Part shown: positions 1 through 64,000 of the stretch, one piece after another
Position numbering within the stretch: position 1 is the first letter of the stretch
How the letters are laid out: each line of letters starts with the position of its first letter
Source of the DNA: a virus
IMG/VR virus record: IMGVR_UViG_3300002835_000074
Span: 1-64,000 of that record
DNA: 64,000 nt
Strand: one strand, 5' to 3'
Notes under the pieces: generated by a model
What the model saw: the letters and a program-made list of their open reading frames with translations, nothing else
What the model was told of the DNA's origin: nothing
Databases searched by the model: none
Program-made: the position numbers and the translations under genes

Positions 1-2
1 AT

Positions 3-170
3 TACCCTGAACTAATCGGTATTGTTTTCCTGTTAGTATTTGCCGCCACGATGTTCTATCAAGGCACTTGTATTATGAGAGGTCAAAGAGGATATTCTCT
101 CCGAGACTATATGAAACAGGAAAGTTCAAATATGCGTAAAAGAATAGAAGACTTACTCAAGGACAAATGA
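3..170 (+). CDS. C-terminal part of a small membrane protein (5' end outside window)
   Basis: An open frame enters from the left edge and stops at a TGA at 168-170. The visible part is about 55 residues: a hydrophobic helix (LIGIVFLLVFAATMFYQG), then a basic/acidic helical tail ending KRIEDLLKDK. It therefore looks like a single-pass membrane protein with a cytoplasmic charged tail. Its stop overlaps the ATG of the next ORF (ATGA), as expected for translational coupling in a phage operon. I do not recognise a family, and the true start is not visible. Confidence 0.55.
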   Translation, partial: YPELIGIVFLLVFAATMFYQGTCIMRGQRGYSLRDYMKQESSNMRKRIEDLLKDK

Positions 171-280
171 TCTCTCTTACAGAAGAAGATTTAAAAGAAC
201 TCCAAAGAAGAGTTACACAACAAAAAATAGAAGAACTATTTGAAGAACCATCTACTTATGAGGACGAAGACGATGAATAA
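167..280 (+). CDS. 37-residue acidic micro-protein
   Basis: The ATG at 167 overlaps the preceding stop as ATGA. The product is a predicted amphipathic helix (LTEEDLKELQRRVTQQKIEE) with a very acidic end (EDEDDE). No family is recognised. The tight coupling on both sides (the next ATG lies inside this gene at 273) is the main reason to accept so short a gene. It may be a small regulatory or assembly protein; the function is unknown. Confidence 0.45.
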   Translation: MISLTEEDLKELQRRVTQQKIEELFEEPSTYEDEDDE

Positions 281-365
281 CCTTTTTATTTCTTCATTGT
301 TACTTTTTAGTTCCATTGGGTTATTTGTTTATTGGGGACTTACACACGCATATCCACAATATTAG
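273..365 (+). CDS. 30-residue single-pass membrane micro-protein
   Basis: The ATG at 273 overlaps the end of the preceding gene. The product begins MNNLFISSLLLFSSIGLF and ends in the aromatic tail THAYPQY: one transmembrane helix with a short polar C-terminus. Size and shape resemble the tiny subunits of photosystems and cytochrome b6f, but I see no diagnostic residues and make no assignment. It lies 9 nt before gnd and is probably co-transcribed with it. Confidence 0.45.
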   Translation: MNNLFISSLLLFSSIGLFVYWGLTHAYPQY

Positions 366-374
366 GGGAGAGTT

Positions 375-1409
375 ATGAGAGTAGGATTAATTGGACTGGG
401 GCGAATGGGAGAAGGAATGTCTCGCCGCATGATGAAGGCAGGAATTGAAGTCTGGGGTTACAGGAGAAATTATGAAAAGGCTCAGGAAGCTTATGAAAAG
501 GGATTTGTTAATGGAGTTACAACTACTATTCAAAATCTTGTTCAAGTAGTTAAACAAACAAAAAACGGGGGAATACAACCAGGAATCTTCCAAATGGTTG
601 TGCCAGCAGAAACAGTAGAGGAGACAATCAATGAGTTATTACGATTTTGTAGTGAGGGAGATATTATTATTGATCATGGCAATAGCAATTTTAAAGACAG
701 TCGGAAAAGAGCAGAACGTTTGGCAAAGATGGGTATCCAATATATTGATTGTGGCACTAGCGGCGGTGTTTATGGTTTGGATCGTGGATACTGTCTTATG
801 GTTGGTGGGGGAAATATTGCGGTCGCCTCTTGTTCGCGCATTTTTGATGCCCTTGCCCCAGGAATCAGTGCTGCCCCCAGGACTCAATTTGACTCAGACG
901 TAACTTCTGCAGAGCACGGTTGGTTGCATTGTGGTGGTCCTGGTGCTGGTCACTTTGTAAAGATGGTGCATAATGGTATTGAATATGGCATCATGCAAGC
1001 ATACGCTGAAGGATTCAACATCATCAAAAACGCAAACGCAGGTGCTCAGTATGTTAGAGAAGGAGATGCAGAAGTCGCCCCAATGGCAGACCCCGAATCC
1101 TATTGCTATGATATTGATGTTGCTGAGGTGGCTGAGTTATGGCGTCGTGGTAGCGTGGTTGGTAGTTGGTTACTTGATCTTACTGCTGATGTGTTACGCG
1201 GCAACAGTGAGCTTAAACAGTTCTCTGGTGGGGTATCCGACAGCGGTGAGGGTCGTTGGACTGTTTCTGCCGCTGTGGATTTGGGGATATCCGCTCCTGT
1301 TATTACTACTGCCCTATTTGAGCGATTTAATTCACGCAATCTCGGATCTTTCGGAGCAAAAATCCTGAATGGCATGAGATTTATGTTTGGTGGTCATCAC
1401 GTTAGATAA
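375..1409 (+). CDS. gnd: 6-phosphogluconate dehydrogenase, short decarboxylating type
   Basis: The enzyme oxidises 6-phosphogluconate to ribulose 5-phosphate with NADP+ reduction in the oxidative pentose phosphate pathway. The Rossmann signature GLGRMG sits at residues 7-12. The 6PGDH active-site block follows as GGPGAGHFVKMVHNGIEYG, with K195 and N199 in the positions of the catalytic Lys and Asn. At 344 residues it matches the short class rather than the roughly 470-residue E. coli type. The ATG follows GGGGAG at a good spacing. gnd is a known cyanophage auxiliary metabolic gene. With talC (8722-9393) and the RpiB domain (6022-6882) in this window it would pull carbon through the pentose phosphate pathway to supply NADPH and ribose for phage DNA. 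Confidence 0.95.
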   Translation: MRVGLIGLGRMGEGMSRRMMKAGIEVWGYRRNYEKAQEAYEKGFVNGVTTTIQNLVQVVKQTKNGGIQPGIFQMVVPAETVEETINELLRFCSEGDIIIDHGNSNFKDSRKRAERLAKMGIQYIDCGTSGGVYGLDRGYCLMVGGGNIAVASCSRIFDALAPGISAAPRTQFDSDVTSAEHGWLHCGGPGAGHFVKMVHNGIEYGIMQAYAEGFNIIKNANAGAQYVREGDAEVAPMADPESYCYDIDVAEVAELWRRGSVVGSWLLDLTADVLRGNSELKQFSGGVSDSGEGRWTVSAAVDLGISAPVITTALFERFNSRNLGSFGAKILNGMRFMFGGHHVR

Positions 1410-1420
1410 GGAGATTATCA

Positions 1421-1588
1421 ATGGAACGATTTAAAGATTTTTCAGAATATGAACTTCGTCTGATTGCAGACGCAGTGTGGGTCAGACAAAGACACCATAT
1501 TGCTGGAGACAGAAAGTTCAGGGAGTATGGAGCACTTCTTACCGAGATTCAAAAGTTAGTAAATTATCAACCAGGAGTATTCCTATGA
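1421..1588 (+). CDS. 55-residue hypothetical protein between gnd and PTOX
   Basis: The ATG follows AAGGAG at 1408-1413. The product is a compact, mostly helical protein starting MERFKDFSEYELRLIADAVW and rich in charged and aromatic residues, with no membrane segment. Its stop overlaps the PTOX start as ATGA (1585-1588), so the two are translationally coupled. No family is recognised. Confidence 0.55.
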   Translation: MERFKDFSEYELRLIADAVWVRQRHHIAGDRKFREYGALLTEIQKLVNYQPGVFL

Positions 1589-2085
1589 GAAAGTTCAATG
1601 ATGCAGTTCTATCAATTACGGTAGCCATCATTGACTTCCTCTACCGTGATCTACCAATCCAAAGATTCTGGGTGCTGGAAACAATCGCCAGAGCACCTTA
1701 CTTCGCTTTTCTCAGTGTTCTTCATCTCAGAGAATCACTAGGTCTCCGAACAGAAGAACATTACTACTTAATGAAAGAACACTTCGCACAGACAATTAAT
1801 GAAACCGAACACCTCAGAGAAATGGAGTCGCGTGGCGGAGCAGATCGCTGGGTTGATCGCTTTTTCGCTTATCATTTGGTTCTCATCTATTATTGGATTA
1901 TGGTGGGTTATTATTTTCTTGCTCCTGTTTTCGCTTATCATCTGAACTCAGGTATTGAGTTTCATGCAACAGAAACATACCTAGATTACTTCTGGGATCA
2001 TCAGGATGATGCAAAGATTGCAGAGATCGCAGTGGATGAAATGAACCATTATATTGAACTAGAACGAGCAATGGAGATGATCTGA
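1585..2085 (+). CDS. PTOX: plastoquinol terminal oxidase (alternative oxidase family)
   Basis: This is a membrane-bound di-iron oxidase that passes electrons from plastoquinol to oxygen, relieving over-reduction of the thylakoid chain. All six expected iron ligands can be placed: E32 (LETIARAP), E73 and H76 (NETEH), E125 (GIEFHATETY), E152 and H155 (DEMNH). The central hydrophobic stretch YYWIMVGYYFLAPVFAYHL fits the interfacial helices. I start at the ATG at 1585, which overlaps the upstream stop, not at 1477, because residues before 1585 are out-of-frame sequence of the preceding gene. At 166 residues it is a minimal PTOX, shorter than plant or cyanobacterial forms. PTOX is a known cyanophage gene and fits beside psbA, psbD and hli. 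Confidence 0.9.
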   Translation: MRKFNDAVLSITVAIIDFLYRDLPIQRFWVLETIARAPYFAFLSVLHLRESLGLRTEEHYYLMKEHFAQTINETEHLREMESRGGADRWVDRFFAYHLVLIYYWIMVGYYFLAPVFAYHLNSGIEFHATETYLDYFWDHQDDAKIAEIAVDEMNHYIELERAMEMI

Positions 2086-2207
2086 TGTTATTAGCAAAAG
2101 CACTTTTATTTGTTTCAATTCCTTTCGTATTAACAACTCTTTACTTCGGAACAAAAGGGGGATATTATGACACCGAAAAGTATAAAGGAAACGGAACCGC
2201 ACATTAG
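2085..2207 (+). CDS. 40-residue membrane micro-protein
   Basis: The ATG at 2085 overlaps the PTOX stop (TGATG). The product has one N-terminal hydrophobic helix (LLAKALLFVSIPFVLTTLYF), then a soluble tail GYYDTEKYKGNGTAH. Position and topology suggest a small thylakoid or plasma-membrane protein that may accompany PTOX; this is inference from context only. Confidence 0.5.
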   Translation: MLLAKALLFVSIPFVLTTLYFGTKGGYYDTEKYKGNGTAH

Positions 2208-2388
2208 ACAGCGGTATCACTTTGCCGCATCAGCATTTGTAAGAATGTGGGGACATAGTTCATTACACGATCGTCGCATCGTAGAATTTTGTGAGGTATG
2301 GGCACATAGAACTGAAAATGCCCCATTAGATGATAGGGTAGTGGATCAATACTTTTATTATGAGTTTAAGACCTGGAGAGGATACTGA
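2167..2388 (+). CDS. hypothetical protein, about 73 residues
   Basis: The open frame overlaps the preceding gene by 41 nt in another frame. The start is uncertain: ATG at 2167 gives 73 residues, while an internal ATG at M27 would avoid the overlap. The conserved-looking core is rich in W, H, E and R (VWAHRTEN, YFYYEFKTWRGY), and it appears soluble. Its TGA overlaps the next ATG (TGATG). No family is recognised. Confidence 0.5.
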   Translation: MTPKSIKETEPHIRQRYHFAASAFVRMWGHSSLHDRRIVEFCEVWAHRTENAPLDDRVVDQYFYYEFKTWRGY

Positions 2389-2537
2389 TGGGACATTTTG
2401 CTCGATGGGTTCTAGAAAACCCCTATACTCTTGGATTTCTTGGATACATTTTGATTGTGCTTCCTATTATGGGTATCTGGGCAATACACAAATACGAATG
2501 GCAGCACTGGGCTCCATTTGATAAAAAACATAAATAA
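2388..2537 (+). CDS. 49-residue single-pass membrane protein
   Basis: The ATG at 2388 is coupled to the previous stop and preceded by GGAGAGG. The sequence has a hydrophobic helix (YTLGFLGYILIVLPIMGIWA) flanked by aromatic and charged residues (HKYEWQHWAPFDKKHK). This is the last of the micro-protein run following PTOX. Function unknown. Confidence 0.5.
   Translation: MGHFARWVLENPYTLGFLGYILIVLPIMGIWAIHKYEWQHWAPFDKKHK
2530..2536 (+). promoter_or_regulatory. late-promoter-like motif ATAAATA upstream of HNH gene
   Basis: CATAAATA at the end of the preceding gene matches the core of T4-type late promoters (TATAAATA; cyanophages use closely related forms). It lies 28 nt before the HNH start at 2564. 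It partly encodes the final HK residues of the upstream gene, so chance is possible. Confidence 0.4.
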
Positions 2538-2563
2538 CGGTAGATAAACTTATTCTACCGAAA

Positions 2564-2920
2564 ATGAGAACGCATAAGTGTGGGCATTGTGGAGAAACTG
2601 ATCCATCTAAGTTTTATGGGCATAAAAAAAGTGTTTGTGGTGCTTGTCATAACAAATATACATTAGAGTTGGGACAGAAAAAAAGAAATTTTATTCTTGA
2701 AGAAATGGGAGGTAAGTGTGTTTCTTGTGGTTATGATAAATATTCATCAGCACTTCAAGTTCATCATTTAGATCCATCTCAAAAAGACGCTAAATTTCAT
2801 GGGATTCGTGGATGGAGTCACGAACGTATTATTGACGAAATAAAGGAATGTGTGCTATTATGTGCTTGTTGCCACGCAGCAGTTCATTCTGGTGAGTTGG
2901 AACTACGGAGTATCGCCTAA
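2564..2920 (+). CDS. HNH endonuclease, probably a free-standing homing endonuclease
   Basis: A 118-residue protein with an N-terminal zinc-ribbon-like CGHCGET...CGACH and an HNH core: CVSCGY, then LQVHHLDPSQKDAKF, then LLCACCHAAVH. The paired cysteines and HH are the expected metal-binding and catalytic residues. Such genes insert near conserved phage genes or tRNAs. Here the last 15 nt overlap the first 15 nt of a tRNA-Pro gene, so the ORF and tRNA are physically fused in the genome. It would nick or cut double-stranded DNA at a recognition site, most plausibly the tRNA locus in related phages (inference). Confidence 0.85.
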   Translation: MRTHKCGHCGETDPSKFYGHKKSVCGACHNKYTLELGQKKRNFILEEMGGKCVSCGYDKYSSALQVHHLDPSQKDAKFHGIRGWSHERIIDEIKECVLLCACCHAAVHSGELELRSIA

Positions 2921-2981
2921 CTTGGTCATGGCACCGCTTTTGGGAAGCGGAATAATTTCGGTTCAAATCCGAATACTCCGA
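2906..2981 (+). tRNA. tRNA-Pro (anticodon UGG)
   Basis: I folded this by eye. The acceptor stem CGGAGTA (2906-2912) pairs with TACTCCG (2974-2980), with discriminator A at 2981. The D stem is GCC/GGC. The anticodon stem CCGCT/AGCGG closes the loop TTTGGGA, giving anticodon TGG. The variable loop is AATAA, and the T stem TTCGG/CCGAA closes TTCAAAT. A C1-G72 pair with A73 is the identity signature of bacterial tRNA-Pro. CCA is not encoded. The 5' end overlaps the HNH gene. A phage tRNA-Pro(UGG) would read CCN codons, chiefly CCA and CCT, which appear frequent in these genes. Confidence 0.88.
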
Positions 2982-2998
2982 TTAGTCTATATTTAATT

Positions 2999-3649
2999 AT
3001 GGAATCTATACCATTTTATAGCATTGGATTTATTAAAGATAGAGTTCCCGACGCTATCTTTGATCGTCTTGTCAATAGTGCATTGGATGCAAAAGAAAAT
3101 AATAATAGAGCTGTTAATACCCTAGCTGGAAATATAGAAGAATCTTATGATATTAATTTGTCACAAGAAGATTTTATCTTTGTTGAAGAATACCTTGTAA
3201 AATTATGTGCCAAATATGAAAGGCAGTATAATTTGATGAGATATGAAAAATCAGTTATTGCTGATGGATACAATCTTGAACTTAAAAGATTGTGGGTAAA
3301 TTATCAAAAGAAATACGAGTTCAATCCTGTCCATCATCATACTGGTCTTTATAGTTTTGTTATATGGGTAAAAATACCCTATGACTTTAGGAATGAATTT
3401 GATCAAGACTTATGTAAGAATTCAAATAATAAGTGTCCTGGATCTTTTGCATTTTATTATCCAAATGCAATCGGTGATATGGAAGAGCATTTAATAGAAT
3501 TGGATTCTACTTTCGAGAAGGAAATTATCGTGTTTCCATCTAGAGTTAATCATTGTGTTTATCCATTTTATACATCTGATAGTAACAGGATTTCTATATC
3601 TGGAAATATGTATCTTTGTGCAAAAGATTTTAGTGACTATATAACATAA
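2999..3649 (+). CDS. 2OG-Fe(II) oxygenase-like protein
   Basis: 216 residues. A central jelly-roll segment WVNYQKKYEFNPVHHHTG is followed by the beta-rich LYSFVIWVKIPYD, and a C-terminal block FPSRVNHCVYPF...NRISISGN supplies the distal His and the Arg that binds 2-oxoglutarate. This order matches the phage prolyl-hydroxylase-like oxygenases common in cyanomyoviruses. The first ligand would be one of the HHH histidines. The substrate is unknown. The ORF starts 17 nt after the tRNA. A second, more distant relative lies at 4641-5228. Confidence 0.65.
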   Translation: MESIPFYSIGFIKDRVPDAIFDRLVNSALDAKENNNRAVNTLAGNIEESYDINLSQEDFIFVEEYLVKLCAKYERQYNLMRYEKSVIADGYNLELKRLWVNYQKKYEFNPVHHHTGLYSFVIWVKIPYDFRNEFDQDLCKNSNNKCPGSFAFYYPNAIGDMEEHLIELDSTFEKEIIVFPSRVNHCVYPFYTSDSNRISISGNMYLCAKDFSDYIT

Positions 3650-3670
3650 CCAGTTCATAGACTGGCACAC

Positions 3671-3699
3671 TTGACAGAAAAGTCTCAACACCTTATAAT
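3671..3699 (+). promoter_or_regulatory. sigma70-type promoter TTGACA-N17-TATAAT
   Basis: A perfect consensus -35 TTGACA (3671-3676) and -10 TATAAT (3694-3699) are separated by 17 nt, placing a start near 3706, 17 nt before the ATG at 3723. Just upstream is the palindrome CCAGT-N6-ACTGG (3651-3666), and the 10-mer ACTGGCACAC directly abuts the -35. A host-sigma-driven early promoter is the simple reading. Confidence 0.85.
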
Positions 3700-3722
3700 A
3701 CTAGAGCAAACAACACAAAACA

Positions 3723-3938
3723 ATGTCTCTGACCGCAAAATTCAAGAAAGATGTTAGCACTCTTCGCCTTGCTGCTAACGGGGAAATCTACCTTGATGTA
3801 AAGAATCCGAAACTTTATAAAAAAGTTCGTCGCTTTTATGAAAATGAAGGTGTCGTATTTTCTGGTGACCCTCTTGACGACTACGAAATGCTCATGGAGT
3901 ATGTCGCCAGCGATCTTGAATCTGTTGAGGTTGCATGA
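3723..3938 (+). CDS. conserved-looking hypothetical protein, 71 residues
   Basis: A small soluble protein starting MSLTAKFKKDVSTLRLAANG, with mixed alpha/beta character and an acidic C-terminus (LDDYEMLMEYVASDLESVEVA). It is the first gene after a consensus early promoter, so early expression and a role in host takeover are plausible, but nothing in the sequence shows a function. Its end overlaps the next start (GCATGA). Confidence 0.65.
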   Translation: MSLTAKFKKDVSTLRLAANGEIYLDVKNPKLYKKVRRFYENEGVVFSGDPLDDYEMLMEYVASDLESVEVA

Positions 3939-4189
3939 AAACCAAAGTTCTTCTGGAACGTGAAGGATATCGCTTTATTGAAGCAGGTATTCTTGAGATA
4001 AACGGCAAACCAGATTATCGTTTGCAAAAGCAAAATTACTATACCAAACGCTGGAATGACATTTATCTTTTTGATAATGTTCTACAATGTTCTACTGCAA
4101 TGGAGGATATTGAGTATGCGAAATGGTTAGATCCAGATAGAGTTCCTTGTTATGTAAGAGACGATGAAGAAGACACGGATGGTCTATAA
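3935..4189 (+). CDS. hypothetical protein, 84 residues
   Basis: The ATG at 3935 overlaps the preceding stop as ATGA. It is a soluble alpha/beta protein rich in Y, D and R (YRLQKQNYYTKRWNDIYLF) with the acidic end RDDEEDTDGL. It is co-transcribed with 3723-3938 from the consensus promoter at 3671. No family is recognised. Confidence 0.6.
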   Translation: MKTKVLLEREGYRFIEAGILEINGKPDYRLQKQNYYTKRWNDIYLFDNVLQCSTAMEDIEYAKWLDPDRVPCYVRDDEEDTDGL

Positions 4190-4215
4190 CAGCACTGGTC
4201 GGGAGCAAACCCCTT

Positions 4216-4443
4216 ATGTCTAAAACAAGTATCCTGAGGTATATCGGGAACTTTCTTCTCCTACTTGGTTATCAAATCATGTTGTGGGGAGATTTCAAAA
4301 ATGGTTTGATAATAAAGTTTATTGGGGGACTACTCGGTATTCCTTTTGCTATCAAACTCAAACTCTGGGATGTGCTATTTCTGATAGCATTCTTTGGTAT
4401 CACCGAAATATCAAAGTTAACCCAACTTTTCTTGGTTTCTTAA
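4216..4443 (+). CDS. small multi-pass membrane protein, 75 residues
   Basis: Hydrophobic throughout, with two or three helices: YIGNFLLLLGYQIMLW, IKFIGGLLGIPFAI and DVLFLIAFFGITEI, separated by short Lys-containing loops. No signal cleavage site is seen. It is the last gene before a noncoding stretch with tandem repeats and a strong terminator. Function unknown. Confidence 0.55.
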   Translation: MSKTSILRYIGNFLLLLGYQIMLWGDFKNGLIIKFIGGLLGIPFAIKLKLWDVLFLIAFFGITEISKLTQLFLVS

Positions 4444-4446
4444 AAC

Positions 4447-4546
4447 CAAGTGGTGGAGTCAAATTTGACCCCTTCTGGTTTCTTGCTTTCCCATAAAAAA
4501 GCAAGTGGTGCGGATGGGACTCTCTCCCGCCTGGTTTCCAATTTCC
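4447..4546 (+). repeat. two diverged tandem copies of a ~55-bp unit in a gene-free stretch
   Basis: Region 4444-4582 holds no convincing gene. CAAGTGGTG occurs at 4447 and 4502, CTGGTTTC at 4475 and 4531, and TTTCC at 4487 and 4542, always 55-56 bp apart. Read on the minus strand, the second unit ends like a tRNA (CCCATCCGCACCA), but its T-loop lacks the TTC signature. It could be decayed tRNA sequence or a structured RNA; neither can be shown by eye. Confidence 0.45.
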
Positions 4547-4582
4547 AGTCAAAGAATTGGTGGCGAGCCTGAAAAGAATCAA

Positions 4583-4608
4583 GGGAGTTGACAACAACTC
4601 CCTTTTTT
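4583..4608 (+). terminator. Rho-independent terminator overlapping the next promoter
   Basis: Stem GGGAGTTG (4583-4590) pairs with CAACTCCC (4595-4602) around the loop ACAA, followed by TTTTTT. It ends the 3.7-4.4 kb transcript. Part of the stem and loop is also the -35 TTGACA of the downstream promoter. Confidence 0.85.
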
Positions 4609-4616
4609 ATTATAAT
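4588..4616 (+). promoter_or_regulatory. consensus promoter with -35 inside terminator hairpin
   Basis: TTGACA (4588-4593) lies in the terminator stem-loop and TATAAT (4611-4616) follows after exactly 17 nt that include the hairpin's second arm and T-tract. Transcription would begin near 4623, just before the GTG at 4641. This is the clearest member of the recurrent terminator/promoter module discussed in the findings. Confidence 0.85.
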
Positions 4617-4640
4617 AATTTGATATATTGTGATATATTT

Positions 4641-5228
4641 GTGCAGGATAATATTCATTTATTGTTTCCAACTTCAGTTTATCGGTCATACGATCTCATT
4701 TCTGAAGAAGAAAATATGAGAATATATCAACACATTCTAAAAGAAAAGGATGTTGTTAAAGGTAGAGGGATAGACTCCTGGTATTCGGGAGCAAATAGCC
4801 CACAAAATTCATTTAATATTGGGTATGAGAATAAAATTTTTGACTTACTATTTGAAAGAATCAATACTAAAGTTAATGAATACGCAAAATTTTTAAATTG
4901 TGACCATCATAAATTCTTTTTAAGTGAGTGGTGGTGGAATGTTTATACTAATAAAAACAGTCAAGAGTTTCATCATCATTTACCATCTTCTATTAGTGGA
5001 GTATATTTCTGTAAAAGACCAGAGGGATCTGCACCTATAGTATTTCACCATCCTAATTTTTATTACTGTACCCCACATTCTATCAGAAATGAGTATAATT
5101 CAGATTCATATTCTATAGAACCAGTTGAACGTTCTTTGTTAATTTTTCAATCATCCACTGTTCATATGGTTCCTCCTGGTCTTAATACTGATCCAAGAGT
5201 TACTATTTCATTTAATTATAAAGTATGA
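4641..5228 (+). CDS. 2OG-Fe(II) oxygenase-like protein (TIGR02466-like)
   Basis: I place the start at GTG 4641: the open frame extends further upstream but would run through the terminator hairpin, and the predicted transcript starts near 4623. Family members typically begin near LLFPT.VY, seen here as IHLLFPTSVY. The core WWWNVYTNKNSQEFHHHLPSS supplies the first His ligands, and LLIFQSSTVHMVPPG...RVTISFN supplies the distal His and the Arg. The product is about 195 residues. It overlaps the GT11 gene by 4 nt and opens the sugar cassette, so a hydroxylated glycan or protein substrate is possible (inference). Confidence 0.7.
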   Translation: MQDNIHLLFPTSVYRSYDLISEEENMRIYQHILKEKDVVKGRGIDSWYSGANSPQNSFNIGYENKIFDLLFERINTKVNEYAKFLNCDHHKFFLSEWWWNVYTNKNSQEFHHHLPSSISGVYFCKRPEGSAPIVFHHPNFYYCTPHSIRNEYNSDSYSIEPVERSLLIFQSSTVHMVPPGLNTDPRVTISFNYKV

Positions 5229-6025
5229 TATCACTCAATCATATTGGCAATCTTGGAAGACTTGCCAATCAAATGTTTCAATATGCTTCTTTAAAAGGAA
5301 TTGCTAGAAATAGGGGATATGGATTTATCATTCCACCTAGATATGTTTTTGGGCAGCATGATGATAATGTCAAAAATTCTGATGTTATTTTATACGATGT
5401 TTTTGAAAATATAGAAAAAAATAATGATTGTGCTCTACAGGATGCCAATACTTTTTGGGAAAGAAAGCATGAATTTGATGAGGAATTATTCATCAATTGC
5501 CCAGATAATGTAGATTTAATGGGATACTTTCAAACCGAAAAATACTTCAAGCATATTGAAGATGAGATACGAGAAGACTTTAGATTTAATGAAGAGTTGT
5601 ATTCTAATTGTAAAGAATTTCTTAAAGAAAATTTTGATAGTGAAGTAATCTCTTTACATATTCGTAGAGGAGATTATACCTCTAATCCAAATCATCCTGT
5701 GCAACCAATTAGTTATTATCAGGAAGCACTTTCTAAACTACCAGAACTTCCTGTTATTGTTTTTTCTGATGATGAATCTTGGTGTAAAGAGCAGGATTTA
5801 TTTAAAGATGATAGGTTTTTGATATCAGAAGAAAACACAACCGATGCTGATCTTTGCTTAATGTCATTATGCGATTATCACATCATTGCAAATTCATCAT
5901 TCTCTTGGTGGGGTGCATGGTTAGCAAAAAGTAAAAAAGTAATTGCCCCCAAAAATTGGTTTGGTGGAGAATGCTATAATAAATCAACAGTTGATTATCC
6001 ATTTGGTAACTTTGAATTTCTATGA
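5225..6025 (+). CDS. alpha-1,2-fucosyltransferase-like glycosyltransferase, family GT11
   Basis: 266 residues with the GT11 hallmarks: N-terminal GRLANQMFQYASLKGIA, the donor-binding motif HIRRGDY, and the C-terminal ANSSFSWWGAWLA. These enzymes transfer L-fucose from GDP-fucose to galactose by an inverting mechanism. The ORF overlaps its neighbours by 4 nt on both sides. No GDP-fucose synthesis genes are certain here (the SDR at 11818 is one candidate), so the donor may come from the host. The product presumably decorates a phage or host glycan. Confidence 0.85.
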   Translation: MISLNHIGNLGRLANQMFQYASLKGIARNRGYGFIIPPRYVFGQHDDNVKNSDVILYDVFENIEKNNDCALQDANTFWERKHEFDEELFINCPDNVDLMGYFQTEKYFKHIEDEIREDFRFNEELYSNCKEFLKENFDSEVISLHIRRGDYTSNPNHPVQPISYYQEALSKLPELPVIVFSDDESWCKEQDLFKDDRFLISEENTTDADLCLMSLCDYHIIANSSFSWWGAWLAKSKKVIAPKNWFGGECYNKSTVDYPFGNFEFL

Positions 6026-6882
6026 AAACGATCATTATTTCTTCTGACCATAATGGGGTCGAGAACAAAGAACAACTAAAGATGTATCTTAAGGGAGAAG
6101 GATATCGGGTTATTGATATTGGACCTTATACTTCTGATGTGAGTGTCGATTATGTTGATTATGCAGCTCAGTTATCTACAATTGTGAGTAATCGTGAGGC
6201 GGACCGAGGTATCCTTATCTGTGGAACTGGTGTTGGTATGAGTATCGTTGCAAATCGTTTTGCTGGTGTCCGTGCTGTTCTAGCTCATAATGAACTCACT
6301 GCGGTTAAGTCTAGAGAGCATAATGATTCCAATGTTCTTTGTTTGGGTACGTGGTTGTCTTCTCAGATTGAAATGAGAGAGATGAGCAAAATGTGGTTAG
6401 ATGAAGCATGGGGAGAAGGTCGTCATGTCAAGCGTGTTGAAAAGATTGATTCACATACTGGCATTGTTTTAACAAATGGAGTTTTTGATATCCTTCATAA
6501 GGGCCATATTGAACTTTTGAAGTTTGCTAGATTGCAGGGAACAAAACTGATTGTTGCTATTGATTCTGACCGCAGAGTAAAACAACTCAAAGGTGACAAT
6601 CGACCTGTTAATAATGAAGAAGATCGTAGAAGGGTTCTTGAGACAAATCGTTATGTTGATGAAGTCATCATTTTTGATTCAACTGAAGAACTTCAAGAAT
6701 TCTATCAAACACTCTCTCCAGATGTAATTGTTAAGGGTTCTGAATGGACTGCTGATGAAGTAAGAAGCAGAGACTGTATTCCAGAGTCTATACAAGTTAA
6801 AGTTTATCCTTTGGTTGGAGACTATTCCACAACCAATACCATGCAAAAAATTAGAGAACTTGAAACATGCGAGAAAATTTAA
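6022..6882 (+). CDS. fusion: RpiB/LacAB sugar-phosphate isomerase + HldE-type nucleotidyltransferase
   Basis: Residues 1-140 are an RpiB domain: SSDHNG at 7-12, and ICGTGVGMSIVANR with catalytic-type C67. Residues about 148-286 are a cytidylyltransferase-fold domain resembling the C-terminal half of HldE (heptose-1-phosphate adenylyltransferase): TNGVFDILHKGH at 151-162 with HKGH as the HxGH nucleotide motif, and a later VKGSEW. An aldose/ketose isomerase fused to a sugar nucleotidyltransferase suggests two non-adjacent steps of one activated-sugar pathway. The next gene is an HldE-like kinase, which would supply the missing step. The actual sugar (heptose, pentose or other) cannot be read from sequence. 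Confidence 0.85.
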   Translation: MKTIIISSDHNGVENKEQLKMYLKGEGYRVIDIGPYTSDVSVDYVDYAAQLSTIVSNREADRGILICGTGVGMSIVANRFAGVRAVLAHNELTAVKSREHNDSNVLCLGTWLSSQIEMREMSKMWLDEAWGEGRHVKRVEKIDSHTGIVLTNGVFDILHKGHIELLKFARLQGTKLIVAIDSDRRVKQLKGDNRPVNNEEDRRRVLETNRYVDEVIIFDSTEELQEFYQTLSPDVIVKGSEWTADEVRSRDCIPESIQVKVYPLVGDYSTTNTMQKIRELETCEKI

Positions 6883-7643
6883 AGTATCTAATTGTTGGTG
6901 ATACCATCATTGATGAAACTCTAGAACTTAGGGCAATCGGACTATCACTAGAGTCTCCAACAATCAAAACGGTAATTGAAGAGCACAGTTATGATTTTGG
7001 TGGCGCTGCTAATGTTGCCAAGTTTCTTCGTGGATTTGGTAGAGACGTAACATTTGCAACATCAATGTCTGATAAAGACTGTGATACTTTTGAGTTGCAT
7101 TATGATCTCCCAGTAAAAAGTTTTTTCCAGGGTCGTAATAATACTAAAACAAGATACTGGGTTAATCATGGAGATAGTCGATACAATCATCTACAAGTTA
7201 ATGATGTCAATAATGAGTTTTCAAAATCGTTCTTAGAAAATTTTGATATTGATGAGTTTGATATCATTGCTTTTGCTGATTACCGTTGTGGATTTATTAC
7301 AGAATCATTCATCAAACATGCAACTGATTCTGGAAAAATTACATATGCCTCTTCTCAGGTATCGAGTAAGACATCAAACTATGATAGGTATTGGGCGGTT
7401 GATTACTTAGTCTGTAATCAAGAGGAAGCAAAACACGTAGATCGGGTAACAAATATCTGTGTAACAAAAGGTGCAGATGGTTGCATGATGAACGGTGTTA
7501 ATTATCCAGCAACGCCTGTGGAAAATGTGGTAAATACTATTGGTGCAGGAGATTGTTTTTATGCAGCTCTTCTAGCAACTGGTGACCCAGTTTTTGCTAA
7601 CCAAGTCGCCGCTGAATTTGTATCTAAACCATTACATGAATAA
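6867..7643 (+). CDS. PfkB-family sugar kinase, HldE N-domain-like
   Basis: 258 residues starting MRENLKYLIVGDTIIDE. The N-terminal glycine motif DFGGAANVAKFL and the C-terminal catalytic motif NTIGAGDCFYAAL (D229 as base) define a ribokinase/PfkB enzyme, and the segment around FGGAANVA resembles HldE/RfaE kinases. It is shorter than the usual ~310 residues, mostly at the C-terminus. It overlaps the RpiB-HldE(C) fusion by 16 nt, so kinase and nucleotidyltransferase halves, normally one protein in E. coli, are present but split, with an isomerase added. A likely role is phosphorylation of the sugar phosphate made by the isomerase. Confidence 0.8.
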   Translation: MRENLKYLIVGDTIIDETLELRAIGLSLESPTIKTVIEEHSYDFGGAANVAKFLRGFGRDVTFATSMSDKDCDTFELHYDLPVKSFFQGRNNTKTRYWVNHGDSRYNHLQVNDVNNEFSKSFLENFDIDEFDIIAFADYRCGFITESFIKHATDSGKITYASSQVSSKTSNYDRYWAVDYLVCNQEEAKHVDRVTNICVTKGADGCMMNGVNYPATPVENVVNTIGAGDCFYAALLATGDPVFANQVAAEFVSKPLHE

Positions 7644-8328
7644 GGCAATTGAAGATTGTTTATCTCTGAACAAAAGTTTAAAGGAAAACAGTTTAGTCAA
7701 ACTAACTTGGGGAAATGCCAGTGTGCTTACTGAAGATGGTAAGCATATTGTTATTAAACCTTCTGGGATTGAGTTTGATAAACTTACGTTTAGCCAACTT
7801 TGTATTGTCGAACTTTATACTGGAAAATTAATTTCTGGTATGAAACCCTCTGTCGATACAGCAATTCATTTGGAAATTTATAAGGCATTTCCAGAGATTA
7901 AATCAGTTATTCATAGTCATTCAAAGTTTGCAACTTCATGGGCACAGGCACTTAAACCAATTCCTATTTTAGGGACAACTCACGCCGATTACTTTCTATC
8001 TGATATTCCAGTTGCTAGACAACTAGAAAAGTTTGAACTTGATGAATATGAAAAGAATCTGGGACAGTGCGTAGTTGATTTTTATCAATCTAAGAAAATA
8101 AATCCACTTAACATACCTGCCATCCTTTTGCCTGGGCATGGTGTTATGGTATTCTCAGATTCATCTAAAAGAACACTAGAATGTGCTATAGTGTTAGAGG
8201 AAATTGCTGAAATGGCTTACTACACCACCTCAATCAATCCACATATTCAACCATGTAGATTGAGTAGAGACTTGTATAAAAAACATTTTGAACGAAAGAA
8301 TGGAATCAACAAATACTACGGACAATAG
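7636..8328 (+). CDS. L-ribulose-5-phosphate 4-epimerase-like protein (class II aldolase fold)
   Basis: 230 residues, almost the length of E. coli AraD (231). Seen: KLTWGNAS, KPSGIEFD, the zinc site H93-S-H95 (VIHSHSKFATSWAQ) and H168 (LPGHGVMVF), GTTHADYF, and D74 in PSVDTAIH where AraD-type epimerases have Asp and aldolases have Glu. I start at ATG 7636; the frame continues upstream to 7582, but that part is shadow of the kinase gene. In this cassette it may epimerise a pentulose phosphate such as ribulose/xylulose 5-phosphate or a related sugar. A UlaF/SgbE-type substrate is equally possible. Confidence 0.8.
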   Translation: MNKAIEDCLSLNKSLKENSLVKLTWGNASVLTEDGKHIVIKPSGIEFDKLTFSQLCIVELYTGKLISGMKPSVDTAIHLEIYKAFPEIKSVIHSHSKFATSWAQALKPIPILGTTHADYFLSDIPVARQLEKFELDEYEKNLGQCVVDFYQSKKINPLNIPAILLPGHGVMVFSDSSKRTLECAIVLEEIAEMAYYTTSINPHIQPCRLSRDLYKKHFERKNGINKYYGQ

Positions 8329-8725
8329 TTACGGGAGGCAAGAACTTCCTCTTGTACTTAAGTGTGAAGAAAAAAGAGAGAAGTATTGGGGATACATCAC
8401 TACCGTATTTGCTACTGATGACTTTACCTTAAAAGAAGTCTTTATGAAAGCGGGTACTCAAAGTAGTATGGAGTATCACGTCACTAAAGATGAATATTAT
8501 TATATTCAATCTGGAAAACTTAAAGTTGGTATGAGAATTGGTCGTGCCAAAAATAAATCTATCATTTTAGAAGCAGGAGATGTATTTCATATTCCTCCTG
8601 GTTTGATGCATATGCGTATTGCATTGGAGGATACTATTGTGGTAGAATGGTCAAATAAAGACGATGATGAAGATTCAAACATCGTTGAAGATGGAAAAAC
8701 CTACGTATTTAAAGAGGACGAATGA
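8300..8725 (+). CDS. cupin protein, sugar-phosphate isomerase-like
   Basis: About 141 residues forming one cupin barrel. Motif 1 is SMEYHVTKDEYYYIQSGKLKVG and motif 2 is LEAGDVFHIPPGLMHMRIA, with His/Glu metal ligands at H and E of HVTKDE and at the later H. It resembles the type II phosphomannose isomerase/GMP cupin and other small sugar cupins, so isomerisation or epimerisation of a sugar phosphate is likely. ATG 8300 is preferred over the upstream TTG at 8288. It overlaps both neighbours, as expected for the operon. Confidence 0.7.
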   Translation: MESTNTTDNSYGRQELPLVLKCEEKREKYWGYITTVFATDDFTLKEVFMKAGTQSSMEYHVTKDEYYYIQSGKLKVGMRIGRAKNKSIILEAGDVFHIPPGLMHMRIALEDTIVVEWSNKDDDEDSNIVEDGKTYVFKEDE

Positions 8726-9393
8726 ACTATCTTTTTGCTGATACAGCTAATCTTGATGAAATTATTAAAGCAAATGAAATGGGTGCCATTCAAGGTGTAA
8801 CAACCAACCCTTCCATTATTGCTAAAGAACCAAAGGGAAGTTTTGATGCACTAATTCAAAAACTTGCTGAGTATTGTGGTAGTGAAGATCTTTCTCTGAG
8901 TGCTGAAGTGTTTGCCCTAGATTATGAGGGCATGGTTCGTCAAGCAAGTGAAATGTATGAAAGGTTTTATCCTCTTTGCAATAAGTTTCATGTGAAAATT
9001 CCAGTTGGATTTGATGGTCTTCGTGCAATCAAAACTGTTTCCAAGGCAGGTGTGCAAATCAATGCCACTGCTTGCTACAGTGAGCAGCAACTGCAACTGT
9101 GTGCTTCTGCTGGTGCTCATTACGTTTCTCTCTTTTACTGCCGCCTGAAGCAGCATGGTGGAGATGTTGCAAAGGTTCTTGACCGAACCAAGAATTACAT
9201 TTATGAGAACGCCCTAGATTGTGAGATTATCGCTGGCAGTATCCGTACTCAAACTGATGTTTCTGATGCTTGGAAAGAAGGTGCCGATATCGTAACGACT
9301 GGTCTTCCCGTTATTCTTGAGATGGTTGAGCATCCTAAGAGCACTGAAGCAATCGAACGCTTTGATAAGGACTTCTCTGCATGGCTGAACTGA
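8722..9393 (+). CDS. talC: transaldolase (TalC/FSA family)
   Basis: 223 residues, single (beta/alpha)8 barrel. Seen: FADTANLDEI with D7, GVTTNPSI, and the Schiff-base lysine K92 in FHVKIPVGFDG, followed by NATACYSEQQLQLC. Length and motifs fit the short TalC/MipB class typical of cyanophages. It interconverts fructose 6-phosphate and erythrose 4-phosphate with sedoheptulose 7-phosphate and glyceraldehyde 3-phosphate. Its ATG overlaps the cupin stop. Its base composition looks richer in G+C than the flanking glycosyltransferase genes. The location inside a sugar cassette with HldE-like genes is notable because sedoheptulose 7-phosphate is the precursor of ADP-heptose. Confidence 0.93.
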   Translation: MNYLFADTANLDEIIKANEMGAIQGVTTNPSIIAKEPKGSFDALIQKLAEYCGSEDLSLSAEVFALDYEGMVRQASEMYERFYPLCNKFHVKIPVGFDGLRAIKTVSKAGVQINATACYSEQQLQLCASAGAHYVSLFYCRLKQHGGDVAKVLDRTKNYIYENALDCEIIAGSIRTQTDVSDAWKEGADIVTTGLPVILEMVEHPKSTEAIERFDKDFSAWLN

Positions 9394-9710
9394 AAACATA
9401 TATTGTAGATATTGATAACACCATATGCACTCAAACATATGGTGATTATTCTTTAGCAGAACCTTTCTATGATAGGATTGCTAAAGTTAATTCATTGTAT
9501 GATGATGGGCATACTATTATATACTTCACTGCAAGAGGTATGGGCAGAGGTAAAAACTCTGTTAGAATAGCATATGATGCATGTTATAATGAAACATATG
9601 ATCAGTTAGTTTCCTGGGGTTGTAAATTTACTAATCTTATGTTAGGGAAACCCTTCGGTGATTATTATATTGATGATAAAGCAATTTCGGACAAAGACTT
9701 TTTTAAATGA
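9381..9710 (+). CDS. HAD-family phosphatase-like protein of sugar biosynthesis
   Basis: 109 residues with the HAD signature DIDNTIC (D10 nucleophile, D12 acid/base), the mid motif IIYFTARGMG and the C-terminal GKPFGDYYIDDKA acidic motif. It lacks a large cap, like the small capsule- and LPS-cluster HAD proteins. In the heptose route a phosphatase (GmhB, also HAD) removes the 7-phosphate before nucleotidyl transfer; this protein could fill that slot, though it is shorter than GmhB. It overlaps talC by 13 nt. Confidence 0.7.
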   Translation: MAELKTYIVDIDNTICTQTYGDYSLAEPFYDRIAKVNSLYDDGHTIIYFTARGMGRGKNSVRIAYDACYNETYDQLVSWGCKFTNLMLGKPFGDYYIDDKAISDKDFFK

Positions 9711-10399
9711 CAACCCAGTACCAAGTCTCATCTTTAGATACATTTTATACTTTTGCCAACCAAAAATTCAGAGATCCAAATGAGGTTTCTGTAATTTTTG
9801 ATGTTGGTTCTTTGCATTGTTTGGAGTCTATTGAATTCTCCAAACGATATAAGAATGCAAGGATATTTGCATTTGAAGCAAACCCAGATTCTTATCAAGT
9901 TTGTTTAGAGAATACCAAAGACATTGATAACATTACAGTCATTAATAAAGCTGTGAATAGTTACAATGGAATATGCACTTTTTATCCTATTGACCCTGAG
10001 AAAACTGTTACTCCTTGGTTTGATGGAAATAGAGGTGCATCTAGTCTTTATAAAGCAAATGGCACATATGACCATATTGAAAAATACGTCCAAAAAGAAT
10101 TGGAAGTTGATTGTGTGAGACTAGATTCTTTTTGTGAAGAAAATGGAATTGAGAATATTGATTTGATGTGGATGGACCTTCAGGGTGCTGAGTTAATTGC
10201 ATTAGAATCAATGGGCGAAAAACTTCTTTCAACTGTTCAGGTGATTCATACAGAGTTGGAGATTAATCCAATGTATGATGGGCAGTGTCTTTTTGATGAT
10301 GTAAATAATTTTTTGAAAACTCACAATTTCTATAGGGCTTATGGAAATACTGGAGTTCATTTCGGAACAGATTTTATCTTTGTAAATAAAGGAAAATGA
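9707..10399 (+). CDS. FkbM-family methyltransferase
   Basis: 230 residues of class I SAM fold. The glycine-rich loop is VIFDVGSLHCLES, the acidic strand-2 end is FAFEANPDSYQVC, and the C-terminal FkbM blocks are VRLDSFCEENGIENIDLMWM followed by DLQGAELIALE and HTELEINPMY. FkbM enzymes O-methylate sugars or polyketides. In a glycan cassette the substrate is probably a sugar hydroxyl. It overlaps both neighbours by 4 nt. Confidence 0.85.
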   Translation: MTTQYQVSSLDTFYTFANQKFRDPNEVSVIFDVGSLHCLESIEFSKRYKNARIFAFEANPDSYQVCLENTKDIDNITVINKAVNSYNGICTFYPIDPEKTVTPWFDGNRGASSLYKANGTYDHIEKYVQKELEVDCVRLDSFCEENGIENIDLMWMDLQGAELIALESMGEKLLSTVQVIHTELEINPMYDGQCLFDDVNNFLKTHNFYRAYGNTGVHFGTDFIFVNKGK

Positions 10400-11124
10400 A
10401 CGTATTTTTTGGACAACCTTGGGGTGGATTAGGTGACAATCTTCAATTCACTACCCTACCTAAATTGTATGCAGAAAAGGGATATAATTTTTATATCAGT
10501 GCTGACAATACATATAGAAACCCTGAGATTTATGAATTTTGTTGGAGAGACAATCCTTATGTAAAAGGTGTTGCAACCAATCATGCAAACATTGGTTCAT
10601 GTGCTCCCGATCTTAAAAATGGAACAACAGACAACATTGTTTCTGCTGCAGAAATTCGGCATGGATTTGCAGGTGACGGTAGATATCCTGAAATCTATTA
10701 TCAACCAAATCTTTTAGAGGAATATAGAGATAAGACGATTGTTGATTTGTCTGCACATACTTTATTGAAGAATGATGTCGGTGAATTTTATGATGCTGAT
10801 AAATTATTTTCATTGGTAGAATCTTCTATTCCTGATGATGCATTATTGGTAACTTTTAAAAATGTAAATTCACTTTCACTTTCAGGTGGATTTGAATTTG
10901 AAAATAATCCTCTTGAGATTGAGAGTATTTTCCAGTATGCTGATATCATTCATAGTGCAAAGGATTATTTCTGTCTCTACTCTGGAGGAAACTCCATGGC
11001 AGCAGCGATTAAATATAAGTATGGTTCCGAAGTAAATCTCAATTGCTTTTTACATGGAACCGTTCAAGAACATAAAGACAAGGGATTTTTTGTTTTTGAT
11101 AATGTAAATTATATTGAGGTGTAA
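10396..11124 (+). CDS. putative GT-B glycosyltransferase, heptosyltransferase (GT9)-like
   Basis: 242 residues. The start MNVFFGQPWGGLGDNLQFTT resembles the N-terminal glycine-rich loop of GT9 heptosyltransferases (GxxGDxxxxTPxL), and the C-terminal CLYSGGNSMAAAIKY could be the donor-binding region. The protein is shorter than full GT9 enzymes (~330). If the HldE-like genes make an activated heptose, this would be a natural user of it, but family assignment by eye is weak. Confidence 0.5.
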   Translation: MNVFFGQPWGGLGDNLQFTTLPKLYAEKGYNFYISADNTYRNPEIYEFCWRDNPYVKGVATNHANIGSCAPDLKNGTTDNIVSAAEIRHGFAGDGRYPEIYYQPNLLEEYRDKTIVDLSAHTLLKNDVGEFYDADKLFSLVESSIPDDALLVTFKNVNSLSLSGGFEFENNPLEIESIFQYADIIHSAKDYFCLYSGGNSMAAAIKYKYGSEVNLNCFLHGTVQEHKDKGFFVFDNVNYIEV

Positions 11125-11125
11125 G

Positions 11126-11821
11126 ATGAAAATCTGTATCCTGACCATTGCAACAAACAAGTATATTCAGTTCGTTGAAAGACTTCTTGATAATATTGAA
11201 GAGAACTTTCTCAATGGACATGAGATTGAGTGTTTGCTTTTCACAGACCATGAAGTTGAAGCATCTGACAATGTGCGAGTTTGTCAGATTGACCACGAAC
11301 CTTGGCCAATGCCAACTCTGAAGAGATACAACTACTTTGTAAAAGAAAAAGAGTTTATCTCTCAGTTTGATTATTGCTTCTACTTTGATGTGGATATGGG
11401 TCTGGTAGATAAGGTTGGTGATGAGGTTCTAAGCGACCTGGTTGCCACTCAGCACCCCTACCAGTCCTTCTATCCTAAGGAGCAGAGGTCTTACGATAGA
11501 AACCCACAGTCGCTGGCATACGTCCCTGTGGGTGAGGAAGGAGAGGACTATTACGCTGGTGGATTCAATGGTGGATCTACTAAAAGATTTCTTGAGATGG
11601 CAGAGGTTCTTGCAGACCGTGTGACTAAAGACCTTGAGAATGGTGTGATTGCTTTGTGGCATGATGAGTCACAGATGAATCGTTACCTGATTGATAATCC
11701 ACCCACTTTGAGTCTGACACCTTCGTATTGTTTTGCCGAAGAACAAATGGGAAATCCAGATTATCCCTTTGCTCCTAAAATTATTGCCCTAAAGAAAAAT
11801 CATTCTGAACTCAGAGCATGA
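11126..11821 (+). CDS. GT6 family glycosyltransferase (ABO/alpha-1,3-Gal type)
   Basis: 231 residues of GT-A fold. Seen: YCFYFDVDMG (the DxD metal motif of GT6), YYAGGFNGGSTKRFLEMAE (acceptor/donor loop) and ALWHDESQMNRYLID, the GT6 catalytic block with the WHDESHLN-like signature, then a C-terminal IIALKKNH. GT6 enzymes are retaining galactosyl- or N-acetylgalactosaminyl-transferases that include the human blood-group A/B enzymes. Bacterial and cyanophage members are known. ATG 11126 follows GAGGTG at good spacing and is preferred over the TTG at 11114. It probably caps a phage-encoded glycan. Confidence 0.88.
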   Translation: MKICILTIATNKYIQFVERLLDNIEENFLNGHEIECLLFTDHEVEASDNVRVCQIDHEPWPMPTLKRYNYFVKEKEFISQFDYCFYFDVDMGLVDKVGDEVLSDLVATQHPYQSFYPKEQRSYDRNPQSLAYVPVGEEGEDYYAGGFNGGSTKRFLEMAEVLADRVTKDLENGVIALWHDESQMNRYLIDNPPTLSLTPSYCFAEEQMGNPDYPFAPKIIALKKNHSELRA

Positions 11822-12678
11822 AAATATTAATCACAGGACATAAAGGATTTGTCGGAAAATACTTCATGAGGAAGTATGCTGATCATGATATTGTTGGTAT
11901 CGATATTAAAGATGGCAATGATTGTAGAGATTACTTCAAGACTTCAGAGGATAAGTTTGATTTAGTAGTCCATCTAGCAGCAATCGTTGGTGGTCGTCAG
12001 ACAATCGAACATAATCCTTTATCAGTAGCAACTGACCTTTCTATTGATTCCGAAATGTGTCAGTGGGCACTTCGAACTAAACCAACACGCATTATTTACT
12101 TTTCATCTTCTGCTGCCTATCCAACCAAACTGCAGACACAGAAGTATCAATTAAAGGAAACTGATATTGATTTATCAGATATCAATAACCCTGATATGAC
12201 TTATGGTTGGTCTAAATTGACGGGTGAATTTTTGATGCAGTTTTTAGAAGCAGAAGGTATAAAGATTAATGTCTTTAGACCTTTTAGTGGATATGGAACC
12301 GACCAAGATTTAGATTATCCTTTCCCATCTTATATTAATAGAGCTAGAAATCTTGCAGACCCATTTGATATATGGGGAGATGGAAATCAGGTTAGGGATT
12401 TTATTCATATGCATGATATAATTGAAGCAGTAGATACTGCAATCAAAGAGGATATTCAAGGTCCTGTAAATCTTGGTTGGGGCATTGCTACTTCTTTCAA
12501 TGAACTGTTTTCTTTAGTCACTTCATTGAAAGGATATAGTCCAACTCCGAATCATATTCCAACTGCTCCTGTTGGAGTTCAATATCGGGTTTGTGATCCA
12601 TCAAAAATGCTAAGTTTTTACACTCCTAAAATTTCTTTAGAAGAAGGTATATTGAGAGCCCTTAGAGGTGAAGTATGA
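11818..12678 (+). CDS. NAD-dependent sugar epimerase/dehydratase (extended SDR), GDP-fucose synthase-like
   Basis: 286 residues. The Rossmann motif is TGHKGFVGKYF near the start; catalytic Ser is in FSSSAAYPT and Tyr/Lys in YGWSK. Downstream VRDFIHMHDIIEA is the usual substrate-domain block. The SSAAYP...YGWSKLTGE pattern resembles GDP-4-keto-6-deoxymannose epimerase/reductase or GalE-type enzymes. It would produce a nucleotide sugar donor for neighbouring transferases such as GT11. Overlaps of 4 nt on both sides. Confidence 0.8.
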   Translation: MKILITGHKGFVGKYFMRKYADHDIVGIDIKDGNDCRDYFKTSEDKFDLVVHLAAIVGGRQTIEHNPLSVATDLSIDSEMCQWALRTKPTRIIYFSSSAAYPTKLQTQKYQLKETDIDLSDINNPDMTYGWSKLTGEFLMQFLEAEGIKINVFRPFSGYGTDQDLDYPFPSYINRARNLADPFDIWGDGNQVRDFIHMHDIIEAVDTAIKEDIQGPVNLGWGIATSFNELFSLVTSLKGYSPTPNHIPTAPVGVQYRVCDPSKMLSFYTPKISLEEGILRALRGEV

Positions 12679-13319
12679 AGTTAAAACTGACAGAACTACC
12701 AGTTGTTTATATTAACTTAGATGAACAATCCCGTAGGCGGGAGTTGATGGAAGAGAATCTAGAAAAACTAGGATTCAAAAATGTTATTAGGGTTTCTGCA
12801 TTCAAAGACCCAATAGGTAAAAGGGGATGTGCTTATTCCCATGCTTTGGCATTGGAGGAAGTAGATTCTCCCTTTATTGTTTTAGAGGATGATTGCATTC
12901 CTCTTAACTTTGTAGATGAGATTGAGATTCCTGATGAGGCAGATGCTGTTTATCTAGGAATTTCTTCATGGGGAAGAATGAACTCTCACTCTGGACCTTG
13001 TGTTCAGTGGGACAAAGTAGAGGGGTATGATGATTTAGTTCGCATTTATAATATGGTTAGTGCCCATGCAATTCTCTATATCAATCCTGACTACGTTGAT
13101 TTGTGCAAGCGAATTGCCTATCATGGGTATTTGATTTCCGATCATCATGATATTGGATTTGCTGATGTTCAAAAGTATTATGATGTATATGCTTTTGATG
13201 AACCTATGTTCTATCAAACCAGTTCTAACGGAACGGATGGTAAATTGACAGATTATCCTTCAGTAGAGTTTATGTCTCCCGACCAACGTTTTTGGTTACC
13301 ATTGAGGGTTAAAGAATGA
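12675..13319 (+). CDS. GT25-family glycosyltransferase
   Basis: 214 residues. VVYINLDEQSRRRELMEENL at the N-terminus, GCAYSHALAL, and the acidic FIVLEDDCIPL motif are the order and form of GT25 (LgtB/LpsA-type beta-galactosyltransferases). EDDC is the metal/donor motif. A second GT25 lies at 17584-18375. It is probably cytoplasmic and acts on a glycan acceptor. Confidence 0.82.
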   Translation: MKLKLTELPVVYINLDEQSRRRELMEENLEKLGFKNVIRVSAFKDPIGKRGCAYSHALALEEVDSPFIVLEDDCIPLNFVDEIEIPDEADAVYLGISSWGRMNSHSGPCVQWDKVEGYDDLVRIYNMVSAHAILYINPDYVDLCKRIAYHGYLISDHHDIGFADVQKYYDVYAFDEPMFYQTSSNGTDGKLTDYPSVEFMSPDQRFWLPLRVKE

Positions 13320-14254
13320 AAAAGGTAGTAATATGGGGACATAAGATTGGAACTCATACTCACTCTTATGTACATTTCGGATATTGGCGGGCAGCAGATT
13401 ATCTTGGATATGAAGTTGAATGGTTTGATGATGATGACGATGTGAGTAATGTAGATTTTTCTGAATCTATTTTTATTACTGAGCATAATGTTTGTAAGAA
13501 TATGCCAGTTTTAGATGACTGTGTGTATTTTAATCACAATGCAGATTTGCCTTTTGGGCTTTCTGATAGAGATACTCCATATCGCTTAACGCATCCAAGG
13601 TATTTTAACTTTGTTTATTTTGCAGATCGTTGGAATCCTGCAGATAATATTACTTGGTCAAGTGATGATGAGTTGCAGAAGATAAGTTTGCACCATTATT
13701 TTCATCCAAAGACGAAGACAATTACAACGATGTGGGCAACTGATTTACTGCCCGATGAAATCGATCAAGTTGAACCTGAATTGTTTGATGAGTCGAGAGA
13801 TAGCATTTATTTTATCGGAACTCCAAACGGGCAGAATATCCTAGAGTTTAAAAATATCTGTGAAAGGCACGGAAAGTATTTTAGGAATCCTGGTGGATGG
13901 TCTGGTATTTACTCTAACAGTGCTCCAGACATCAATCAAAACATTCAGATGGTAAGAGACTCTTATATTTCAGTTGATATACGAGATGCTCCCCATTTGG
14001 TGCAGGGTAGATATTATCCTTGTAGATTATTTAAGAACATTAGTTATGGTAGATGGACGGGTTCAAATCATCCAGAAATTGCCGATGTTTTTGGAGAACA
14101 CTTTACAACCGATTCCAATCTAGAAAATCTATATCAGAAACTGGTTGAAGATTCTAGAAACTGCACTGAAGAGAAAATGAGAAGTGCGATGTCCTTCATT
14201 AGAGATGGGCATACCTATGTAAGTAGATTAAAGGACATGTTTGCAATCTTATGA
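13316..14254 (+). CDS. putative glycosyltransferase, 312 residues
   Basis: Starts MKKVVIWGHKIGTHTHSYVH with a GT-B-like first strand and loop. The C-terminal half has a possible donor domain: SIYFIGTPNGQNILEFK, QGRYYPCRLFKNISYG and a final helical segment with DGHTYVSRL, resembling the capsule GT-B proteins seen in marine phages. No DxD motif is visible. Assignment rests mainly on fold-like spacing and on the operon of transferases. Confidence 0.5.
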   Translation: MKKVVIWGHKIGTHTHSYVHFGYWRAADYLGYEVEWFDDDDDVSNVDFSESIFITEHNVCKNMPVLDDCVYFNHNADLPFGLSDRDTPYRLTHPRYFNFVYFADRWNPADNITWSSDDELQKISLHHYFHPKTKTITTMWATDLLPDEIDQVEPELFDESRDSIYFIGTPNGQNILEFKNICERHGKYFRNPGGWSGIYSNSAPDINQNIQMVRDSYISVDIRDAPHLVQGRYYPCRLFKNISYGRWTGSNHPEIADVFGEHFTTDSNLENLYQKLVEDSRNCTEEKMRSAMSFIRDGHTYVSRLKDMFAIL

Positions 14255-15150
14255 AAAAAGCATTAGTTACAGGTGGTGCAGGATTTATTGGATCTAATCT
14301 GGTAGATTTACTATTGGCAAATGACTACGACGTAATGGTCATAGACAATGAATCTGCCAATAGTCATGATGAGTATTATTGGAATCCTGGTGCTAGAAAC
14401 TATCAGTTTGATTTAAGTTCTCCTGATAATCTTGGAACTCTAACAGAAATGTGTAGGGGATGTGATTACATTTTTCATCTAGCATCTGATGTTTCCATTC
14501 CTTATTGTATTGAGAATCCAGACAAAGCATATCTCAATAATGTATCAAGTCTTTGTCACGTTTTGGAAGCAGCAAGAGTTGCTAAGGTTGATAAAGTTGT
14601 ATTTTCATCTACAGCAGCAATCTACGGTCTGACTGATAAAATTTGCTTAGAGACTGATACCCCAGACCCTTTGAATCCTTATTCAGTTTCTAAGTTGTCT
14701 GGTGAATATTTGATGAAGATGTATGCTGACTTATATAATGTGAAGACAGTAACTCTTAGATACTTTAATGTCTATGGACCACGCCAACCAAAGACGGGTC
14801 AATACGCTCCTGTGATGGGAATTTTTCTAGATCAGAGAAAGGATGGAAAAACCTTGACTGTTGTTGGTGATGGCAGACAAACTAGAGACTTTATTCATGT
14901 ATCTGATATTGCCTCAGCAAACCTTACTGTTGCTGAAAAGGATGTTGAGACTTATGGACAAGTCTATAATGTTGGAACTGGTAAGGCTACAACGATTAAA
15001 AAAATTGCTGAGATGATTTCCAGTGATATTACACACATTCCACCAAGACCTGCGGAAGCAAGGCAGAGTTTGGCAAATGTATCTAAGATAAAGAGAGTTT
15101 ATGGGTGGCAATCGAGTATAAAACTTGAGGATTGGATTTCTGAGCAATGA
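14251..15150 (+). CDS. UDP-sugar 4-epimerase-like extended SDR
   Basis: 299 residues. The classic TGGAGFIGSNL dinucleotide motif is at residues 7-17; catalytic Ser/Thr is in FSSTAAIYG, Tyr/Lys in NPYSVSKLSGE, and the substrate block is RYFNVYGPRQ, then RDFIHVSDIASA. Length and motifs fit GalE/WbpP-type epimerases that interconvert UDP-Glc(NAc) and UDP-Gal(NAc). It could provide the UDP-Gal or UDP-GalNAc that GT6 and GT25 enzymes use. Confidence 0.87.
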   Translation: MKKALVTGGAGFIGSNLVDLLLANDYDVMVIDNESANSHDEYYWNPGARNYQFDLSSPDNLGTLTEMCRGCDYIFHLASDVSIPYCIENPDKAYLNNVSSLCHVLEAARVAKVDKVVFSSTAAIYGLTDKICLETDTPDPLNPYSVSKLSGEYLMKMYADLYNVKTVTLRYFNVYGPRQPKTGQYAPVMGIFLDQRKDGKTLTVVGDGRQTRDFIHVSDIASANLTVAEKDVETYGQVYNVGTGKATTIKKIAEMISSDITHIPPRPAEARQSLANVSKIKRVYGWQSSIKLEDWISEQ

Positions 15151-16169
15151 AAAAAGTTCTACATCTATCACACCATTATGGTTGCCTGAAGGACCATCAA
15201 TATGTTTGTAATGAATTGGGTTTGGATTTAACCAATAAACTTTCAATTTGGAACCAAATCCTTGAGAGAGATCATTATGTGATTAGTAAAGATTATGCAA
15301 ACTCTGTTTGGCAAAAGAACAAAGAATACTTTAATTCTTTTGATTTTGTAATTACCTCAGACACTGCTCCACTTTCACGAATTTTTCTTGAGAATATTCA
15401 AGAATTTACTGGCCAATTGATTATCTGGGTCTGTAATCGATTTAATTATGATATGCAAGGTGATAGTGATTATCATACCTTGTTCGCTCAAGCAACAACA
15501 ATGGATAATGTAAAAGTGATTCCATATACTGAATTTGAAAGAGTGTGGGCAAAGCACTTTGGAGTGAATATCACTGAAGAAGTTGTGAGACCTATTGGTT
15601 ATTCAATTGATACTTCGCTTTCTGATGAAGATGATTTGAAATTAATCGGATTTGGTGGGGATTACGGAGATGAATTGAAAGGTGGAGATGTGCTTATATC
15701 TCGCTATCATAATGACACAATTTTTCAAGATAGTATAAAATTATTTGATTCCTATAATTTAGTTGCAGATGTTTGTAAGTACAGGGGGTACTCTGGACTT
15801 GTTGAACTTGCAAAGAAATATCAAGCATATTTTATTTTACCAGAGCAGTATTCTAAACTTGCAGCATTTGAAATGATGGGCATTGGATTGCCTGTCATTC
15901 TTCCATCTGAGGATTTGATATTTAAACTTTCGAGACAACCAAATTATTGGTTTGGTAGCGGTCTCTATCAGAATACTGTTCAGACATGTGAATGGTATAA
16001 TGAATACTTTGATAAGTTTGCAGTTTATATTGATGACTTCTCTGAAATACCAGAAGCATTTCGAACTGTTGTTTCACACAGAGAAGAGATTTGTGCTATA
16101 ATGTTAGAATGCAGTAAAACCCATAAGGAAAAAACCCTACAACAATGGAGGAAAATCTATAATGTCTAA
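15147..16169 (+). CDS. putative GT-B glycosyltransferase, 340 residues
   Basis: Starts MKKVLHLSHHYGCLKDHQYV. The C-terminal half contains AKKYQAYFILPEQYSKLAAFEMMGIGLPVILPS, whose E-A-F/E-x-M-G-xPV arrangement is that of the nucleotide-sugar binding helix of GT4-like GT-B enzymes. The N-terminal half has few recognisable motifs. It is in frame-overlap register with neighbours on both sides. Probably a transferase, specificity unknown. Confidence 0.55.
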   Translation: MKKVLHLSHHYGCLKDHQYVCNELGLDLTNKLSIWNQILERDHYVISKDYANSVWQKNKEYFNSFDFVITSDTAPLSRIFLENIQEFTGQLIIWVCNRFNYDMQGDSDYHTLFAQATTMDNVKVIPYTEFERVWAKHFGVNITEEVVRPIGYSIDTSLSDEDDLKLIGFGGDYGDELKGGDVLISRYHNDTIFQDSIKLFDSYNLVADVCKYRGYSGLVELAKKYQAYFILPEQYSKLAAFEMMGIGLPVILPSEDLIFKLSRQPNYWFGSGLYQNTVQTCEWYNEYFDKFAVYIDDFSEIPEAFRTVVSHREEICAIMLECSKTHKEKTLQQWRKIYNV

Positions 16170-16881
16170 TGCATTAGAAAAGTATAAAGAGTATATGGAT
16201 AATGCTCACGCAAAATATACTACTGATGAAGAATTTAAAAAGTATTACGGAAGAGTTCCTAAGTTCCGTTACGATACAATGAAGTATTGCTGGGACCAAG
16301 TTGTAGAGAATGGTTTTACTACAATTGTTGAACTTGGAACAACTCGCAGTTTTGTTGATGGTAAGTTTCCTGGATGCAATAGTGATGATATTAAGTTTTG
16401 GCAACCAGAAAATCCTGATGTGTGGGACTGGGCAGCGGGTTGCTTCACCCGTGTTGTTGGTGAATTAATTCAGGGAACAGATATTGATTTCATCACTGTT
16501 GATTTGGAACCACGTCATATTCGTAGAAGTAAAGTTGTAACTGAAGGTCTTGATAACATTGAGCATGTTGTTATGTCCTCTGAGGAGTTTCTAGAACTCG
16601 GTGAAGGTAAGATTGATTTTCTGTACATGGACACTGGGGATATGACTCCCATTGAACCAACTGCAGAACTTCATTTGAGAGAATCTAAGATTATCGTTGA
16701 AAGGGATTTAATCAGCGACAAAGGAATTATTCTGATTGATGATGTTAGGAATACAACTCCTAAGATTATTGCTGAAGATGAATCTGATTATGGTAAGGCA
16801 AAATATTCAATTCCTTATCTGATTGATAATGGATTTGAATTGGTAATGGACGAATATCAGGTAGTTCTCCAGAAGAAATGA
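16162..16881 (+). CDS. class I SAM-dependent methyltransferase-like protein
   Basis: 239 residues. TIVELGTTRSFVDGKF resembles SAM motif I, DFITVDLEPRHI gives an acidic strand-2 end, and KIDFLYMDTGDMTP and GIILIDDVRN resemble motifs around strand 4/5 of O-methyltransferases such as CmcI/MdmC types. The substrate is unknown; a sugar is likely from context. It is preceded by GGAGGAAAA at 16145-16153 inside the previous gene. Confidence 0.6.
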   Translation: MSNALEKYKEYMDNAHAKYTTDEEFKKYYGRVPKFRYDTMKYCWDQVVENGFTTIVELGTTRSFVDGKFPGCNSDDIKFWQPENPDVWDWAAGCFTRVVGELIQGTDIDFITVDLEPRHIRRSKVVTEGLDNIEHVVMSSEEFLELGEGKIDFLYMDTGDMTPIEPTAELHLRESKIIVERDLISDKGIILIDDVRNTTPKIIAEDESDYGKAKYSIPYLIDNGFELVMDEYQVVLQKK

Positions 16882-17597
16882 AACTAAGTATTTTTTCTCC
16901 AGTTGTTAATTTTCCTCAGTTCTTGGAATTGCAATGCATTCAGTTCCAAGAAAATCTGACGTGTGATTATCGTCTTTTTGCAATAGATGATTCAAAGGAT
17001 CCAGATATTAGCAATGAGTTCATGAGAATTTGTGAGATGTATGATGCAACATACATCAAGAATATGAATTCAGATGTTGCTGGACCTTCGGCATCTCACG
17101 CAAATGCAATTCAATATGCACTTGATAATATCATCTATAGGTCTTGTATGGATGATGTTGTTTTCCTTGTGGATAGTGATTGCTTTTTGATGGAAAAGTT
17201 TGATATGGTCAATTATATGGAAGATAAAGTTATATCTTCATATATGCAAAGTCGAGAAGATGTTAATTATCTTTGGCCAGGATTTACTCTTTTAAATATG
17301 CCTAAATTAAAAGAGATGTCTGGGAGACCAAGATTTTTTCCAGGATCGTTTGGTGGGCAACTGTGTGATACTGGTGGAGAATCTTATAACTTTTTAAACG
17401 AAAATAATATTACCCCAGAATCTATAGACTGTGTATTTGAGGGTGATTATCGTGGTCAAACTCTTATTAATATGGAAACTTTTATGAATGGGAAGTTTCT
17501 TCACTTTAGAGGTGGAACTTTATGGGATGGTAAGGTAAATGTATTCAATCAAAAGGTCGAAATTTTAAACAACATATTGAACCATGGACAAGAATAA
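16878..17597 (+). CDS. GT-A type glycosyltransferase-like protein
   Basis: 239 residues. The N-terminal alpha/beta half leads to DDVVFLVDSDCFLM, a clear DxD motif typical of metal-dependent GT-A enzymes, and the C-terminal part has NGKFLHFRGGTLWDGK, where a late His could complete the metal site. No exact family is recognised. It sits between a methyltransferase and a GT25 gene in the same overlapping operon. Confidence 0.6.
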   Translation: MKLSIFSPVVNFPQFLELQCIQFQENLTCDYRLFAIDDSKDPDISNEFMRICEMYDATYIKNMNSDVAGPSASHANAIQYALDNIIYRSCMDDVVFLVDSDCFLMEKFDMVNYMEDKVISSYMQSREDVNYLWPGFTLLNMPKLKEMSGRPRFFPGSFGGQLCDTGGESYNFLNENNITPESIDCVFEGDYRGQTLINMETFMNGKFLHFRGGTLWDGKVNVFNQKVEILNNILNHGQE

Positions 17598-18375
17598 AGC
17601 AGCGTATAAACTTAAAGGTCTTCCTCCCATCTATTATATCAATCTTGATGGGCAACCAGAAAGGGCACAATATATGGAAGGTCAGTTTAAGTACTGGGAA
17701 ATTGAAAACTTTGAGAGAATCTCTGCTTATGATGGTAGAGAAGATGATCTAGGTTCAATTCTAAAAGGTCGATATCCTGACATGATGAATTCGGGAGAGG
17801 TTGGATGTGTAACTTCTCACCTGAAAGTTCTTAAGCATTTTGTTGAGACCTCTGATGCTCCATGTGCTTTAATCATGGAGGATGATTGTGATATTTCCAC
17901 AGTTTCATATTGGCCATTTACTTGGAAAGATTTCTTTTCCAAAATTCCGTATGCTTATGATGTGGTTCAACTTGCGATTATTAATCCAGCACAAATTAAT
18001 ATTCCAATTCATCGTCGTTTTGTAAATGATTTTTCTACGGCATGTTATTTGATTACTCGTCGTCACGCACAAAAGTTAATTGAACTGCATGTTAGAGGTG
18101 ACAAATATAAACTGGATAATGGAGTTAAGCCAAGGGCAGTTGCAGATGACTTGATTTATAACTCTGGCAATACTTATGCAATCCCTTTATTTCTTTATAA
18201 GATTGAACTTGGATCAACAATCCATACAGAACATGTAGATGTATTTCATAAATCAAGTTATGATGGTCTGTGGGATTTTTGGAAAAACGAATCCAATAAG
18301 ATTGATGATTGGAATCAATTTTTCGAATTGAATCCTTACTATGGAACTCTTCCACCTGGTTGGGAAGGCAAATAG
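17584..18375 (+). CDS. GT25-family glycosyltransferase (second copy)
   Basis: 263 residues. PPIYYINLDGQPERAQYMEGQ, GEVGCVTSHLKVLKHF and CALIMEDDCDIS are the GT25 N-terminal, middle and acidic motifs. It differs clearly from the GT25 at 12675 and is not a recent duplicate by eye. It is the last gene of the sugar cassette; a strong terminator follows at 18415. Confidence 0.82.
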   Translation: MDKNKAAYKLKGLPPIYYINLDGQPERAQYMEGQFKYWEIENFERISAYDGREDDLGSILKGRYPDMMNSGEVGCVTSHLKVLKHFVETSDAPCALIMEDDCDISTVSYWPFTWKDFFSKIPYAYDVVQLAIINPAQINIPIHRRFVNDFSTACYLITRRHAQKLIELHVRGDKYKLDNGVKPRAVADDLIYNSGNTYAIPLFLYKIELGSTIHTEHVDVFHKSSYDGLWDFWKNESNKIDDWNQFFELNPYYGTLPPGWEGK

Positions 18376-18414
18376 TAAGCATTTATACTTAATAAATCGG
18401 GAAACCGTAACAAA

Positions 18415-18438
18415 GGGGGCTTGACGCCCCTTTATTTT
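18415..18438 (+). terminator. terminator of the sugar cassette
   Basis: Stem GGGGC (18416-18420) and GCCCC (18426-18430) close the loop TTGAC, with flanking A-rich/T-rich extension AAA...TTT and TTTATTTTT downstream. The loop TTGAC is the start of the -35 of the next promoter. Confidence 0.8.
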
Positions 18439-18449
18439 TGCTATATAAT
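18421..18449 (+). promoter_or_regulatory. promoter for hli/petF with -35 in the terminator loop
   Basis: TTGACG (18421-18426) begins in the hairpin loop; TATAAT (18444-18449) follows after 17 nt. The predicted start near 18456 gives a short leader to the hli ATG at 18478. This is the second clear case of the terminator/promoter module, and it sits exactly at the border between glycan and photosynthesis genes. Confidence 0.8.
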
Positions 18450-18477
18450 TGTGTAACAATTCTTAACGAATGTAACG

Positions 18478-18672
18478 ATGACTGTAACAACGAATGAGTA
18501 TGGGCAGCAAAATATGTTTGCTAAAGAGCCCGTAATGTACTATGAAAATTATGGGATGGATACGCCCAATCAAGTAAAGGAGAAAACTAATGGGCGTTGG
18601 GCAATGGTCGGCATTATTGCTGGGTTTATTTCTTATGCTCTCACTGACAAGTTCTTCTTCGGAATCTTCTGA
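18478..18672 (+). CDS. hli: high-light-inducible protein (Hli/Scp)
   Basis: 64 residues with one chlorophyll a/b-binding helix: EKTNGRWAMVGIIAGFISYALTDKFFFG. The ExxNxRxAMxG motif holds the chlorophyll ligands. Hli proteins dissipate excess energy and protect photosystem assembly under stress, here presumably while the infected host makes new D1. The N-terminal 35 residues are soluble. Expressed from the promoter at 18421-18449. Confidence 0.93.
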   Translation: MTVTTNEYGQQNMFAKEPVMYYENYGMDTPNQVKEKTNGRWAMVGIIAGFISYALTDKFFFGIF

Positions 18673-18685
18673 CAATTGATTGACA

Positions 18686-18772
18686 ATGACTTCAATTATC
18701 TTTACAATTACTAGTGTTGCCTTTCTCGTATTACTGGCACACTCCGTAAATCAACTATCAGAAACTTATTAA
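18686..18772 (+). CDS. 28-residue membrane micro-protein between hli and petF
   Basis: ATG 18686, stop 18770-18772, four nt before petF. The sequence MTSIIFTITSVAFLVLLAHS is one transmembrane helix with a short polar tail. The size is that of the smallest photosystem or cytochrome b6f subunits, but I cannot match it to any. Translation is supported only by spacing and context. Confidence 0.4.
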   Translation: MTSIIFTITSVAFLVLLAHSVNQLSETY

Positions 18773-18775
18773 ACT

Positions 18776-19066
18776 ATGGCTTATAATGTTACTCTCCGCT
18801 CTCCCGATGGCACTGAGACCACCATCCAGTGTGAAGGTGATCAGTACATTCTTGAAGCAGCAGAAGACGCAGGTGTCGATCTTCCTTCCTCCTGTAAGGC
18901 AGGTGCTTGCTCTGCCTGTGCTGGAAAACTGATTAGTGGCACCGTCGATAATGAAGAACAGTCTTTCCTGGATGATGACCAAATTGCTGACGGTTGGGTA
19001 CTCACATGTGTTGCCTATCCTACTAGCGATTGTGTGATTCTCACTGAGCAAGAGGAAAACCTGTGA
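18776..19066 (+). CDS. petF: plant-type [2Fe-2S] ferredoxin
   Basis: 96 residues. The four cluster ligands are C40, C45, C48 ([14 protein letters not shown]) and C78 (WVLTCVAYP), with the usual acidic C-terminus. It accepts electrons from photosystem I and passes them to FNR, ribonucleotide reductase-supporting systems, bilin reductases and others. In phages it is known as petF. It overlaps the following gene through a GTGA start/stop. Confidence 0.93.
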
Positions 19067-19338
19067 CCGCTGGAATGCTTGGGCAGTTTGCACTTGCCCT
19101 TCAAGAACTTGGGTGGGATATGAATGATGAACTCTCTGTTGAGATTGGTGGAGTAGCAGTAACTGGAACTGCGACTCACCCAGACGCAAATGCAAAGTGG
19201 GCGAAGCCATTTGGAACCGTAACCTATCAGAACGACGCTTTTATTGTTATCAAGAATAAAACCAGAAGTCCTATGGTCTTCTCCCAACCCAATCCAGAAC
19301 TTAAACAACAACACCCCTATCAAGGAGAAAAAAAATGA
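19063..19338 (+). CDS. hypothetical protein coupled to ferredoxin, 91 residues
   Basis: GTG start at 19063 overlapping the petF stop (GTGA); ATG 19075 is an alternative. It is a soluble beta-rich protein ([32 protein letters not shown]) with no cysteine or membrane helix. Its position between ferredoxin and hli suggests a photosynthesis-linked role, but no family is recognised. Confidence 0.6.
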
Positions 19339-19454
19339 AATTCGGTTTTACCCCTGAGGCAGAAATCCTCAATTCTCGTCTGGCAATGCTTGGTTTCGTT
19401 GCAGCTGTTGCCTCTTATGCTTTCACTGGTCAAGTAATTCCTGGTGTTTGGTGA
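19335..19454 (+). CDS. hli: short high-light-inducible protein
   Basis: 39 residues, too short for many gene finders: [20 protein letters not shown], then FVAAVASYAFTGQVIPGVW. The ExLNxRLAMLGF chlorophyll-binding motif is intact, and the protein is little more than that helix, matching the small cyanophage Hli class. ATG follows AAGGAGAA. It is the second hli in this cluster. Confidence 0.92.
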   Translation: MKFGFTPEAEILNSRLAMLGFVAAVASYAFTGQVIPGVW

Positions 19455-19465
19455 TGGAGGTTAAA

Positions 19466-19993
19466 ATGCGTAGCGAAGGATATCAAGTTCCTCAAGTTCA
19501 ATTCACCTTTCGTGAGTCTGGTGAGTTTGTAAATCGTACAACTTCGGAACTTTTTGATGGTAAGCGTGTGGTTATTTTCAGTCTGCCTGGTGCATTCACT
19601 CCTACTTGCTCTGCTTATCAGCTGCCTGGATTTGAAGAGAAGTACGAAGATTTTATTGGACTTGGCATTGATGACATTTATTGCATCTCTGTTAATGATG
19701 GGTTTGTAATGAATGCCTGGGCTAAGGACCAGAATATTGCTAATGTCAAACTCATCCCAGACGGCAATGCTTACTTCACACGTTCTATGGGAATGCTTGT
19801 CAGCAAGTCTAACCTTGGTTTCGGTGATCGCTCTTGGCGTTATGCTGCGGTCGTGGATAACGGAGTCATCGAGAAACTATTCGTGGAAGTGGGGCAACGG
19901 GACAACGCCGACACCGACCCTTATGAGCAGACTACTCCAGAAAATGTTCTAGAGTATGTGTCAGCAAATGTGAAGGTTGGCACTACTGTTTGA
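19466..19993 (+). CDS. peroxiredoxin (Prx5-like, AhpC/TSA superfamily)
   Basis: 175 residues. SLPGAFTPTCSAYQLPGFEE contains the peroxidatic C48 in the PxxxTxxC motif, and the thioredoxin-fold remainder includes DIYCISVNDGFVMNAW, a Prx5-type signature. It reduces peroxides with electrons from a thioredoxin or glutaredoxin (one is encoded at 55831). ATG 19466 is chosen because GGAGG lies 5 nt upstream; in-frame upstream starts overlap hli. In a block of photosynthesis genes, a role in limiting photo-oxidative damage is likely. Confidence 0.9.
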   Translation: MRSEGYQVPQVQFTFRESGEFVNRTTSELFDGKRVVIFSLPGAFTPTCSAYQLPGFEEKYEDFIGLGIDDIYCISVNDGFVMNAWAKDQNIANVKLIPDGNAYFTRSMGMLVSKSNLGFGDRSWRYAAVVDNGVIEKLFVEVGQRDNADTDPYEQTTPENVLEYVSANVKVGTTV

Positions 19994-20013
19994 TATAAGA
20001 CTTCATAATATTT

Positions 20014-20046
20014 AACTCTGTTGCTAAATAAGCAGCAGAGTTTTTT
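20014..20046 (+). terminator. terminator hairpin with a late-promoter motif in its loop
   Basis: An 11-bp stem AACTCTGTTGC / GCAGCAGAGTT (one G-T pair) closes the 7-nt loop TAAATAA and runs into TTTTTT. CTAAATA at 20024-20030, the form used upstream of several genes here, occupies the loop and its closing base. A small gene begins at 20053, 22 nt beyond the motif. Confidence 0.75.
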
Positions 20047-20052
20047 AGTATT

Positions 20053-20217
20053 ATGCCACGCGGACACCTGACCAAAGATATTATCAAGTGTGAGGTTATT
20101 AAATTAAAGGCAGACTTGGATAAAGAGTGGATGAATAAGTCTGGATATGATCCTAAGTGGTTAGCCCATCATTATCTCAACAAAGTTCTTGATAAAATAG
20201 AGGAATACAGGGTATAA
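20053..20217 (+). CDS. hypothetical protein, 54 residues
   Basis: ATG 20053, stop at 20215-20217. A basic helical protein (MPRGHLTKDIIKCEVIKLKA...WLAHHYLNKVLDKIEEYRV). Its stop codon is embedded in the composite promoter of the fibre gene. Soluble, no family recognised. Possibly late-expressed from the motif in the upstream hairpin. Confidence 0.6.
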   Translation: MPRGHLTKDIIKCEVIKLKADLDKEWMNKSGYDPKWLAHHYLNKVLDKIEEYRV

Positions 20218-20223
20218 TAAATA
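20189..20223 (+). promoter_or_regulatory. composite early/late promoter of the fibre operon
   Basis: TTGATA (20189-20194), 18 nt, TATAAT (20213-20218), which overlaps ATAAATA (20217-20223) to form TATAATAAATA. The late motif lies 29 nt before the ATG at 20253. The arrangement matches those before psbA and psbD. Confidence 0.7.
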
Positions 20224-20252
20224 CTATTATTAAAAAGAAAACCTTTATATTA

Positions 20253-23090
20253 ATGGGTATTTTTAAGAAGAGTATAAGACATTCCAAGGGTTCCAACTTG
20301 GATGAAAAACTTAAGATGTTGGAATCTGAATTAAAAAAGACCGATGTTGCCGTTAATGACAGTGACAAGAATTTTTTGTATGAGCAAAAAAATAAGGAGA
20401 ATGAAGTTGTAAAATATAGTTGGAGAGAGGATGCTGTTCCTGCAAAAAATGATATTCTAACGGAAGAAATTTCTGTTGTAAGAGAATCAAAGGTAAATAA
20501 TAATTCAATTAAGAAGGTAAAGGGGCATATTAATTCTGTAGAAGAAGAACTTTCTTTATTGAGAAAGCAAATTTTTGATGAGATATCTGAAAATTTTCTT
20601 TTTAATATTCCAAGTATTGAAAAGAAAGTAGATAAGGTCTTAAGAATTTATAATGACCTTCAAGAGGGTTTGTTAAATCAACCACCAGAAACAGTTACTA
20701 CAGATCCACTGACACCATTAGATCAAAATTTTGTAACGATTGAAGACCTGAATAAGCACTATAATTTATTCATCAATCGTATTCAGGAGCAAATTGCTAC
20801 AGTTGGTGGCGGTGGTGAAACTAAACTAAAGTATCTTGATGACGTTGTTGGTATTGCAACAAATGCTTCTGCTTATGATGGTAAGTATTTAAAGTATGAT
20901 CATACTTTAGGAAAATTTGTATTTGAGACAGTAGTAGGTGGCGGTGGTCCAGGGACTCAAGGTATTCAAGGTATCCAAGGTGTAGATGGCGCAAATGGAA
21001 CAAATGGAACTCAAGGTGTTCAGGGTATCCAAGGTGTAGGTGGAACAAATGGATCTCAAGGTGTTCAGGGTATCCAAGGTAGTGCATCAACAGTTCAAGG
21101 AATTCAAGGAACTCAAGGTGTTCAGGGTATTCAGGGAACTACTGGTAATTTTGGTGGCGTAACATTTGACTTTACTTTTGACTCTAATACTTCAGATACA
21201 GACCCTGGATCTGGTAGATTAAAGTTAAACAATGCTTCTGTCGGTATAGCAACCGAACTTTATATTGATGACCAGGATGATAATGCTACTGATATTCAGG
21301 ATTATCTAAGAACGATTGATGATTCTACTTCATCAATAAAGGGTCATTTTAGAATAACAAATAAATCAAACGCTTCTGATTTTGCTTTATTTGTTATTAC
21401 TGGGTCAAGTGTAGAAGGAACAGGATATTTTAAAATTCCTTGTGGTATAAGCACCGCAAGTGCTTCTTCATTTTCTAACGATGAAGATGTAATTATTACT
21501 TTTGCTAGAACTGGTGATAAGGGGGATAGCGGTACTCAAGGAACTCAAGGTATTCAAGGTGTTACTGGGTCTGGAGCTCAAGGTACAGCAGGAACTCAAG
21601 GTTCTGGAGGAACTCAAGGTACTCAGGGGTCACAAGGACGCCAGGGTATTCAGGGTGTTCAGGGATACGGTGGAACTCAAGGAACACAAGGTCGTCAAGG
21701 TGTTCAGGGTATTCAGGGCACTATAGGGGCAGGAACTCAAGGAACTCAGGGTGTTCAGGGTGAGGGTGGAACTCAAGGTTCTGGGGGAATCCAAGGTGCC
21801 AATGGTGCAACTGGTTCTCAAGGTGTTCAGGGTAACCAGGGTCTTCAAGGTGGTCAAGGTGTCCAGGGAAATGATGGATCTGCAACTTTCCAGGGATATC
21901 AAGGTATTCAAGGTGTCGCTGGGTCTAATGGAACTCAGGGAAATCAGGGAATATCAGGTGAAGCAGCTGCCCAAGGATATCAAGGTATTCAAGGTGTTGT
22001 TGGTGGGCAAGGTGTTCAAGGGACTCAAGGTGTTCAGGGTTCTGATGCGACGGTTCAAGGTATTCAAGGTACTCAGGGTTCTAATGGAACTCAGGGTACA
22101 ACTGGAACTGGAAGTCAAGGGATTCAAGGTTCTCAGGGAACTGGTGGGGCAACTGGAGGACCTGGTGCTCAGGGTATTCAGGGAAATGATGGTGCCTTTG
22201 CTTCTCAAGGTATTCAGGGAACCCAAGGTGTTCAGGGTGTCCAAGGAACACAAGCTTCACAGGGAACTCAAGGTATCCAAGGTATTCAAGGAATCCAAGG
22301 TATTACTGGAGCAGGAACTCAAGGTATTCAGGGTGTTCAAGGAACTCAGGGAATCCAGGGTATTTCTGGAACAGGAACTCAAGGAACTCAGGGTATTCAG
22401 GGCATCGCTGGTGCAGGGACACAAGGTTCTCAAGGTATTCAAGGTATTCAAGGTATTCAAGGAACTCAGGGAACTCAAGGTATCCAAGGTATTACTGGAG
22501 CAGGAACTCAAGGAACTCAAGGTGTTCAGGGAACTACTGGAACAGCAACACAAGGAATTCAAGGTATTACTGGATCCCAGGGAACACAGGGTATAGCAGG
22601 TTCTGCCGCCGCCCAAGGAATTCAGGGTGTTCAAGGACCTGCAGGAGCTGGTGGTGGGGGTGGAGAATCTTACTGGGTAGCAACTGGCGTTGGCATTCAT
22701 ACACTTTCCAATGTTGGCATTGCTACAACAAATCCAGTATCAAAACTACAAGTTGAGAGATACGGAGTATCAACAGGATTTGGAACCTTCAATTCTACTG
22801 TTGGAGTTGCAACTGATATTGATAGCTTTACAATCGCAACAACTGACTTTAAGACAGCAGAATATACACTCCATGTTGGATATGGAACTTATATTCAATC
22901 TCAGAAAGTTCTTGTCATGCAAAACGGAACCACCGCATATTCACAAGAATATGCAATCATGTATGACCCATCGATTGTTGTTTCTGTTGGAGCTACAGTC
23001 TCTGCTGGAGTGTGTAAATTACAAGCAACTCCAGAGGCAGGTGTTACAGGATTAACAACCTATAGATTTGTAAGAACTACACTACTCTAA
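20253..23090 (+). CDS. collagen-like fibre protein, 945 residues
   Basis: Residues 1-190 are mainly charged helix, probably coiled coil (LEESELKK-type heptads, VEEELSLLRKQIFDEISEN). About 233-299 and 425-801 are Gly-X-Y repeats dominated by TQG, IQG and VQG, a bacterial/phage collagen-like triple helix. A globular insert (300-424) separates them, and 802-945 is a beta-rich head with GVGIHTLSNVGIATTNPVSK. The architecture is of a trimeric virion fibre. A protein at 36435-43556 shares the collagen blocks and a recognisably related insert. It precedes the subtilase gene by one nucleotide and probably shares its transcript. Confidence 0.85.
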   Translation: MGIFKKSIRHSKGSNLDEKLKMLESELKKTDVAVNDSDKNFLYEQKNKENEVVKYSWREDAVPAKNDILTEEISVVRESKVNNNSIKKVKGHINSVEEELSLLRKQIFDEISENFLFNIPSIEKKVDKVLRIYNDLQEGLLNQPPETVTTDPLTPLDQNFVTIEDLNKHYNLFINRIQEQIATVGGGGETKLKYLDDVVGIATNASAYDGKYLKYDHTLGKFVFETVVGGGGPGTQGIQGIQGVDGANGTNGTQGVQGIQGVGGTNGSQGVQGIQGSASTVQGIQGTQGVQGIQGTTGNFGGVTFDFTFDSNTSDTDPGSGRLKLNNASVGIATELYIDDQDDNATDIQDYLRTIDDSTSSIKGHFRITNKSNASDFALFVITGSSVEGTGYFKIPCGISTASASSFSNDEDVIITFARTGDKGDSGTQGTQGIQGVTGSGAQGTAGTQGSGGTQGTQGSQGRQGIQGVQGYGGTQGTQGRQGVQGIQGTIGAGTQGTQGVQGEGGTQGSGGIQGANGATGSQGVQGNQGLQGGQGVQGNDGSATFQGYQGIQGVAGSNGTQGNQGISGEAAAQGYQGIQGVVGGQGVQGTQGVQGSDATVQGIQGTQGSNGTQGTTGTGSQGIQGSQGTGGATGGPGAQGIQGNDGAFASQGIQGTQGVQGVQGTQASQGTQGIQGIQGIQGITGAGTQGIQGVQGTQGIQGISGTGTQGTQGIQGIAGAGTQGSQGIQGIQGIQGTQGTQGIQGITGAGTQGTQGVQGTTGTATQGIQGITGSQGTQGIAGSAAAQGIQGVQGPAGAGGGGGESYWVATGVGIHTLSNVGIATTNPVSKLQVERYGVSTGFGTFNSTVGVATDIDSFTIATTDFKTAEYTLHVGYGTYIQSQKVLVMQNGTTAYSQEYAIMYDPSIVVSVGATVSAGVCKLQATPEAGVTGLTTYRFVRTTLL
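21526..22655 (+). repeat. tandem Gly-X-Y coding repeat
   Basis: About 1.1 kb built from 9-bp-phase units such as GGTATTCAAGGT and GGAACTCAGGGT. Such DNA is prone to slippage or recombination, so fibre length may vary between isolates. The repeats also create long open frames on the minus strand and in the other + frame, which are artefacts. Confidence 0.85.
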
Positions 23091-23091
23091 T

Positions 23092-25149
23092 ATGACACGA
23101 TTACTTCCCATATCAGAAGATGTTGAGATTGTTCTATCTCCAGAAACTCCTGTCATAGAGTATTCTCCAGACCCTATTGATGAATATATTGTTGTTGTTG
23201 AGGATGCTGGAGATTGGGAAGAGATTCATGGTTACATCATCAATGAAAATGAGATTGATGGAATTCCAAATAGGGCAATACCCTGCATAAACACTCAAGA
23301 ACATTCTCTTAGAACTTCGATTTATTTGATGAGTCAGGAAGAGGCAGAAGTTCTCAAGTCTCATCCTAAAATTGAAAGTGTGGAATTGAATCCAGAAAAG
23401 TATCCGCAACCACAATCGACCGATACTCTAAGATATAAAAAACCAATTGCATTTAATAAACCTGAATTAGTCGCTGCTTTTGATACTGAGACAACTTATT
23501 TTCTAAATGAGACTCGTTCTAATTGGTCTCACTTATTTGTTACTAATCCCACGAGTTTGCCATTTAAAGGAGTTGGTGTTACTAGCACAACGTATGCTGA
23601 GAGTGATGTTGAATATTCTTTGACGGGTAGAGGAGTTGATGCAGTCATTATTGATTCTGGAGTTGCTCATTTGCATCCAGAATTTCAAAGTCCAGATGGA
23701 ACTTATAGAGTTAAAGATGTAATTCTTGATGGTCCATATAAAGTTGATCCTGATTACTTTACAAGTAGGGGTTTAACTTATACTAAGATTGTGGATGGCG
23801 TGAATCTTGGAGTTGGTATTGTGACAACTGCAGCTGCTGCATGGTGGAGCACTGCAGCTAGTCGCTCTGCTGCGTTTCAAAGTTTAGGAACAGTTTCGGT
23901 AACTGCTTTATATACTGTTCCTCATGTAGCAACTAAAACTTCTAATGCGAGTAGTAATCAATTGGTTGATGGTCATGGGACTGCTTGTGCTTCTCAAATC
24001 GGTGGTAAATCTTTTGGATTAGCATTTGAGTGCAACTTATGGAATATTAGAATTTCTCTTAGTGGAGTAGGTGGATATATTGCTGGGTCATCAGCACTGG
24101 ATATTTGTACTATTTGGCACCAGGCAAAAAGAATTGCTCAGAATGGAAATCCAGATCCTACGATTATTAATAATAGTTGGGGTCAGACTTCAACAACTGG
24201 TAATACAAATGGTACTCCATATAGTCATGGATATCGAGGTGCAACATTAAGTTATACTGGCAATGGAAGTAGTTTCACTGTTCAGGCAAATGCTGGTGCT
24301 TGCAGAAATACAAAATCTTTTACTTATAATACTGGTGGGGGAACCGCTTTATCTGCTTATTCTGGCAGCGGTGAATATACTCCACATTCTGCAACAACAA
24401 GTGCTTCAGCAGAAAATGCCATTGCTGCTGGATGTATCGTTGTAACATCTGCAGGAAATCAAAATCAAAAGTTTTCTGATGAAACTGATGTAGATTTTAA
24501 TAATTGGTATAGTTCCACAACGAATTATGTTAATCGTTGTGGGGGGGTTAGTAGAGGATTCACTGGCATTCATGAGAGGAAAAAAGGAACTATACGAGTG
24601 GGTGCTTTAGATTGTTCTGTAGAGCCAGCAGATTCAAAGCAAGGATCTACTCCATATGCAATCAGGAGAGTTTGTTATTCTAACTCTGGTCCAATGATTA
24701 ATGTTTGGGCACCTGCAGAAATGACCATGGCTGCAGGATATACATCCACATATGAAGATTTTGCGAGACAGGATAATATAACTTTTTATGATACTTGGTT
24801 TAATGGCACCAGCTCTGCAGGACCAAATACTTGTTCAGCAATTGCTTTGTATCTTGAATCAAATCGAAAAGCAACGCAAGCAGATGTACATGAGTGGTTA
24901 GATAGACATGGAAGTGTAGAAATCAATTTGTCAGATCCATATCCAGACCCAAATTCTACGGGATATTGGTCACAGACTTATAATGCTACTTTTGATTCTG
25001 CATCTAGTACTAATGATTCTTATAATGTTCGTGGTAATGGTAGTTTGAGAGGTGCTCCTAAGAAAGTCCTTCGAAACCCTTTTGCAACTAATCAGCAGAG
25101 TTCAATTTCTGGTGTCCAGATGTCTGGCATTTTATTCACCCAATCCTAA
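23092..25149 (+). CDS. subtilisin-like serine protease (S8) in the virion gene block
   Basis: 685 residues. An I9-inhibitor-like prodomain is suggested at about 30-98 (DEYIVVVEDAGDWEEI ... LMSQEEAEVLKSHPKIESVEL). The catalytic triad is complete: D188 in AVIIDSGVAHLHPEF, H295 in VDGHGTACASQIGG, S574 in NGTSSAGPNTCSA, with oxyanion N456 in VTSAGNQN and NNSWG at the usual place. No secretion signal is visible. It lies between a collagen-like fibre and further structural genes, so it may be virion-associated: fibre maturation, host-surface digestion or self-cleavage are candidates. The roughly 100 residues between D and H exceed the usual spacing. Confidence 0.88.
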   Translation: MTRLLPISEDVEIVLSPETPVIEYSPDPIDEYIVVVEDAGDWEEIHGYIINENEIDGIPNRAIPCINTQEHSLRTSIYLMSQEEAEVLKSHPKIESVELNPEKYPQPQSTDTLRYKKPIAFNKPELVAAFDTETTYFLNETRSNWSHLFVTNPTSLPFKGVGVTSTTYAESDVEYSLTGRGVDAVIIDSGVAHLHPEFQSPDGTYRVKDVILDGPYKVDPDYFTSRGLTYTKIVDGVNLGVGIVTTAAAAWWSTAASRSAAFQSLGTVSVTALYTVPHVATKTSNASSNQLVDGHGTACASQIGGKSFGLAFECNLWNIRISLSGVGGYIAGSSALDICTIWHQAKRIAQNGNPDPTIINNSWGQTSTTGNTNGTPYSHGYRGATLSYTGNGSSFTVQANAGACRNTKSFTYNTGGGTALSAYSGSGEYTPHSATTSASAENAIAAGCIVVTSAGNQNQKFSDETDVDFNNWYSSTTNYVNRCGGVSRGFTGIHERKKGTIRVGALDCSVEPADSKQGSTPYAIRRVCYSNSGPMINVWAPAEMTMAAGYTSTYEDFARQDNITFYDTWFNGTSSAGPNTCSAIALYLESNRKATQADVHEWLDRHGSVEINLSDPYPDPNSTGYWSQTYNATFDSASSTNDSYNVRGNGSLRGAPKKVLRNPFATNQQSSISGVQMSGILFTQS

Positions 25150-25152
25150 ATA
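25146..25152 (+). promoter_or_regulatory. late-promoter-like motif CTAAATA
   Basis: CTAAATA overlaps the stop codon of the subtilase gene and lies 14 nt before the next ATG at 25167, a spacing that fits a very short late leader. Confidence 0.45.
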
Positions 25153-25166
25153 CTTAAAAAAGAGAA

Positions 25167-26324
25167 ATGGCAGATAAGAAATTTGGAGTAAAACAGATAG
25201 ATCTGATTGGTGCTTCTGGCACTCCAAACTTAACTAGTCCTAATAATTTAAATCTTAATGCTGTCACTGTCGCAATCAGCACAGATGTAACCATTGGTGG
25301 TCAGGTAACCTCCAATATTATTGTTGGAACTGGAAAATCAATTGGTATAGGCACGACAGTTCCAACAGGGGACTTGGATGTTAGAGGACAGACAAATTTA
25401 AGTAATCTAAATGTTTCTGGTGTTTCTACATTTGCTGGAATCACTACAGTTACTGGATCTACTTTATTTTCTAAGCAACTGGATGTTGTTGGTGTTTCTA
25501 CATTTAGAACTAATGTCGATATTTACAATGGAATTTTATCATTAAAAACACCTACTGATGAAAATGTTTTTTCACTCTCATATAGTGCTGCTAATGATGA
25601 TGTAACTTTCAATTTTCAACAGACTGGTGGAACTGGAGGAAGTCGAGTTATATATCAATTACTTGATAATGCAGAATTTTATATTAGTAATGCTTCAACT
25701 GGTGGTGGTATTGCAAGATTTGTTGCGAATGGTGCCAACGAACTTTATTATGATGATGTTAAAAAGTTTGAAACTCTCGGTGCTGGTGTAACAATCAATG
25801 GAACTACCTTTACCAACCAATTAAGTGTTTCTGGTGTTTCTACATTTGTTGGAATTGCCACTCATTCTGCGTCTTTATTTGGAACTCAAGCATCCTTTAC
25901 TGGTGTAGTCACAGCAACATCATTCTCTGGATCTAATACTCTTAAATCAAGGACAATAGTATCTGGAGTTACAACATCAATTCCAAATAATGGAATTGGC
26001 AATACTAATATTACTGGATTTAAGTCTTACTCATTAATGAAGGTTGGTCTTTCTACTGCAGGTTGGTTGAGACTATATACTGATAGTGCATCTCGCTCTG
26101 CTGATGCCTCTCGTTCGATTGGTATTGATCCATCACCTGGAAGTGGAGTGATTGCTGAGGTTATCACCACAGGCATTTCAACAACGCAAATCATATCTCC
26201 TTTTGTAATGGGTGGTAATTTGAATAACCCTGCTGATACTACAGTTTATGCAGCAATCACGAATCTTTCTGGAGTCACTTCAAGTATTTCTGTAAATCTA
26301 ACACTTCTTCAACTGGAGGCATAA
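25167..26324 (+). CDS. virion structural/fibre protein, 385 residues
   Basis: Low-complexity beta-rich protein with recurring VSGVSTFAGI- and VVGVSTF-type segments, as in the 2373-residue fibre, plus SIGIGTTVPTGDLDVRGQT, a motif frequent in phage fibre shafts. The C-terminal half ends in repetitive beta sequence (GVTSSISVNLTLLQLEA). Probably a trimeric fibre or appendage. ATG is preceded by AAGAGA. Confidence 0.65.
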   Translation: MADKKFGVKQIDLIGASGTPNLTSPNNLNLNAVTVAISTDVTIGGQVTSNIIVGTGKSIGIGTTVPTGDLDVRGQTNLSNLNVSGVSTFAGITTVTGSTLFSKQLDVVGVSTFRTNVDIYNGILSLKTPTDENVFSLSYSAANDDVTFNFQQTGGTGGSRVIYQLLDNAEFYISNASTGGGIARFVANGANELYYDDVKKFETLGAGVTINGTTFTNQLSVSGVSTFVGIATHSASLFGTQASFTGVVTATSFSGSNTLKSRTIVSGVTTSIPNNGIGNTNITGFKSYSLMKVGLSTAGWLRLYTDSASRSADASRSIGIDPSPGSGVIAEVITTGISTTQIISPFVMGGNLNNPADTTVYAAITNLSGVTSSISVNLTLLQLEA

Positions 26325-26331
26325 GTAACAA

Positions 26332-27879
26332 ATGGCTATTACGACTACAACATTTACAAAATCAGTAGGATGGGCAAGAACTGATGTGATTGATCAGTTG
26401 GAGCAAGCATTCACTTGGTTAGAATTGCACGGAACTCAGATATCAGGACTTGTGACCAGTATTAGTTCTTATAGTGGTGGTGGAACGGTTGGATCTTCTG
26501 GTACATATTATTATGATGTTCCTGTCGCAACTACAACTGGTATTGGGACAGGAGCAACATTTGATATTAGTAGAACTAGTGGTTCAATATCTGCTGTTTA
26601 TGTCAATCGTCCAGGAGAAAATTATGTTCAAGGAGAATATGTAACTCTATCTGCTGCTGATATTGGTGGCGGATCTGCGGTTGCGATAGGAATTACTGTA
26701 AATGTTGATGGTGGTGCATCTCCAGTTGGATATGGATCAACCAATCAATTTTTTGATAAAAACTTCACACCTTCTAATGATAGCACTCGTCCTTGGGGAG
26801 TATTAAAACAGGACTTTGATACAAACAAAAGATTTGGAGTAACCTATAGGGGATTTAAGGTTTATAGTAACTATCAAATGACATTAGTTGCTGGATCATC
26901 ATTTTTCCCATACAATGTAGATAACGTTAACAATAGAGGTGGATACTATAGAGATTCTTTTAGGGGAACAGAATTTTTAGATATCTCTAGAGAATCGCTA
27001 GGTACTCAGACATCATTGGATCGATCCAATGATGCTTATGCACAAATTTCTGCACAATATGAAGATGTTTTTAGATTTGCAACATTAAACTCACCAACAA
27101 CTCATGACCTTAATCTAAACATTTATCGTTCTGGTATTGATCCTAATTTTGCCGTTCTTTCCTATTCACAACCAACAGTCTCTGGAACACTGAACGATAG
27201 TACGTTTTCAACATTTATTGTCCATAATTTCACTTCAAGTTTATATAATTTTGATGAAGTATTTTCTGCTGGACTTACTGTTGTTATGCCTAGACCTTCT
27301 ATTAATACAAATGGTGGAGATTCTGCTCATCTTGGATTTAGAACTTATCTAACTGGAATGAAGTATCTTACTGAACAGAATATAAGCTTAAGATCAGCAG
27401 AAGCAGGATGGTCTCAGATTTATAGTGAAAATAGTCGCTATGGACTGGCTGCTCAAAATTATTCAATAGCATCATCTCAAACGTCATATACAAATTCGAC
27501 TGGAGGTGGAACTGCTGGTAATGACTATGAAGATCCTAGTTCTAATGAAGCAACAATCTTTTCAAGGAATAGTAGTTTTAAAAATACAGGAACTTTAACC
27601 ATTGAGAGTTCCACAAGAACTTATGGAAATAGATATCCAATTACAACATATGCATCTGTAATTAAAGGTATTCCTATTAATGGAAATCTAATTCCTTGTC
27701 CTTATTATATGCCTGATGATTTTGTATTGATTGATTTCAAACTAACTGCATCGGGACAAGATATCAAACAGGGAGATACAATCACAATCAGTGGTTCTGA
27801 AGTTTATACTGTGATTACTGGTTCTTATAACAAGTCCAATGAGACCGCTGGAATTCTCTTCTGTGCGAGGAAGGTCTGA
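26332..27879 (+). CDS. probable virion structural protein, 515 residues
   Basis: Starts MAITTTTFTKSVGWARTDVI. N-terminal helix, then a Gly/Ser-rich repeat region with VYVNRPGENYVQGEYVTLSA (a beta motif also seen as PGAGYSTPP in the protein at 33544), then a large beta-rich C-terminal domain. Few cysteines. It is part of a four-gene block of late structural genes. No enzyme motif is seen; tail or fibre accessory role inferred. Confidence 0.6.
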   Translation: MAITTTTFTKSVGWARTDVIDQLEQAFTWLELHGTQISGLVTSISSYSGGGTVGSSGTYYYDVPVATTTGIGTGATFDISRTSGSISAVYVNRPGENYVQGEYVTLSAADIGGGSAVAIGITVNVDGGASPVGYGSTNQFFDKNFTPSNDSTRPWGVLKQDFDTNKRFGVTYRGFKVYSNYQMTLVAGSSFFPYNVDNVNNRGGYYRDSFRGTEFLDISRESLGTQTSLDRSNDAYAQISAQYEDVFRFATLNSPTTHDLNLNIYRSGIDPNFAVLSYSQPTVSGTLNDSTFSTFIVHNFTSSLYNFDEVFSAGLTVVMPRPSINTNGGDSAHLGFRTYLTGMKYLTEQNISLRSAEAGWSQIYSENSRYGLAAQNYSIASSQTSYTNSTGGGTAGNDYEDPSSNEATIFSRNSSFKNTGTLTIESSTRTYGNRYPITTYASVIKGIPINGNLIPCPYYMPDDFVLIDFKLTASGQDIKQGDTITISGSEVYTVITGSYNKSNETAGILFCARKV

Positions 27880-28091
27880 TGGCAGATTTTTCAATTCCTA
27901 ATCTAGGAACTGCTGTTGTTGGATTTGCTTCAACTTCTCCAGTTGGAGTTCAGACAACTTTTACCGTAAATAATAGTATTCCAGTTCAGGAAAATAGAGA
28001 TATTAGTTTTAATGAAACAAGACCTGGATTCTTAACAGGAAGAAGACCTCAAACAGGACAAGTGTTCCCAAGAGGAGTCTATAGCAAGTAG
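27879..28091 (+). CDS. small structural-block protein, 70 residues
   Basis: ATG overlaps the preceding stop by one base (TGATGG). Polar beta-rich protein starting MADFSIPNLGTAVVGFASTS and ending RRPQTGQVFPRGVYSK. It closes the fibre operon before a terminator, so it is probably a small virion component. No family recognised. Confidence 0.6.
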   Translation: MADFSIPNLGTAVVGFASTSPVGVQTTFTVNNSIPVQENRDISFNETRPGFLTGRRPQTGQVFPRGVYSK

Positions 28092-28109
28092 GACAATTCC
28101 AAAACTGGC

Positions 28110-28136
28110 ACACCCCCTTGACGGGGGTGTTTTTTT
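28110..28136 (+). terminator. terminator between fibre operon and psbA
   Basis: Stem ACACCCCC (28110-28117) with GGGGGTGT (28123-28130) around loop TTGAC, then a T-run to 28136. The loop is the first part of TTGACG, -35 of the psbA promoter. Confidence 0.88.
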
Positions 28137-28151
28137 GTGTTAATATAAATA
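28118..28151 (+). promoter_or_regulatory. psbA promoter: terminator-loop -35 plus composite -10/late motif
   Basis: TTGACG (28118-28123), 17 nt, TAATAT (28141-28146) overlapping ATAAATA (28145-28151), giving TAATATAAATA. It has both special traits seen in this window: -35 in a terminator loop and an 11-mer combining a sigma70 -10 with the late motif. The psbA ATG is 161 nt downstream, implying a long leader. Confidence 0.72.
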
Positions 28152-28312
28152 CATCAACACGTTAAAGAATGTAACAAATCCTTAATGTTTGCAACACCCG
28201 CTAACCGAGACCTATGGGTGTATAAATTACGTCTCTCATATCCCCGCTAAGGGTGCGGGGAGCATAGTATCTCCACCATTTCCCTGATGGTCTTACTACC
28301 TGTTTATTACAA
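28152..28312 (+). promoter_or_regulatory. psbA 5' leader with hairpins, no gene
   Basis: No ORF is supported. A stable hairpin CCCCGC (28242-28247) / GCGGGG (28255-28260) with loop TAAGGGT occurs in the middle, and ACCAT-N7-ATGGT lies near 28275-28291, followed by an AT-rich run to the ATG. A long structured leader could control D1 translation or RNA stability (inference). Confidence 0.5.
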
Positions 28313-29395
28313 ATGACTGCTACTCTTTCACGTCAAAAATCACAATCGAATATTTGGGAACAGTTCTGCAACTGGGTTACTTCAACCGATAACCGCCTCT
28401 ATGTGGGTTGGTTTGGCGTTCTGATGATTCCCTGTCTGCTTGCTGCTACGACTTGCTTCATCATCGCATTCATCGGTGCTCCCCCTGTGGATATCGATGG
28501 TATCCGTGAACCCGTTGCTGGTTCACTCATGTACGGAAACAACATCATCTCTGGTGCTGTGATTCCTTCGTCCAATGCTATTGGACTGCACTTTTACCCC
28601 ATCTGGGAAGCTGCTTCCCTAGATGAGTGGCTTTACAACGGTGGTCCTTTCCAACTGGTTGTGTTCCACTTCCTGATCGGTATCTATGCTTATATGGGTC
28701 GTGAGTGGGAACTTTCCTACCGTCTTGGTATGCGTCCATGGATCTGTGTTGCTTATAGCGCACCTGTTGCTGCTGCGAGTGCAGTGTTCCTGGTCTATCC
28801 TTTCGGTCAAGGTTCGTTCTCTGATGCGATGCCTCTGGGTATCTCTGGTACTTTCAACTACATGCTTGTGTTCCAGGCAGAGCACAACATCCTGATGCAC
28901 CCCTTCCATATGCTTGGAGTTGCTGGTGTCTTCGGTGGTTCTCTGTTCAGTGCAATGCACGGTTCTCTGGTTACTTCCTCGCTGGTTCGTGAAACCACTG
29001 AGAACGAGTCCCAGAACTATGGTTACAAGTTTGGTCAAGAAGAAGAGACCTATAACATCGTTGCTGCTCACGGTTACTTTGGACGCCTTATTTTCCAATA
29101 TGCTTCGTTCAATAACTCACGTTCGCTGCACTTCTTCCTTGCTGCCTGGCCTGTTGTAGGCATCTGGTTCACCGCTCTTGGTGTTTCCACGATGGCTTTT
29201 AATCTCAACGGACTGAATTTCAATCAGAGTATCCTGGATAGTCAGGGTCGTGTGCTCAACACTTGGGCAGATGTCCTGAACCGTGCTGGACTCGGAATGG
29301 AAGTGATGCATGAGAGAAACGCCCATAACTTTCCTCTGGACCTCGCTGCTGCCGAAGCAACTCCTGTTGCCTTGACTGCTCCTGCGATTGGTTGA
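28313..29395 (+). CDS. psbA: photosystem II D1 protein
   Basis: 360 residues, full length, unmistakable D1: [18 protein letters not shown], the PGAPPVD-type region, [16 protein letters not shown] at the C-terminus with the processing site after LDLAA, and the chlorophyll/manganese-ligand His residues in the [14 protein letters not shown] region. It replaces rapidly turned-over host D1 so that photosynthesis continues in the infected cell. The coding sequence looks richer in G+C than neighbouring fibre genes, in keeping with exchange with host genes. No intron interrupts it, unlike psbA of some cyanophages. Confidence 0.98.
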
Positions 29396-29416
29396 TAAGT
29401 TAGAATTTTCTAACGG

Positions 29417-29439
29417 AGACCCCGAAAGGGGTCTTTTTT
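29417..29439 (+). terminator. psbA terminator
   Basis: Stem AGACCCC (29417-29423) and GGGGTCT (29428-29434) around the GAAA tetraloop, then TTTTT. A conventional Rho-independent terminator, without a -35-like loop. Confidence 0.88.
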
Positions 29440-29440
29440 A

Positions 29441-29469
29441 TTGCTAAATACTTAAAGTTATGGTATAAT
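29441..29469 (+). promoter_or_regulatory. promoter upstream of the endonuclease VII-like gene
   Basis: TTGCTA (29441-29446), 17 nt, TATAAT (29464-29469), with CTAAATA (29444-29450) overlapping the -35. Start near 29476, 16 nt before the ATG. Confidence 0.6.
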
Positions 29470-29491
29470 AACTTTAACAAATAAACCGACT

Positions 29492-29929
29492 ATGAAAACT
29501 TGTAAAATCTGCAATCAGTTAAAACCACTTACAGACTTTTATCAAACTGTAAGAAATGGTAGTCCATATGGGCATCACGGAAAATGTAAAAAATGTTATG
29601 TAAAAAAGCAACAAGAAAATTATGACCCAGTAAAAAAGAGGGATGAAAATTTGAAAAGAGTTTATGGTATTGGTATTGAGGAATATAATACTCTGTTAGA
29701 AAAGCAAGGGCATAAGTGTGCTATTTGCAATTCCACTGACCCGAAAGGTAGAAAATCTGGTAGAGGTGGTGGAGTAGATGTTTTTTATGTTGACCACAAT
29801 CATAAAACTGGTGAGGTTCGTGGACTTCTCTGCAATGTCTGCAACAGAACTATTGGTTATGTAAATGAAGATGTTGAATTAATTAGAAATATGATTGAGT
29901 ATGTTAAACGGCATAGGGATGAGCACTAA
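29492..29929 (+). CDS. endonuclease VII-like HNH nuclease between psbA and psbD
   Basis: 145 residues. N-terminal zinc-binding pair MKTCKICNQL...CKKCYVKKQ, then GHKCAICNST, the active block FYVDHNHKTGEVRGLLCNVCN and a C-terminal helix. This is the recombination endonuclease VII/His-Me finger family. T4 gp49 resolves Holliday junctions; short free-standing members are usually mobile homing nucleases. It has its own promoter and terminator-bounded position between two host-derived photosystem genes, suggesting insertion into, or spread of, the psbA-psbD region. Confidence 0.85.
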   Translation: MKTCKICNQLKPLTDFYQTVRNGSPYGHHGKCKKCYVKKQQENYDPVKKRDENLKRVYGIGIEEYNTLLEKQGHKCAICNSTDPKGRKSGRGGGVDVFYVDHNHKTGEVRGLLCNVCNRTIGYVNEDVELIRNMIEYVKRHRDEH

Positions 29930-29935
29930 TACTCA

Positions 29936-29969
29936 TTGACCTCTTTGTTAAAAAATGTTAAGATAAATA
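29936..29969 (+). promoter_or_regulatory. psbD composite early/late promoter
   Basis: TTGACC (29936-29941), 17 nt, TAAGAT (29959-29964) overlapping ATAAATA (29963-29969): the 11-mer TAAGATAAATA. The late motif is 22 nt before the psbD ATG, which also has an AAAGGAGG Shine-Dalgarno. Confidence 0.68.
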
Positions 29970-29991
29970 TGAGAAATAACAAAAGGAGGCT

Positions 29992-31053
29992 ATGACTTCT
30001 TCTACACTTTCAAAACCAATTCAACAAAGGGGATGGTTCGATGTACTCGACGACTGGCTTAAGAGAGACCGTTTCGTTTTTGTTGGCTGGTCTGGACTTC
30101 TTCTTTTTCCCACTGCTTACCTTGCTCTTGGTGGTTGGCTTACTGGGACAACTTTCGTTACGAGTTGGTATACTCACGGGTTGGCAAGTTCCTATCTTGA
30201 GGGTGCAAACTTTCTTACTGCGGCAGTTAGTACTCCAGCAGACGCTATGGGTCATTCTCTTCTTCTGCTCTGGGGTCCTGAGGCTCAAGGGGATTTCGTC
30301 AGGTGGTGCCAACTTGGGGGACTCTGGCCTTTTGTGGCACTCCACGGAGCCTTCGCTCTTATAGGGTTTATGCTTCGTCAGTTTGAGATTGCCCGTCTTG
30401 TAGGTATCCGTCCTTATAACGCAATCGCATTCTCTGGTCCCATCGCAGTATTCGTTTCTGTATTCTTGATGTATCCTCTTGGTCAATCCAGTTGGTTCTT
30501 CGCACCTTCTTTTGGAGTTGCTGCTATCTTCAGGTTCCTTCTGTTTCTTCAGGGTTTCCACAACTGGACTCTCAACCCCTTCCATATGATGGGAGTTGCT
30601 GGTATTCTGGGTGGAGCACTACTCTGTGCGATTCATGGAGCAACAGTAGAAAACACGTTATTTGAAGATAGTGATCAAGCAAACACTTTCAAAGCATTTG
30701 AACCAACTCAAGAGGAAGAGACGTATTCTATGGTTACTGCGAACCGATTCTGGTCTCAGATCTTCGGTATTGCTTTTAGTAATAAGCGTTGGTTGCACTT
30801 CTTTATGCTTTTCGTTCCAGTTATGGGTCTCTGGACTTCTTCTATCGGCATCATCGGTCTTGCTCTTAACCTCCGTGCTTACGACTTTGTATCTCAGGAG
30901 ATTAGAGCGGCAGAGGATCCAGAGTTTGAGACGTTCTATACGAAGAATATCCTCCTTAATGAGGGACTTAGAGCGTGGATGGCACCAGTAGATCAACCTC
31001 ATGAGAACTTTGTGTTCCCAGAGGAAGTTCTACCAAGAGGCAACGCACTGTGA
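29992..31053 (+). CDS. psbD: photosystem II D2 protein
   Basis: 353 residues, full length. [20 protein letters not shown] at the N-terminus, the [20 protein letters not shown] loop, [20 protein letters not shown] with chlorophyll/iron histidines, and the C-terminal VLPRGNAL. It pairs with D1 in the reaction centre. Many cyanomyoviruses carry both genes. GTG of the next micro-ORF overlaps its TGA. Confidence 0.98.
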
Positions 31054-31184
31054 CCGCACAGTATCTTCTATACTTGGTCATCTTCGCATTCGCACTTATC
31101 GTTATTTTTACTGAAGACCACGATGACGATGATGACCAAGATGGAGGAATCCTGCAACCTGCATATTCACAAGGAGGGGCTTGA
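31050..31184 (+). CDS. 44-residue membrane protein translationally coupled to psbD
   Basis: GTG 31050 overlaps the psbD stop as GTGA. The product starts [20 protein letters not shown] (one helix), then a run of acidic residues ([13 protein letters not shown]) and QPAYSQGGA. The stop codon lies inside the terminator hairpin. Coupling to D2 suggests equal expression and perhaps a membrane partner of photosystem II or its assembly; no known Psb subunit is recognised. Confidence 0.55.
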
Positions 31185-31198
31185 CTCCTCCTTTTTTA
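31171..31198 (+). terminator. psbD terminator with TTGACT at the loop
   Basis: Stem AAGGAGGGG / CTCCTCCTT (one G-T pair) with loop CTTGA, then TTTTTT. The loop and closing bases give TTGACT (31181-31186) as in the other modules, but 17 nt downstream the hexamer is only TTTTAA, a poor -10. This copy may be a plain terminator or a weak promoter. Confidence 0.82.
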
Positions 31199-31252
31199 TG
31201 TCCTTTTAAGTATTTTGTATTGATTTCCAGACAACCATTAAGTTATGTTTTA

Positions 31253-31259
31253 ATAAATA
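31253..31259 (+). promoter_or_regulatory. late-promoter-like motif ATAAATA
   Basis: TAATAAATA lies 27 nt before the class II aldolase gene at 31287. No credible -35 at the right distance, so a gp55-type late promoter is the better reading. Confidence 0.55.
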
Positions 31260-31286
31260 AAATTTCAAGGTTTTGTTCTATAAACT

Positions 31287-31952
31287 ATGATATTAGATCT
31301 GGCACATACGATTGCAGATTATACGATTTGTGGGGAAGGTAATGTATCTGAAAGAGTTGATAAAGATACTTTTTTAATTAAGGCAAGTGGTACAAGTCTT
31401 CATACACTCTCCGAAGAAGATTTGACCTTATGTAATACAAATGGAGCACAGATAGAATTAAGTCATAAGAAACCAAGTATTGAGACACTGTTTCACGCTT
31501 GGATTATGAAAACTTTTCCAGAGATTAACTATATCGCTCATAGTCATCCACCATATACCACACAGATTCTTTGTTCTGATGCAGCAGATGATTTTGCGAA
31601 TCATCGTTGGTTTCCAGATCAAATTGTAAGAAATGGTCCTAAGTCTTGTTTAGTTCCTTATGCTCCTCCTGGAGAAAGAATTCTTGCATTGGTTGAGGAA
31701 TATGTAACCAAGTTTGTGAATGAGGAAGGATATTTTCCTAAACTAATTCTTCTCAAAAATCACGGCATCATTACAGCATCTCCTTATCAGAAAGATTGTG
31801 CATCTGCAAGTTTGATGTGTGAGAAGTCTGCTGAGATTTTTGTTGGTGCCAAACTTCTTGGTGGTGTTCATTTCTTACCACAAGAAGAAGTTGAACATAT
31901 TGAAAACTGTCCTGGAGAAAACTATCGTCGTAATATGTACTTTGAAGAATGA
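31287..31952 (+). CDS. class II aldolase/adducin-family protein
   Basis: 221 residues. GEGNVSERV and IKASGTSLHTL give the phosphate/backbone loop, and the zinc site is formed by the His pair in YIAHSHPPYT and the later KNHGIIT. The position equivalent to AraD Asp is Glu in PSIETLFHAW, as in fuculose/rhamnulose-phosphate aldolases, so an aldolase is likelier than an epimerase. It may serve sugar catabolism or supply three-carbon units, or act in a modified-sugar pathway with the 5-18 kb cassette (inference). Confidence 0.8.
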   Translation: MILDLAHTIADYTICGEGNVSERVDKDTFLIKASGTSLHTLSEEDLTLCNTNGAQIELSHKKPSIETLFHAWIMKTFPEINYIAHSHPPYTTQILCSDAADDFANHRWFPDQIVRNGPKSCLVPYAPPGERILALVEEYVTKFVNEEGYFPKLILLKNHGIITASPYQKDCASASLMCEKSAEIFVGAKLLGGVHFLPQEEVEHIENCPGENYRRNMYFEE

Positions 31953-32074
31953 TAACATCAGAAACACCCTATAAACTCGCAGAGATTATTCGTGATACTT
32001 GGCCAGGTCTTTACAGAAAACCAGAACCATCTTATAATGAAGAAAAGGAAATAAAAGATGAACAAGTATCGTGA
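31949..32074 (+). CDS. 41-residue hypothetical protein
   Basis: ATG 31949 overlaps the aldolase stop (ATGATAA). Soluble and helical, with PYKLAEIIRDTWPGLYRKPE then an acidic-basic tail. Its end overlaps the next ORF. Function unknown. Confidence 0.5.
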   Translation: MITSETPYKLAEIIRDTWPGLYRKPEPSYNEEKEIKDEQVS

Positions 32075-32354
32075 TGAGTATTTTTCAGTGATTGATAAAA
32101 GAACTGGAAGAAAGATTCTGGACTGTGGCGAAGAGTCTGATGCTCTTGAAATGGTTTCCTTTGATCCACATAACAGAACTTATACTCGTAATAAGTTTCT
32201 GATGGGACCTGTTGTGGATGTTGAGATTCCAAAGGCATTACCAACTAATGAGATTGTTGTGAATATGGATGGTGGAGTTGGCGGTTCTTGGGAAGTGAAA
32301 GAACTGCCACAAATCAAACTTCCAGAAAGTCAAGCAGAACCAGTGGTTGTGTAA
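32058..32354 (+). CDS. hypothetical protein, 98 residues
   Basis: ATG 32058 is preceded by AAGGAAAT and lies inside the upstream ORF end. The product is soluble, alpha/beta with a beta-rich start (YFSVIDKRTGRKILDCGEES) and a VDVEIPKALPTNE segment. No family recognised. Confidence 0.6.
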   Translation: MNKYRDEYFSVIDKRTGRKILDCGEESDALEMVSFDPHNRTYTRNKFLMGPVVDVEIPKALPTNEIVVNMDGGVGGSWEVKELPQIKLPESQAEPVVV

Positions 32355-32355
32355 A

Positions 32356-32478
32356 ATGCTAAAAAAGATACAACACTTTCTTGAAAGAGATCAAGACATT
32401 ACTTATTACGATGAGATCCATTATATTTTTATAACACTGAAGGAACTTGTTTTTGTTATTGGATCAAAGAATAAATAA
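32356..32478 (+). CDS. 40-residue hypothetical protein
   Basis: Starts one base after the previous stop. MLKKIQHFLERDQDITYYDE then IHYIFITLKELVFVIGSKNK: helical, partly hydrophobic. Its stop overlaps the late-type motif before the methyltransferase gene. Unknown. Confidence 0.45.
   Translation: MLKKIQHFLERDQDITYYDEIHYIFITLKELVFVIGSKNK
32471..32477 (+). promoter_or_regulatory. late-promoter-like motif ATAAATA
   Basis: GAATAAATAA at the end of a small ORF, 22 nt before the ATG at 32500. No matching -35. Confidence 0.5.
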
Positions 32479-32499
32479 TTTTAAAGAGTCTGTATTCAG

Positions 32500-33087
32500 A
32501 TGGAAGAGATTTATAGTTTAAAACCAGCATCAATATTTGAAGTTGGTGATGAGGAATTCTTCTTTGAAAGAGAAGAAGAAGGTCATAGTGATTATATCAA
32601 TTCTGGGAGTCATTATGAACTCTTCTATGCTATTTCAAAATATTATGACCCAGATAGTATTTTAGAAATCGGAACAAGAAATGGATACAGTCTTTATTCT
32701 TTATCTTTGGGTTCGACCACTTTAAATAAAATTGTTGGATATGAACTGGATAGTGAATCTGCTACTCGGACTGAAGAGAATTTGACAGAATCTCTTGCAG
32801 AAAATATTGATATAAGAGTCGAAACAATTAATAGTCAAGAACTAGAATCTTTAGACGATAGTTATTATCTGATTCATATTGATGGCGATACAACTTTTGA
32901 AGGAAGATATCATGACCTTGAATTAACTAAAGGTAAGGCAAGAGTTGTATTGGTTAGTGACTTCTTTAGTGAAAGGAGTGGTAGAGATGCTGCCCAAAGA
33001 TTTGTTTATGATAACCGCCACATTATTAAGAAGACCCACGTAATCGAATCTCTAAGGGGTCTTTACATTATTGAGTATGTTGGATAA
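32500..33087 (+). CDS. class I SAM-dependent methyltransferase
   Basis: 195 residues. SILEIGTRNGYSLYSLS is motif I, IVGYELDSES gives the acidic strand-2 end, and YYLIHIDGDTTFEGRYHDL is motif post-III as in the O-methyltransferase 3/24 families. A related fold occurs at the N-terminus of the 52538-54415 protein. The substrate is unknown. Confidence 0.75.
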   Translation: MEEIYSLKPASIFEVGDEEFFFEREEEGHSDYINSGSHYELFYAISKYYDPDSILEIGTRNGYSLYSLSLGSTTLNKIVGYELDSESATRTEENLTESLAENIDIRVETINSQELESLDDSYYLIHIDGDTTFEGRYHDLELTKGKARVVLVSDFFSERSGRDAAQRFVYDNRHIIKKTHVIESLRGLYIIEYVG

Positions 33088-33090
33088 ATA
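33084..33090 (+). promoter_or_regulatory. late-promoter-like motif ATAAATA
   Basis: GGATAAATAAT overlaps the stop of the methyltransferase gene, 19 nt before the HNH ATG at 33110. No clear -35. Confidence 0.45.
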
Positions 33091-33109
33091 ATTCAAATCG
33101 CAATCGCTT

Positions 33110-33481
33110 ATGGGACCTCTACACTCTCCAAAAGAATACTTGTTTCAGTTACACGCAACAAGTTCTGGGGAGGCGAAACGAATGTGGAGGCAACATATAA
33201 AAGAACAGTGGAATCATCAATGTGCTTATTGTGGGTCGGAGGAGAGACTCACAATTGATCACATTATCCCTCAATCAAAAGGTGGAGCAGACTTTACAAA
33301 AAACGTAGTCTGTTGCTGTCATGATTGTAACCAGTCGAAGGGACATGAGCACTGGAAATTATGGTTTGTTCAGCAAGACTTTTATAGTGAAGAAAGATTT
33401 AATAAAATAGAAGAATGGATGAAACCAGACCCTCCTCTTAATCTGTTTAAATACAGACCAAGAAGAAATAATGCTTCGTAG
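33110..33481 (+). CDS. HNH endonuclease (third in window)
   Basis: 123 residues: QCAYCGSEERLTIDHIIPQS, then GGADFTKNVVCCCHDCNQSKG: a standard HNH with CxxC...DHI.P...N...C..CN..K. Probably a free-standing homing nuclease. It sits just upstream of the first gene of the giant fibre module, a typical insertion site for such genes. Confidence 0.88.
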   Translation: MGPLHSPKEYLFQLHATSSGEAKRMWRQHIKEQWNHQCAYCGSEERLTIDHIIPQSKGGADFTKNVVCCCHDCNQSKGHEHWKLWFVQQDFYSEERFNKIEEWMKPDPPLNLFKYRPRRNNAS

Positions 33482-33487
33482 ATTTTT

Positions 33488-33494
33488 ATAAATA
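33488..33494 (+). promoter_or_regulatory. late-promoter motif TATAAATA before the giant fibre module
   Basis: TATAAATA (33487-33494) is the full T4 late consensus, 49 nt before the ATG at 33544. Probably drives the tail/fibre genes that run to 51502. Confidence 0.65.
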
Positions 33495-33543
33495 AACCAG
33501 AATAGTAAATACTGTTCCTTCTGGTAGATACCGAATGTGTTAA

Positions 33544-36075
33544 ATGGCCGATCCAATTATTAGGTTTAAAAGATCAGCAGTCCCTGGTAAGAAGCCAACT
33601 TTAGAGCAACTTCCTCTAGGTGAGCTAGCCATTAACACATATGACGGTAGAATTCTTTTAAAGCAGGATAGAAACGGGGTTGGGATTGGCACCAGAATTG
33701 TAGAAGCTGGTGCAGCAACAACCGCTGGTAAGACACTATTCGTTACAATGAATGGTTCGGATGATAATACTGGTCTGAACCAAATTGATTCAAAAAGGAC
33801 AATTGGTGCCGCAGTTTCTGCTTCTGGTCCATATGATACGATAAGGATTTTCCCTGGAACATATGTTGAGAGTAATCCTATCAACATGTGTGATAACCTT
33901 GGAATCGAAGGTGCAGAACTTAGAAACTGTATAGTTACTCCATCTGACCCATCAAAAGATTTGTTTTATATGGGCAATGGTTGCCATATAACAAACATCA
34001 GTTTTATGGGGCAACCATCGACAAATGGTGCGGCGGTTGTTTCACTAAGACCACTATTAGGAACTGCAGCAGACAGATATTTTGATGCTGCTCGAATGAT
34101 TCGTAATAATATTGAATTTATTGCTAGAGAAACAGTAGGGTATATTACAAGCACAGATTATAGAAATCCTGCATTCAATATCGGAATTGGAACAGTCAAT
34201 AATTGTATCGAAGATATTCGTTCAATTTGGAATTGTGTTTGCCACGACATTACCAGAGGTGGCAACTCCAAGTGTGTAGGTGCAGGTAAGTCATATTACA
34301 ATGGTGGTGCAATTCAACATATTGTTGGTGTAAAGACAGAAACGATTGATGCAATTCAATACTCTGCAGGCATTGTTAGATCGATTATCAATAACGCTAC
34401 TTGGGGTAGTAAGTCTGCTGGTATTGGAAGTCTATCAGTTACTAATGCAACTTATGATAGAACAACTGGTGTTACAACAATTACCGTAGCAAATCACGGA
34501 CTTTTAAAGGATGATCCTGTAAAAATTATCGGTCTAGGATTTACTTGTAATTCTGGACCTGGAACAGTCATTTATCCAGATGGTTCTTTCGGATATATTT
34601 TCCCAGTCAAGAGTGTTGTTGGAGTTAATACGTTTGAAGTTGTGGTTGGTGTATCCACATTGGACCACTTCTATACGTCTGGTGGAACAGTTGAGAAATA
34701 TACAAATTATCAGAATGAATTTACTCAGGTAAAGGATCTATCAATGCAAGCTGATCCTCTAACTGGATTTAATAATAGTGTGAATAGTTGTGCTAACGTT
34801 GTATCTGCAATTTATTCTTGCGTTGGGATTGTTACTACTATTATTGATGTCGGACTTTCTGCAAGTGGAATCAATACAAACTATCCTGGTAATAATGGTG
34901 CAATTAACTCAGGAATTCTAACATCTTCATTAAGTCCTCTGCAAGGAACTGGTCCAGTTACAAAAGGACCTTATGTTAGAAACTGCACCAACTTTATTCC
35001 TAATAGTATTGGAGCTAAAATTGATGGATTCAACTCTGAAGTAGGAGACCAAGGAGACATTGGTATTCAGGGTGCATTCCACGTTGATTCCTATACACAA
35101 TATAATCAAGGTGGAATTGGTGTTTCCATCACAAACGGTGCTTATGCTCAGTTGGTTTCTATCTTTACTATTTGTACTGACCGTGCAATTTATACTGGAC
35201 AAGGCGGACAGTTAGACCTTACAAACTCTAACTCTTCATTTGGTAGAGAAGGTCTTGTATCTGAAGGTGTGGGTGATGAAACTACAAAATCAACTGATAG
35301 ATATACCGCAGGACTTACAACCCTGACAACAAGGGGTGATAATGTTGTCGTTCTCTCTGGGGTTGGTACATTCAGACCTTATTCTGGACAATCAGTTTAT
35401 TTTGATAAGAAGTATTACTCAGTTCAGTCCGCAACAGTTACAAATCCTGGAGCAGGATATTCAACACCACCTTTGGTTACTGTTACTGCACCAACTGGTC
35501 CTGGTAACGCAATTCCTGCTCAGCTTACTGCAAATCTTAATTCTCTTGGTGGAGTTGATAGTATTAACATACTTACAACTGGATTCCAGTATGAGTTAGA
35601 TAGTCCTCCAGTAATTACAATTGCTGCCCCTGTTGGTGGTGGAGTAACAGCAACTGCAGAACCAGTGCTATCTCCAATTTATTATTTGATTGATTCTGCA
35701 ACTCTTCCATCATCTGGAATCACAACAGTCTCTCTGGTACAGAATCTAAATAATGATGTTGGAGCAGGATTAACTGCATATTTTGCTAGACAAAGTTTGC
35801 AAATCGCTTCTTCACATTCTTTTGAGTATATTGGTGCTGGAAATGCAATTGAAACTGCAAGACCTTCTAAGGGTGGAGTGACAGTTCAAGAAAATGAAGT
35901 TGTAAAGATTGATGGTGGTGAGGTCATTTATACGAGCACTGACCAAGATGGTAACTTCAGAATTGGTGATGGTGTTATAATCGACCAAACTACAGGAACA
36001 ATTTCTGGAGCAATTTATGTTAAGAGTTTGTTCAGTCAGGTTACCCCATTCATTCTAGCTCTAGGAGGAGATTAA
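33544..36075 (+). CDS. large virion structural protein, 843 residues
   Basis: Starts MADPIIRFKRSAVPGKKPTL, with LGELAINTYDGRILLK soon after, an N-terminal pattern seen in cyanophage tail-fibre attachment proteins. The middle (GPYDTIRIFPGTYVESNP, LGIEGAELRNCIV, ITNISFMG) has the periodic beta strands of a right-handed beta-helix/pectin-lyase fold. Later repeats such as VTNPGAGYSTPPLVTVTAPT and a C-terminal IDQTTGTISGAIYVKSL domain resemble fibre heads. A structural, host-recognition or baseplate role is inferred; no catalytic motif. Confidence 0.72.
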   Translation: MADPIIRFKRSAVPGKKPTLEQLPLGELAINTYDGRILLKQDRNGVGIGTRIVEAGAATTAGKTLFVTMNGSDDNTGLNQIDSKRTIGAAVSASGPYDTIRIFPGTYVESNPINMCDNLGIEGAELRNCIVTPSDPSKDLFYMGNGCHITNISFMGQPSTNGAAVVSLRPLLGTAADRYFDAARMIRNNIEFIARETVGYITSTDYRNPAFNIGIGTVNNCIEDIRSIWNCVCHDITRGGNSKCVGAGKSYYNGGAIQHIVGVKTETIDAIQYSAGIVRSIINNATWGSKSAGIGSLSVTNATYDRTTGVTTITVANHGLLKDDPVKIIGLGFTCNSGPGTVIYPDGSFGYIFPVKSVVGVNTFEVVVGVSTLDHFYTSGGTVEKYTNYQNEFTQVKDLSMQADPLTGFNNSVNSCANVVSAIYSCVGIVTTIIDVGLSASGINTNYPGNNGAINSGILTSSLSPLQGTGPVTKGPYVRNCTNFIPNSIGAKIDGFNSEVGDQGDIGIQGAFHVDSYTQYNQGGIGVSITNGAYAQLVSIFTICTDRAIYTGQGGQLDLTNSNSSFGREGLVSEGVGDETTKSTDRYTAGLTTLTTRGDNVVVLSGVGTFRPYSGQSVYFDKKYYSVQSATVTNPGAGYSTPPLVTVTAPTGPGNAIPAQLTANLNSLGGVDSINILTTGFQYELDSPPVITIAAPVGGGVTATAEPVLSPIYYLIDSATLPSSGITTVSLVQNLNNDVGAGLTAYFARQSLQIASSHSFEYIGAGNAIETARPSKGGVTVQENEVVKIDGGEVIYTSTDQDGNFRIGDGVIIDQTTGTISGAIYVKSLFSQVTPFILALGGD

Positions 36076-36079
36076 TTAA

Positions 36080-36421
36080 ATGGCAGCAGCATCGGCAGCA
36101 GTAAATACTTTTCAGACGGTAACACAAACCGTAGGAACTTCAAACGCAGTAGTTTATACTGCTCCTGTTGGATACACAGGAGTAGTTCTTTTGGCTCAAT
36201 GCACAAATATGGGAGCTACGACTTATACAATGACATTAAATTTCCGCAGAGATGGATCTGACACTCCTTTAATTAAGGATATTCCTATTGCACCTAATGA
36301 CACTGTTAATCTACTTGCAGGAAAATTAGTATTAGAAACTGGAGACTCTCTGGTTACCTCTGGTAGTAATGCAACGAATTTGAAATTTTTAACTAGTATT
36401 CTAGAAACTTCTAACCTCTAA
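36080..36421 (+). CDS. small structural-module protein, 113 residues
   Basis: Beta-rich, low in charge: NAVVYTAPVGYTGVVLLAQC then MTLNFRRDGSDTPLIKD and DTVNLLAGKLVLETGDSLVT. The fold resembles small beta-sandwich decoration or fibre-attachment proteins. Located 4 nt after the preceding gene and 13 nt before the giant fibre gene, so probably a virion part. Confidence 0.6.
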   Translation: MAAASAAVNTFQTVTQTVGTSNAVVYTAPVGYTGVVLLAQCTNMGATTYTMTLNFRRDGSDTPLIKDIPIAPNDTVNLLAGKLVLETGDSLVTSGSNATNLKFLTSILETSNL

Positions 36422-36434
36422 TTCGTAGAATAAA

Positions 36435-39400
36435 ATGGCAGGTCCAATAAGATATCTCAGCGGTAGAAACGAACTTGTACGCATTGGTATTCCTGATTAT
36501 ACCGAAAGTAGATCAGTATTACAAATAACTGGTAGAGTCGGTATTGGCACAACCAATGCAACTAGTGACTTGTATGTTAAAGGTGGTGCAGAAATCACTG
36601 GTATTGTTACCGCTAGTTCTTTTGTTGGATCTTTTGAGGGTGAAGCAACAACTGCTGGATATGCAAAGACAGCAGGTGTCTCTACATATGCTTCTTCTGC
36701 TGGAATTGCAACTTATACTCCTACCGCAGGATTCTCAACGTATTCTGGTCAAGCAGGTTTCTCCACTTATTCTGAAGTTTCTGGAATCGCTACATTTTCT
36801 GATTATGCGACTTCTGCTGGTGTAGCAACTTATGCCGCTTCTGCTGGCGTAGCAACTTATGCACCAAAGGCTGGATTCTCTACATATTCTGGTCAAGCTG
36901 GGTTTTCAACCTACGCACAAATTTCTGGAATCTCTACGTTTTCTGGTTATGCCACAAATGCAGGTGTGGCAACCTATGCTTTTGTAGCTGGTGTATCTAC
37001 ATATTCGGGCCAAGCAGGATTCTCAACGTATTCTGAAGTTGCTGGCATTGCAACATACGCTGAGGTTGCTGGTATTGCAACTTATGCTCCCCTATCTGGA
37101 ATTTCAACTTCTGTTATTGGTGGAATTGCAGATCTGACAAGACTGTCAGTAAGTGGAGTATCCACTCTAGGTGGTGGTCTTACTGTAAGTAAGGCACTAG
37201 ATGCACAGAATATTTTTGTATCTGGTCTAAGCACATTCTCTGGCAACGTATCATTTGGTGCCTCTGCATACTTTGGTGATAATGATAGATTGTATTTTGG
37301 AAACACTCCATCTTTGGATATTTATCATTCATCTGGTCAATCCTACATTAGGGATATTGGTGCTGGTAATTTAAGATTGGAAACTAATGGTGCTGCAGTT
37401 GTTATTGCAACCACTGAGGGTGAAACTATGGGTTCATTCATAAGGAATGGATCAGTAGAACTCTATTACGATAATTCCAAAAAGTTAGAAACTGTTGCAA
37501 CTGGTTCGACTGTTTATGGAACTCAGTTTGCCAATCAACTTTCAATTACTGGTGTTTCAACATTTGCTGATAATCTTGATATTGGTGATAACGAACTAAG
37601 ATTTGACTATGGGGTAGCAACTCCTACTGGGTCAATCATTAGAACTTCTGTAGTATCAAAGGATGTTGATATTTTCAGAGTCAATGGTCTTGCTAATGGT
37701 ATAAGTGGAAATAGTGCAGACTATGGATTTAATATTAAGTATTTTGGAACAAGAGGTGGTAACAATAAGTCTTTATCTATTTTATCTGATAACCAAACTG
37801 GGGCTCAAGTAGAAGCAATTTCAATTCTTCAGGATGGAAAAGTTGGTATTGGCACAAGCCTTGCAACTACAGAACTTGATGTTTATGGAGAAGTAAGAAC
37901 TCAAGATCTTACTGTTCTTTCTAATGCAACTTTTGCTGGAGTAAGTATTTCTGATGCCCTTGGAGGATCTCTTAATGTAACTGGTATTGCCACATTCGGA
38001 ACAGACATCTATGTCGGTCAATACATTTATCGCTATCAAGATATTTCTGATGATACTTTTATTAGATTAACGGAAGATAGAATCAGAATCAATGCTGGTG
38101 GAGTTCAATTAGTTGATATTTTTGAAGGAGCACAAGATTATGTAAAACTTGGAGATGGATCTGATGTTGATATCAACTTAAATGATGATGTATTCGTTGA
38201 AGGTTTGACTGGTTATGTTGGTATTAATACAACATTACCATCTAGACATTTAGATGTTGCTGGTGCAATCAGACTTCAGGGAGCACTTTACGATAAGAAT
38301 AATCAAGCTGGAACAAGTGGTCAGGTTCTTATCTCAACTGCAGATGGCATTGATTGGGTAGATGGTGCTCCTGCAAATGCAATCACAGGTATTACAATTC
38401 AAGATGAAGGTGTTCAGGTAGGAACTCTTGGAGCTGTAACGATTGTCAATTTCGTTGGTAGTGGAATTACTGCCAGCTCTTCTGGAAATATTTCAACAAT
38501 CACTGTTCAGGCAACCACTGCTGCAGGTAGTAACCAGCAAGTCCAATATAATGATAACGGAATTTTTGCTGGTGCTGCAACTCTTGTTTATGATTCTGCA
38601 GCAAATCGTGTTGGTGTTGGAACCAATGTGATGAACAGAACCCTCACCGTAAATGGTGAGGCTGGAATTTCAAGTAATGTTTATGGTTATCGTTTCTTTG
38701 CAACTGAGACCATTCCAAGTGCAACCAATGAACTTGTAACGAAGAACTATCTGGACAACTTCCAGTCTGCGATTACAATTCAGAAGTCTGTGTCTGTTGC
38801 AACGACTTCAAATCTTTCTTCATATTATGATAATGGTTTTGCTGGAGTTGGAGCAAAGCTGTGGGGTGTTGGGATTGGAACACTTATAGTTGATGGTGTT
38901 ACATCTATATTTGATGAAAGAATTCTTGTTAAAGATCAAACGAATTTATTTGAAAATGGTATTTACAACATCACAAGAGCTGGTAGTGGATCTACTTCTT
39001 GGGAATTAGTCAGAGATGCAAATTATGATGAAGATGCTGAAATTGCTCCTGGTGACTTTACATTCATTGGTGATGGTGTAATTAATGGCGGCACTGGTTG
39101 GGTTCATATCACAAGGGGTAATGTCGGTGTTGGTACATCGGCATTAGAATGGACACAATTCACAGCTCCAACTCAAACTCTTGCTGGTGCTGGTCTTTAT
39201 AATAGTCTTGTCACTGAACTGGCTGTCGGTACAGCAAGTACATCAAGAATTGTTGTTAATGCTGACGATATTGATTTAGCAACTGTTGCAACTTCTAAGT
39301 CTTCACTAACAAGCGGTGATACTTCTTTTGTTACTCAAATTAATGTTGATTCTTATGGAAGAGTAACTGGCGTTATTACAAGCAATACTCATACATTTGC

Positions 39401-42400
39401 AACTGATACTACAAAAGGTATTGCTGCATTTGATGCAACTAATTTAACGGTTTCTTCGGGAATTGTATCTGTTGCTCAAACTCCAAAACTCACTGGAGTA
39501 AATGTCAGTGGAATCAGCACTCTTGGAATTACAACAACTACAGTATTACATGCTTCACAGTTTAGTTCTGCTGGATTAATTACTGCCTTTAGTGGAGTTG
39601 CATTTAAGGGACCACTTTATGATACTGTTAATCAAGTTGGAACAACGACTTCAGTTCTTACCTCTACAGGAGTTGGAGTAACCTGGTCGCTGATTGAAGA
39701 AGTTGCTCTCCAAGGTCGCCAGGGTGTTCAAGGTGTCCAAGGCACTCAAGGTGTTCAGGGTGTTCAAGGCGTTCAAGGTCAGCAGGGTCTTCAAGGTCGT
39801 CAGGGTGTCCAAGGCACTCAAGGAACCCAAGGTACTCAGGGTGTTCAAGGTATTCAGGGTGAGCAAGGTACTCAAGGTGTTCAAGGTATTCAGGGTGAGC
39901 AAGGAACTCAGGGTATTACTGGCGCTCAAGGTGTTCAGGGCGTTCAAGGCACTCAAGGTCGTCAAGGTATCCAAGGTGTTCAAGGTACTCAAGGTACTCA
40001 AGGTACTCAAGGCATCCAAGGCGTTCAGGGTGAGCAAGGTACTCAGGGTATTCAGGGTACTCAAGGTATTCAAGGAACTCAGGGTCGTCAGGGAATCCAG
40101 GGTGTTCAAGGAACTCAAGGTGAGCAGGGTCTTCAAGGCGAACAAGGAACTCAAGGTCTTCAGGGTCGCCAAGGTATTCAGGGTCGCCAAGGTATTCAGG
40201 GTGATGTAGGTACTCAAGGAACTGATGGTGCTCAAGGTGTTCAGGGTCGTCAAGGTGTTCAGGGTGTTCAAGGTCGCCAAGGTACTCAAGGAACAGTAGG
40301 AGACCAAGGAACTCAAGGCATTCAGGGTGAGCAGGGAGTACAGGGGACACAAGGTATTCAAGGATATCAAGGTATCCAAGGTATTTCTGGAAACAAGGGT
40401 GGTGTTAATTATCAATTTAGTACAACTACAACAAATTCTGACCCAGGCACTGGATTCATCAGGTATAACAGCGGAACAATTGGATCAGTAAATGCAATTT
40501 ATATTGATAACCAAGATTATTATTCAAACTTACAAACTGGTTGGTATGGAATCTGGGATGATTCAACAAGTACTGTCAAGGGATACTTAGTAATTACATC
40601 AGCTTCTCCAACTGGAACAATAGTTAATGTATGGCAAATTGATTCAGTAACTAATAGTACTGGTTACTATACTATTGGTGTTACCTTTATTTCTGGAACT
40701 TTACCTTCTAACAATGAACTACTTTCTGTAGAATTTAGTAGAACAGGTGATCTTGGTCAGCAAGGAATTCAAGGTGTCCAAGGCACACAAGGTCGTCAAG
40801 GTATTCAGGGTATTCAAGGTAATTTTGGAGAACAAGGTGTTCAGGGAACTCAGGGGACACAAGGTGAGCAAGGTATCCAGGGTGTTCAAGGAAGACAGGG
40901 GGCTCAAGGAATCCAAGGTGAGCAAGGCACTCAAGGTCGTCAAGGTATTCAAGGTGTTCAAGGTGTTCAGGGTCTATTAGGTACTCAAGGTACAGTAGGT
41001 CAGCAGGGAACACAAGGAACCACTGGTGGTCAGGGTATTCAGGGCATCCAAGGAACGACTGGTCAGCAGGGTGCTCAAGGTATTAAAGGTGAGCAAGGTG
41101 TTCAGGGAATTACAGGTGCCCAAGGAACCACAGGAGCTCAAGGTATTCAAGGATTCCAAGGTGTAACAGGTTCTCAAGGAACAGTTGGAACTCAGGGTAC
41201 AGTTGGTGGTCAGGGTATTCAAGGAACTCAAGGTGTTCAAGGTGTTCAAGGTGATCAAGGTATTCAGGGTCGCCAGGGTCTTCAGGGTATCACTGGAGAT
41301 ACTGGAGCTCAGGGTGTTCAAGGTCGCCAAGGTACTCAGGGAACTGATGGTTCTCAAGGATTCCAAGGTGTTCAAGGTCGTCAAGGCACACAAGGAACTA
41401 CTGGTGAGCAGGGTGTTCAAGGTGTTCAGGGAACACTTGGAAATCAAGGTGTTCAGGGTATTCAAGGCGTCTTAGGTGCTCAAGGAACTGCTGGTGCAAA
41501 TGGCACCCAAGGTTCTCAAGGATTACAAGGCAGACAGGGTATTGATGGTGCAACTGGTGCTCAGGGTGTTCAAGGTCGTCAAGGAATCCAGGGAGTTCAA
41601 GGAACTCAGGGTATTCAGGGACAGACTGGAACTCAAGGTACTCAGGGTATTCAGGGACAGACTGGAACTCAAGGTACTCAGGGTATTCAGGGTATTTCTG
41701 GAACTTTGGGAACTCAGGGTGCTCAAGGTATTCAGGGTAGGCAAGGTATTCAAGGCACAACTGGAACACAAGGAACCACTGGTTCTCAAGGAACGCAAGG
41801 AACCACTGGTTCTCAAGGAGTACAAGGTATTACTGGAACTCGTGGTGGTTCCGATTGGACTCCTGTTCTTGTTAATGTAACTCAATCTACTACAGACTCT
41901 TCAACATTCACAAAGACTGGTGGCACAAACGCTTCTTGGGATTCCTCAGTCTATTCTGTTCAGGGATATGTTCTTGGTGTCTATGCAACCGCAAGAATAT
42001 CTTCAACAACTGGTTTTGCAATGTTTGGTCTTAACTCAGACCCAACAACTGATACTAGTTTCTCATCGATTGATTATGCTTTCTACTTTGATAATGGAAC
42101 AGTCTCAATTTATGAGGGTGGAACTTCTGTTTATTCGTCAGGAACATACACTGCTACGGATACTGCATACGTTCTTTATGATGGAACAACCGTTCGCTAT
42201 TATCTGAATGGAACTCTACTGAGACAAGTTAATCGCTCTCCAGGAAGTGCTTTATTCCTTGATAGCTCAATTTATACTTCAAACCTTGCATTCAATAATC
42301 TTGCCTTTGGACCTATGGGTTCGCAAGGTATTCAAGGTGTTCAGGGTACTCAGGGTATTACTGGTGCTCAAGGTATCCAAGGAATTACAGGTCCTCAAGG

Positions 42401-43556
42401 GACTCAAGGTATTCAGGGTCGGCAGGGAATTCAAGGTTTTCAGGGGACCACAGGACCTCAGGGTATTCAAGGTAATAATGGAACTCAAGGAACTCAGGGC
42501 ACTCAAGGTCTAATTGGACCTTCGAATGCAATTCTATCGATAGATGATACTTCGACCACGACTCTATATCCTGTCATGGTCTCAACTCTTGGGTCTAATG
42601 CAACACCTAAGAGTAGATCAACTGCGACTGCATTTGCGTTTAATGCAAGCACTAATGTTTTGAGTGTTGCTAACATTGCTGCATCAAACCACTATGACTT
42701 CACTGGAACTTACAATATTAACTTAGGTTCTGGTGGCACTGAAGGTCGTGGTCTTGTCGCTGGTTATTCTGGTGGTTCTTATGGTGGTATTGGTTATAAC
42801 GTAAGGCATACTACAACTAGTGGATCTTATATTGCTCCAGGAACCGATACCTCCTCATATTTACTATTCAACCAAGGATTTACATTCTATAATGCTGCTG
42901 CAGGATCTGCTGGTAGATCACTTTCTTACACAACACTTGGTTTATTAACTTCTTCTGGTAATTTTGGGCAACCTGTAGGTGGATCTTTCCATAGAGTCGC
43001 ATATACTTCAGCGGATAATAGTTACTCTGGAACCTTCTGGTGGAATGGTATTGCTTTTGGAAATAATGGTGACAACTACCTTGTTGCTGGTAGAACAGCA
43101 GTTGGAGGTAGATTTAGATTCTATACAAACAACACAAGTGATATTACAAGCAATACAACTCCAGGGGGAACTCTTGCAGTTACCATGGATAATGCTGGTG
43201 ATACTATTATTGAACAAAATATCCAACTCAAGAATAGACTTCGTGATGGAACAAACAGTGCAGGAACTTCAGGACAACTTCTATCCTCAACGGGAACGGG
43301 AACCGTTTGGGTAAATAATACGGGCACAAACGCCTATCATTATTTGGCTATAAATACTGATAAGAATGATGTTTCTGATTATGGAAACCTCAGATTGACT
43401 GCAATTACAGGTTCTGATACTTATGAAGCAAATGACACTAACCCACTTGTTCGTGATACAAGAGCACCAATCCTTGCCGATTTCTTTGCTCTTACAGCAT
43501 CCATATCAATGTCCATCAGTTCGACTGGATACTTACAAGTAACGACAGCGGTATAA
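36435..43556 (+). CDS. giant collagen-like tail-fibre protein, 2373 residues
   Basis: Domain order by eye: N-terminal attachment region with SVLQITGRVGIGTTNATSDL; about 79-229, some 16 nine-residue repeats of the form AGxSTYSxx; 230-1090, beta-rich shaft with VSGVSTFSGN-type units; collagen-like Gly-X-Y blocks at about 1091-1320, 1438-1802 and 1960-2028; an insert at 1321-1437 (SDPGTGFI, IYIDNQDYY, DDSTSTVKGYLVIT) homologous to one in the 945-residue fibre; a LamG/lectin-like beta domain at 1803-1959; and a beta-rich head to 2373. The overall form is a long trimeric fibre with alternating rods and globes, presumably binding the host surface. Confidence 0.87.
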   Translation: MAGPIRYLSGRNELVRIGIPDYTESRSVLQITGRVGIGTTNATSDLYVKGGAEITGIVTASSFVGSFEGEATTAGYAKTAGVSTYASSAGIATYTPTAGFSTYSGQAGFSTYSEVSGIATFSDYATSAGVATYAASAGVATYAPKAGFSTYSGQAGFSTYAQISGISTFSGYATNAGVATYAFVAGVSTYSGQAGFSTYSEVAGIATYAEVAGIATYAPLSGISTSVIGGIADLTRLSVSGVSTLGGGLTVSKALDAQNIFVSGLSTFSGNVSFGASAYFGDNDRLYFGNTPSLDIYHSSGQSYIRDIGAGNLRLETNGAAVVIATTEGETMGSFIRNGSVELYYDNSKKLETVATGSTVYGTQFANQLSITGVSTFADNLDIGDNELRFDYGVATPTGSIIRTSVVSKDVDIFRVNGLANGISGNSADYGFNIKYFGTRGGNNKSLSILSDNQTGAQVEAISILQDGKVGIGTSLATTELDVYGEVRTQDLTVLSNATFAGVSISDALGGSLNVTGIATFGTDIYVGQYIYRYQDISDDTFIRLTEDRIRINAGGVQLVDIFEGAQDYVKLGDGSDVDINLNDDVFVEGLTGYVGINTTLPSRHLDVAGAIRLQGALYDKNNQAGTSGQVLISTADGIDWVDGAPANAITGITIQDEGVQVGTLGAVTIVNFVGSGITASSSGNISTITVQATTAAGSNQQVQYNDNGIFAGAATLVYDSAANRVGVGTNVMNRTLTVNGEAGISSNVYGYRFFATETIPSATNELVTKNYLDNFQSAITIQKSVSVATTSNLSSYYDNGFAGVGAKLWGVGIGTLIVDGVTSIFDERILVKDQTNLFENGIYNITRAGSGSTSWELVRDANYDEDAEIAPGDFTFIGDGVINGGTGWVHITRGNVGVGTSALEWTQFTAPTQTLAGAGLYNSLVTELAVGTASTSRIVVNADDIDLATVATSKSSLTSGDTSFVTQINVDSYGRVTGVITSNTHTFATDTTKGIAAFDATNLTVSSGIVSVAQTPKLTGVNVSGISTLGITTTTVLHASQFSSAGLITAFSGVAFKGPLYDTVNQVGTTTSVLTSTGVGVTWSLIEEVALQGRQGVQGVQGTQGVQGVQGVQGQQGLQGRQGVQGTQGTQGTQGVQGIQGEQGTQGVQGIQGEQGTQGITGAQGVQGVQGTQGRQGIQGVQGTQGTQGTQGIQGVQGEQGTQGIQGTQGIQGTQGRQGIQGVQGTQGEQGLQGEQGTQGLQGRQGIQGRQGIQGDVGTQGTDGAQGVQGRQGVQGVQGRQGTQGTVGDQGTQGIQGEQGVQGTQGIQGYQGIQGISGNKGGVNYQFSTTTTNSDPGTGFIRYNSGTIGSVNAIYIDNQDYYSNLQTGWYGIWDDSTSTVKGYLVITSASPTGTIVNVWQIDSVTNSTGYYTIGVTFISGTLPSNNELLSVEFSRTGDLGQQGIQGVQGTQGRQGIQGIQGNFGEQGVQGTQGTQGEQGIQGVQGRQGAQGIQGEQGTQGRQGIQGVQGVQGLLGTQGTVGQQGTQGTTGGQGIQGIQGTTGQQGAQGIKGEQGVQGITGAQGTTGAQGIQGFQGVTGSQGTVGTQGTVGGQGIQGTQGVQGVQGDQGIQGRQGLQGITGDTGAQGVQGRQGTQGTDGSQGFQGVQGRQGTQGTTGEQGVQGVQGTLGNQGVQGIQGVLGAQGTAGANGTQGSQGLQGRQGIDGATGAQGVQGRQGIQGVQGTQGIQGQTGTQGTQGIQGQTGTQGTQGIQGISGTLGTQGAQGIQGRQGIQGTTGTQGTTGSQGTQGTTGSQGVQGITGTRGGSDWTPVLVNVTQSTTDSSTFTKTGGTNASWDSSVYSVQGYVLGVYATARISSTTGFAMFGLNSDPTTDTSFSSIDYAFYFDNGTVSIYEGGTSVYSSGTYTATDTAYVLYDGTTVRYYLNGTLLRQVNRSPGSALFLDSSIYTSNLAFNNLAFGPMGSQGIQGVQGTQGITGAQGIQGITGPQGTQGIQGRQGIQGFQGTTGPQGIQGNNGTQGTQGTQGLIGPSNAILSIDDTSTTTLYPVMVSTLGSNATPKSRSTATAFAFNASTNVLSVANIAASNHYDFTGTYNINLGSGGTEGRGLVAGYSGGSYGGIGYNVRHTTTSGSYIAPGTDTSSYLLFNQGFTFYNAAAGSAGRSLSYTTLGLLTSSGNFGQPVGGSFHRVAYTSADNSYSGTFWWNGIAFGNNGDNYLVAGRTAVGGRFRFYTNNTSDITSNTTPGGTLAVTMDNAGDTIIEQNIQLKNRLRDGTNSAGTSGQLLSSTGTGTVWVNNTGTNAYHYLAINTDKNDVSDYGNLRLTAITGSDTYEANDTNPLVRDTRAPILADFFALTASISMSISSTGYLQVTTAV
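36670..37120 (+). repeat. coding nonapeptide repeat in the giant fibre
   Basis: About 16 consecutive 27-bp units encode AG[V/I/F][S/A]TY[S/A]xx (for example AGFSTYSGQ, AGIATYAEV), with two 36-bp variants. Regular small-residue/aromatic spacing suggests a beta-solenoid or trimeric beta-prism shaft. Confidence 0.8.
39705..40395 (+). repeat. collagen-like coding repeat, block 1 of the giant fibre
   Basis: Gly-X-Y triplets, mostly QGV, QGT, QGI, QGR and QGE. Insertion of RQG and EQG triplets gives charged pairs that may stabilise the triple helix. The DNA repeats closely match those at 40746-41840, so unequal exchange is possible. Confidence 0.85.
40746..41840 (+). repeat. collagen-like coding repeat, block 2 of the giant fibre
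   Basis: About 365 residues of Gly-X-Y, including near-identical duplications (QGQTGTQGTQGI occurs twice in a row around 41610-41690), which indicate recent tandem duplication. A short third block lies at 42313-42520. Confidence 0.85.
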
Positions 43557-43560
43557 TAAT

Positions 43561-46059
43561 ATGGCAATTACAACAAGTATTATTGGAAAAGTTAGGTATA
43601 ATGTTAGAGGTGAATATAATACCTCATCATCATATACCGTAGATGATATCGTAACTTATGTTGGTTCCCAATATCTTTGTAAGACAGCAAACTCTAGTGG
43701 TTCTCAAGTTCCAGGAGTTGCTTCTTCAGCAATTTGGGAAAAACTTTCTGGTTTGACAAGAGAAAGGGGCGAATGGAATTCTGGAACGGCATATCAATTA
43801 AATGATATTGTAACTGTATATCCAGAATATGCATACAACTCTATATGGAAATACTATGATACCTATACTTATATTTGTAAGCAAGCAAATACAAACTATA
43901 ACCCACTGACAAACGATGGTACTCAATGGGCATTATTATCTGAAGGTGGAATGTATCGAAAGAATGCATTCCTCGCGGGGATGAATGAGGGATATACTCC
44001 ACCCTACAAGCCACTGTGGAATGCAAGAAGTCAGTCAGTTATTGGAACAATCAATACCGTTTTCTACAACACTGCAGGGTCTTTAATTAGAGAAACAAAT
44101 ACTGTTAATGGTAGAACAGGAAGTCCAAGCACTGCTATGTTAAGATTGACTGCTTCTGGTGGTGGTGGAAGTGGGTTTGTTGGTGTTGCCCATGTTAATG
44201 CTGCAACTCTAGCTGTTTTTCAATGTGATATTATTGATCCTGGAAGTGGTTATACTTCAACTCCAACCATCAGTGTAGATACAACTGTTACAGGATACAC
44301 TGGTGTTTATGGTGGTGGTGCATTACCAACATTTGGTTGTAACGTCACGACTAACTCAACTGATGGTGCAACAGGAAGAACAGTTTTAGTTGGAATGGGT
44401 GATAGTATTGGACCTGCTAAGGCGTATGGAACGCACCAGTGTAGATACAATATGCGATATGTAAATCGCAGACATCAATTCGTAAATATTGGAGAAAGTG
44501 TTTATACATCTGGAGGCACTTCCACAGATGGTCAGAGTCCAACCGATAATATGTTGGCAATGGCTCAGTTTGTGAATCTTGATTATCTTGATGGTGTCTT
44601 ACCAACTCCAGATGGTGAATATCCAAAAGTTATTCAAGTTGAAAGTGGTGGATATAATACATTAGTTCTTTTTAATAATGGCGAAGTTCATTATATGGGA
44701 TATAATGGTAATGGAAATAGTGGAGGTAACTATACTAATAATTTCACGCAACAACCAGTAAGATGTGGATATTTCAATATTAATATTTCTGGAACCACTG
44801 CTTTGAGGGGTAAGAGAGCAATTCGTATTGCTGCTGCATCTGGTGGAGATAACAACGAATCCCATGCAATGTATGCACTGATTGAAAATCCCACTGACGG
44901 AAGTAGAGAAATCTGGTCATGGGGATACAATGGTTATGGTCAATTAGGTCTTAATGATACCACTAACAGACAGGTTCCAACTCAGATTACTTTTAGTGCT
45001 GGTGTTTATGGTAGAGTTGTTTCAATCTGGGCAACTGGTGGAAACTATGGACAACTGTATGTTCTAACTGATCTGGGCCACTTGTATGCATGTGGATACA
45101 ATGGATATGGACAAATTGGAAATGGAAACACAACAAACCAATCAGTTCTCGTTCGTGTTGATGCCAATGATATTGGAACATTAACTGGAACCAACGGTAG
45201 GGTTAGAAAGTTCAGTATAAACGGTGGTGGTTCTCATGGAACTTGTGCTCTACTCAAAGGTAATGGCACAGTCTTTACTTGGGGATATAATGGTTATGGG
45301 GGTCTAGGGCACAACCATACCTTCAATACATATGTTCCTGTTCAGGTAAGAACAAGTGGGTACTCTGGTGCATCAAACCCTGTTAGCACATCAGGAAACA
45401 AAGGTACAGGACAAGGAACTGCATTTACTGACTGTATTGATGTTTGGCAACTAGGTGGAAACAGTCACATGTTCATGTACCTCACAAGGGGAAGTTCGAT
45501 TATCAACAATACTTTATACTCTTGTGGTTATAATGGATATTATAATTTAAGTATTTCTCAAAACAGTACAACCAATCAATCAACACTTCAAAACGTTCAA
45601 ATTAATAATGGAAGTAACGCAACAAATGTAATGTCTGTGACTTCTAATCAAGGTCATAGCAGTTCACACATTCAAGTTGCAATTTATCGTTATGACTCAA
45701 CATTTGCTGCTAGAGCCAAGAACAATCTTGGTCAATGGTTCCATGGTGGATTTGATAATGGTGTATCTGGCAACTGTCAAAATGATTCTTATAATGCAAG
45801 AGGTGACCAAGATCCAAACAGAATTGATGCCAACTTTCGACTAAAAAATAATATGTATGAGCCTTATGCTGCATGGGGCAACTGGTTCTATGATGTATCT
45901 GGAACATCTGCTTCAAAGAATGGATTCTATGCAGACCTTAGAACTGGTCAAGTATTTGGGACACAAAATGGTAATACAGGTAATAATGGATATTGTGGAG
46001 GACTTGTATCACAAGGTGGTAGAGGCAATATAAATCACATTAGATATACACACATGTAA
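43561..46059 (+). CDS. RCC1-repeat virion protein with two chitin-binding-like domains, 832 residues
   Basis: N-terminal pair of carbohydrate-binding-type modules (CBM5/12-like): RGEYNTSSSYTVDDIVTYVG and RGEWNSGTAYQLNDIVTV, each ending in a YICK strand. After a linker, RCC1-type blades recur: WSWGYNGYGQLGLNDT, YACGYNGYGQIGNGNT, FTWGYNGYGGLGHNHT, which would build a beta-propeller. No enzymatic motif. The next proteins at 46073 and 49328 have the same plan. A host-surface glycan-binding adhesin is the natural reading. Confidence 0.8.
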   Translation: MAITTSIIGKVRYNVRGEYNTSSSYTVDDIVTYVGSQYLCKTANSSGSQVPGVASSAIWEKLSGLTRERGEWNSGTAYQLNDIVTVYPEYAYNSIWKYYDTYTYICKQANTNYNPLTNDGTQWALLSEGGMYRKNAFLAGMNEGYTPPYKPLWNARSQSVIGTINTVFYNTAGSLIRETNTVNGRTGSPSTAMLRLTASGGGGSGFVGVAHVNAATLAVFQCDIIDPGSGYTSTPTISVDTTVTGYTGVYGGGALPTFGCNVTTNSTDGATGRTVLVGMGDSIGPAKAYGTHQCRYNMRYVNRRHQFVNIGESVYTSGGTSTDGQSPTDNMLAMAQFVNLDYLDGVLPTPDGEYPKVIQVESGGYNTLVLFNNGEVHYMGYNGNGNSGGNYTNNFTQQPVRCGYFNINISGTTALRGKRAIRIAAASGGDNNESHAMYALIENPTDGSREIWSWGYNGYGQLGLNDTTNRQVPTQITFSAGVYGRVVSIWATGGNYGQLYVLTDLGHLYACGYNGYGQIGNGNTTNQSVLVRVDANDIGTLTGTNGRVRKFSINGGGSHGTCALLKGNGTVFTWGYNGYGGLGHNHTFNTYVPVQVRTSGYSGASNPVSTSGNKGTGQGTAFTDCIDVWQLGGNSHMFMYLTRGSSIINNTLYSCGYNGYYNLSISQNSTTNQSTLQNVQINNGSNATNVMSVTSNQGHSSSHIQVAIYRYDSTFAARAKNNLGQWFHGGFDNGVSGNCQNDSYNARGDQDPNRIDANFRLKNNMYEPYAAWGNWFYDVSGTSASKNGFYADLRTGQVFGTQNGNTGNNGYCGGLVSQGGRGNINHIRYTHM

Positions 46060-46072
46060 GGAGGTATAAATC

Positions 46073-48577
46073 ATGGCCGTCGTAACACTAGGAAAAGTTA
46101 AATTTGTTCATAGAGGAGCATACGTTCCTGCTACAACTTATAGCAAAGGTGACATTGTAACCTTTGAAGATAGACTTTATATCTACAAAAATGATGTCCC
46201 CAAAGCACATGCTCCAATTGTACTTCCAACTTTAAATGGATCAATTGCTAGTTTGGGGATTCAAACAAGCATTGTTACTGTTACTTTTACAGGATTTAAT
46301 CCTCAAACTCAAACAGCAGGAATTGTAACATCATATTATCCCGAGGCACCAAAAGGTCCATGGAATCAGTCTCCTAGAACAGGTTTAAGACTTTACTCAA
46401 AACACTTTGATACTTATGCTGGGATTACCTCAATTGGTACAGTTACCTCAACAACTGCTGTCCTATATCTAACGAGTGTTGGGCTCAATACTGCAGTTGT
46501 AACTAATGACCCAATTGTTCTTGGACCAAGAAGAATGATGGGTCAATATGAGATTGCAACCAATGAAGTTGATTGGGACTTATATTCTGATGGAACAGCT
46601 CATGTTGGAACATGGTCACAAAGAACCACATATTATCCTGGAGATATTGTTAAGAGAAGGAATTCATCTTACATTTGTGGTGTAGGACATTCAAACGTTG
46701 ATCCCTTATTTGATCATCTTGGCGCATGGGAAGTATTTTCAAGAGGTGATGACTTAATGCCATCAGACCGTTGCCTTGGATTTGTCAATAACCAACCTTT
46801 TGGATGGAAAGGTCATCCATATATTCTTGGACCACAATGGGGAACGGTTAATAGATGGAATGGAAATATTCCTTGGAATACATCTTTAGGAATCGGATCA
46901 ACTTCAGTCCATGCCTGGAGATGGAATCCAGGATGGAATAAAGGTCATATGTCATATAGAAACTCTGAGCAGTTTATTAATGGCGAGGGCGTCATTATGG
47001 CTGAGAGTGGAACTAGTAATGCTTATATGCATAGTGATGGTGGTGCTCACATCGAGGCTCAAGAAAATGATGTACCATATCACATTGATTTTAACAGTGG
47101 TGAATGGGCAAACTTTGGAAATAACCCATTCCATATGACGAGAAGAACACCTAGAATTATCCAATCTATGCAAGCTTGGAATGATAATAGGTGGCACCTA
47201 ACTTCTGATGGCGGAGTTCATGTTTCAGGTCAGTCAAACCATGGTCGTGACGGTTACTCCAACGATGATGGTCAGGCAACTCAAGCTGCATTTACAATTC
47301 CTAGAAAAGCATTCAAGAATCGTTCAATCGTAAAACTTGTAACTGGTGGACATCAATCTAGAGACGGTGATGCCCATTGTATTGCTCTTGATGAATATGG
47401 TGAGATTCACTGCTGGGGTAGAAACGATACAGGTCAGTGTGGTATTTCTTCTGACTCTGGAACCACTTCTGGTAGTGGTAATTCTCCAGACATTTATTAT
47501 TTTGAAGATAATGGTATGGGTGTGAACAACCGTGCCTGGTTGATTCATACAATGAATAAAGATTTCTTCTTCGGTGGAAATAGAATCGTAGATATTTGGG
47601 CTGGACATAGAACTTCATACGCACTTGATGAAGCAGGAAACCTTTGGTCTTGGGGATACAATCATCAAGGTCAATTGATGTATCCAACAAACAGTGGATT
47701 CAGGGATTCTGACCGCTCATATACTCCTCTCAAAGTTCCCGTCAATTGGAACACTTATGGTGGTATTCAAAAACTTGTTGTTGCTTCTTCAGAAAATCTT
47801 TATACCATCGCACTTCTTGATGGTCAAGGATACGTTTGGACATGTGGATACAATGGATATGGTCAATTGGGTGATGGCACTACAACGAATAACAGTAACT
47901 CTTCAACAATTACAAGAAGAACATCATGGACTGGTGCTGCACAAATTGTAAATGTATGGGTAGATATTGATGATGGTGGATATGGGCATATTTGGTATAG
48001 AACTCAGAATGGAAATACTTATGGTGTTGGTTATGATGGTCATTACAATTTAACTACAGGTTCTGCACCATCTTCTAGAACATCTCCAAACATTATTCTT
48101 GGTCCAGGAAATACTTCAACACAAGCACTTACAAATATTGTTTGTATGTCTTCTGCTGGTAGATCGGGTGGCACGACACAACACTTCCTTGATCAAAAGG
48201 GTTATGTCTATGCAACAGGTTGGAATGGATATGGTGTTGGTGGAATTGGTAGAGATTCTACAATCGCAAACAATAATGCAAGGCACCAACAAAATGGACA
48301 ATCACAATACGCTGTTGCAAGAAAAATCCATGCTCCATATTATATGGCAAATCCAATGACAGCATATGATTCTCATCCTTGGGGTGGGTCCGCTTGTATA
48401 GATATAAGTAGCACAGGAGATTATGAGGGAACTCTTGGAGTGAATCATAATGTTAGAAGTCAAACCTTATTTGATAATGGAGAAGTAATGCAAACAGGAC
48501 GTAACTATGACTGGGGATTCGCTTCTTATCGTGGAACCGTTTATGGGACAGTTCCATCATTGAATTGGGCAGGTTAA
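46073..48577 (+). CDS. RCC1-repeat virion protein, second paralogue, 834 residues
   Basis: Two N-terminal CBM5/12-like modules (HRGAYVPATTYSKGDIVTF; WSQRTTYYPGDIVKRRNSSY) followed by RCC1-type blades: IHCWGRNDTGQCGISSD, LWSWGYNHQGQLMYPTN, VWTCGYNGYGQLGDGTT, VYATGWNGYGVGGIG. ATG is preceded by AAGGAGG (46059-46065). Divergence from the neighbour outside the blades suggests an old duplication with different ligands. Confidence 0.78.
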   Translation: MAVVTLGKVKFVHRGAYVPATTYSKGDIVTFEDRLYIYKNDVPKAHAPIVLPTLNGSIASLGIQTSIVTVTFTGFNPQTQTAGIVTSYYPEAPKGPWNQSPRTGLRLYSKHFDTYAGITSIGTVTSTTAVLYLTSVGLNTAVVTNDPIVLGPRRMMGQYEIATNEVDWDLYSDGTAHVGTWSQRTTYYPGDIVKRRNSSYICGVGHSNVDPLFDHLGAWEVFSRGDDLMPSDRCLGFVNNQPFGWKGHPYILGPQWGTVNRWNGNIPWNTSLGIGSTSVHAWRWNPGWNKGHMSYRNSEQFINGEGVIMAESGTSNAYMHSDGGAHIEAQENDVPYHIDFNSGEWANFGNNPFHMTRRTPRIIQSMQAWNDNRWHLTSDGGVHVSGQSNHGRDGYSNDDGQATQAAFTIPRKAFKNRSIVKLVTGGHQSRDGDAHCIALDEYGEIHCWGRNDTGQCGISSDSGTTSGSGNSPDIYYFEDNGMGVNNRAWLIHTMNKDFFFGGNRIVDIWAGHRTSYALDEAGNLWSWGYNHQGQLMYPTNSGFRDSDRSYTPLKVPVNWNTYGGIQKLVVASSENLYTIALLDGQGYVWTCGYNGYGQLGDGTTTNNSNSSTITRRTSWTGAAQIVNVWVDIDDGGYGHIWYRTQNGNTYGVGYDGHYNLTTGSAPSSRTSPNIILGPGNTSTQALTNIVCMSSAGRSGGTTQHFLDQKGYVYATGWNGYGVGGIGRDSTIANNNARHQQNGQSQYAVARKIHAPYYMANPMTAYDSHPWGGSACIDISSTGDYEGTLGVNHNVRSQTLFDNGEVMQTGRNYDWGFASYRGTVYGTVPSLNWAG

Positions 48578-48589
48578 GGAGGAAACAAA

Positions 48590-49318
48590 ATGGCTATCAA
48601 TACTGAAAGAAAAATTATATCCATTAATTCAGCATATGATGCAATGAACTGGCCCGATATTGGTCTTCCAAAGGAACCTCCTATTATTGGTATCAGAACC
48701 GATTATGTATGTTGTTATATTTTTGATGAGGGTGGTGAAAAGATTGGAGAAGAAATGCAAAAAACTGAAATTGAAGTCAGAGACCCAGATTTTCAGATTG
48801 AGCCTGAGGTTATTTTATTACTTAGATCTGGCAACATGATTGGAGTTGCTAATACAACAATCGTTGCACAAACATCTCCAAATACAGAACAAAGGAGTTA
48901 TTATTCGATTCATCCAAACTATACAATGGATATTTTGAAAACCGCATTTTATATTCCAGATGTGGATGCGATTATGGATCCAGATAATCCAGAACAAGAA
49001 AGATATAGTGGTGATTTGGAAATACTTTCTAATACAACTGAAGAAGAATTATTTGATATAAGATTTGAAACTTCAGAGTCACTATCTGAATCTTTAGGTG
49101 ATGATTATTGTCGTAGAATACTACAGCGTAATCCTAATATTAGGGATAAATACTTTGAAGACCCAGAATATCTAAACTACTTGGGTATATCAACAACTCC
49201 TTCCAGTGAAGAGCAAACTATTTTACAAATAACAAAAGTAGAAGATATACCACCACCATCTGATCCTAATGATATGATTAACTTTACTAGATGGTCTCCA
49301 ACTTCATCTCCAGAATAA
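48590..49318 (+). CDS. hypothetical protein between two RCC1 genes, 242 residues
   Basis: ATG follows AAGGAGGAAA. An acidic protein with an N-terminal beta-rich domain (IIGIRTDYVCCYIFDEGGEK; VILLLRSGNMIGVANTT) and a helical acidic C-terminus containing FETSESLSESLGDDY and NIRDKYFEDPEYLN. No repeat or RCC1 motif. It may be a chaperone or attachment protein for the adjacent fibres, by position only. Confidence 0.55.
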   Translation: MAINTERKIISINSAYDAMNWPDIGLPKEPPIIGIRTDYVCCYIFDEGGEKIGEEMQKTEIEVRDPDFQIEPEVILLLRSGNMIGVANTTIVAQTSPNTEQRSYYSIHPNYTMDILKTAFYIPDVDAIMDPDNPEQERYSGDLEILSNTTEEELFDIRFETSESLSESLGDDYCRRILQRNPNIRDKYFEDPEYLNYLGISTTPSSEEQTILQITKVEDIPPPSDPNDMINFTRWSPTSSPE

Positions 49319-49327
49319 CAATAATCT

Positions 49328-51502
49328 ATGGAAAAGCTAACTAGTCTTGCTAATAATTTAACTCTAAATTACCGTGGAGAGTGGAGAGAAGGAGTTTCTT
49401 ATACTAAAAATGATGTTATAAGAGTTAATGGTGCCGCTTATATTTGTAAAACCGATAAGTATGCTGAAAATAATTTATATGGTGAAAAATATAAACCAGA
49501 AAATGATACGCAGGGATGGGATAGATATTCCTCTGGTTATATGTGGACTGGTCAGTGGATGGAGAATGGAACTTACTATCCAGGAGATGTAGTAAATTAT
49601 AATGGCGATCGTTATGTTTGTATGAAGCATGGTAGGATGATTCATCCTATCTACGAAAGAACATCAGCAACAACATATTGGCAAAGAATTAGTGCTAGTT
49701 CAAATCAGAATAAAGAAAATAGAATCCTACAATTTAATAATCGCAACCCTATGGGTTGGAATGATAGAAATATGGGGCATATTCCTGGAAGAATAGATAA
49801 TGGTGCTTTATCTAACCAGGGATATTCGTTTATTAATGGTGAGTTTGAAGCAGTTCATATAGGTCGCCATAGTAGCTATGGATATGGTGGGTCTGAATAT
49901 GGAGTTGGTGCGTCTCAACATAATCCAGCTGAATCAACATTCCAGTGGTGGGACCACTATGATAATTATAGAAACTCTAGTGTAACTCAGGGTACAACTT
50001 GGTCAAGACCAAGATGTATTCAAATCGTTGGTGATGACCAACACATGTATGGATTCTTATTTGATAATGGAGAAGTTTTCTGGGCTGGTTGGATGGGTTC
50101 AGGGGAGCATGGTGATGGTGGAACAACTAACAGATATTATTCGAGAAGAGTTGGTCGAACAAACAATACTGGTGGTGGTTTCGATTATAACCAACAAATT
50201 CAACAGTATCAGGCTTCTCAAGGGAGTAGAGGTCAGGGATTTTTAAGGGATATTCAGGCAATTAAGATTGGAACAAGTTCTTCGTCTAATGCTAACAACT
50301 CAAGTAGTGTTAATGGTGCTCTGGATATTGATGGTCGGCTATGGACTTGGGGATATAACGGATACTCTGGACTAGGTAGAAACTTTAGGTATAATAATAA
50401 CTGGTTTAATAGCTATGTTCCAGCTAGAATTCCTCAGCAATATTTTGATAACCGAAAACTTTTAGATTTTTGGTTAGCTGGTGGTAACTATCAGTATGGG
50501 TTTGCTCAAGATGAAGATGGCAATCTATGGGGTTGGGGATGGAATGGTAATGACCAACTTGGTGTTGGTAATGACCAATACACTGGTGCTCCAAGAAAAG
50601 TTTTATATAATTGGGAAAAGCATGGCGGAATTAAAAAAATAGCAACTGCTGGATATAATACTTACTATACTACAGTTGTCCTTACAAATGATGGTGTTTT
50701 GCACATGGCTGGACTTCTTAATTGGATTGGTTCCAACCTTTATAGTTCTGGTTCATACGATGGGGATGAGCCAAATGGTGGAACAGGATTTTCTCCAATG
50801 CAAAAAGTTTGGTGGGATAGAGCTAGATCTCTTGAGGTGTCAGGATCTGGTCTTAGGAGCTTATGGAATATTACAGACTTATACAATGATGTTGAAGATT
50901 TTTGGCTAAGTAATGACCAGAATAATCCAAGATTGTTTATTAAACAGAGAAGTACGGGAATGATTTATGGTGTTGGTGTGCAATCTTACCATAGATTTAC
51001 TTCACTTGATCAACTCCTGGCAGAAAACCAAAATACTGGTGATTTTCCATGGTCAAACACAAATCTTCAATACCCAGTTCCAGTTTATAGTGGTTCTAAT
51101 GATGTTATTGATATTAGTAGAGTTGGTACTGGAAATGATGAATGGAGACTTGGATTATTCCTAACTTCTAACCAAAGATGTCTTACTATCGGTGGTAATA
51201 CCACAACAGATCCAGGTAGAGCAAAGGGTGTCAGTTTTAGAAGTGGCCGTCAAACAATGGATAACCGAAACAAACTTCCATGGGAATTTGATGCTACTCA
51301 GTCCGCAGGCAACTTGCAAGCAAACTGGTTCTCAGCCATTGCATCAATACAAGGATCTCAGGGTGATGGATGGTGGGCAATTTGTCAGGATGATAGACTA
51401 TTTTATGTTGGTAACCAAACTTGGCCTGCTTCATTCGATCCTGGAAGATACTCCACTCAATCGTCCGTACATTCTTATAACTTATCCAGGGTTGCAACCT
51501 GA
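49328..51502 (+). CDS. RCC1-repeat virion protein, third paralogue, 724 residues
   Basis: Two CBM5/12-like modules (NYRGEWREGVSYTKNDVIRV; GQWMENGTYYPGDVVNYNG) and RCC1-type blades LWTWGYNGYSGLGRNFR, LWGWGWNGNDQLGVGND, plus degenerate blades such as VFWAGWMGSGEHGDGGT. Rich in W, G, N and Y. It ends the structural module; the next gene has its own promoter. Confidence 0.78.
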   Translation: MEKLTSLANNLTLNYRGEWREGVSYTKNDVIRVNGAAYICKTDKYAENNLYGEKYKPENDTQGWDRYSSGYMWTGQWMENGTYYPGDVVNYNGDRYVCMKHGRMIHPIYERTSATTYWQRISASSNQNKENRILQFNNRNPMGWNDRNMGHIPGRIDNGALSNQGYSFINGEFEAVHIGRHSSYGYGGSEYGVGASQHNPAESTFQWWDHYDNYRNSSVTQGTTWSRPRCIQIVGDDQHMYGFLFDNGEVFWAGWMGSGEHGDGGTTNRYYSRRVGRTNNTGGGFDYNQQIQQYQASQGSRGQGFLRDIQAIKIGTSSSSNANNSSSVNGALDIDGRLWTWGYNGYSGLGRNFRYNNNWFNSYVPARIPQQYFDNRKLLDFWLAGGNYQYGFAQDEDGNLWGWGWNGNDQLGVGNDQYTGAPRKVLYNWEKHGGIKKIATAGYNTYYTTVVLTNDGVLHMAGLLNWIGSNLYSSGSYDGDEPNGGTGFSPMQKVWWDRARSLEVSGSGLRSLWNITDLYNDVEDFWLSNDQNNPRLFIKQRSTGMIYGVGVQSYHRFTSLDQLLAENQNTGDFPWSNTNLQYPVPVYSGSNDVIDISRVGTGNDEWRLGLFLTSNQRCLTIGGNTTTDPGRAKGVSFRSGRQTMDNRNKLPWEFDATQSAGNLQANWFSAIASIQGSQGDGWWAICQDDRLFYVGNQTWPASFDPGRYSTQSSVHSYNLSRVAT

Positions 51503-51505
51503 TAC

Positions 51506-51534
51506 TTGTAAAACCCATATATATTTGGTATAAT
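51506..51534 (+). promoter_or_regulatory. sigma70-type promoter TTGTAA-N17-TATAAT
   Basis: TTGTAA (51506-51511) and TATAAT (51529-51534) with 17-nt spacing begin only 3 nt after the stop of the last fibre gene. The predicted start near 51541 leads into the second glycan island at 51559. Confidence 0.65.
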
Positions 51535-51558
51535 TGATAATAACCTTAGTTGAAGTGT

Positions 51559-52551
51559 ATGCATTTTGCAAAAATTGCTTTAGATAATGGTGGTAGTATT
51601 CATCCTTTAATCATTCCTTCTTATCTTACAAATGGCACGGGATTAATGAATCCTTCCATTTACAATGATAATGGTAAGTTAATGGTAAATCTTCGCCATG
51701 TGAACTATACATTCTACCACTCTGAAAAGAAAACTTTTCAGCATCAGTGGGGTCCTTTGACTTATGTGCATCCTGAAAATGATATGCACCTAAGGACTAC
51801 GAATTATTATTTGGAGTTGGATGATAGTTTAAAAATAACGAGAGTCAATAAGATTGATACTTCTGAGTTAGATAAAGAACCTCTTTGGGATTTTGTTGGT
51901 CTAGAAGATGCTAGACTTTTCCGTTGGGGAGGAGACTTGTATATTTCTGGTGTAAGAAGGGATACAACAACAAATGGTCAGGGAAGAATGGAACTGTCCA
52001 AGATTGTTGTTGGAGAAGATTATGTCAAAGAGGTTTCAAGAGTTCGTATTGAACCACCCAAAGATCCTAATTCTTATTGTGAAAAGAATTGGATGCCCAT
52101 TCCCGATATGGATTGGCACTATGTAAAGTGGTCAAATCCTACCGAAGTTGTCAAGGTTAATCCTACTGCAGGGACTTCTGAGACTATTGCTCTCACTCAA
52201 ATGGTGGATATCCCCAGAGATGTACGTGGTGGTTCTCATGTGCTTCCCCTTGGAGACAATTATTACTTCGCTCTTACACACGAAGTTGATTTGTTTAAGA
52301 GTGAAGTTGGTAGAAAGGATGGATTGTATCGTCACAGATTTCTTGTATGGGATAAAAATTGGCAGATACAAGGATTCTCTAAAGACTTTTCTTTCATGGA
52401 TGCCCATGTTGAATTTTGTACGGGCATGTGCTACTATAAAGGTGACTTACTAATGACTTTTGGATTCCAAGATAATGCCGCTTATGTGCTGAGAGTTTCT
52501 CCTCAGGTTGTAGAAGATTTTATTGCTGGAAAGTACGATGAAGAGAACTGA
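51559..52551 (+). CDS. glycosidase/phosphorylase-like five-bladed beta-propeller protein
   Basis: 330 residues. Repeated strand motifs typical of GH43/GH130-type propellers: NPSIYNDNGKLMVNLRHVNY, then WDFVGLEDARLFRWGGDLYI (LEDAR is close to the GH130 signature), WMPIPDMDWHYVKWS (the KNW..P pattern), and RGGSHVLPLGDNYYFALTH. GH130 enzymes phosphorolyse mannosides; whether this one is active is unclear. I start at ATG 51559, 9 nt inside the frame opened by TTG 51550. It begins a four-gene glycan island. Confidence 0.65.
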   Translation: MHFAKIALDNGGSIHPLIIPSYLTNGTGLMNPSIYNDNGKLMVNLRHVNYTFYHSEKKTFQHQWGPLTYVHPENDMHLRTTNYYLELDDSLKITRVNKIDTSELDKEPLWDFVGLEDARLFRWGGDLYISGVRRDTTTNGQGRMELSKIVVGEDYVKEVSRVRIEPPKDPNSYCEKNWMPIPDMDWHYVKWSNPTEVVKVNPTAGTSETIALTQMVDIPRDVRGGSHVLPLGDNYYFALTHEVDLFKSEVGRKDGLYRHRFLVWDKNWQIQGFSKDFSFMDAHVEFCTGMCYYKGDLLMTFGFQDNAAYVLRVSPQVVEDFIAGKYDEEN

Positions 52552-54415
52552 TATTATTCAATCCCTAATTGATAAAGTTAAAGCAAAAAAGTATCTTGAG
52601 ATTGGTGTCTCTGCAGGAGAGAATTTCAGGGAAATCAAATGCGATTATAAGGTTGGTGTCGATCCTGAACTGACTTCTCCAGCTACAATTTTTGCAACTT
52701 CAGATGATTTCTTTGAAAAAAATACTGAGAACTTTGATGTAATTTTTATCGATGGATTGCATCATGCTGACCAAGTATATCGTGACATAATAAATTCACT
52801 AAAGATTTTGAATCCTGGTGGATACATTGTCTGCCACGATATGAACCCAGAACTGGAAGAGCATCAGGTTATTCCCTTCCGTGGTGGGATTTGGAACGGA
52901 GATTGTTGGAAAGCATTTGTAACTCTGAGACAAGAAAGAGATGATCTTTCTATGTGCGTTGTGGATGCTGATTATGGATGTGGAGTCATTCAAGTTGGCA
53001 AACAAGAAAAGTTAGTTTTTGATAATGCATTTCAGAAATTAGACTTTGCTAATTTTTCTAGAAATAGAAAGAAGTGGTTGAATTTAATTACTCCTGACCA
53101 GTTTGCATCGAAAGTATTAATGAAAAACACAGAAAACGATATTGTTGATGAGTCATATCTAATCAATCTTCTGGAAACTTATATTCAAAATCCAGATGAT
53201 CCTGAGATTAACTATGAGTTGGCTATTTTCTATGATGAAATTGGGCAGACTGCTGCTGCAATGTCATATTATCTGAGAACTACTGAAAGGTCTGATGATA
53301 AACTACTTCAGTATGAGTGCCTTATTCGTGCTTCGATGTGTTATGACAAACAAGGAACTCGTAAATTTACTGTTAAGGGTTTGATTCAGAATGCAATCAC
53401 AGTTATCCCATCTCGCCCTGAAGGTCATTTTCTTCTTGCGAGATACTATGAACGCTCTGATCAGGATGGAAGTTGGAAAGATTGTTATCTAACTGCTTGT
53501 GTTGCTGAAGAGTTTTGTGATAGGAATCCACCACCACTACGCACTAAGGTAGATTATCCAGGATTTTATGGAATTCTATTTGAGAAAGCCATATCATCTT
53601 GGTGGTGTGGTCTATGTGATGAGTCTCGTGATATGTTGCAGGACTTGCTTGACAACTATGAACTTGATGAAGTGCATCGCCAAGCAGTTATTTCTAATCT
53701 TGAAAAACTCACTGGTGATAAATCATCTGGATTACCAAAGTTGAATTGGTATTCTAAAAAGAATCATGGTAAATTAAGATTTAAGTTTAAAGGTTCTAAA
53801 GAGGTTGAAAAGAACTATGCAGAATCTTATCAGGATATGTTTGTTCTTTCCATGCTCAATGGTAAGAAGAATGGAACATACCTTGAAATTGGAGCAGGCA
53901 ATGCTTTCTATGGAAACAATACTGCATTATTAGAAACAAAATATGGATGGAACGGTGTTGCCCTTGATATTGATGAAAACTTTGTTAATGCCCATAATCA
54001 GGAGAGAAAGCATACATGCTTACTCAAAGATGCCCTCAAAGTCAATTACGAGCGGTTCCTGAATGGGTTAGACATGCCAACCGATATCGACTACCTACAA
54101 CTTGATTGCGACCCTCCTGAGGTCACCTACAAGATACTCCTGACGATGCCTTTTGAGACTCATCGCTTTGCTGTCATTACTTATGAGCATGACTACTATT
54201 GTGATGAGACAAAATCTTTCAGAGATAAGTCTCGAAAGTACCTTGAGTCTTTTGGTTATAAATTAGTTGTAGATAATATTTCACCCGATGATAATAGACC
54301 TTATGAAGACTGGTGGGTGCATCCAGAATTGGTTGATGAAAAAATCATTCAGAAAATGATTTGCGTTGATGGTGAAACTAAAAAAGCTGAAAAGTACATG
54401 TTAAATTCTCTGTAA
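52538..54415 (+). CDS. three-domain fusion: methyltransferase - TPR - FkbM-like methyltransferase
   Basis: 625 residues. About 1-165 is a class I methyltransferase (KYLEIGVSAGENFREI; FDVIFIDGLHHADQVYRD; PGGYIVCHDM). The middle, roughly 215-400, has helical pairs of TPR type (PEINYELAIFYDEIGQTAAA; RPEGHFLLARYYERSDQDG). About 440-625 is a second SAM fold with GTYLEIGAGNAFYGNN, VALDIDENFVNA and IDYLQLDCDPPEV, nearest to FkbM. ATG 52538 is inside the end of the preceding gene. Two methyltransferases joined by TPRs suggest sequential or paired modification of a polymer held by the TPR scaffold (inference). Confidence 0.78.
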   Translation: MKRTDIIQSLIDKVKAKKYLEIGVSAGENFREIKCDYKVGVDPELTSPATIFATSDDFFEKNTENFDVIFIDGLHHADQVYRDIINSLKILNPGGYIVCHDMNPELEEHQVIPFRGGIWNGDCWKAFVTLRQERDDLSMCVVDADYGCGVIQVGKQEKLVFDNAFQKLDFANFSRNRKKWLNLITPDQFASKVLMKNTENDIVDESYLINLLETYIQNPDDPEINYELAIFYDEIGQTAAAMSYYLRTTERSDDKLLQYECLIRASMCYDKQGTRKFTVKGLIQNAITVIPSRPEGHFLLARYYERSDQDGSWKDCYLTACVAEEFCDRNPPPLRTKVDYPGFYGILFEKAISSWWCGLCDESRDMLQDLLDNYELDEVHRQAVISNLEKLTGDKSSGLPKLNWYSKKNHGKLRFKFKGSKEVEKNYAESYQDMFVLSMLNGKKNGTYLEIGAGNAFYGNNTALLETKYGWNGVALDIDENFVNAHNQERKHTCLLKDALKVNYERFLNGLDMPTDIDYLQLDCDPPEVTYKILLTMPFETHRFAVITYEHDYYCDETKSFRDKSRKYLESFGYKLVVDNISPDDNRPYEDWWVHPELVDEKIIQKMICVDGETKKAEKYMLNSL

Positions 54416-54419
54416 TCTT

Positions 54420-55202
54420 ATGTCTATACCTGTAATTGGAGTACCTGTTGTTAATAGTACATTCTGGGTTAGTCGTTTACTCATGAGCATCGACTATCCT
54501 GTCGATGAAGTATTCATTGTTAATAATAATGGTCGAGGAGAACTTGATGAAGACTTGGATAAACTGGCAAGTATCAAGCATAAGTATGTGAAAAAAGTTA
54601 AGGTTGCCCACCTTCCTGGCAATCTTGGAGTTGCTGGATCTTGGAACTTGATTATCAAGTGTTATCTGATGTCCCCCTACTGGATTATCTGCAATGATGA
54701 CGTATCCTTTGGTCCAGGATTCTTAGAAGAGATGGTGAATACTGTCAATTCTGATGAAATGATCGGAATGGTTCATGGTAACAAAGGTGACTATGGTGTT
54801 GGTAGTTGGGATTTATTCCTGATTAGAGAAAATATCATTAGGGCATTTGGTCTTTTTGATGAAAATCTATATCCTGCCTATTGTGAAGATGCTGATATGA
54901 TTATGCGTTTCATGCATCGACCAATTCGTAAAGTTATGGAATTGAATAGTATGTACTATCATGGGTTTGGTGAGAAGCAAGAGTATTACACCCATGGAAG
55001 TCAAACTAAAAAGAATGATCCATCTCTGAAAGAAAAACTTGAAGCATCTAATGCAATGAATATTGATTACCTTACTGAAAAGTGGGGTAAAGATTGGAGG
55101 ATTTGTGGTCCAACTGAATTGCCATTTGAGGGTAAAGAACAATTTATTTCTGCAACAACATTTGATTTGGATTTTGTTCGTAGTAAGCACCTAGGATTCT
55201 AA
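54420..55202 (+). CDS. GT2-family glycosyltransferase
   Basis: 260 residues of GT-A fold: VIGVPVVNSTFWVSRLLMSI at the start, VDEVFIVNNNGRGE, PGNLGVAGSWNLII, then CNDDVSFGP (DxD equivalent) and the YCEDADMIMRF block with the ED acid motif of GT2. Rhamnosyl- or related transferase type. Between a methyltransferase fusion and an oxygenase gene, it likely builds or caps a modified glycan. Confidence 0.85.
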   Translation: MSIPVIGVPVVNSTFWVSRLLMSIDYPVDEVFIVNNNGRGELDEDLDKLASIKHKYVKKVKVAHLPGNLGVAGSWNLIIKCYLMSPYWIICNDDVSFGPGFLEEMVNTVNSDEMIGMVHGNKGDYGVGSWDLFLIRENIIRAFGLFDENLYPAYCEDADMIMRFMHRPIRKVMELNSMYYHGFGEKQEYYTHGSQTKKNDPSLKEKLEASNAMNIDYLTEKWGKDWRICGPTELPFEGKEQFISATTFDLDFVRSKHLGF

Positions 55203-55203
55203 T

Positions 55204-55803
55204 ATGAATCAACTATTAAGTGTTAATCCTGAATATAGAAAATCTCAGAGAGTAATCATTGTTGATAATTTCTATAGAGATCCAGATGCTGTAAGAAAAT
55301 TTGCTCTAGAGCAAGATTTCTTTGATGATGCTGGATACATTGGCAGGAGAACTCGTAAGCAATTTTTCATTCCTGGAACAAAAGAAGCATTTGAAGATCT
55401 TCTTGGACAACCAATTATCAAGTGGGAAGACCATGGAATGAATGGTCGCTTTCAGCATAATTGGTCTGGGGAAAAACTTGTTTATCACTGCGATGACCAG
55501 ACTTGGGCTGGTATGGTTTATCTAACACCCGATGCTCCACCACAATGTGGAACTACCATGTGGAGGCATAAAGAAACTAAGATTCACCATAATTCTCAAA
55601 TTGATTGGGCAGCAGGTCAAGGTCTTAAAGTCTTTAATCAAAGAACATTTCTTGATAGAACTCCATATGAACCAGTAGATGTTGCAGGAAATGTCTATAA
55701 CAGATTAGTTCTTTTTAGTGGTGGAAATATTCACTCAGCATCTGAATATTTTGGAGACTGCCTTCAAAACTGCCGCTTGTGGCACATGTTCTTTTTTGAT
55801 TAA
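55204..55803 (+). CDS. 2OG-Fe(II) oxygenase-like protein (DUF6445-like)
   Basis: 199 residues: IIVDNFYRDPDAVRKFALEQ near the start, then VYHCDDQTWAGMVYLTPDAP carrying an HxD motif, and LVLFSGGNIHSASEYFG...RLWHMFFFD, which gives the distal His and the Arg of a double-stranded beta-helix oxygenase. Third oxygenase-like gene here. Its substrate could be a protein or glycan of the preceding island. Confidence 0.65.
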   Translation: MNQLLSVNPEYRKSQRVIIVDNFYRDPDAVRKFALEQDFFDDAGYIGRRTRKQFFIPGTKEAFEDLLGQPIIKWEDHGMNGRFQHNWSGEKLVYHCDDQTWAGMVYLTPDAPPQCGTTMWRHKETKIHHNSQIDWAAGQGLKVFNQRTFLDRTPYEPVDVAGNVYNRLVLFSGGNIHSASEYFGDCLQNCRLWHMFFFD

Positions 55804-55825
55804 ATACTTATACAAAAATTATAAA
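55796..55825 (+). promoter_or_regulatory. promoter of the glutaredoxin gene
   Basis: TTGATT (55796-55801), 18 nt, TATAAA (55820-55825), with TTAAATA (a late-like form) overlapping at 55800-55806. The start would fall at about the ATG 55831, so the leader would be almost absent; a moderate match only. Confidence 0.45.
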
Positions 55826-55830
55826 GAAAT

Positions 55831-56067
55831 ATGAACTTTACAATCTATTCAAAACCAGGTTGTCCATATTGTGACAAAATTAAAAGCGTAATGAAGTTGA
55901 CAAAGATGACACATGTGGTGTATACTCTTGACAAGGACTTTACCGCAGAGGAATTTTACTCCGAGTTTGGTGAGGGGAGTACATTTCCCCAAATTGTTGT
56001 TGATGATAAAAAATTAGGAGGATGTACTGATACAGTTAAGTTTTTACAAGAGCAAAAAATTGTTTGA
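55831..56067 (+). CDS. nrdC: glutaredoxin
   Basis: 78 residues: FTIYSKPGCPYCDKIKSVMK with redox CPYC at 11-14, STFPQIVVDDKKLGGCTDT with the cis-Pro and the GG motif for glutathione binding. It reduces ribonucleotide reductase and other disulphides. Cyanophage members are called nrdC or grx. The stop overlaps the next ATG (TGATGG). Confidence 0.92.
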   Translation: MNFTIYSKPGCPYCDKIKSVMKLTKMTHVVYTLDKDFTAEEFYSEFGEGSTFPQIVVDDKKLGGCTDTVKFLQEQKIV

Positions 56068-56240
56068 TGGCGGACATAAATAAAGACATCCACATTAATC
56101 GTGGAGTTGAATTTATTCTTAATGGAGGAAAAAGAAAGCAACCCAAAGATTTTCATATTATATTCGAGAAGTTGGTTTGCTTTCTGAGACGGGAAGTAAC
56201 CATCTACTTTGAGTTTTCCATTAAAGTAAGGAAAAAGTAG
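56067..56240 (+). CDS. hypothetical protein, 57 residues
   Basis: ATG 56067 overlaps the nrdC stop. Basic beta-rich protein: INKDIHINRGVEFILNGGKR, then FHIIFEKLVCFLRREVTIYF. ATAAATA at 56076-56082 is within its first codons and is more likely coding chance than a promoter. Unknown function. Confidence 0.5.
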   Translation: MADINKDIHINRGVEFILNGGKRKQPKDFHIIFEKLVCFLRREVTIYFEFSIKVRKK

Positions 56241-56262
56241 TAGTTCCCGAGGGAGAAAAACT

Positions 56263-56490
56263 ATGTTAGCAACTAGTTTAGTTTTCGGTTCTTTTTTAAC
56301 CGTATTATTTTTTATAGTTGGAATAATGGGAGGATGGGTTGCAAGAGAATATATGATGAACTATCGGGAAATTCCACGACCTCACCCCGAAATGTTTGAT
56401 GGACAAGGAAATCTAATTCCAGATGAGGTGATTGCATTTAACTTTGAGAACTATCATGACTACGAAGACAACGGCGACGAAGAAGACTGA
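56263..56490 (+). CDS. membrane-anchored acidic protein, 75 residues
   Basis: An N-terminal transmembrane helix (LVFGSFLTVLFFIVGIMGGW), then a soluble tail RPHPEMFDGQGNLIPDEV and an acidic end (HDYEDNGDEED). Single-pass with the tail probably in the cytoplasm. Preceded by GAGGGAGAA. It overlaps the next gene by 35 nt. No family recognised. Confidence 0.6.
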   Translation: MLATSLVFGSFLTVLFFIVGIMGGWVAREYMMNYREIPRPHPEMFDGQGNLIPDEVIAFNFENYHDYEDNGDEED

Positions 56491-57055
56491 ATCAAAATTT
56501 ACGGTTAAGAAGGAATCTCCTATTCCCGATCTTCCTTCAAATCCATTTATTTTTGAGATTTTAAGTCTTGCATGTAAGCAAAAAAGTACAGCAAAAAAGG
56601 TAGAAGTACTTCAAAAGTATTCTCATCCTGCTCTGAAGACTCTTTTTATTTGGAACTTTGATGAGACGGTTGTTTCTATTCTTCCCCCAGGAGATGTACC
56701 TTATGCAGGTACTGATGAACAAACTTCATTCAGCGGAACTCTGTCTGGAAAGATTACAGATGCTGTTTCTAAGATGGGTGAGTTGGGAAGTAGTTCTTTA
56801 GGTTCTCAGGACCAGGGACGCTCATCAATTCGTAAGGAATATAATAAGTTTTATAATTTTGTAAAGGGTGGTAACGATGGATTGAGTTCTCTTCGTAGAG
56901 AAACAATGTTTATTAACATTCTTCAAGGTCTTCATCCTCTTGAAGCAGAAATTGTTATTCTTACTAAGGATAAAAAACTGACAGACAAATACAAACTCAC
57001 CAGGGAAGTAGTTTCACAAGCTTATCCTGATATTAAGTGGGGAGGTCGTTCGTGA
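56456..57055 (+). CDS. conserved cyanophage-type protein, 199 residues (DUF6433-like)
   Basis: Start ATG 56456 inside the preceding gene. After a basic Thr/Lys-rich N-terminus, the core has PFIFEILSLACKQKSTAKKV, then FDETVVSILPPGDVPYAG, and a C-terminal HPLEAEIVILTKDKKLTDKY. This core resembles a widespread T4-like phage protein of unknown role; it is soluble and helical. Family name from memory, so tentative. Confidence 0.6.
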   Translation: MTTKTTATKKTESKFTVKKESPIPDLPSNPFIFEILSLACKQKSTAKKVEVLQKYSHPALKTLFIWNFDETVVSILPPGDVPYAGTDEQTSFSGTLSGKITDAVSKMGELGSSSLGSQDQGRSSIRKEYNKFYNFVKGGNDGLSSLRRETMFINILQGLHPLEAEIVILTKDKKLTDKYKLTREVVSQAYPDIKWGGRS

Positions 57056-57405
57056 GTCAGGTTCGTGATGTAGTTGAAGAAACCCACAATACGGAAAAGC
57101 ATATGGACTATTGGACACCAGCAGAAAAAGAAACCTGTAAGTCACGCTATGGTTGTGATATTTTAATTGAAAATGGTTCATATGCTGATGTCTGTACTAA
57201 AGAAGCACCGAATGATGCTTACATCGTAAAGTATATTGTTGATGAGGAAATTTGTTTTGATTTAACTAGAGGATCACGAATTCGTTTGTTTGATATGTAC
57301 TGGGACAAGTTTCGTGAAAATCTAAAGAGTATTGACTTTGGGTATGGAAGAATCAATCCAAAGTTATGGGGTTATCAAGCACCCAAAACCAAAAAGCGAA
57401 AGTGA
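57052..57405 (+). CDS. hypothetical protein, 117 residues
   Basis: GTG 57052 overlaps the previous stop (GTGA) and is preceded by GGGGAGG, which decides the start over the frame's upstream 57037. SQVRDVVEETHNTEKHMDYW, then CKSRYGCDILIENGSYADVC and IVKYIVDEEICFDLTRGSRI; C-terminus is basic (KTKKRK). Mixed alpha/beta and cytoplasmic. Unknown. Confidence 0.6.
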   Translation: MSQVRDVVEETHNTEKHMDYWTPAEKETCKSRYGCDILIENGSYADVCTKEAPNDAYIVKYIVDEEICFDLTRGSRIRLFDMYWDKFRENLKSIDFGYGRINPKLWGYQAPKTKKRK

Positions 57406-57531
57406 TTTTCTTTTTGGGGTAAAAAATTTCCGCCAAAATTTTTCTTGCGCGAAGGTTTTCATAAATCTTCACGCCTTTTAGTATAATAGAGATACATTTT
57501 TGTATCTATTGTTACTATTTCAAAATAAAAC

Positions 57532-57561
57532 TTGACTATATAGTGTGAATAGGGGTATAAT
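57532..57561 (+). promoter_or_regulatory. sigma70-type promoter TTGACT-N18-TATAAT
   Basis: TTGACT (57532-57537) and TATAAT (57556-57561) 18 nt apart, start near 57568, ATG 57582. The region 57406-57531 upstream has no gene: it is A+T-rich with an imperfect GAAG...CTTC inverted repeat around 57450-57470 and an isolated TATAAT at 57482. Confidence 0.72.
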
Positions 57562-57581
57562 AATCCCCTAACGTTCATCCT

Positions 57582-57788
57582 ATGACTAAAGCACTTTTGC
57601 TTTTAGCATGGGTTCCACTTCTTTCTATTTCTACGCCTCAACTTGCCAAATCTAATCAAGTGACTATAAGTTGCGACGCAGCGTGGGAACTAATGGACAT
57701 CGTTAAAAACGACGATGTAGTAGACCAAAGAAAAGAAGACCGATTGCTATCAGAACTCCGAAAGGACGTTATAAGACTTAAGTGCTAA
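57582..57788 (+). CDS. small exported protein, 68 residues
   Basis: A signal peptide is plausible: MTKALLLLAWVPLLSISTPQ followed by LAKSNQ. The mature part is helical and charged (AAWELMDIVKNDDVVDQRKE...LRKDVIRLKC) with two cysteines that could pair in the periplasm. First gene after a strong early-type promoter. Function unknown. Confidence 0.6.
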   Translation: MTKALLLLAWVPLLSISTPQLAKSNQVTISCDAAWELMDIVKNDDVVDQRKEDRLLSELRKDVIRLKC

Positions 57789-57808
57789 ACTGAATAGGAC
57801 GGAAGTAA

Positions 57809-57994
57809 GCCGACTCGGAACGGATCGTTCATCTATGGAAACAATTCTCTGGACTTGCATTGAGGCTCAAAGACTTATTAGTAATGTAAAACTAAAAATG
57901 GATGAGCCTGCAAGATCTGAACTTATTCAGATCTTTAAAGAAGGATCTCCAAGAACTTGTAAATTCATAGACGCAAAAGCCGACTGAAGGAACG
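57809..57994 (+). repeat. two copies of GCCGACT-N1/3-GGAACG flanking a small gene
   Basis: GCCGACTCGGAACG at 57809-57822 and GCCGACTGAAGGAACG at 57979-57994 precede two consecutive small genes. The G+C-rich pair stands out in an A+T-rich stretch and may be a shared leader, binding site or recombination junction for small-gene cassettes. Confidence 0.45.
57835..57987 (+). CDS. hypothetical protein, 50 residues
   Basis: ATG 57835 to TGA 57987. METILWTCIEAQRLISNVKL, then KMDEPARSELIQIFKEGSPR: a helical soluble protein with two cysteines. The end is shared with the second GCCGACT element. Unknown. Confidence 0.5.
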   Translation: METILWTCIEAQRLISNVKLKMDEPARSELIQIFKEGSPRTCKFIDAKAD

Positions 57995-58026
57995 CTCTTT
58001 AGCCTCAAAATTAAGGAGAAAACCTA

Positions 58027-58191
58027 ATGTCTAAAGTCGTATATCGTGGTGTCGAATATGATACCGCAGAACGTCCAAATCAAACGTTTAAAATTGAACC
58101 CCACGTAGAAATTTATCGTGGTACTATGTTTTACGTTGATGAAAATGGAAACAAACTCTCTATGTCTAAAACTAAGGGAGGTGCAAAATGA
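58027..58191 (+). CDS. DUF4278-like small protein, 54 residues
   Basis: MSKVVYRGVEYDTAERPNQT with a second YRG in HVEIYRGTMFYVDENG: this YRGxxY...YRG pattern resembles DUF4278, small proteins frequent in cyanobacteria. ATG follows AAGGAGAAAA. Possible host-derived regulatory or stress protein. The stop overlaps the next start (ATGA). Confidence 0.55.
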   Translation: MSKVVYRGVEYDTAERPNQTFKIEPHVEIYRGTMFYVDENGNKLSMSKTKGGAK

Positions 58192-58289
58192 ACACTTACT
58201 TCGTTCGCTATCTCAAACTCAAAGCAAAAAAGGAAAAACTCCTTCATAACGCACAACTGAATATGGCGAAGCAACCACAAGTTGCTTGA
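58188..58289 (+). CDS. 33-residue basic micro-protein
   Basis: ATG 58188 overlaps the preceding stop and is preceded by AGGGAGG. MNTYFVRYLKLKAKKEKLLH then NAQLNMAKQPQVA: one basic amphipathic helix. It ends just before the terminator at 58293. Confidence 0.45.
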   Translation: MNTYFVRYLKLKAKKEKLLHNAQLNMAKQPQVA

Positions 58290-58292
58290 AGT

Positions 58293-58320
58293 AAAGGAGG
58301 GTTGATTCCCTCCTTTTTTT
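58293..58320 (+). terminator. terminator with TTGATT loop
   Basis: A perfect 9-bp stem AAAGGAGGG (58293-58301) / CCCTCCTTT (58308-58316) with the six-base loop TTGATT, then TTTT. The whole loop is the -35 hexamer of the next promoter. Confidence 0.88.
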
Positions 58321-58330
58321 ATGTTAAAAT
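58302..58330 (+). promoter_or_regulatory. promoter with the -35 as terminator loop
   Basis: TTGATT (58302-58307) is exactly the terminator loop; TAAAAT (58325-58330) follows after 17 nt. The start near 58337 is 15 nt before the ATG at 58352. A clear module member upstream of the thyX operon. Confidence 0.72.
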
Positions 58331-58351
58331 ATTGAAAGAGAATAGTATCTT

Positions 58352-58525
58352 ATGGATAAAGACAAACTAAAACTTATTGTCCGTAATCTAGAACTCTTGG
58401 TTGATTCTCTGAAAGCAGAAGTTTATTCTGATGTATCTGCATATTCTTATACAAATCCAGAAGTCAGAAAAAGACCAATGTTAGATTACGACGAAATTTT
58501 TGAGGATTCTGATTTAGATGACTAA
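58352..58525 (+). CDS. hypothetical acidic protein, 57 residues
   Basis: MDKDKLKLIVRNLELLVDSL begins a helix; the C-terminus is acidic (LDYDEIFEDSDLDD). First gene after the terminator/promoter module; overlaps the next ORF at GATGACTAA. Unknown. Confidence 0.55.
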   Translation: MDKDKLKLIVRNLELLVDSLKAEVYSDVSAYSYTNPEVRKRPMLDYDEIFEDSDLDD

Positions 58526-58685
58526 TAGGGCAAGAAAAATGATGAAATTGCTCCGTAGATTGATTAAACAAGAGCATTTATATTCTGCTGAGCAATTGAT
58601 TGAAATGAAATCACAATTAAGGATTCTGGAAGAAGAACTTTCAGAACTCGAAGCAAAAACATCAAAAGGATTTGGAAAGAAATGA
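58518..58685 (+). CDS. hypothetical coiled-coil protein, 55 residues
   Basis: ATG 58518 inside the previous stop region. MTNRARKMMKLLRRLIKQEH then AEQLIEMKSQLRILEEELSE: basic start and a long helix with heptad-like leucines. Its stop overlaps the thyX ATG (ATGA), so it is coupled to thyX. Unknown. Confidence 0.55.
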   Translation: MTNRARKMMKLLRRLIKQEHLYSAEQLIEMKSQLRILEEELSELEAKTSKGFGKK

Positions 58686-59320
58686 CAGTAAAACTCATTA
58701 GCGTGACCCCAGATGCAGAAAAAACAATGGCATATGTTGCTAGAGTTAGCAACCCTGCGAATCAAGACAACGAAAACTATGCCAAGTTGCTTGCTTATTG
58801 CATTAAGCATAATCATTGGTCTGTTTTTGAGCAGTCTTTTATGACTCTTGAGATCGAAACAAATCGTGGTATCGCAGCTCAAATTTTGAGGCACCGTTCT
58901 TTCACATATCAAGAATTTTCGCAGCGTTATGCAGATTCTTCTTTGTTGAGCGATTATATTCCTGTACCTGAACTTCGTCGTCAAGATACCAAGAATCGTC
59001 AGAACTCTATTGACGACATTTCTGAGTATGAGAAACTGACTCTACAGAGTAAGATTCAAGACCATTTTGCACACTCTATGCAACTCTATAAGGAACTTCT
59101 TGCTCATGGAGTAGCAAAGGAGTGTGCAAGGTTTGTACTGCCCTTAGCGACGCCTACACGCATTTATATGTCGGGATCATGCAGGTCATGGATTCATTAT
59201 ATCAATCTTCGTTCTGCAAATGGAACTCAGAAAGAACACATGGATATTGCTCTTGAGTGTAAGAAAATATTTACCGAACAATTTCCATCAGTCTCAGAAG
59301 CGTTAGAGTGGAATAAATAA
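58682..59320 (+). CDS. thyX: flavin-dependent thymidylate synthase
   Basis: 212 residues. The ThyX signature RHRSFTYQEFSQRY lies at 70-83, and NWIH-type SCRSWIHYINLR occurs near the C-terminus. The enzyme makes dTMP from dUMP using FAD, NADPH and methylene-tetrahydrofolate, supplying thymidine for phage DNA. Typical of cyanomyoviruses in place of T4 td. Its NADPH demand fits gnd in the same genome. Confidence 0.95.
   Translation: MTVKLISVTPDAEKTMAYVARVSNPANQDNENYAKLLAYCIKHNHWSVFEQSFMTLEIETNRGIAAQILRHRSFTYQEFSQRYADSSLLSDYIPVPELRRQDTKNRQNSIDDISEYEKLTLQSKIQDHFAHSMQLYKELLAHGVAKECARFVLPLATPTRIYMSGSCRSWIHYINLRSANGTQKEHMDIALECKKIFTEQFPSVSEALEWNK
59313..59319 (+). promoter_or_regulatory. late-promoter-like motif ATAAATA
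   Basis: GAATAAATAA at the end of thyX, 23 nt before the ATG at 59343. No -35 at the correct spacing. Confidence 0.5.
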
Positions 59321-59342
59321 TTTTACTCTTAAATGTTCAAAG

Positions 59343-59717
59343 ATGTCTGTCAAATATTCTTGGAAAATTCATGCATTGAATTATAATACTGCAGGATTAT
59401 CTGGTGCAGTTAGTTCTGTAGAATGGATTTACACTGCTACAGAAAAAGTGAATGAAACTACTTTTACTGCTGATGAAAGAGGTACTCTAGAATTGCCTTC
59501 AGCTGCTGAAGATGATTTTACTGAGTATTCTGATTTAACTGAGGAACAAATTATTTCTTGGGTTGAGACTTTAATTGGGGAAGAAGAGATTGCGAATAAG
59601 CAATTCAGATTATCTTCTATAATTGATGCTCAAAAATCAGCATCAACAACCGAAAAGTATGATACTTTACCTTGGGAATCTCAAGAAGTTGTTGATGTGG
59701 AAACAGTAGAAGAGTAA
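59343..59717 (+). CDS. hypothetical protein, 124 residues
   Basis: Beta-rich N-terminus (YSWKIHALNYNTAGLSGAVS; VEWIYTATEKVNE) then an acidic helical part (LTEEQIISWVETLIGEEEIA; NKQFRLSSIIDAQK). The layout resembles small cyanophage tail-linked proteins with late promoters, but I name no function. Preceded by a late motif. Confidence 0.6.
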   Translation: MSVKYSWKIHALNYNTAGLSGAVSSVEWIYTATEKVNETTFTADERGTLELPSAAEDDFTEYSDLTEEQIISWVETLIGEEEIANKQFRLSSIIDAQKSASTTEKYDTLPWESQEVVDVETVEE

Positions 59718-59727
59718 AACTTTCATT

Positions 59728-59734
59728 CTAAATA
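59728..59734 (+). promoter_or_regulatory. late-promoter-like motif CTAAATA
   Basis: TTCTAAATAAAT lies between two genes, 23 nt before the ATG at 59758; same form as at 20024, 25146 and 62332. Confidence 0.5.
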
Positions 59735-59757
59735 AATTATCTTGATTTCGTAACTTT

Positions 59758-60006
59758 ATGGCGACTTATCCTGTTATTAACAAAACCACTGGCGAACAGA
59801 AAGAAGTGGAAATGAGTATCCACGCCTGGGACCAGTGGAAAAAAGATAATCCAGATTGGGACAGAGATTGGTCTGACCCATCAACTTGTCCTGGCGCTGG
59901 AGAAGTTGGTGAGTGGAGGGACAAACTTATCAATCGCAATCCTGGATGGAATGATGTGCTTGCAAAAGCAGCAAAAGCTCCTGGTTCTACTGTAAAGAAA
60001 CTCTAA
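59758..60006 (+). CDS. small cyanophage-type protein upstream of phoH, 82 residues
   Basis: MATYPVINKTTGEQKEVEMS then HAWDQWKKDNPDWDRDW and PGWNDVLAKAAKAPGSTVKK. The start resembles the FmdB-type zinc ribbon family, but only one cysteine (TCPGAGEVGEW) is present, so metal binding is doubtful. It overlaps phoH by one base and is likely co-expressed. Confidence 0.6.
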   Translation: MATYPVINKTTGEQKEVEMSIHAWDQWKKDNPDWDRDWSDPSTCPGAGEVGEWRDKLINRNPGWNDVLAKAAKAPGSTVKKL

Positions 60007-60764
60007 TGGCAAGAAGAAAAAGAGGCAATGACATCCAACCTATTGGTGTTGGTTTGACTGCAAAGCAAATGAAGAGGAGAAAGCCTCTAAGTTCTGATTA
60101 CTTGGTCGATATTGAACCAATTACAGATAATCAGAAAAAGTTTTTTGATTCCTATCAAGATGAAAAGCATTTAGTTGCTTATGGATGTGCTGGAACTGGT
60201 AAAACTTTTATTACTCTTTATAATGCTTTAATGGATGTTCTTGATGAAAGAACCCCTTATGAAAAAGTTTATATCGTTCGTTCTCTTGTAGCAACTCGTG
60301 AGATTGGATTCCTTCCTGGATCTCATGAAGATAAAGCAGACATTTACCAGATTCCTTATAAGAATATGGTGAAGTATATGTTCCAGATGCCTTCTGATGC
60401 TGACTTTGAAATGCTCTATGGCAATTTGAAGTCACAAGAAACTATTAAGTTCTGGAGCACTTCATTCCTCCGTGGAACAACTCTTGATAATGCTATCGTC
60501 ATTGTTGATGAATTCCAAAATCTAAACTTCCACGAACTCGATTCTATTATTACTCGTGTGGGTGAAAATACCAAAATTTGTTTCTGTGGTGATGCTACTC
60601 AATCAGACTTGCAAAAAACAAATGAACGTAATGGTATTGTAGATTTTATGAACATCTTGCGTAAAATGCCTTCTTTTGATATAATTGAATTTGGTGTAGA
60701 AGATATTGTTCGTTCTGGACTTGTTAAAGAATACATCATCGCAAAAATGGAAGCAGGTATGTAA
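60006..60764 (+). CDS. phoH: PhoH-like P-loop ATPase
   Basis: 252 residues. Walker A GCAGTGKT at 60-67, Walker B-like IVIVDEFQNL near 165, and FCGDATQSDLQ as a sensor motif. PhoH proteins are helicase-core-like ATPases, possibly acting on RNA; a marker gene in marine phages. Basic N-terminus (ARRKRGND; KQMKRRK) suggests nucleic acid binding. The next gene is a nuclease, so a helicase/nuclease partnership is possible. Confidence 0.93.
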   Translation: MARRKRGNDIQPIGVGLTAKQMKRRKPLSSDYLVDIEPITDNQKKFFDSYQDEKHLVAYGCAGTGKTFITLYNALMDVLDERTPYEKVYIVRSLVATREIGFLPGSHEDKADIYQIPYKNMVKYMFQMPSDADFEMLYGNLKSQETIKFWSTSFLRGTTLDNAIVIVDEFQNLNFHELDSIITRVGENTKICFCGDATQSDLQKTNERNGIVDFMNILRKMPSFDIIEFGVEDIVRSGLVKEYIIAKMEAGM

Positions 60765-61444
60765 TGTTCAAACATGTTGATGTGACGCTCCCTGAACTTG
60801 AAAGGGAGACTATAGATGGTGTTCGTTATTATAAAGTTCCTGACGAAGAAGAACTTGTACGACTGGTCTCCATCACTTCGGTGACCAGTCATTTTAATAA
60901 AGAAATCTTTATTAAGTGGCGTAAAAAAGTTGGTGAAGAAGAAGCAGAGCGTGTCACAAAAGCGGCAACAAGTCGTGGAACTGATATGCACCTTCTTGTG
61001 GAACATCATCTCAAAAATGAAGAACTACCAGAAGTTCAACCAATCTCTGATTTTCTTTTTAAGATTGCAAAAACTGATTTAAATCGTATAAATAATATTT
61101 ACGCCCTTGAAGGGTCCCTATATAGTAAGCAACTAGGCATTGCTGGGACAGTTGATTGTATTGCCGAATATGACGGCGAGTTAGCGATAATCGACTTTAA
61201 GACTTCTAAAAAACCAAAACCACGCGAGTGGATTGAACATTATTTTGTTCAGTGTATGGCATATGGTTGTATGCTCTACGAACTGACTGGTATTTCAGTC
61301 AAAAAACTTGTAATCATTATGGCTTGTGAAAATGGAGAATGCGTCGTCTATGAAGAACGAGACAAATCAAAATACATCAAACTTCTCACAGAATACATTA
61401 GAAAGTTTGTTAGAGATAAACTGGAACTCTATGGAACCAAATAA
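60764..61444 (+). CDS. PD-(D/E)XK family exonuclease
   Basis: 226 residues. Core: ATSRGTDMHLLVEHHLK (helix with G and H), then GIAGTVDCIAEYDGELAIIDFKTSKKPKP, where D of GTVD, and D, K of IDFKTSK make the nuclease active site, followed by HYFVQCMAYGCMLYEL (QxxxY motif). This is the Cas4/RecB/MGME1-type fold. It starts at the final A of the phoH stop. A DNA-end-processing role in recombination or host DNA degradation is likely. Confidence 0.85.
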   Translation: MFKHVDVTLPELERETIDGVRYYKVPDEEELVRLVSITSVTSHFNKEIFIKWRKKVGEEEAERVTKAATSRGTDMHLLVEHHLKNEELPEVQPISDFLFKIAKTDLNRINNIYALEGSLYSKQLGIAGTVDCIAEYDGELAIIDFKTSKKPKPREWIEHYFVQCMAYGCMLYELTGISVKKLVIIMACENGECVVYEERDKSKYIKLLTEYIRKFVRDKLELYGTK

Positions 61445-61691
61445 AGAATTAGAACAGGCAATAGAAAGTAAATTTTTAACCCCTTCCAAGTTTGCTCTTG
61501 AGATTGAGAAAATTGTTGCTGAAGAAAATCTGAATTATATTGATGCTATTTGTCACTATTGCGAAGTCAATAGTCTTGAGGTAGAATCAGTTACGAAACT
61601 CATTTCAAAACCTTTAAAAGAAAGACTCAAGTGGGATGCCACTCGTCTTAACTTTATGAAGAAAACATCAAGAGCAAGATTGCCTTTATGA
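61431..61691 (+). CDS. 33: late-transcription coactivator gp33
   Basis: I start at ATG 61431, inside the exonuclease end; frame upstream is shadow. 86 residues: FALEIEKIVAEENLNYIDAI, CHYCEVNSLEVESVTKLISK and LKERLKWDATRLNFM. The YIDA..HYCE..LE.E.V..LI pattern is that of T4-like gp33, which bridges RNA polymerase and the sliding clamp at late promoters. It fits the many ATAAATA motifs in the window. Stop overlaps gp59 start. Confidence 0.8.
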   Translation: MEPNKELEQAIESKFLTPSKFALEIEKIVAEENLNYIDAICHYCEVNSLEVESVTKLISKPLKERLKWDATRLNFMKKTSRARLPL

Positions 61692-62281
61692 TCGTGACAC
61701 CCTTTGAAACTTATCAACATTATTTGTCACTTAAAAATCATTTCACAAACCCAAAATACGATTTCTTTAAATATGGTGCGAAGACCCGTGCCAGTATGAC
61801 ATCCTTCAACAAACGCAAGGACAAATACTGGTTCGAGAAGACAAGTCGCAAATATTCTGATAAAGAAGTCGTAGATTTCTTAGTATCAAACTTTGTAGAA
61901 GCAGACAACCCGAGTAATTTATGGATTGGTTCTTTAATAAACGAAGGAGAAAGAACATATCAAGAATGGATGAGACGACAGCAGAGTTTGACTTACTTGT
62001 TCAAAGAGCAAAGCAACGAATTGTTCTCGGAAACAAAATTAGAGGATGCGTTGAATTGTTCCAAAGGACATCCACCCGTTCTAAAAAAATTCCTGAGCGG
62101 GAAGATTAGCCTTGAAACACTGGTCATATATGATAAAATATTCCTGTTCGGGAAGACGTTTGATGAAAAACTTTTGGACCCAGTGTGGGAGTGTGTTTCT
62201 CTTAAAATTAAAAAATATTCACCATTTCTTCAAATAGATATTTTTAACTATAAAAAAATTCTTAGAGAAATAATTTCATAG
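61688..62281 (+). CDS. 59: gp59-like helicase loader
   Basis: 197 residues: MIVTPFETYQHYLSLKNHFT, then KYDFFKYGAKTRASMTSFNK and an internal SLINEGERTYQEWMRRQQSL. The PF..Y..YL.LK.HF....YD.F.Y pattern is the known start of T4 gp59, which binds fork DNA and gp32 and loads gp41. The gene order gp33-gp59-gp32 is T4-like, with two genes inserted before gp32. Confidence 0.85.
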   Translation: MIVTPFETYQHYLSLKNHFTNPKYDFFKYGAKTRASMTSFNKRKDKYWFEKTSRKYSDKEVVDFLVSNFVEADNPSNLWIGSLINEGERTYQEWMRRQQSLTYLFKEQSNELFSETKLEDALNCSKGHPPVLKKFLSGKISLETLVIYDKIFLFGKTFDEKLLDPVWECVSLKIKKYSPFLQIDIFNYKKILREIIS

Positions 62282-62301
62282 AGTGCGGGCAGCAAAGTCG
62301 G

Positions 62302-62351
62302 GTAGGGGTATTTGACTTGCGTAAGTCCCGCCTAAATAATATTACCCCTAC
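62302..62351 (+). promoter_or_regulatory. nested inverted repeats enclosing promoter elements
   Basis: GTAGGGGTA (62302-62310) is perfectly complementary to TACCCCTAC (62343-62351). Inside are GACTT-GCGT-AAGTC (62314-62327), TTGACT (62312-62317), CTAAATA (62332-62338) and AATAAT (62335-62340). DNA or RNA folding could expose or mask the promoter. Confidence 0.6.
62312..62340 (+). promoter_or_regulatory. promoter TTGACT-N17-AATAAT with overlapping late motif
   Basis: TTGACT (62312-62317), 17 nt, AATAAT (62335-62340), overlapped by CTAAATA (62332-62338). The TTGACT extends into a small hairpin, similar in spirit to the terminator modules but without a T-tail. Confidence 0.55.
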
Positions 62352-62360
62352 TAAAAGAAT

Positions 62361-62666
62361 ATGTTAAATGTATCGAGTATTAATCTTGCTCTTAATATTG
62401 ATGGTCCTGATTTTATAGAAGATATAAAGGACGAAAATTGGGAAAATTTTCCATCTAGAGAGGTTCAAAAAGAACAATCTAGAAAAAAGTGGAGAGATAA
62501 AAATCCAGATTATGAAAAGAAGAGATGGGCAAAAGGTTTGACTGAGGAGCAAGTTTTAGCTAGACGAGCTAGGGAGAAAAAGAGATATTGGGAAAATCAA
62601 AAAGATAGGGAAAACCGTAAGGAACGGGCAAGAGAAAGAAAAAGAGCATTAAAGAATAATTCATAA
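62361..62666 (+). CDS. highly charged basic protein, 101 residues
   Basis: After a short N-terminal segment (MLNVSSINLALNIDGPDFIE), the protein is nearly all K, R and E: KEQSRKKWRDKNPDYEKKRW, RARREKKRYWENQKDRENRK. Such W/Y-interrupted basic helices occur in the N-terminal DNA-binding parts of some phage HNH nucleases, so it might be a truncated relative. It sits between gp59 and the DUF1825-like gene, in a structured intergenic setting consistent with an inserted element. Confidence 0.5.
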   Translation: MLNVSSINLALNIDGPDFIEDIKDENWENFPSREVQKEQSRKKWRDKNPDYEKKRWAKGLTEEQVLARRAREKKRYWENQKDRENRKERARERKRALKNNS

Positions 62667-62669
62667 ATA
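62663..62669 (+). promoter_or_regulatory. late-promoter-like motif ATAAATA
   Basis: TTCATAAATATT overlaps the stop of the basic protein gene, 42 nt before the ATG at 62712. Confidence 0.4.
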
Positions 62670-62711
62670 TTGACGTATTCCAGTACAAGAAGATTTTAAG
62701 GGAAATCATAG

Positions 62712-63044
62712 ATGAGTAACTTTTTTGACTCCGATATTATTCAAGATGAACTGAAAGAAATCAATAAGTTACAAGAGGAGATATACGGAAGTATTCTCAC
62801 TTTTGGTATGATGCCCCGTGAGACCAAACTGGAACACATTGAAAAGTTAGAACTCTTGCTAGAAAAGCAGAGAGTGATGTATACTAGACTGTCTCTTTCA
62901 GATGATCCACAAGCGGTTGAGATGAAAGAGAACCTACGCAAATCAGTCGCATTGATGGGTTTTCCACCAGAGACTGATATGCAAGTACTGTTCAGTAGTA
63001 TGAATAAGACCATTGAATCCCTCAAACAATTCATTGACAGGTGA
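62712..63044 (+). CDS. DUF1825-like protein, 110 residues
   Basis: MSNFFDSDIIQDELKEINKL, then EHIEKLELLLEKQRVMYTRL and SLSDDPQAVEMKE, ending in MNKTIESLKQF. The order FFDSxIxQxE...LExLxEKQRxxxxRLxLSDD...MxxTxExxK matches DUF1825, a family found in cyanobacteria and their T4-like phages. All-helical and cytoplasmic. A host-derived homologue next to gp32 may influence a conserved cyanobacterial process; function unknown. Confidence 0.6.
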   Translation: MSNFFDSDIIQDELKEINKLQEEIYGSILTFGMMPRETKLEHIEKLELLLEKQRVMYTRLSLSDDPQAVEMKENLRKSVALMGFPPETDMQVLFSSMNKTIESLKQFIDR

Positions 63045-63062
63045 TTCAATCTTCGCTATAAT
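63034..63062 (+). promoter_or_regulatory. gp32 promoter, perfect TTGACA-N17-TATAAT
   Basis: TTGACA (63034-63039) lies in the last codons of the preceding gene; TATAAT (63057-63062) follows after 17 nt. Start near 63069, with a 38-nt leader to the ATG at 63107. A strong host-sigma promoter for an abundant protein. Confidence 0.88.
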
Positions 63063-63106
63063 ATCCAAGTAAATCCCCCGAATCCAAACTATCCGAGGTA
63101 ATCCAA

Positions 63107-64000
63107 ATGTCTTTTGCTGACCTTAAGAAGCAATCTAAATTGGGCTCTCTGACCGCTAAACTGGTCAAAGAAGTTGAAAAAATGAATACTGGTAGCGGTT
63201 CTAGTGATGACCGCATCTGGAAACTGGATGTAGATAAGAGCGGCAATGGTTATGCCGTAATCCGTTTCCTCCCTGCTCCGAACGGTGAGGACCTTCCGTT
63301 CGTGAAACTCTACAGTCACGCATTCCAAGGTCCTGGTGGTTGGTATATTGAGAACTCTCTGACTACTCTGGGTCAGAAGGATCCAGTGTCTGAGTACAAC
63401 TCTGAACTGTGGAACAATGGTACTGATGCTGGTAAGGAACTGGCACGTAAGCAGAAGCGCAAACTGACTTATGTGAGCAACATTTACGTTGTGAAAGATC
63501 CTGCCAACCCTGCGAACGAAGGTAAGGTCTTCCTGTTCAAGTTCGGTAAAAAGATCTTCGACAAACTGACTGCTGCGATGCAACCCGAGTTTGAAGATGA
63601 GGAAGCAATCGATCCGTTTGACTTCTGGCAAGGTGCCAACTTCAAACTGAAGGCGAAGAACGTTGCTGGTTATCGTAACTATGATTCTAGTGAGTTTGCT
63701 GCTGCTGCTCCTCTGCTGGACGATGATGATGCAATGGAAGCAGTGTGGAAGAAGCAGTATTCGCTTGCCGAACTCGTTGCTGCCGACCAATTCAAGACCT
63801 ATGATGAACTGAAGAAGCGTCTTGACTATGTGCTTGGTTCCAAAGGTACTCCTCGTTATCAGGACCCCGAAGATCTTGATGAGGACAACACCCGTGGTTC
63901 GACCCGCGAACTAACTGAGGATCTTCGTACTGAACTCAACAATCTTCAACCCACCCGTCGTGCTGCTGCGGTTGAAGAAGATGAGGATGATGATGCTCTG
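63107..64000 (+). CDS. 32: single-stranded DNA-binding protein gp32 (3' end outside window)
   Basis: 298 residues are visible, no stop. N-terminal basic cooperative segment (LKKQSKLGSLTAKLVKEVEK), OB-fold core with GYAVIRFLPAPNGEDLPFVK, GPGGWYIENSLTTLGQKDPV and KRKLTYVSNIYVVKDPANP, then FGKKIFDKLTAAMQPEFEDE and DPFDFWQGANFKLK, all in T4 gp32 order. The acidic C-terminal tail begins (AAAVEEDEDDDAL). No cysteine occurs in the visible part, so the T4 zinc ligands are absent. It coats ssDNA during replication and binds gp59. G+C content appears higher than in surrounding genes. Confidence 0.95.
   Translation, partial: MSFADLKKQSKLGSLTAKLVKEVEKMNTGSGSSDDRIWKLDVDKSGNGYAVIRFLPAPNGEDLPFVKLYSHAFQGPGGWYIENSLTTLGQKDPVSEYNSELWNNGTDAGKELARKQKRKLTYVSNIYVVKDPANPANEGKVFLFKFGKKIFDKLTAAMQPEFEDEEAIDPFDFWQGANFKLKAKNVAGYRNYDSSEFAAAAPLLDDDDAMEAVWKKQYSLAELVAADQFKTYDELKKRLDYVLGSKGTPRYQDPEDLDEDNTRGSTRELTEDLRTELNNLQPTRRAAAVEEDEDDDAL

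Follow-up and report, generated by a model that had tools for sequence, protein, structure and literature searches.

Sullivan et al. 2010 (PMC3037559) predicted both sigma-70 promoters and TransTermHP terminators in cyanomyoviruses, including some around pstS. In E. coli, 85% of 371 termination sites were reported to lie less than 1000 bp from a start site, and the distances given for T7/T3/SP6 range from 14 to 1742 bp (PMC11347151); the same article argues that polymerase recycling would help these lytic phages little. A further motif relevant here, the wcaG RNA, has been described as probably cis-regulatory and typically associated with exopolysaccharide or high-light genes (PMC2864571).

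Terminators and promoters are usually annotated apart; in the 64,000-nt stretch of viral DNA analyzed here (the window), two signals with different readers, an RNA hairpin and a DNA-binding sigma factor, appear in the same letters. The structures resemble intrinsic (Rho-independent) terminators in their G+C-rich hairpin, T-run and strong predicted fold, but differ from them in that the apex is often TTGAC or TTGAT and a -10 box closes the tail. They also resemble sigma70-type (phage early) promoters, with TTGACA-like and TATAAT-like hexamers mostly spaced by 17 nt, except that the spacer consists of a terminator arm and a T-run and the -35 sits at the hairpin apex. We consider it likely that these are bifunctional boundary elements, in which an intrinsic terminator is nested in a host-sigma70-type promoter. 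Judged by sequence, cyanophages often seem to fit the end signal of a gene block and the start signal of the following one into about 45 DNA letters.

Hairpins and promoter words in the window

Seven strong T-tailed hairpins were found in the window, of which five carry TTGAC or TTGAT at the apex and four are followed by a -10 exactly 17 nt on. The five hairpins, with their loop and -10 words, all lie where a preliminary description had placed them. The features are listed below; R1 scores come from a covariance model whose training rows include three of the window elements or twins of them.

4474..4574, + strand: wcaG RNA (RF01761), Rfam 100.7 bits, E 3.9e-18; 6-nt gap to hairpin 1
4581..4604, + strand: terminator hairpin 1, TTGACA at 4588-4593 and T-run after it; R1 20.7 bits, E 0.026, outside the R1 training set
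4611..4616, + strand: -10 TATAAT, 17 nt after TTGACA; putative start near 4623
4641..5228, + strand: 2OG-Fe(II) oxygenase-like gene opening the downstream block (Pfam PF13759, E 3.7e-14; putative GTG start)
17584-18375: family-25 glycosyltransferase, upstream neighbor of hairpin 2
18413..18433, + strand: terminator hairpin 2, loop TTGAC, -35 TTGACG at 18421-18426; R1 43.1 bits, site in the training set
18444..18449, + strand: -10 TATAAT, as a sequence word
18478..18672, + strand: 64-aa hli-like protein, by eye close to proteins annotated as high-light-inducible in DSL-LC02 and S-H9-2; no match of its own in a Pfam search
28091..28112, + strand: palindromic box GGACAATT..AACTGGCACA, 26.4 bits; its 3' half (28103-28112) overlaps the start of hairpin 3
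28110..28130, + strand: terminator hairpin 3, loop TTGAC, -35 TTGACG at 28118-28123; R1 34.9 bits, in the training set
28141..28146, + strand: -10 TAATAT, then AAATA, as other phages have it in their conserved psbA promoter near -195
28182..28275, + strand: PhotoRC-II RNA (RF01717), psbA leader, Rfam 79.5 bits, E 3.7e-12; about 29 nt past the putative start
28313..29395, + strand: psbA (photosystem II D1), Pfam Photo_RC E 1.5e-89
31171..31193, + strand: terminator hairpin 4, located past psbD; the loop reads CTTGA, and TTTTAA at 31204 is not a credible -10; R1 16.8 bits, E 0.23, outside the training set
31287..31952, + strand: class II aldolase-like gene downstream of hairpin 4, Pfam PF00596 E 6.5e-27
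58293..58316, + strand: terminator hairpin 5, loop TTGATT, -35 at 58302-58307; R1 41 bits, identical sequence in the training set
58325..58330, + strand: -10 TAAAAT; putative start near 58337
58352..58525, + strand: 57-aa ORF opening the thyX block
58682..59320, + strand: thyX, Pfam Thy1 E 2.3e-49; its start lies about 380 nt downstream of the -35 word

Paired -35 and -10 words 16-18 nt apart were present at four of the five sites (4588/4611, 18421/18444, 28118/28141 and 58302/58325), with a 17-nt spacer in each. Since the fifth, 31171, has its -35 word at 31181 and TTTTAA alone at 17 nt, the earlier statement that the distance is always 17 nt describes a rule rather than a universal feature; the R1 match at this site covers positions 5-28 of 40. 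It had also been proposed that the loop is the -35. TTGAC or TTGAT is indeed at the apex in all five hairpins, but the loop of hairpin 1 is ACAA and the TTG of its TTGACA lies inside the stem. The hairpins are G+C-rich and stable, with predicted RNA folds of -13.1 to -15.5 kcal/mol (z -3.1 to -6.0) and a T-run directly 3' on the coding strand, and their stems and flanks differ from site to site. A position between functionally distinct blocks, another feature put forward previously, was retained for the wcaG/glycan, glycosyltransferase/hli-like, psbA and thyX sites; site 31171 has psbD on one side and the aldolase-like gene on the other.

Chance expectation was assessed with 120 whole-window and 120 block dinucleotide shuffles of the window, in which the means for hairpins, TTGA[CT] apices and -10 words at 17 nt were at most 0.23, 0.02 and 0 (maxima 2, 1 and 0), compared to 7, 5 and 4 in the window itself. 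No such hairpin was detected on the - strand of the window, and the rest of the record (~37 kb) contained one weak T-tailed hairpin, without TTGA.

Recurrence among cyanophages

The survey of related genomes bore out the expected enrichment. Among 447 distinct terminators from psbA and thyX viral loci and 16 cyanophage records, a count that leaves out L168-L171 (chosen by a pattern holding the element) and L174-L252, a TTGA[CT] apex was present in 83, against a shuffled mean of 7.8 (maximum 16). In 68 of these 83 the -10 followed at 17 nt, with four more at 16 and four at 18 nt, whereas re-pairing with the tails of other terminators gave a mean of 9.0 and a maximum of 17. An exact TATAAT was found 17-19 nt past the loop in 50 of 76 cases. 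The cyanophage pool excludes T4 and HTVC008M, which were scanned and had no TTGA[CT]-apex fusion; KVP40 (W18), Ma-LMM01 (W19), G002 and G003 were covered by the model search and stand outside the record counts.

Fourteen of the 16 cyanophage records contained a total of 23 fusion sites, with a spacer of 17 nt in 19, 16 nt in three and 18 nt in one. No fusion was detected in Syn9 and none of the TTGA[CT] type in S-CRM01. The single 18-nt site, S-RSM4 72977, looks spurious: its upstream ORF was not found and its -10 reads GTTAAT. With flanking ORFs picked mechanically, the upstream stop nearest the hairpin lay 3-47 nt before it at 13 of the 23 sites, and the start codon 13-27 nt past the putative transcription start, also at 13 of 23. 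At some sites the picked stop was 100-300 nt away, these distances being upper bounds. Other phages had thyX, psbA, hli-like and wcaG-type sites as well, each at its own boundary.

Upstream of thyX, a hairpin/-35-like/-10 element was found with a permissive score in 62 of 73 loci, 55 of them with 17-nt spacing and 40 with TTGA[CT]; part of this uniformity is built in, since the elements were picked by hairpin and -35/-10 score. The distance from the -35 to the thyX start was 381 in loci L089 and L090, as in the window. The -35, T-run and -10 were kept across 58 distinct sequences that had 25 different 7-nt arms. Further, in an alignment of 37 elements, two-sided changes occurred in all seven stem pairs, amounting to 62 such cells compared to 26.6 after shuffling, with none of 500 shuffles as high. 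The stem letters vary while pairing, -35 and -10 persist.

At psbA, a TTGAC-N17-(-10) promoter was located at -217 to -172 of the gene in 54 of 80 distinct loci, 46 of them at -205 to -185. No hairpin accompanied this promoter in 47 loci, where the spacers were ordinary; the terminator was overlaid on it in three (the window, L037 and L039), and the hairpin stood elsewhere in four. The psbA promoter stands alone in most relatives, and the terminator overlies that same promoter in the window. With upstream orientation judged crudely from open frames, all 21 loci that have a divergent upstream region lacked the hairpin, as did 31 of 36 co-directional and 13 of 15 unclassified ones. A link between the hairpin and upstream transcription is merely suggestive, because most co-directional and unclassified loci also lack it. 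A series arrangement, with terminator and promoter apart, was also present at psbA and thyX.

wcaG ends and a second form of the element

The wcaG RNA, which precedes hairpin 1 by 6 nt in the window, is separated from the hairpin by 3 nt in DSL-LC03, where it adjoins the GDP-mannose dehydratase element. Taking wcaG-like ends as an exact 15-mer plus an upstream word, and with the window included, a scored T-tailed hairpin followed 14 of 20 such ends among the matches listed. Four of these hairpins passed a strict -35 and -10 cut, nine had TTGCAT with TATAAT at 17 nt, and in one neither word was good. Two further wcaG-end hairpins, L592 and L665, were read by eye. The wcaG RNA may therefore be located at transcript 3' ends, instead of or besides leaders.

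In a second form, the terminator sits between a palindromic box, scored with a matrix built from 58 cyanophage boxes, and the -10. Among the matches listed, a T-tailed hairpin followed the box in 29 of 146 cases, compared to 0 of 92 with the box-to--10 gap 10 nt shorter, a control that also leaves less room for a hairpin; the comparison used the left half-site, which was absent from the search pattern.

Hosts and other phages

In a first host set, none of seven genomes gave a model match (150 candidates scored each). Model matches at E<=0.05 were obtained in 17 of 121 genomes of a second set (54 candidates scored each), and most of the twelve host loci inspected were plain terminators. In this limited sampling, the element was not supported as a host feature. 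A weak host counterpart could nevertheless exist, because AATAAT follows TTGAAC at 16 nt in the identical loci L568-L570 and follows TTGCCG at 17 nt in L573.

Nor was a feature of all phages supported in our sample: hairpins of the pattern GGGG-N5-CCCC-T6, taken from 79 of the 120 IMG/VR stretches that the pattern picked out, held TTGA in 0 of 84 occurrences, and terminators in the loci chosen by that pattern had a TTGA[CT] apex in 1 of 105. By eye, two of the three KVP40 model matches were promoter-like and lacked this hairpin, and the three weak T4 matches were terminators without a -35. In T4, three of 21 scored hairpins ran into TATAAATA-like words and several hairpins were followed by GTTTAC-like words, which we take to be promoter words; two hairpins held TTGAA.

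Discussion

The architecture, its enrichment, the covariation, the conserved positions and the conserved hairpin-less psbA promoter are read directly from the sequences. As RNA, the hairpin and U-run would end transcripts of the preceding gene; as DNA, the apex would act as the -35 hexamer, and the 3' arm and T-run would supply the 17-bp spacer that separates it from the next gene's -10. The two codes would be compatible because a terminator, which needs pairing and a T-run, leaves the loop free, and a promoter, which needs two hexamers, leaves the spacer free; an apex of ~5 nt, an arm of ~8 nt and a tail of ~8 nt would make a normal promoter spacer. In the second form, the box near -51 would replace the -35 and the whole terminator would fill the box-to--10 gap. 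Comparison supports the idea of one compact terminator-promoter element that recurs in cyanomyoviruses far more often than shuffling predicts, with the amendment that the loop need not hold the -35. Termination and initiation would both take place at these elements and insulate neighboring blocks, so that modules such as psbA, purC, thyX, hli-like and glycan genes would start independently and be shielded from read-through out of co-directional genes ahead of them.

Within this nested-element reading, both functions may be real and the overlap may just save space. The upstream stops and start codons that lie close to the element at 13 of 23 sites each, and the series arrangements at psbA and thyX, are consistent with such compaction, whereas the stops 100-300 nt off at some sites (upper bounds) suggest that saving ~30 nt would be of little use; we regard compaction alone as quite possible, if short of probable. 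A more doubtful proposal is that nesting couples upstream termination to the downstream start. The upstream polymerase would let go of its transcript between about -20 and -13 relative to the next start, and would consequently either hand over to the promoter or block it; conversely, a polymerase poised at the promoter might block incoming transcription and sharpen termination, and the second form might be driven by a phage-specific box-binding protein. If this were true, upstream transcription would set the output of cyanophage photosynthesis and nucleotide modules.

It is very unlikely that the element is a promoter only, whose arms and T-run tune promoter strength as a spacer or upstream feature while the hairpin does not terminate. 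T-rich spacers can change promoter strength, which might apply here, and the promoter positions are conserved; however, the two-sided changes keep the stem paired, the coding strand folds strongly as RNA and has its T-run on the 3' side, and the hairpin-less psbA promoters have ordinary spacers. The converse, a terminator only, with the TTGAC apex as an RNA-level feature (a favored loop or protein site) and the -10 as an AT-rich chance match after the T-run, could draw on the TTGA-type loops of a few host terminators and on site 31171, where a loop occurs without a -10. This is highly improbable given the -10 placement at exactly 17 nt, far above re-paired tails, the hairpin-less promoter at the same place in 47 psbA loci and the near absence of TTGA[CT] apices from terminators of the GGGG-N5-CCCC-T6 loci.

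Phage N4 virion RNA polymerase promoters contain a fixed-loop hairpin near the start site, a precedent for a cruciform promoter or operator read by a phage factor. Such a reading is hardly credible here: a DNA hairpin needs no one-sided T-run, the words and their 17-nt spacing are of the sigma70 type, most relatives keep the same psbA promoter without a hairpin, and the stem letters are free to vary. Finally, although five similar-looking sites occur in one window, the probability of chance or of one duplicated repeat is negligible, chance being ruled out by the 240 shuffles without a fusion and by tail re-pairing, and a mobile repeat by the differing stems and flanks and by recurrence of sites at their own boundaries elsewhere.

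Comparison with known systems

The nested elements span many unrelated gene boundaries, psbA included, in phages that form a major group in marine and fresh waters, and they predict where transcripts of key auxiliary genes begin and end. In the titles and abstract openings covered by a literature search, no terminator nested in a promoter with its -35 in the loop was described. Promoter-terminator overlap is likewise unmentioned in main-text passages of Sullivan et al. 2010 (PMC3037559), whereas the present elements overlap. The wcaG RNA motif adjoins both the first element of the window and the DSL-LC03 element, with the difference that a terminator with a nested promoter comes after it here. 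Where T4 has terminators and then promoters, the promoter begins past the T-run. Polymerase recycling after intrinsic termination (PMC6978380, PMC11347151) shares with our elements a terminator close to the next start site, from which a retained polymerase could restart. Those studies concern E. coli and the T7/T3/SP6 polymerases, whereas our elements have overlapping signals and would be transcribed by the host polymerase. The elements offer ready-made natural constructs with which to ask if polymerase can restart at an overlapping promoter directly after termination.

Terminator hairpins with a promoter word at the apex

The window belongs to an IMG/VR record of 100,646 bases that encodes psbA, psbD, thyX and glycan genes and has cyanophage matches. 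A hairpin scan returned seven perfect T-tailed hairpins on its plus strand and zero on its minus strand. TTGAC or TTGAT stood in or next to the apex of five of the seven, the same five that the preliminary description had listed; their predicted folds ranged from -13.1 to -15.5 kcal/mol.

4581, plus strand: site 1, -10-like hexamer at 4611
18413, plus strand: site 2, -10-like hexamer at 18444
28110, plus strand: site 3 (psbA), -10-like hexamer at 28141
31171, plus strand: site 4 (after psbD), only TTTTAA at 17 nt
58293, plus strand: site 5 (thyX block), -10-like hexamer at 58325
61203-61239, minus strand: match resembling a CRISPR repeat (CRISPR-DR21) at 35.8 bits, short of the gathering score of 48 bits and probably due to chance

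The statement that the loop is the -35 was exact at sites 2, 3 and 5 and approximate at sites 1 and 4, at site 1 because the loop is ACAA and TTG is paired in the stem. The 17-nt spacer, described as invariant, was found at four of the five sites, site 4 being the exception, and spacers of 16 and 18 nt also occur in relatives.

A comparison with shuffled sequence had been proposed together with these claims. By a single scorer (score of at least 19) applied to the window and to all shuffles, the window contained seven hairpins, five with TTGA[CT] and four with a -10 at 17 nt. The corresponding means were 0.09, 0.02 and 0 in 120 dinucleotide shuffles of the window, and 0.23, 0 and 0 in 120 shuffles within 500-base blocks, so that four fusions stood against none in any of the 240 shuffles.

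Spread and conservation among cyanophages

The proposed scan of related genomes was performed on terminators taken from viral psbA and thyX loci plus 16 cyanophage records, leaving out phages T4 and HTVC008M and pattern-chosen loci. TTGA[CT] lay at the apex in 83 of 447 distinct terminators (apex-region shuffles: mean 7.8, maximum 16). Within those 83, a -10 was located at 17 nt in 68, at 16 nt in four and at 18 nt in four; when the tails of other terminators were swapped in, the 17-nt count was 9.0 on average and 17 at most. Hairpins with other apex words combined a -35 of at least 3/6 with a -10 at 17 nt in 65 of 364 cases, a number that includes chance matches. An exact TATAAT no more than 44 nt from the loop was found in 76 cases, 50 of them 17–19 nt past it.

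By record (TTGA[CT] apex, -10 of at least 4/6, spacing of 16–18 nt), 23 sites, one seemingly spurious, were distributed over 14 of the 16 cyanophage records, with spacers of 17 nt (19 sites), 16 nt (three) and 18 nt (one). The same scan found zero sites of TTGA[CT] form in the cyanophages Syn9 and S-CRM01, in T4 and in HTVC008M. In IMG/VR loci picked for a GGGG-N5-CCCC-T6 hairpin, 1 of 105 terminators had this apex. The observed pattern is real and general among the cyanomyoviruses examined.

Upstream of thyX, an element (hairpin, -35 of at least 3/6 and -10 of at least 4/6, 16–18 nt apart) was present in 62 of the 73 loci whose sequence extended far enough. Spacing was 17 nt in 55 of them, TTGA[CT] occurred in 40 and both in 38, a uniformity partly built in because the elements were selected by score. 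The 58 distinct sequences comprised 25 different 7-nt arms, with the -35, T-run and -10 unmoved. Two-sided changes affected all seven stem pairs (37 elements), giving 62 covariation cells vs. 26.6 in shuffled data; none of 500 shuffles reached this count, which dropped when partners were slid. A covariance model of the element, trained on three of the window sites among others, recovered the two untrained ones weakly (E 0.026 and 0.23). An architecture in which the terminator is nested in the promoter is well supported by sequence comparison.

The psbA promoter

Among 80 distinct regions upstream of psbA, 54 contained TTGAC with a -10 at 17 nt between -217 and -172; in 46 the pair fell between -205 and -185. 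AAATA usually came next. As 47 of these 54 promoters are hairpin-free with ordinary spacers, the promoter half stands alone. In the window and two fetched loci (L037 and L039), a promoter at the same position is overlaid by the terminator CCCCC-TTGAC-GGGGG-T7. In cyanophage S-SKS1 and loci L027, L071 and L074, the promoter is retained and preceded by a T-tailed hairpin, itself a fused element in S-SKS1 and L074. The terminator looks like an overlay; alternatively, the hairpin may have been lost elsewhere. Hairpins were found in 0 of 21 psbA loci with a divergent region upstream, 5 of 36 co-directional loci and 2 of 15 unclassified ones; because the latter two counts are so low, a tie to upstream transcription is suggestive only and not established. 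PhotoRC-II starts about 29 nt past the inferred transcription start, as expected of a psbA leader.

Neighbouring genes and the wcaG RNA

Genes downstream of the sites include psbA, hli-like, thyX-block, purC, GDP-mannose dehydratase, adenine methylase and SegE-like endonuclease genes; at one site after hsp20, the downstream protein scores just under the DUF6561 cut-off. At 13 of 23 sites, a start codon lies 13–27 nt past the inferred transcription start (ORFs picked mechanically).

In the window, the end of a wcaG RNA, described as a probable cis-regulatory RNA in PMC2864571, is followed after 6 nt by the first fused element; in cyanophage DSL-LC03, it lies 3 nt ahead of the element preceding GDP-mannose dehydratase.

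Window 4474-4604: wcaG end and hairpin
L336 (fetched locus) 10355-10480: wcaG end and hairpin

Among the matches listed, fetched loci supplied 20 distinct wcaG-like ends, of which 14 had a scored T-tailed hairpin within 70 nt and two more had one by eye; of the 14, four reach the strict promoter cut and nine carry TTGCAT and TATAAT at 17 nt. In cyanophage S-H9-2, the wcaG match did not adjoin a fused element. Since a promoter-carrying terminator follows directly, two readings arise: wcaG may belong to an attenuator backed by a second promoter, or it may form the 3' end of the transcript from the unit before it.

In DSL-LC03, GDP-mannose dehydratase (OR003938 170347-171513) is annotated to start upstream of both wcaG and the element; the inferred promoter agrees better with an ATG near 170512. 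Just ahead of the window wcaG RNA, a hairpin at 4429-4460 resembles the first wcaG stem (CTTGGTTTCTTAAAACCAAGTGGTGGAG).

A palindromic promoter box

Many cyanophage promoters carry a palindromic box, approximately GMCANTT-N4-AACTGKCACA, whose 3' half begins 38–41 nt before the -10, a placement found for 49 of 121 boxes vs. 14 of 476 scrambled words.

Window 28091-28112: box at the psbA site, 26.4 bits
L008 (fetched locus) 11219 and 16942: further boxes, also found in cyanophage records

Viral contigs were scanned with the right gap and with one 10 nt shorter; the left half-site, absent from the scan pattern, was scored separately. Among the matches listed, it reached at least 5/6 in 110 of 146 right-gap vs. 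6 of 92 short-gap cases, and a T-tailed hairpin followed in 29 of 146 vs. 0 of 92, the short gap leaving less room. Such a hairpin between box and -10 makes up a second form of the element. Ten of the 68 fusions whose -10 lies at 17 nt, including L009, the twin of the window psbA site, also carry a box half of at least 9/10 by degenerate word. The reader of the box may be encoded by the phages, as the box with exact TATAAT occurred in just 1 of 121 genomes from the host family.

At window 3660 and L008 2065, TTGACA instead comes directly after the box, with a -10 at 17-nt spacing. Box promoters also seem, by eye, to share a weak CAT-nn-CAACA-like word some 10 nt past the -10.

Host genomes

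The covariance model matched none of seven host genomes (150 candidates scored in each) and 17 of 121 host-family genomes (54 in each). Twelve inspected host loci were mostly plain terminators. Three identical ones (L568, L569 and L570) combine an apex TTGAAC with AATAAT 16 nt on, and in another TTGCCG is followed by AATAAT at 17 nt; because these four carry -35/-10-like words, a weak host counterpart is possible.

Proposed mechanism and known systems

The 3' arm (about 8 nt) and T-run (about 8 nt) would together occupy a normal 17-bp spacer, so that terminator and promoter signals could both be good. The element would most likely end the upstream unit and begin the next, and a polymerase halting in the T-run would be seated on the next promoter, where it might restart, block or simply depart. 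These functions, and any coupling between them, are predictions from sequence.

In T4, three terminators lead straight into TATAAATA-like words, and in Syn9 some lead into CTAAATA-like words (pieces among L310-L327), possibly a late-promoter version of the same packing. In T4, terminators adjoin promoters without the kind of overlap found in the cyanophage element. Recycling of E. coli polymerase after intrinsic termination in vitro is described in PMC6978380. PMC11347151 reports no recycling by T7, T3 and SP6 polymerases and argues that the benefit to those phages would be small. In contrast to those phages, cyanomyoviruses would use the host polymerase at fused elements.
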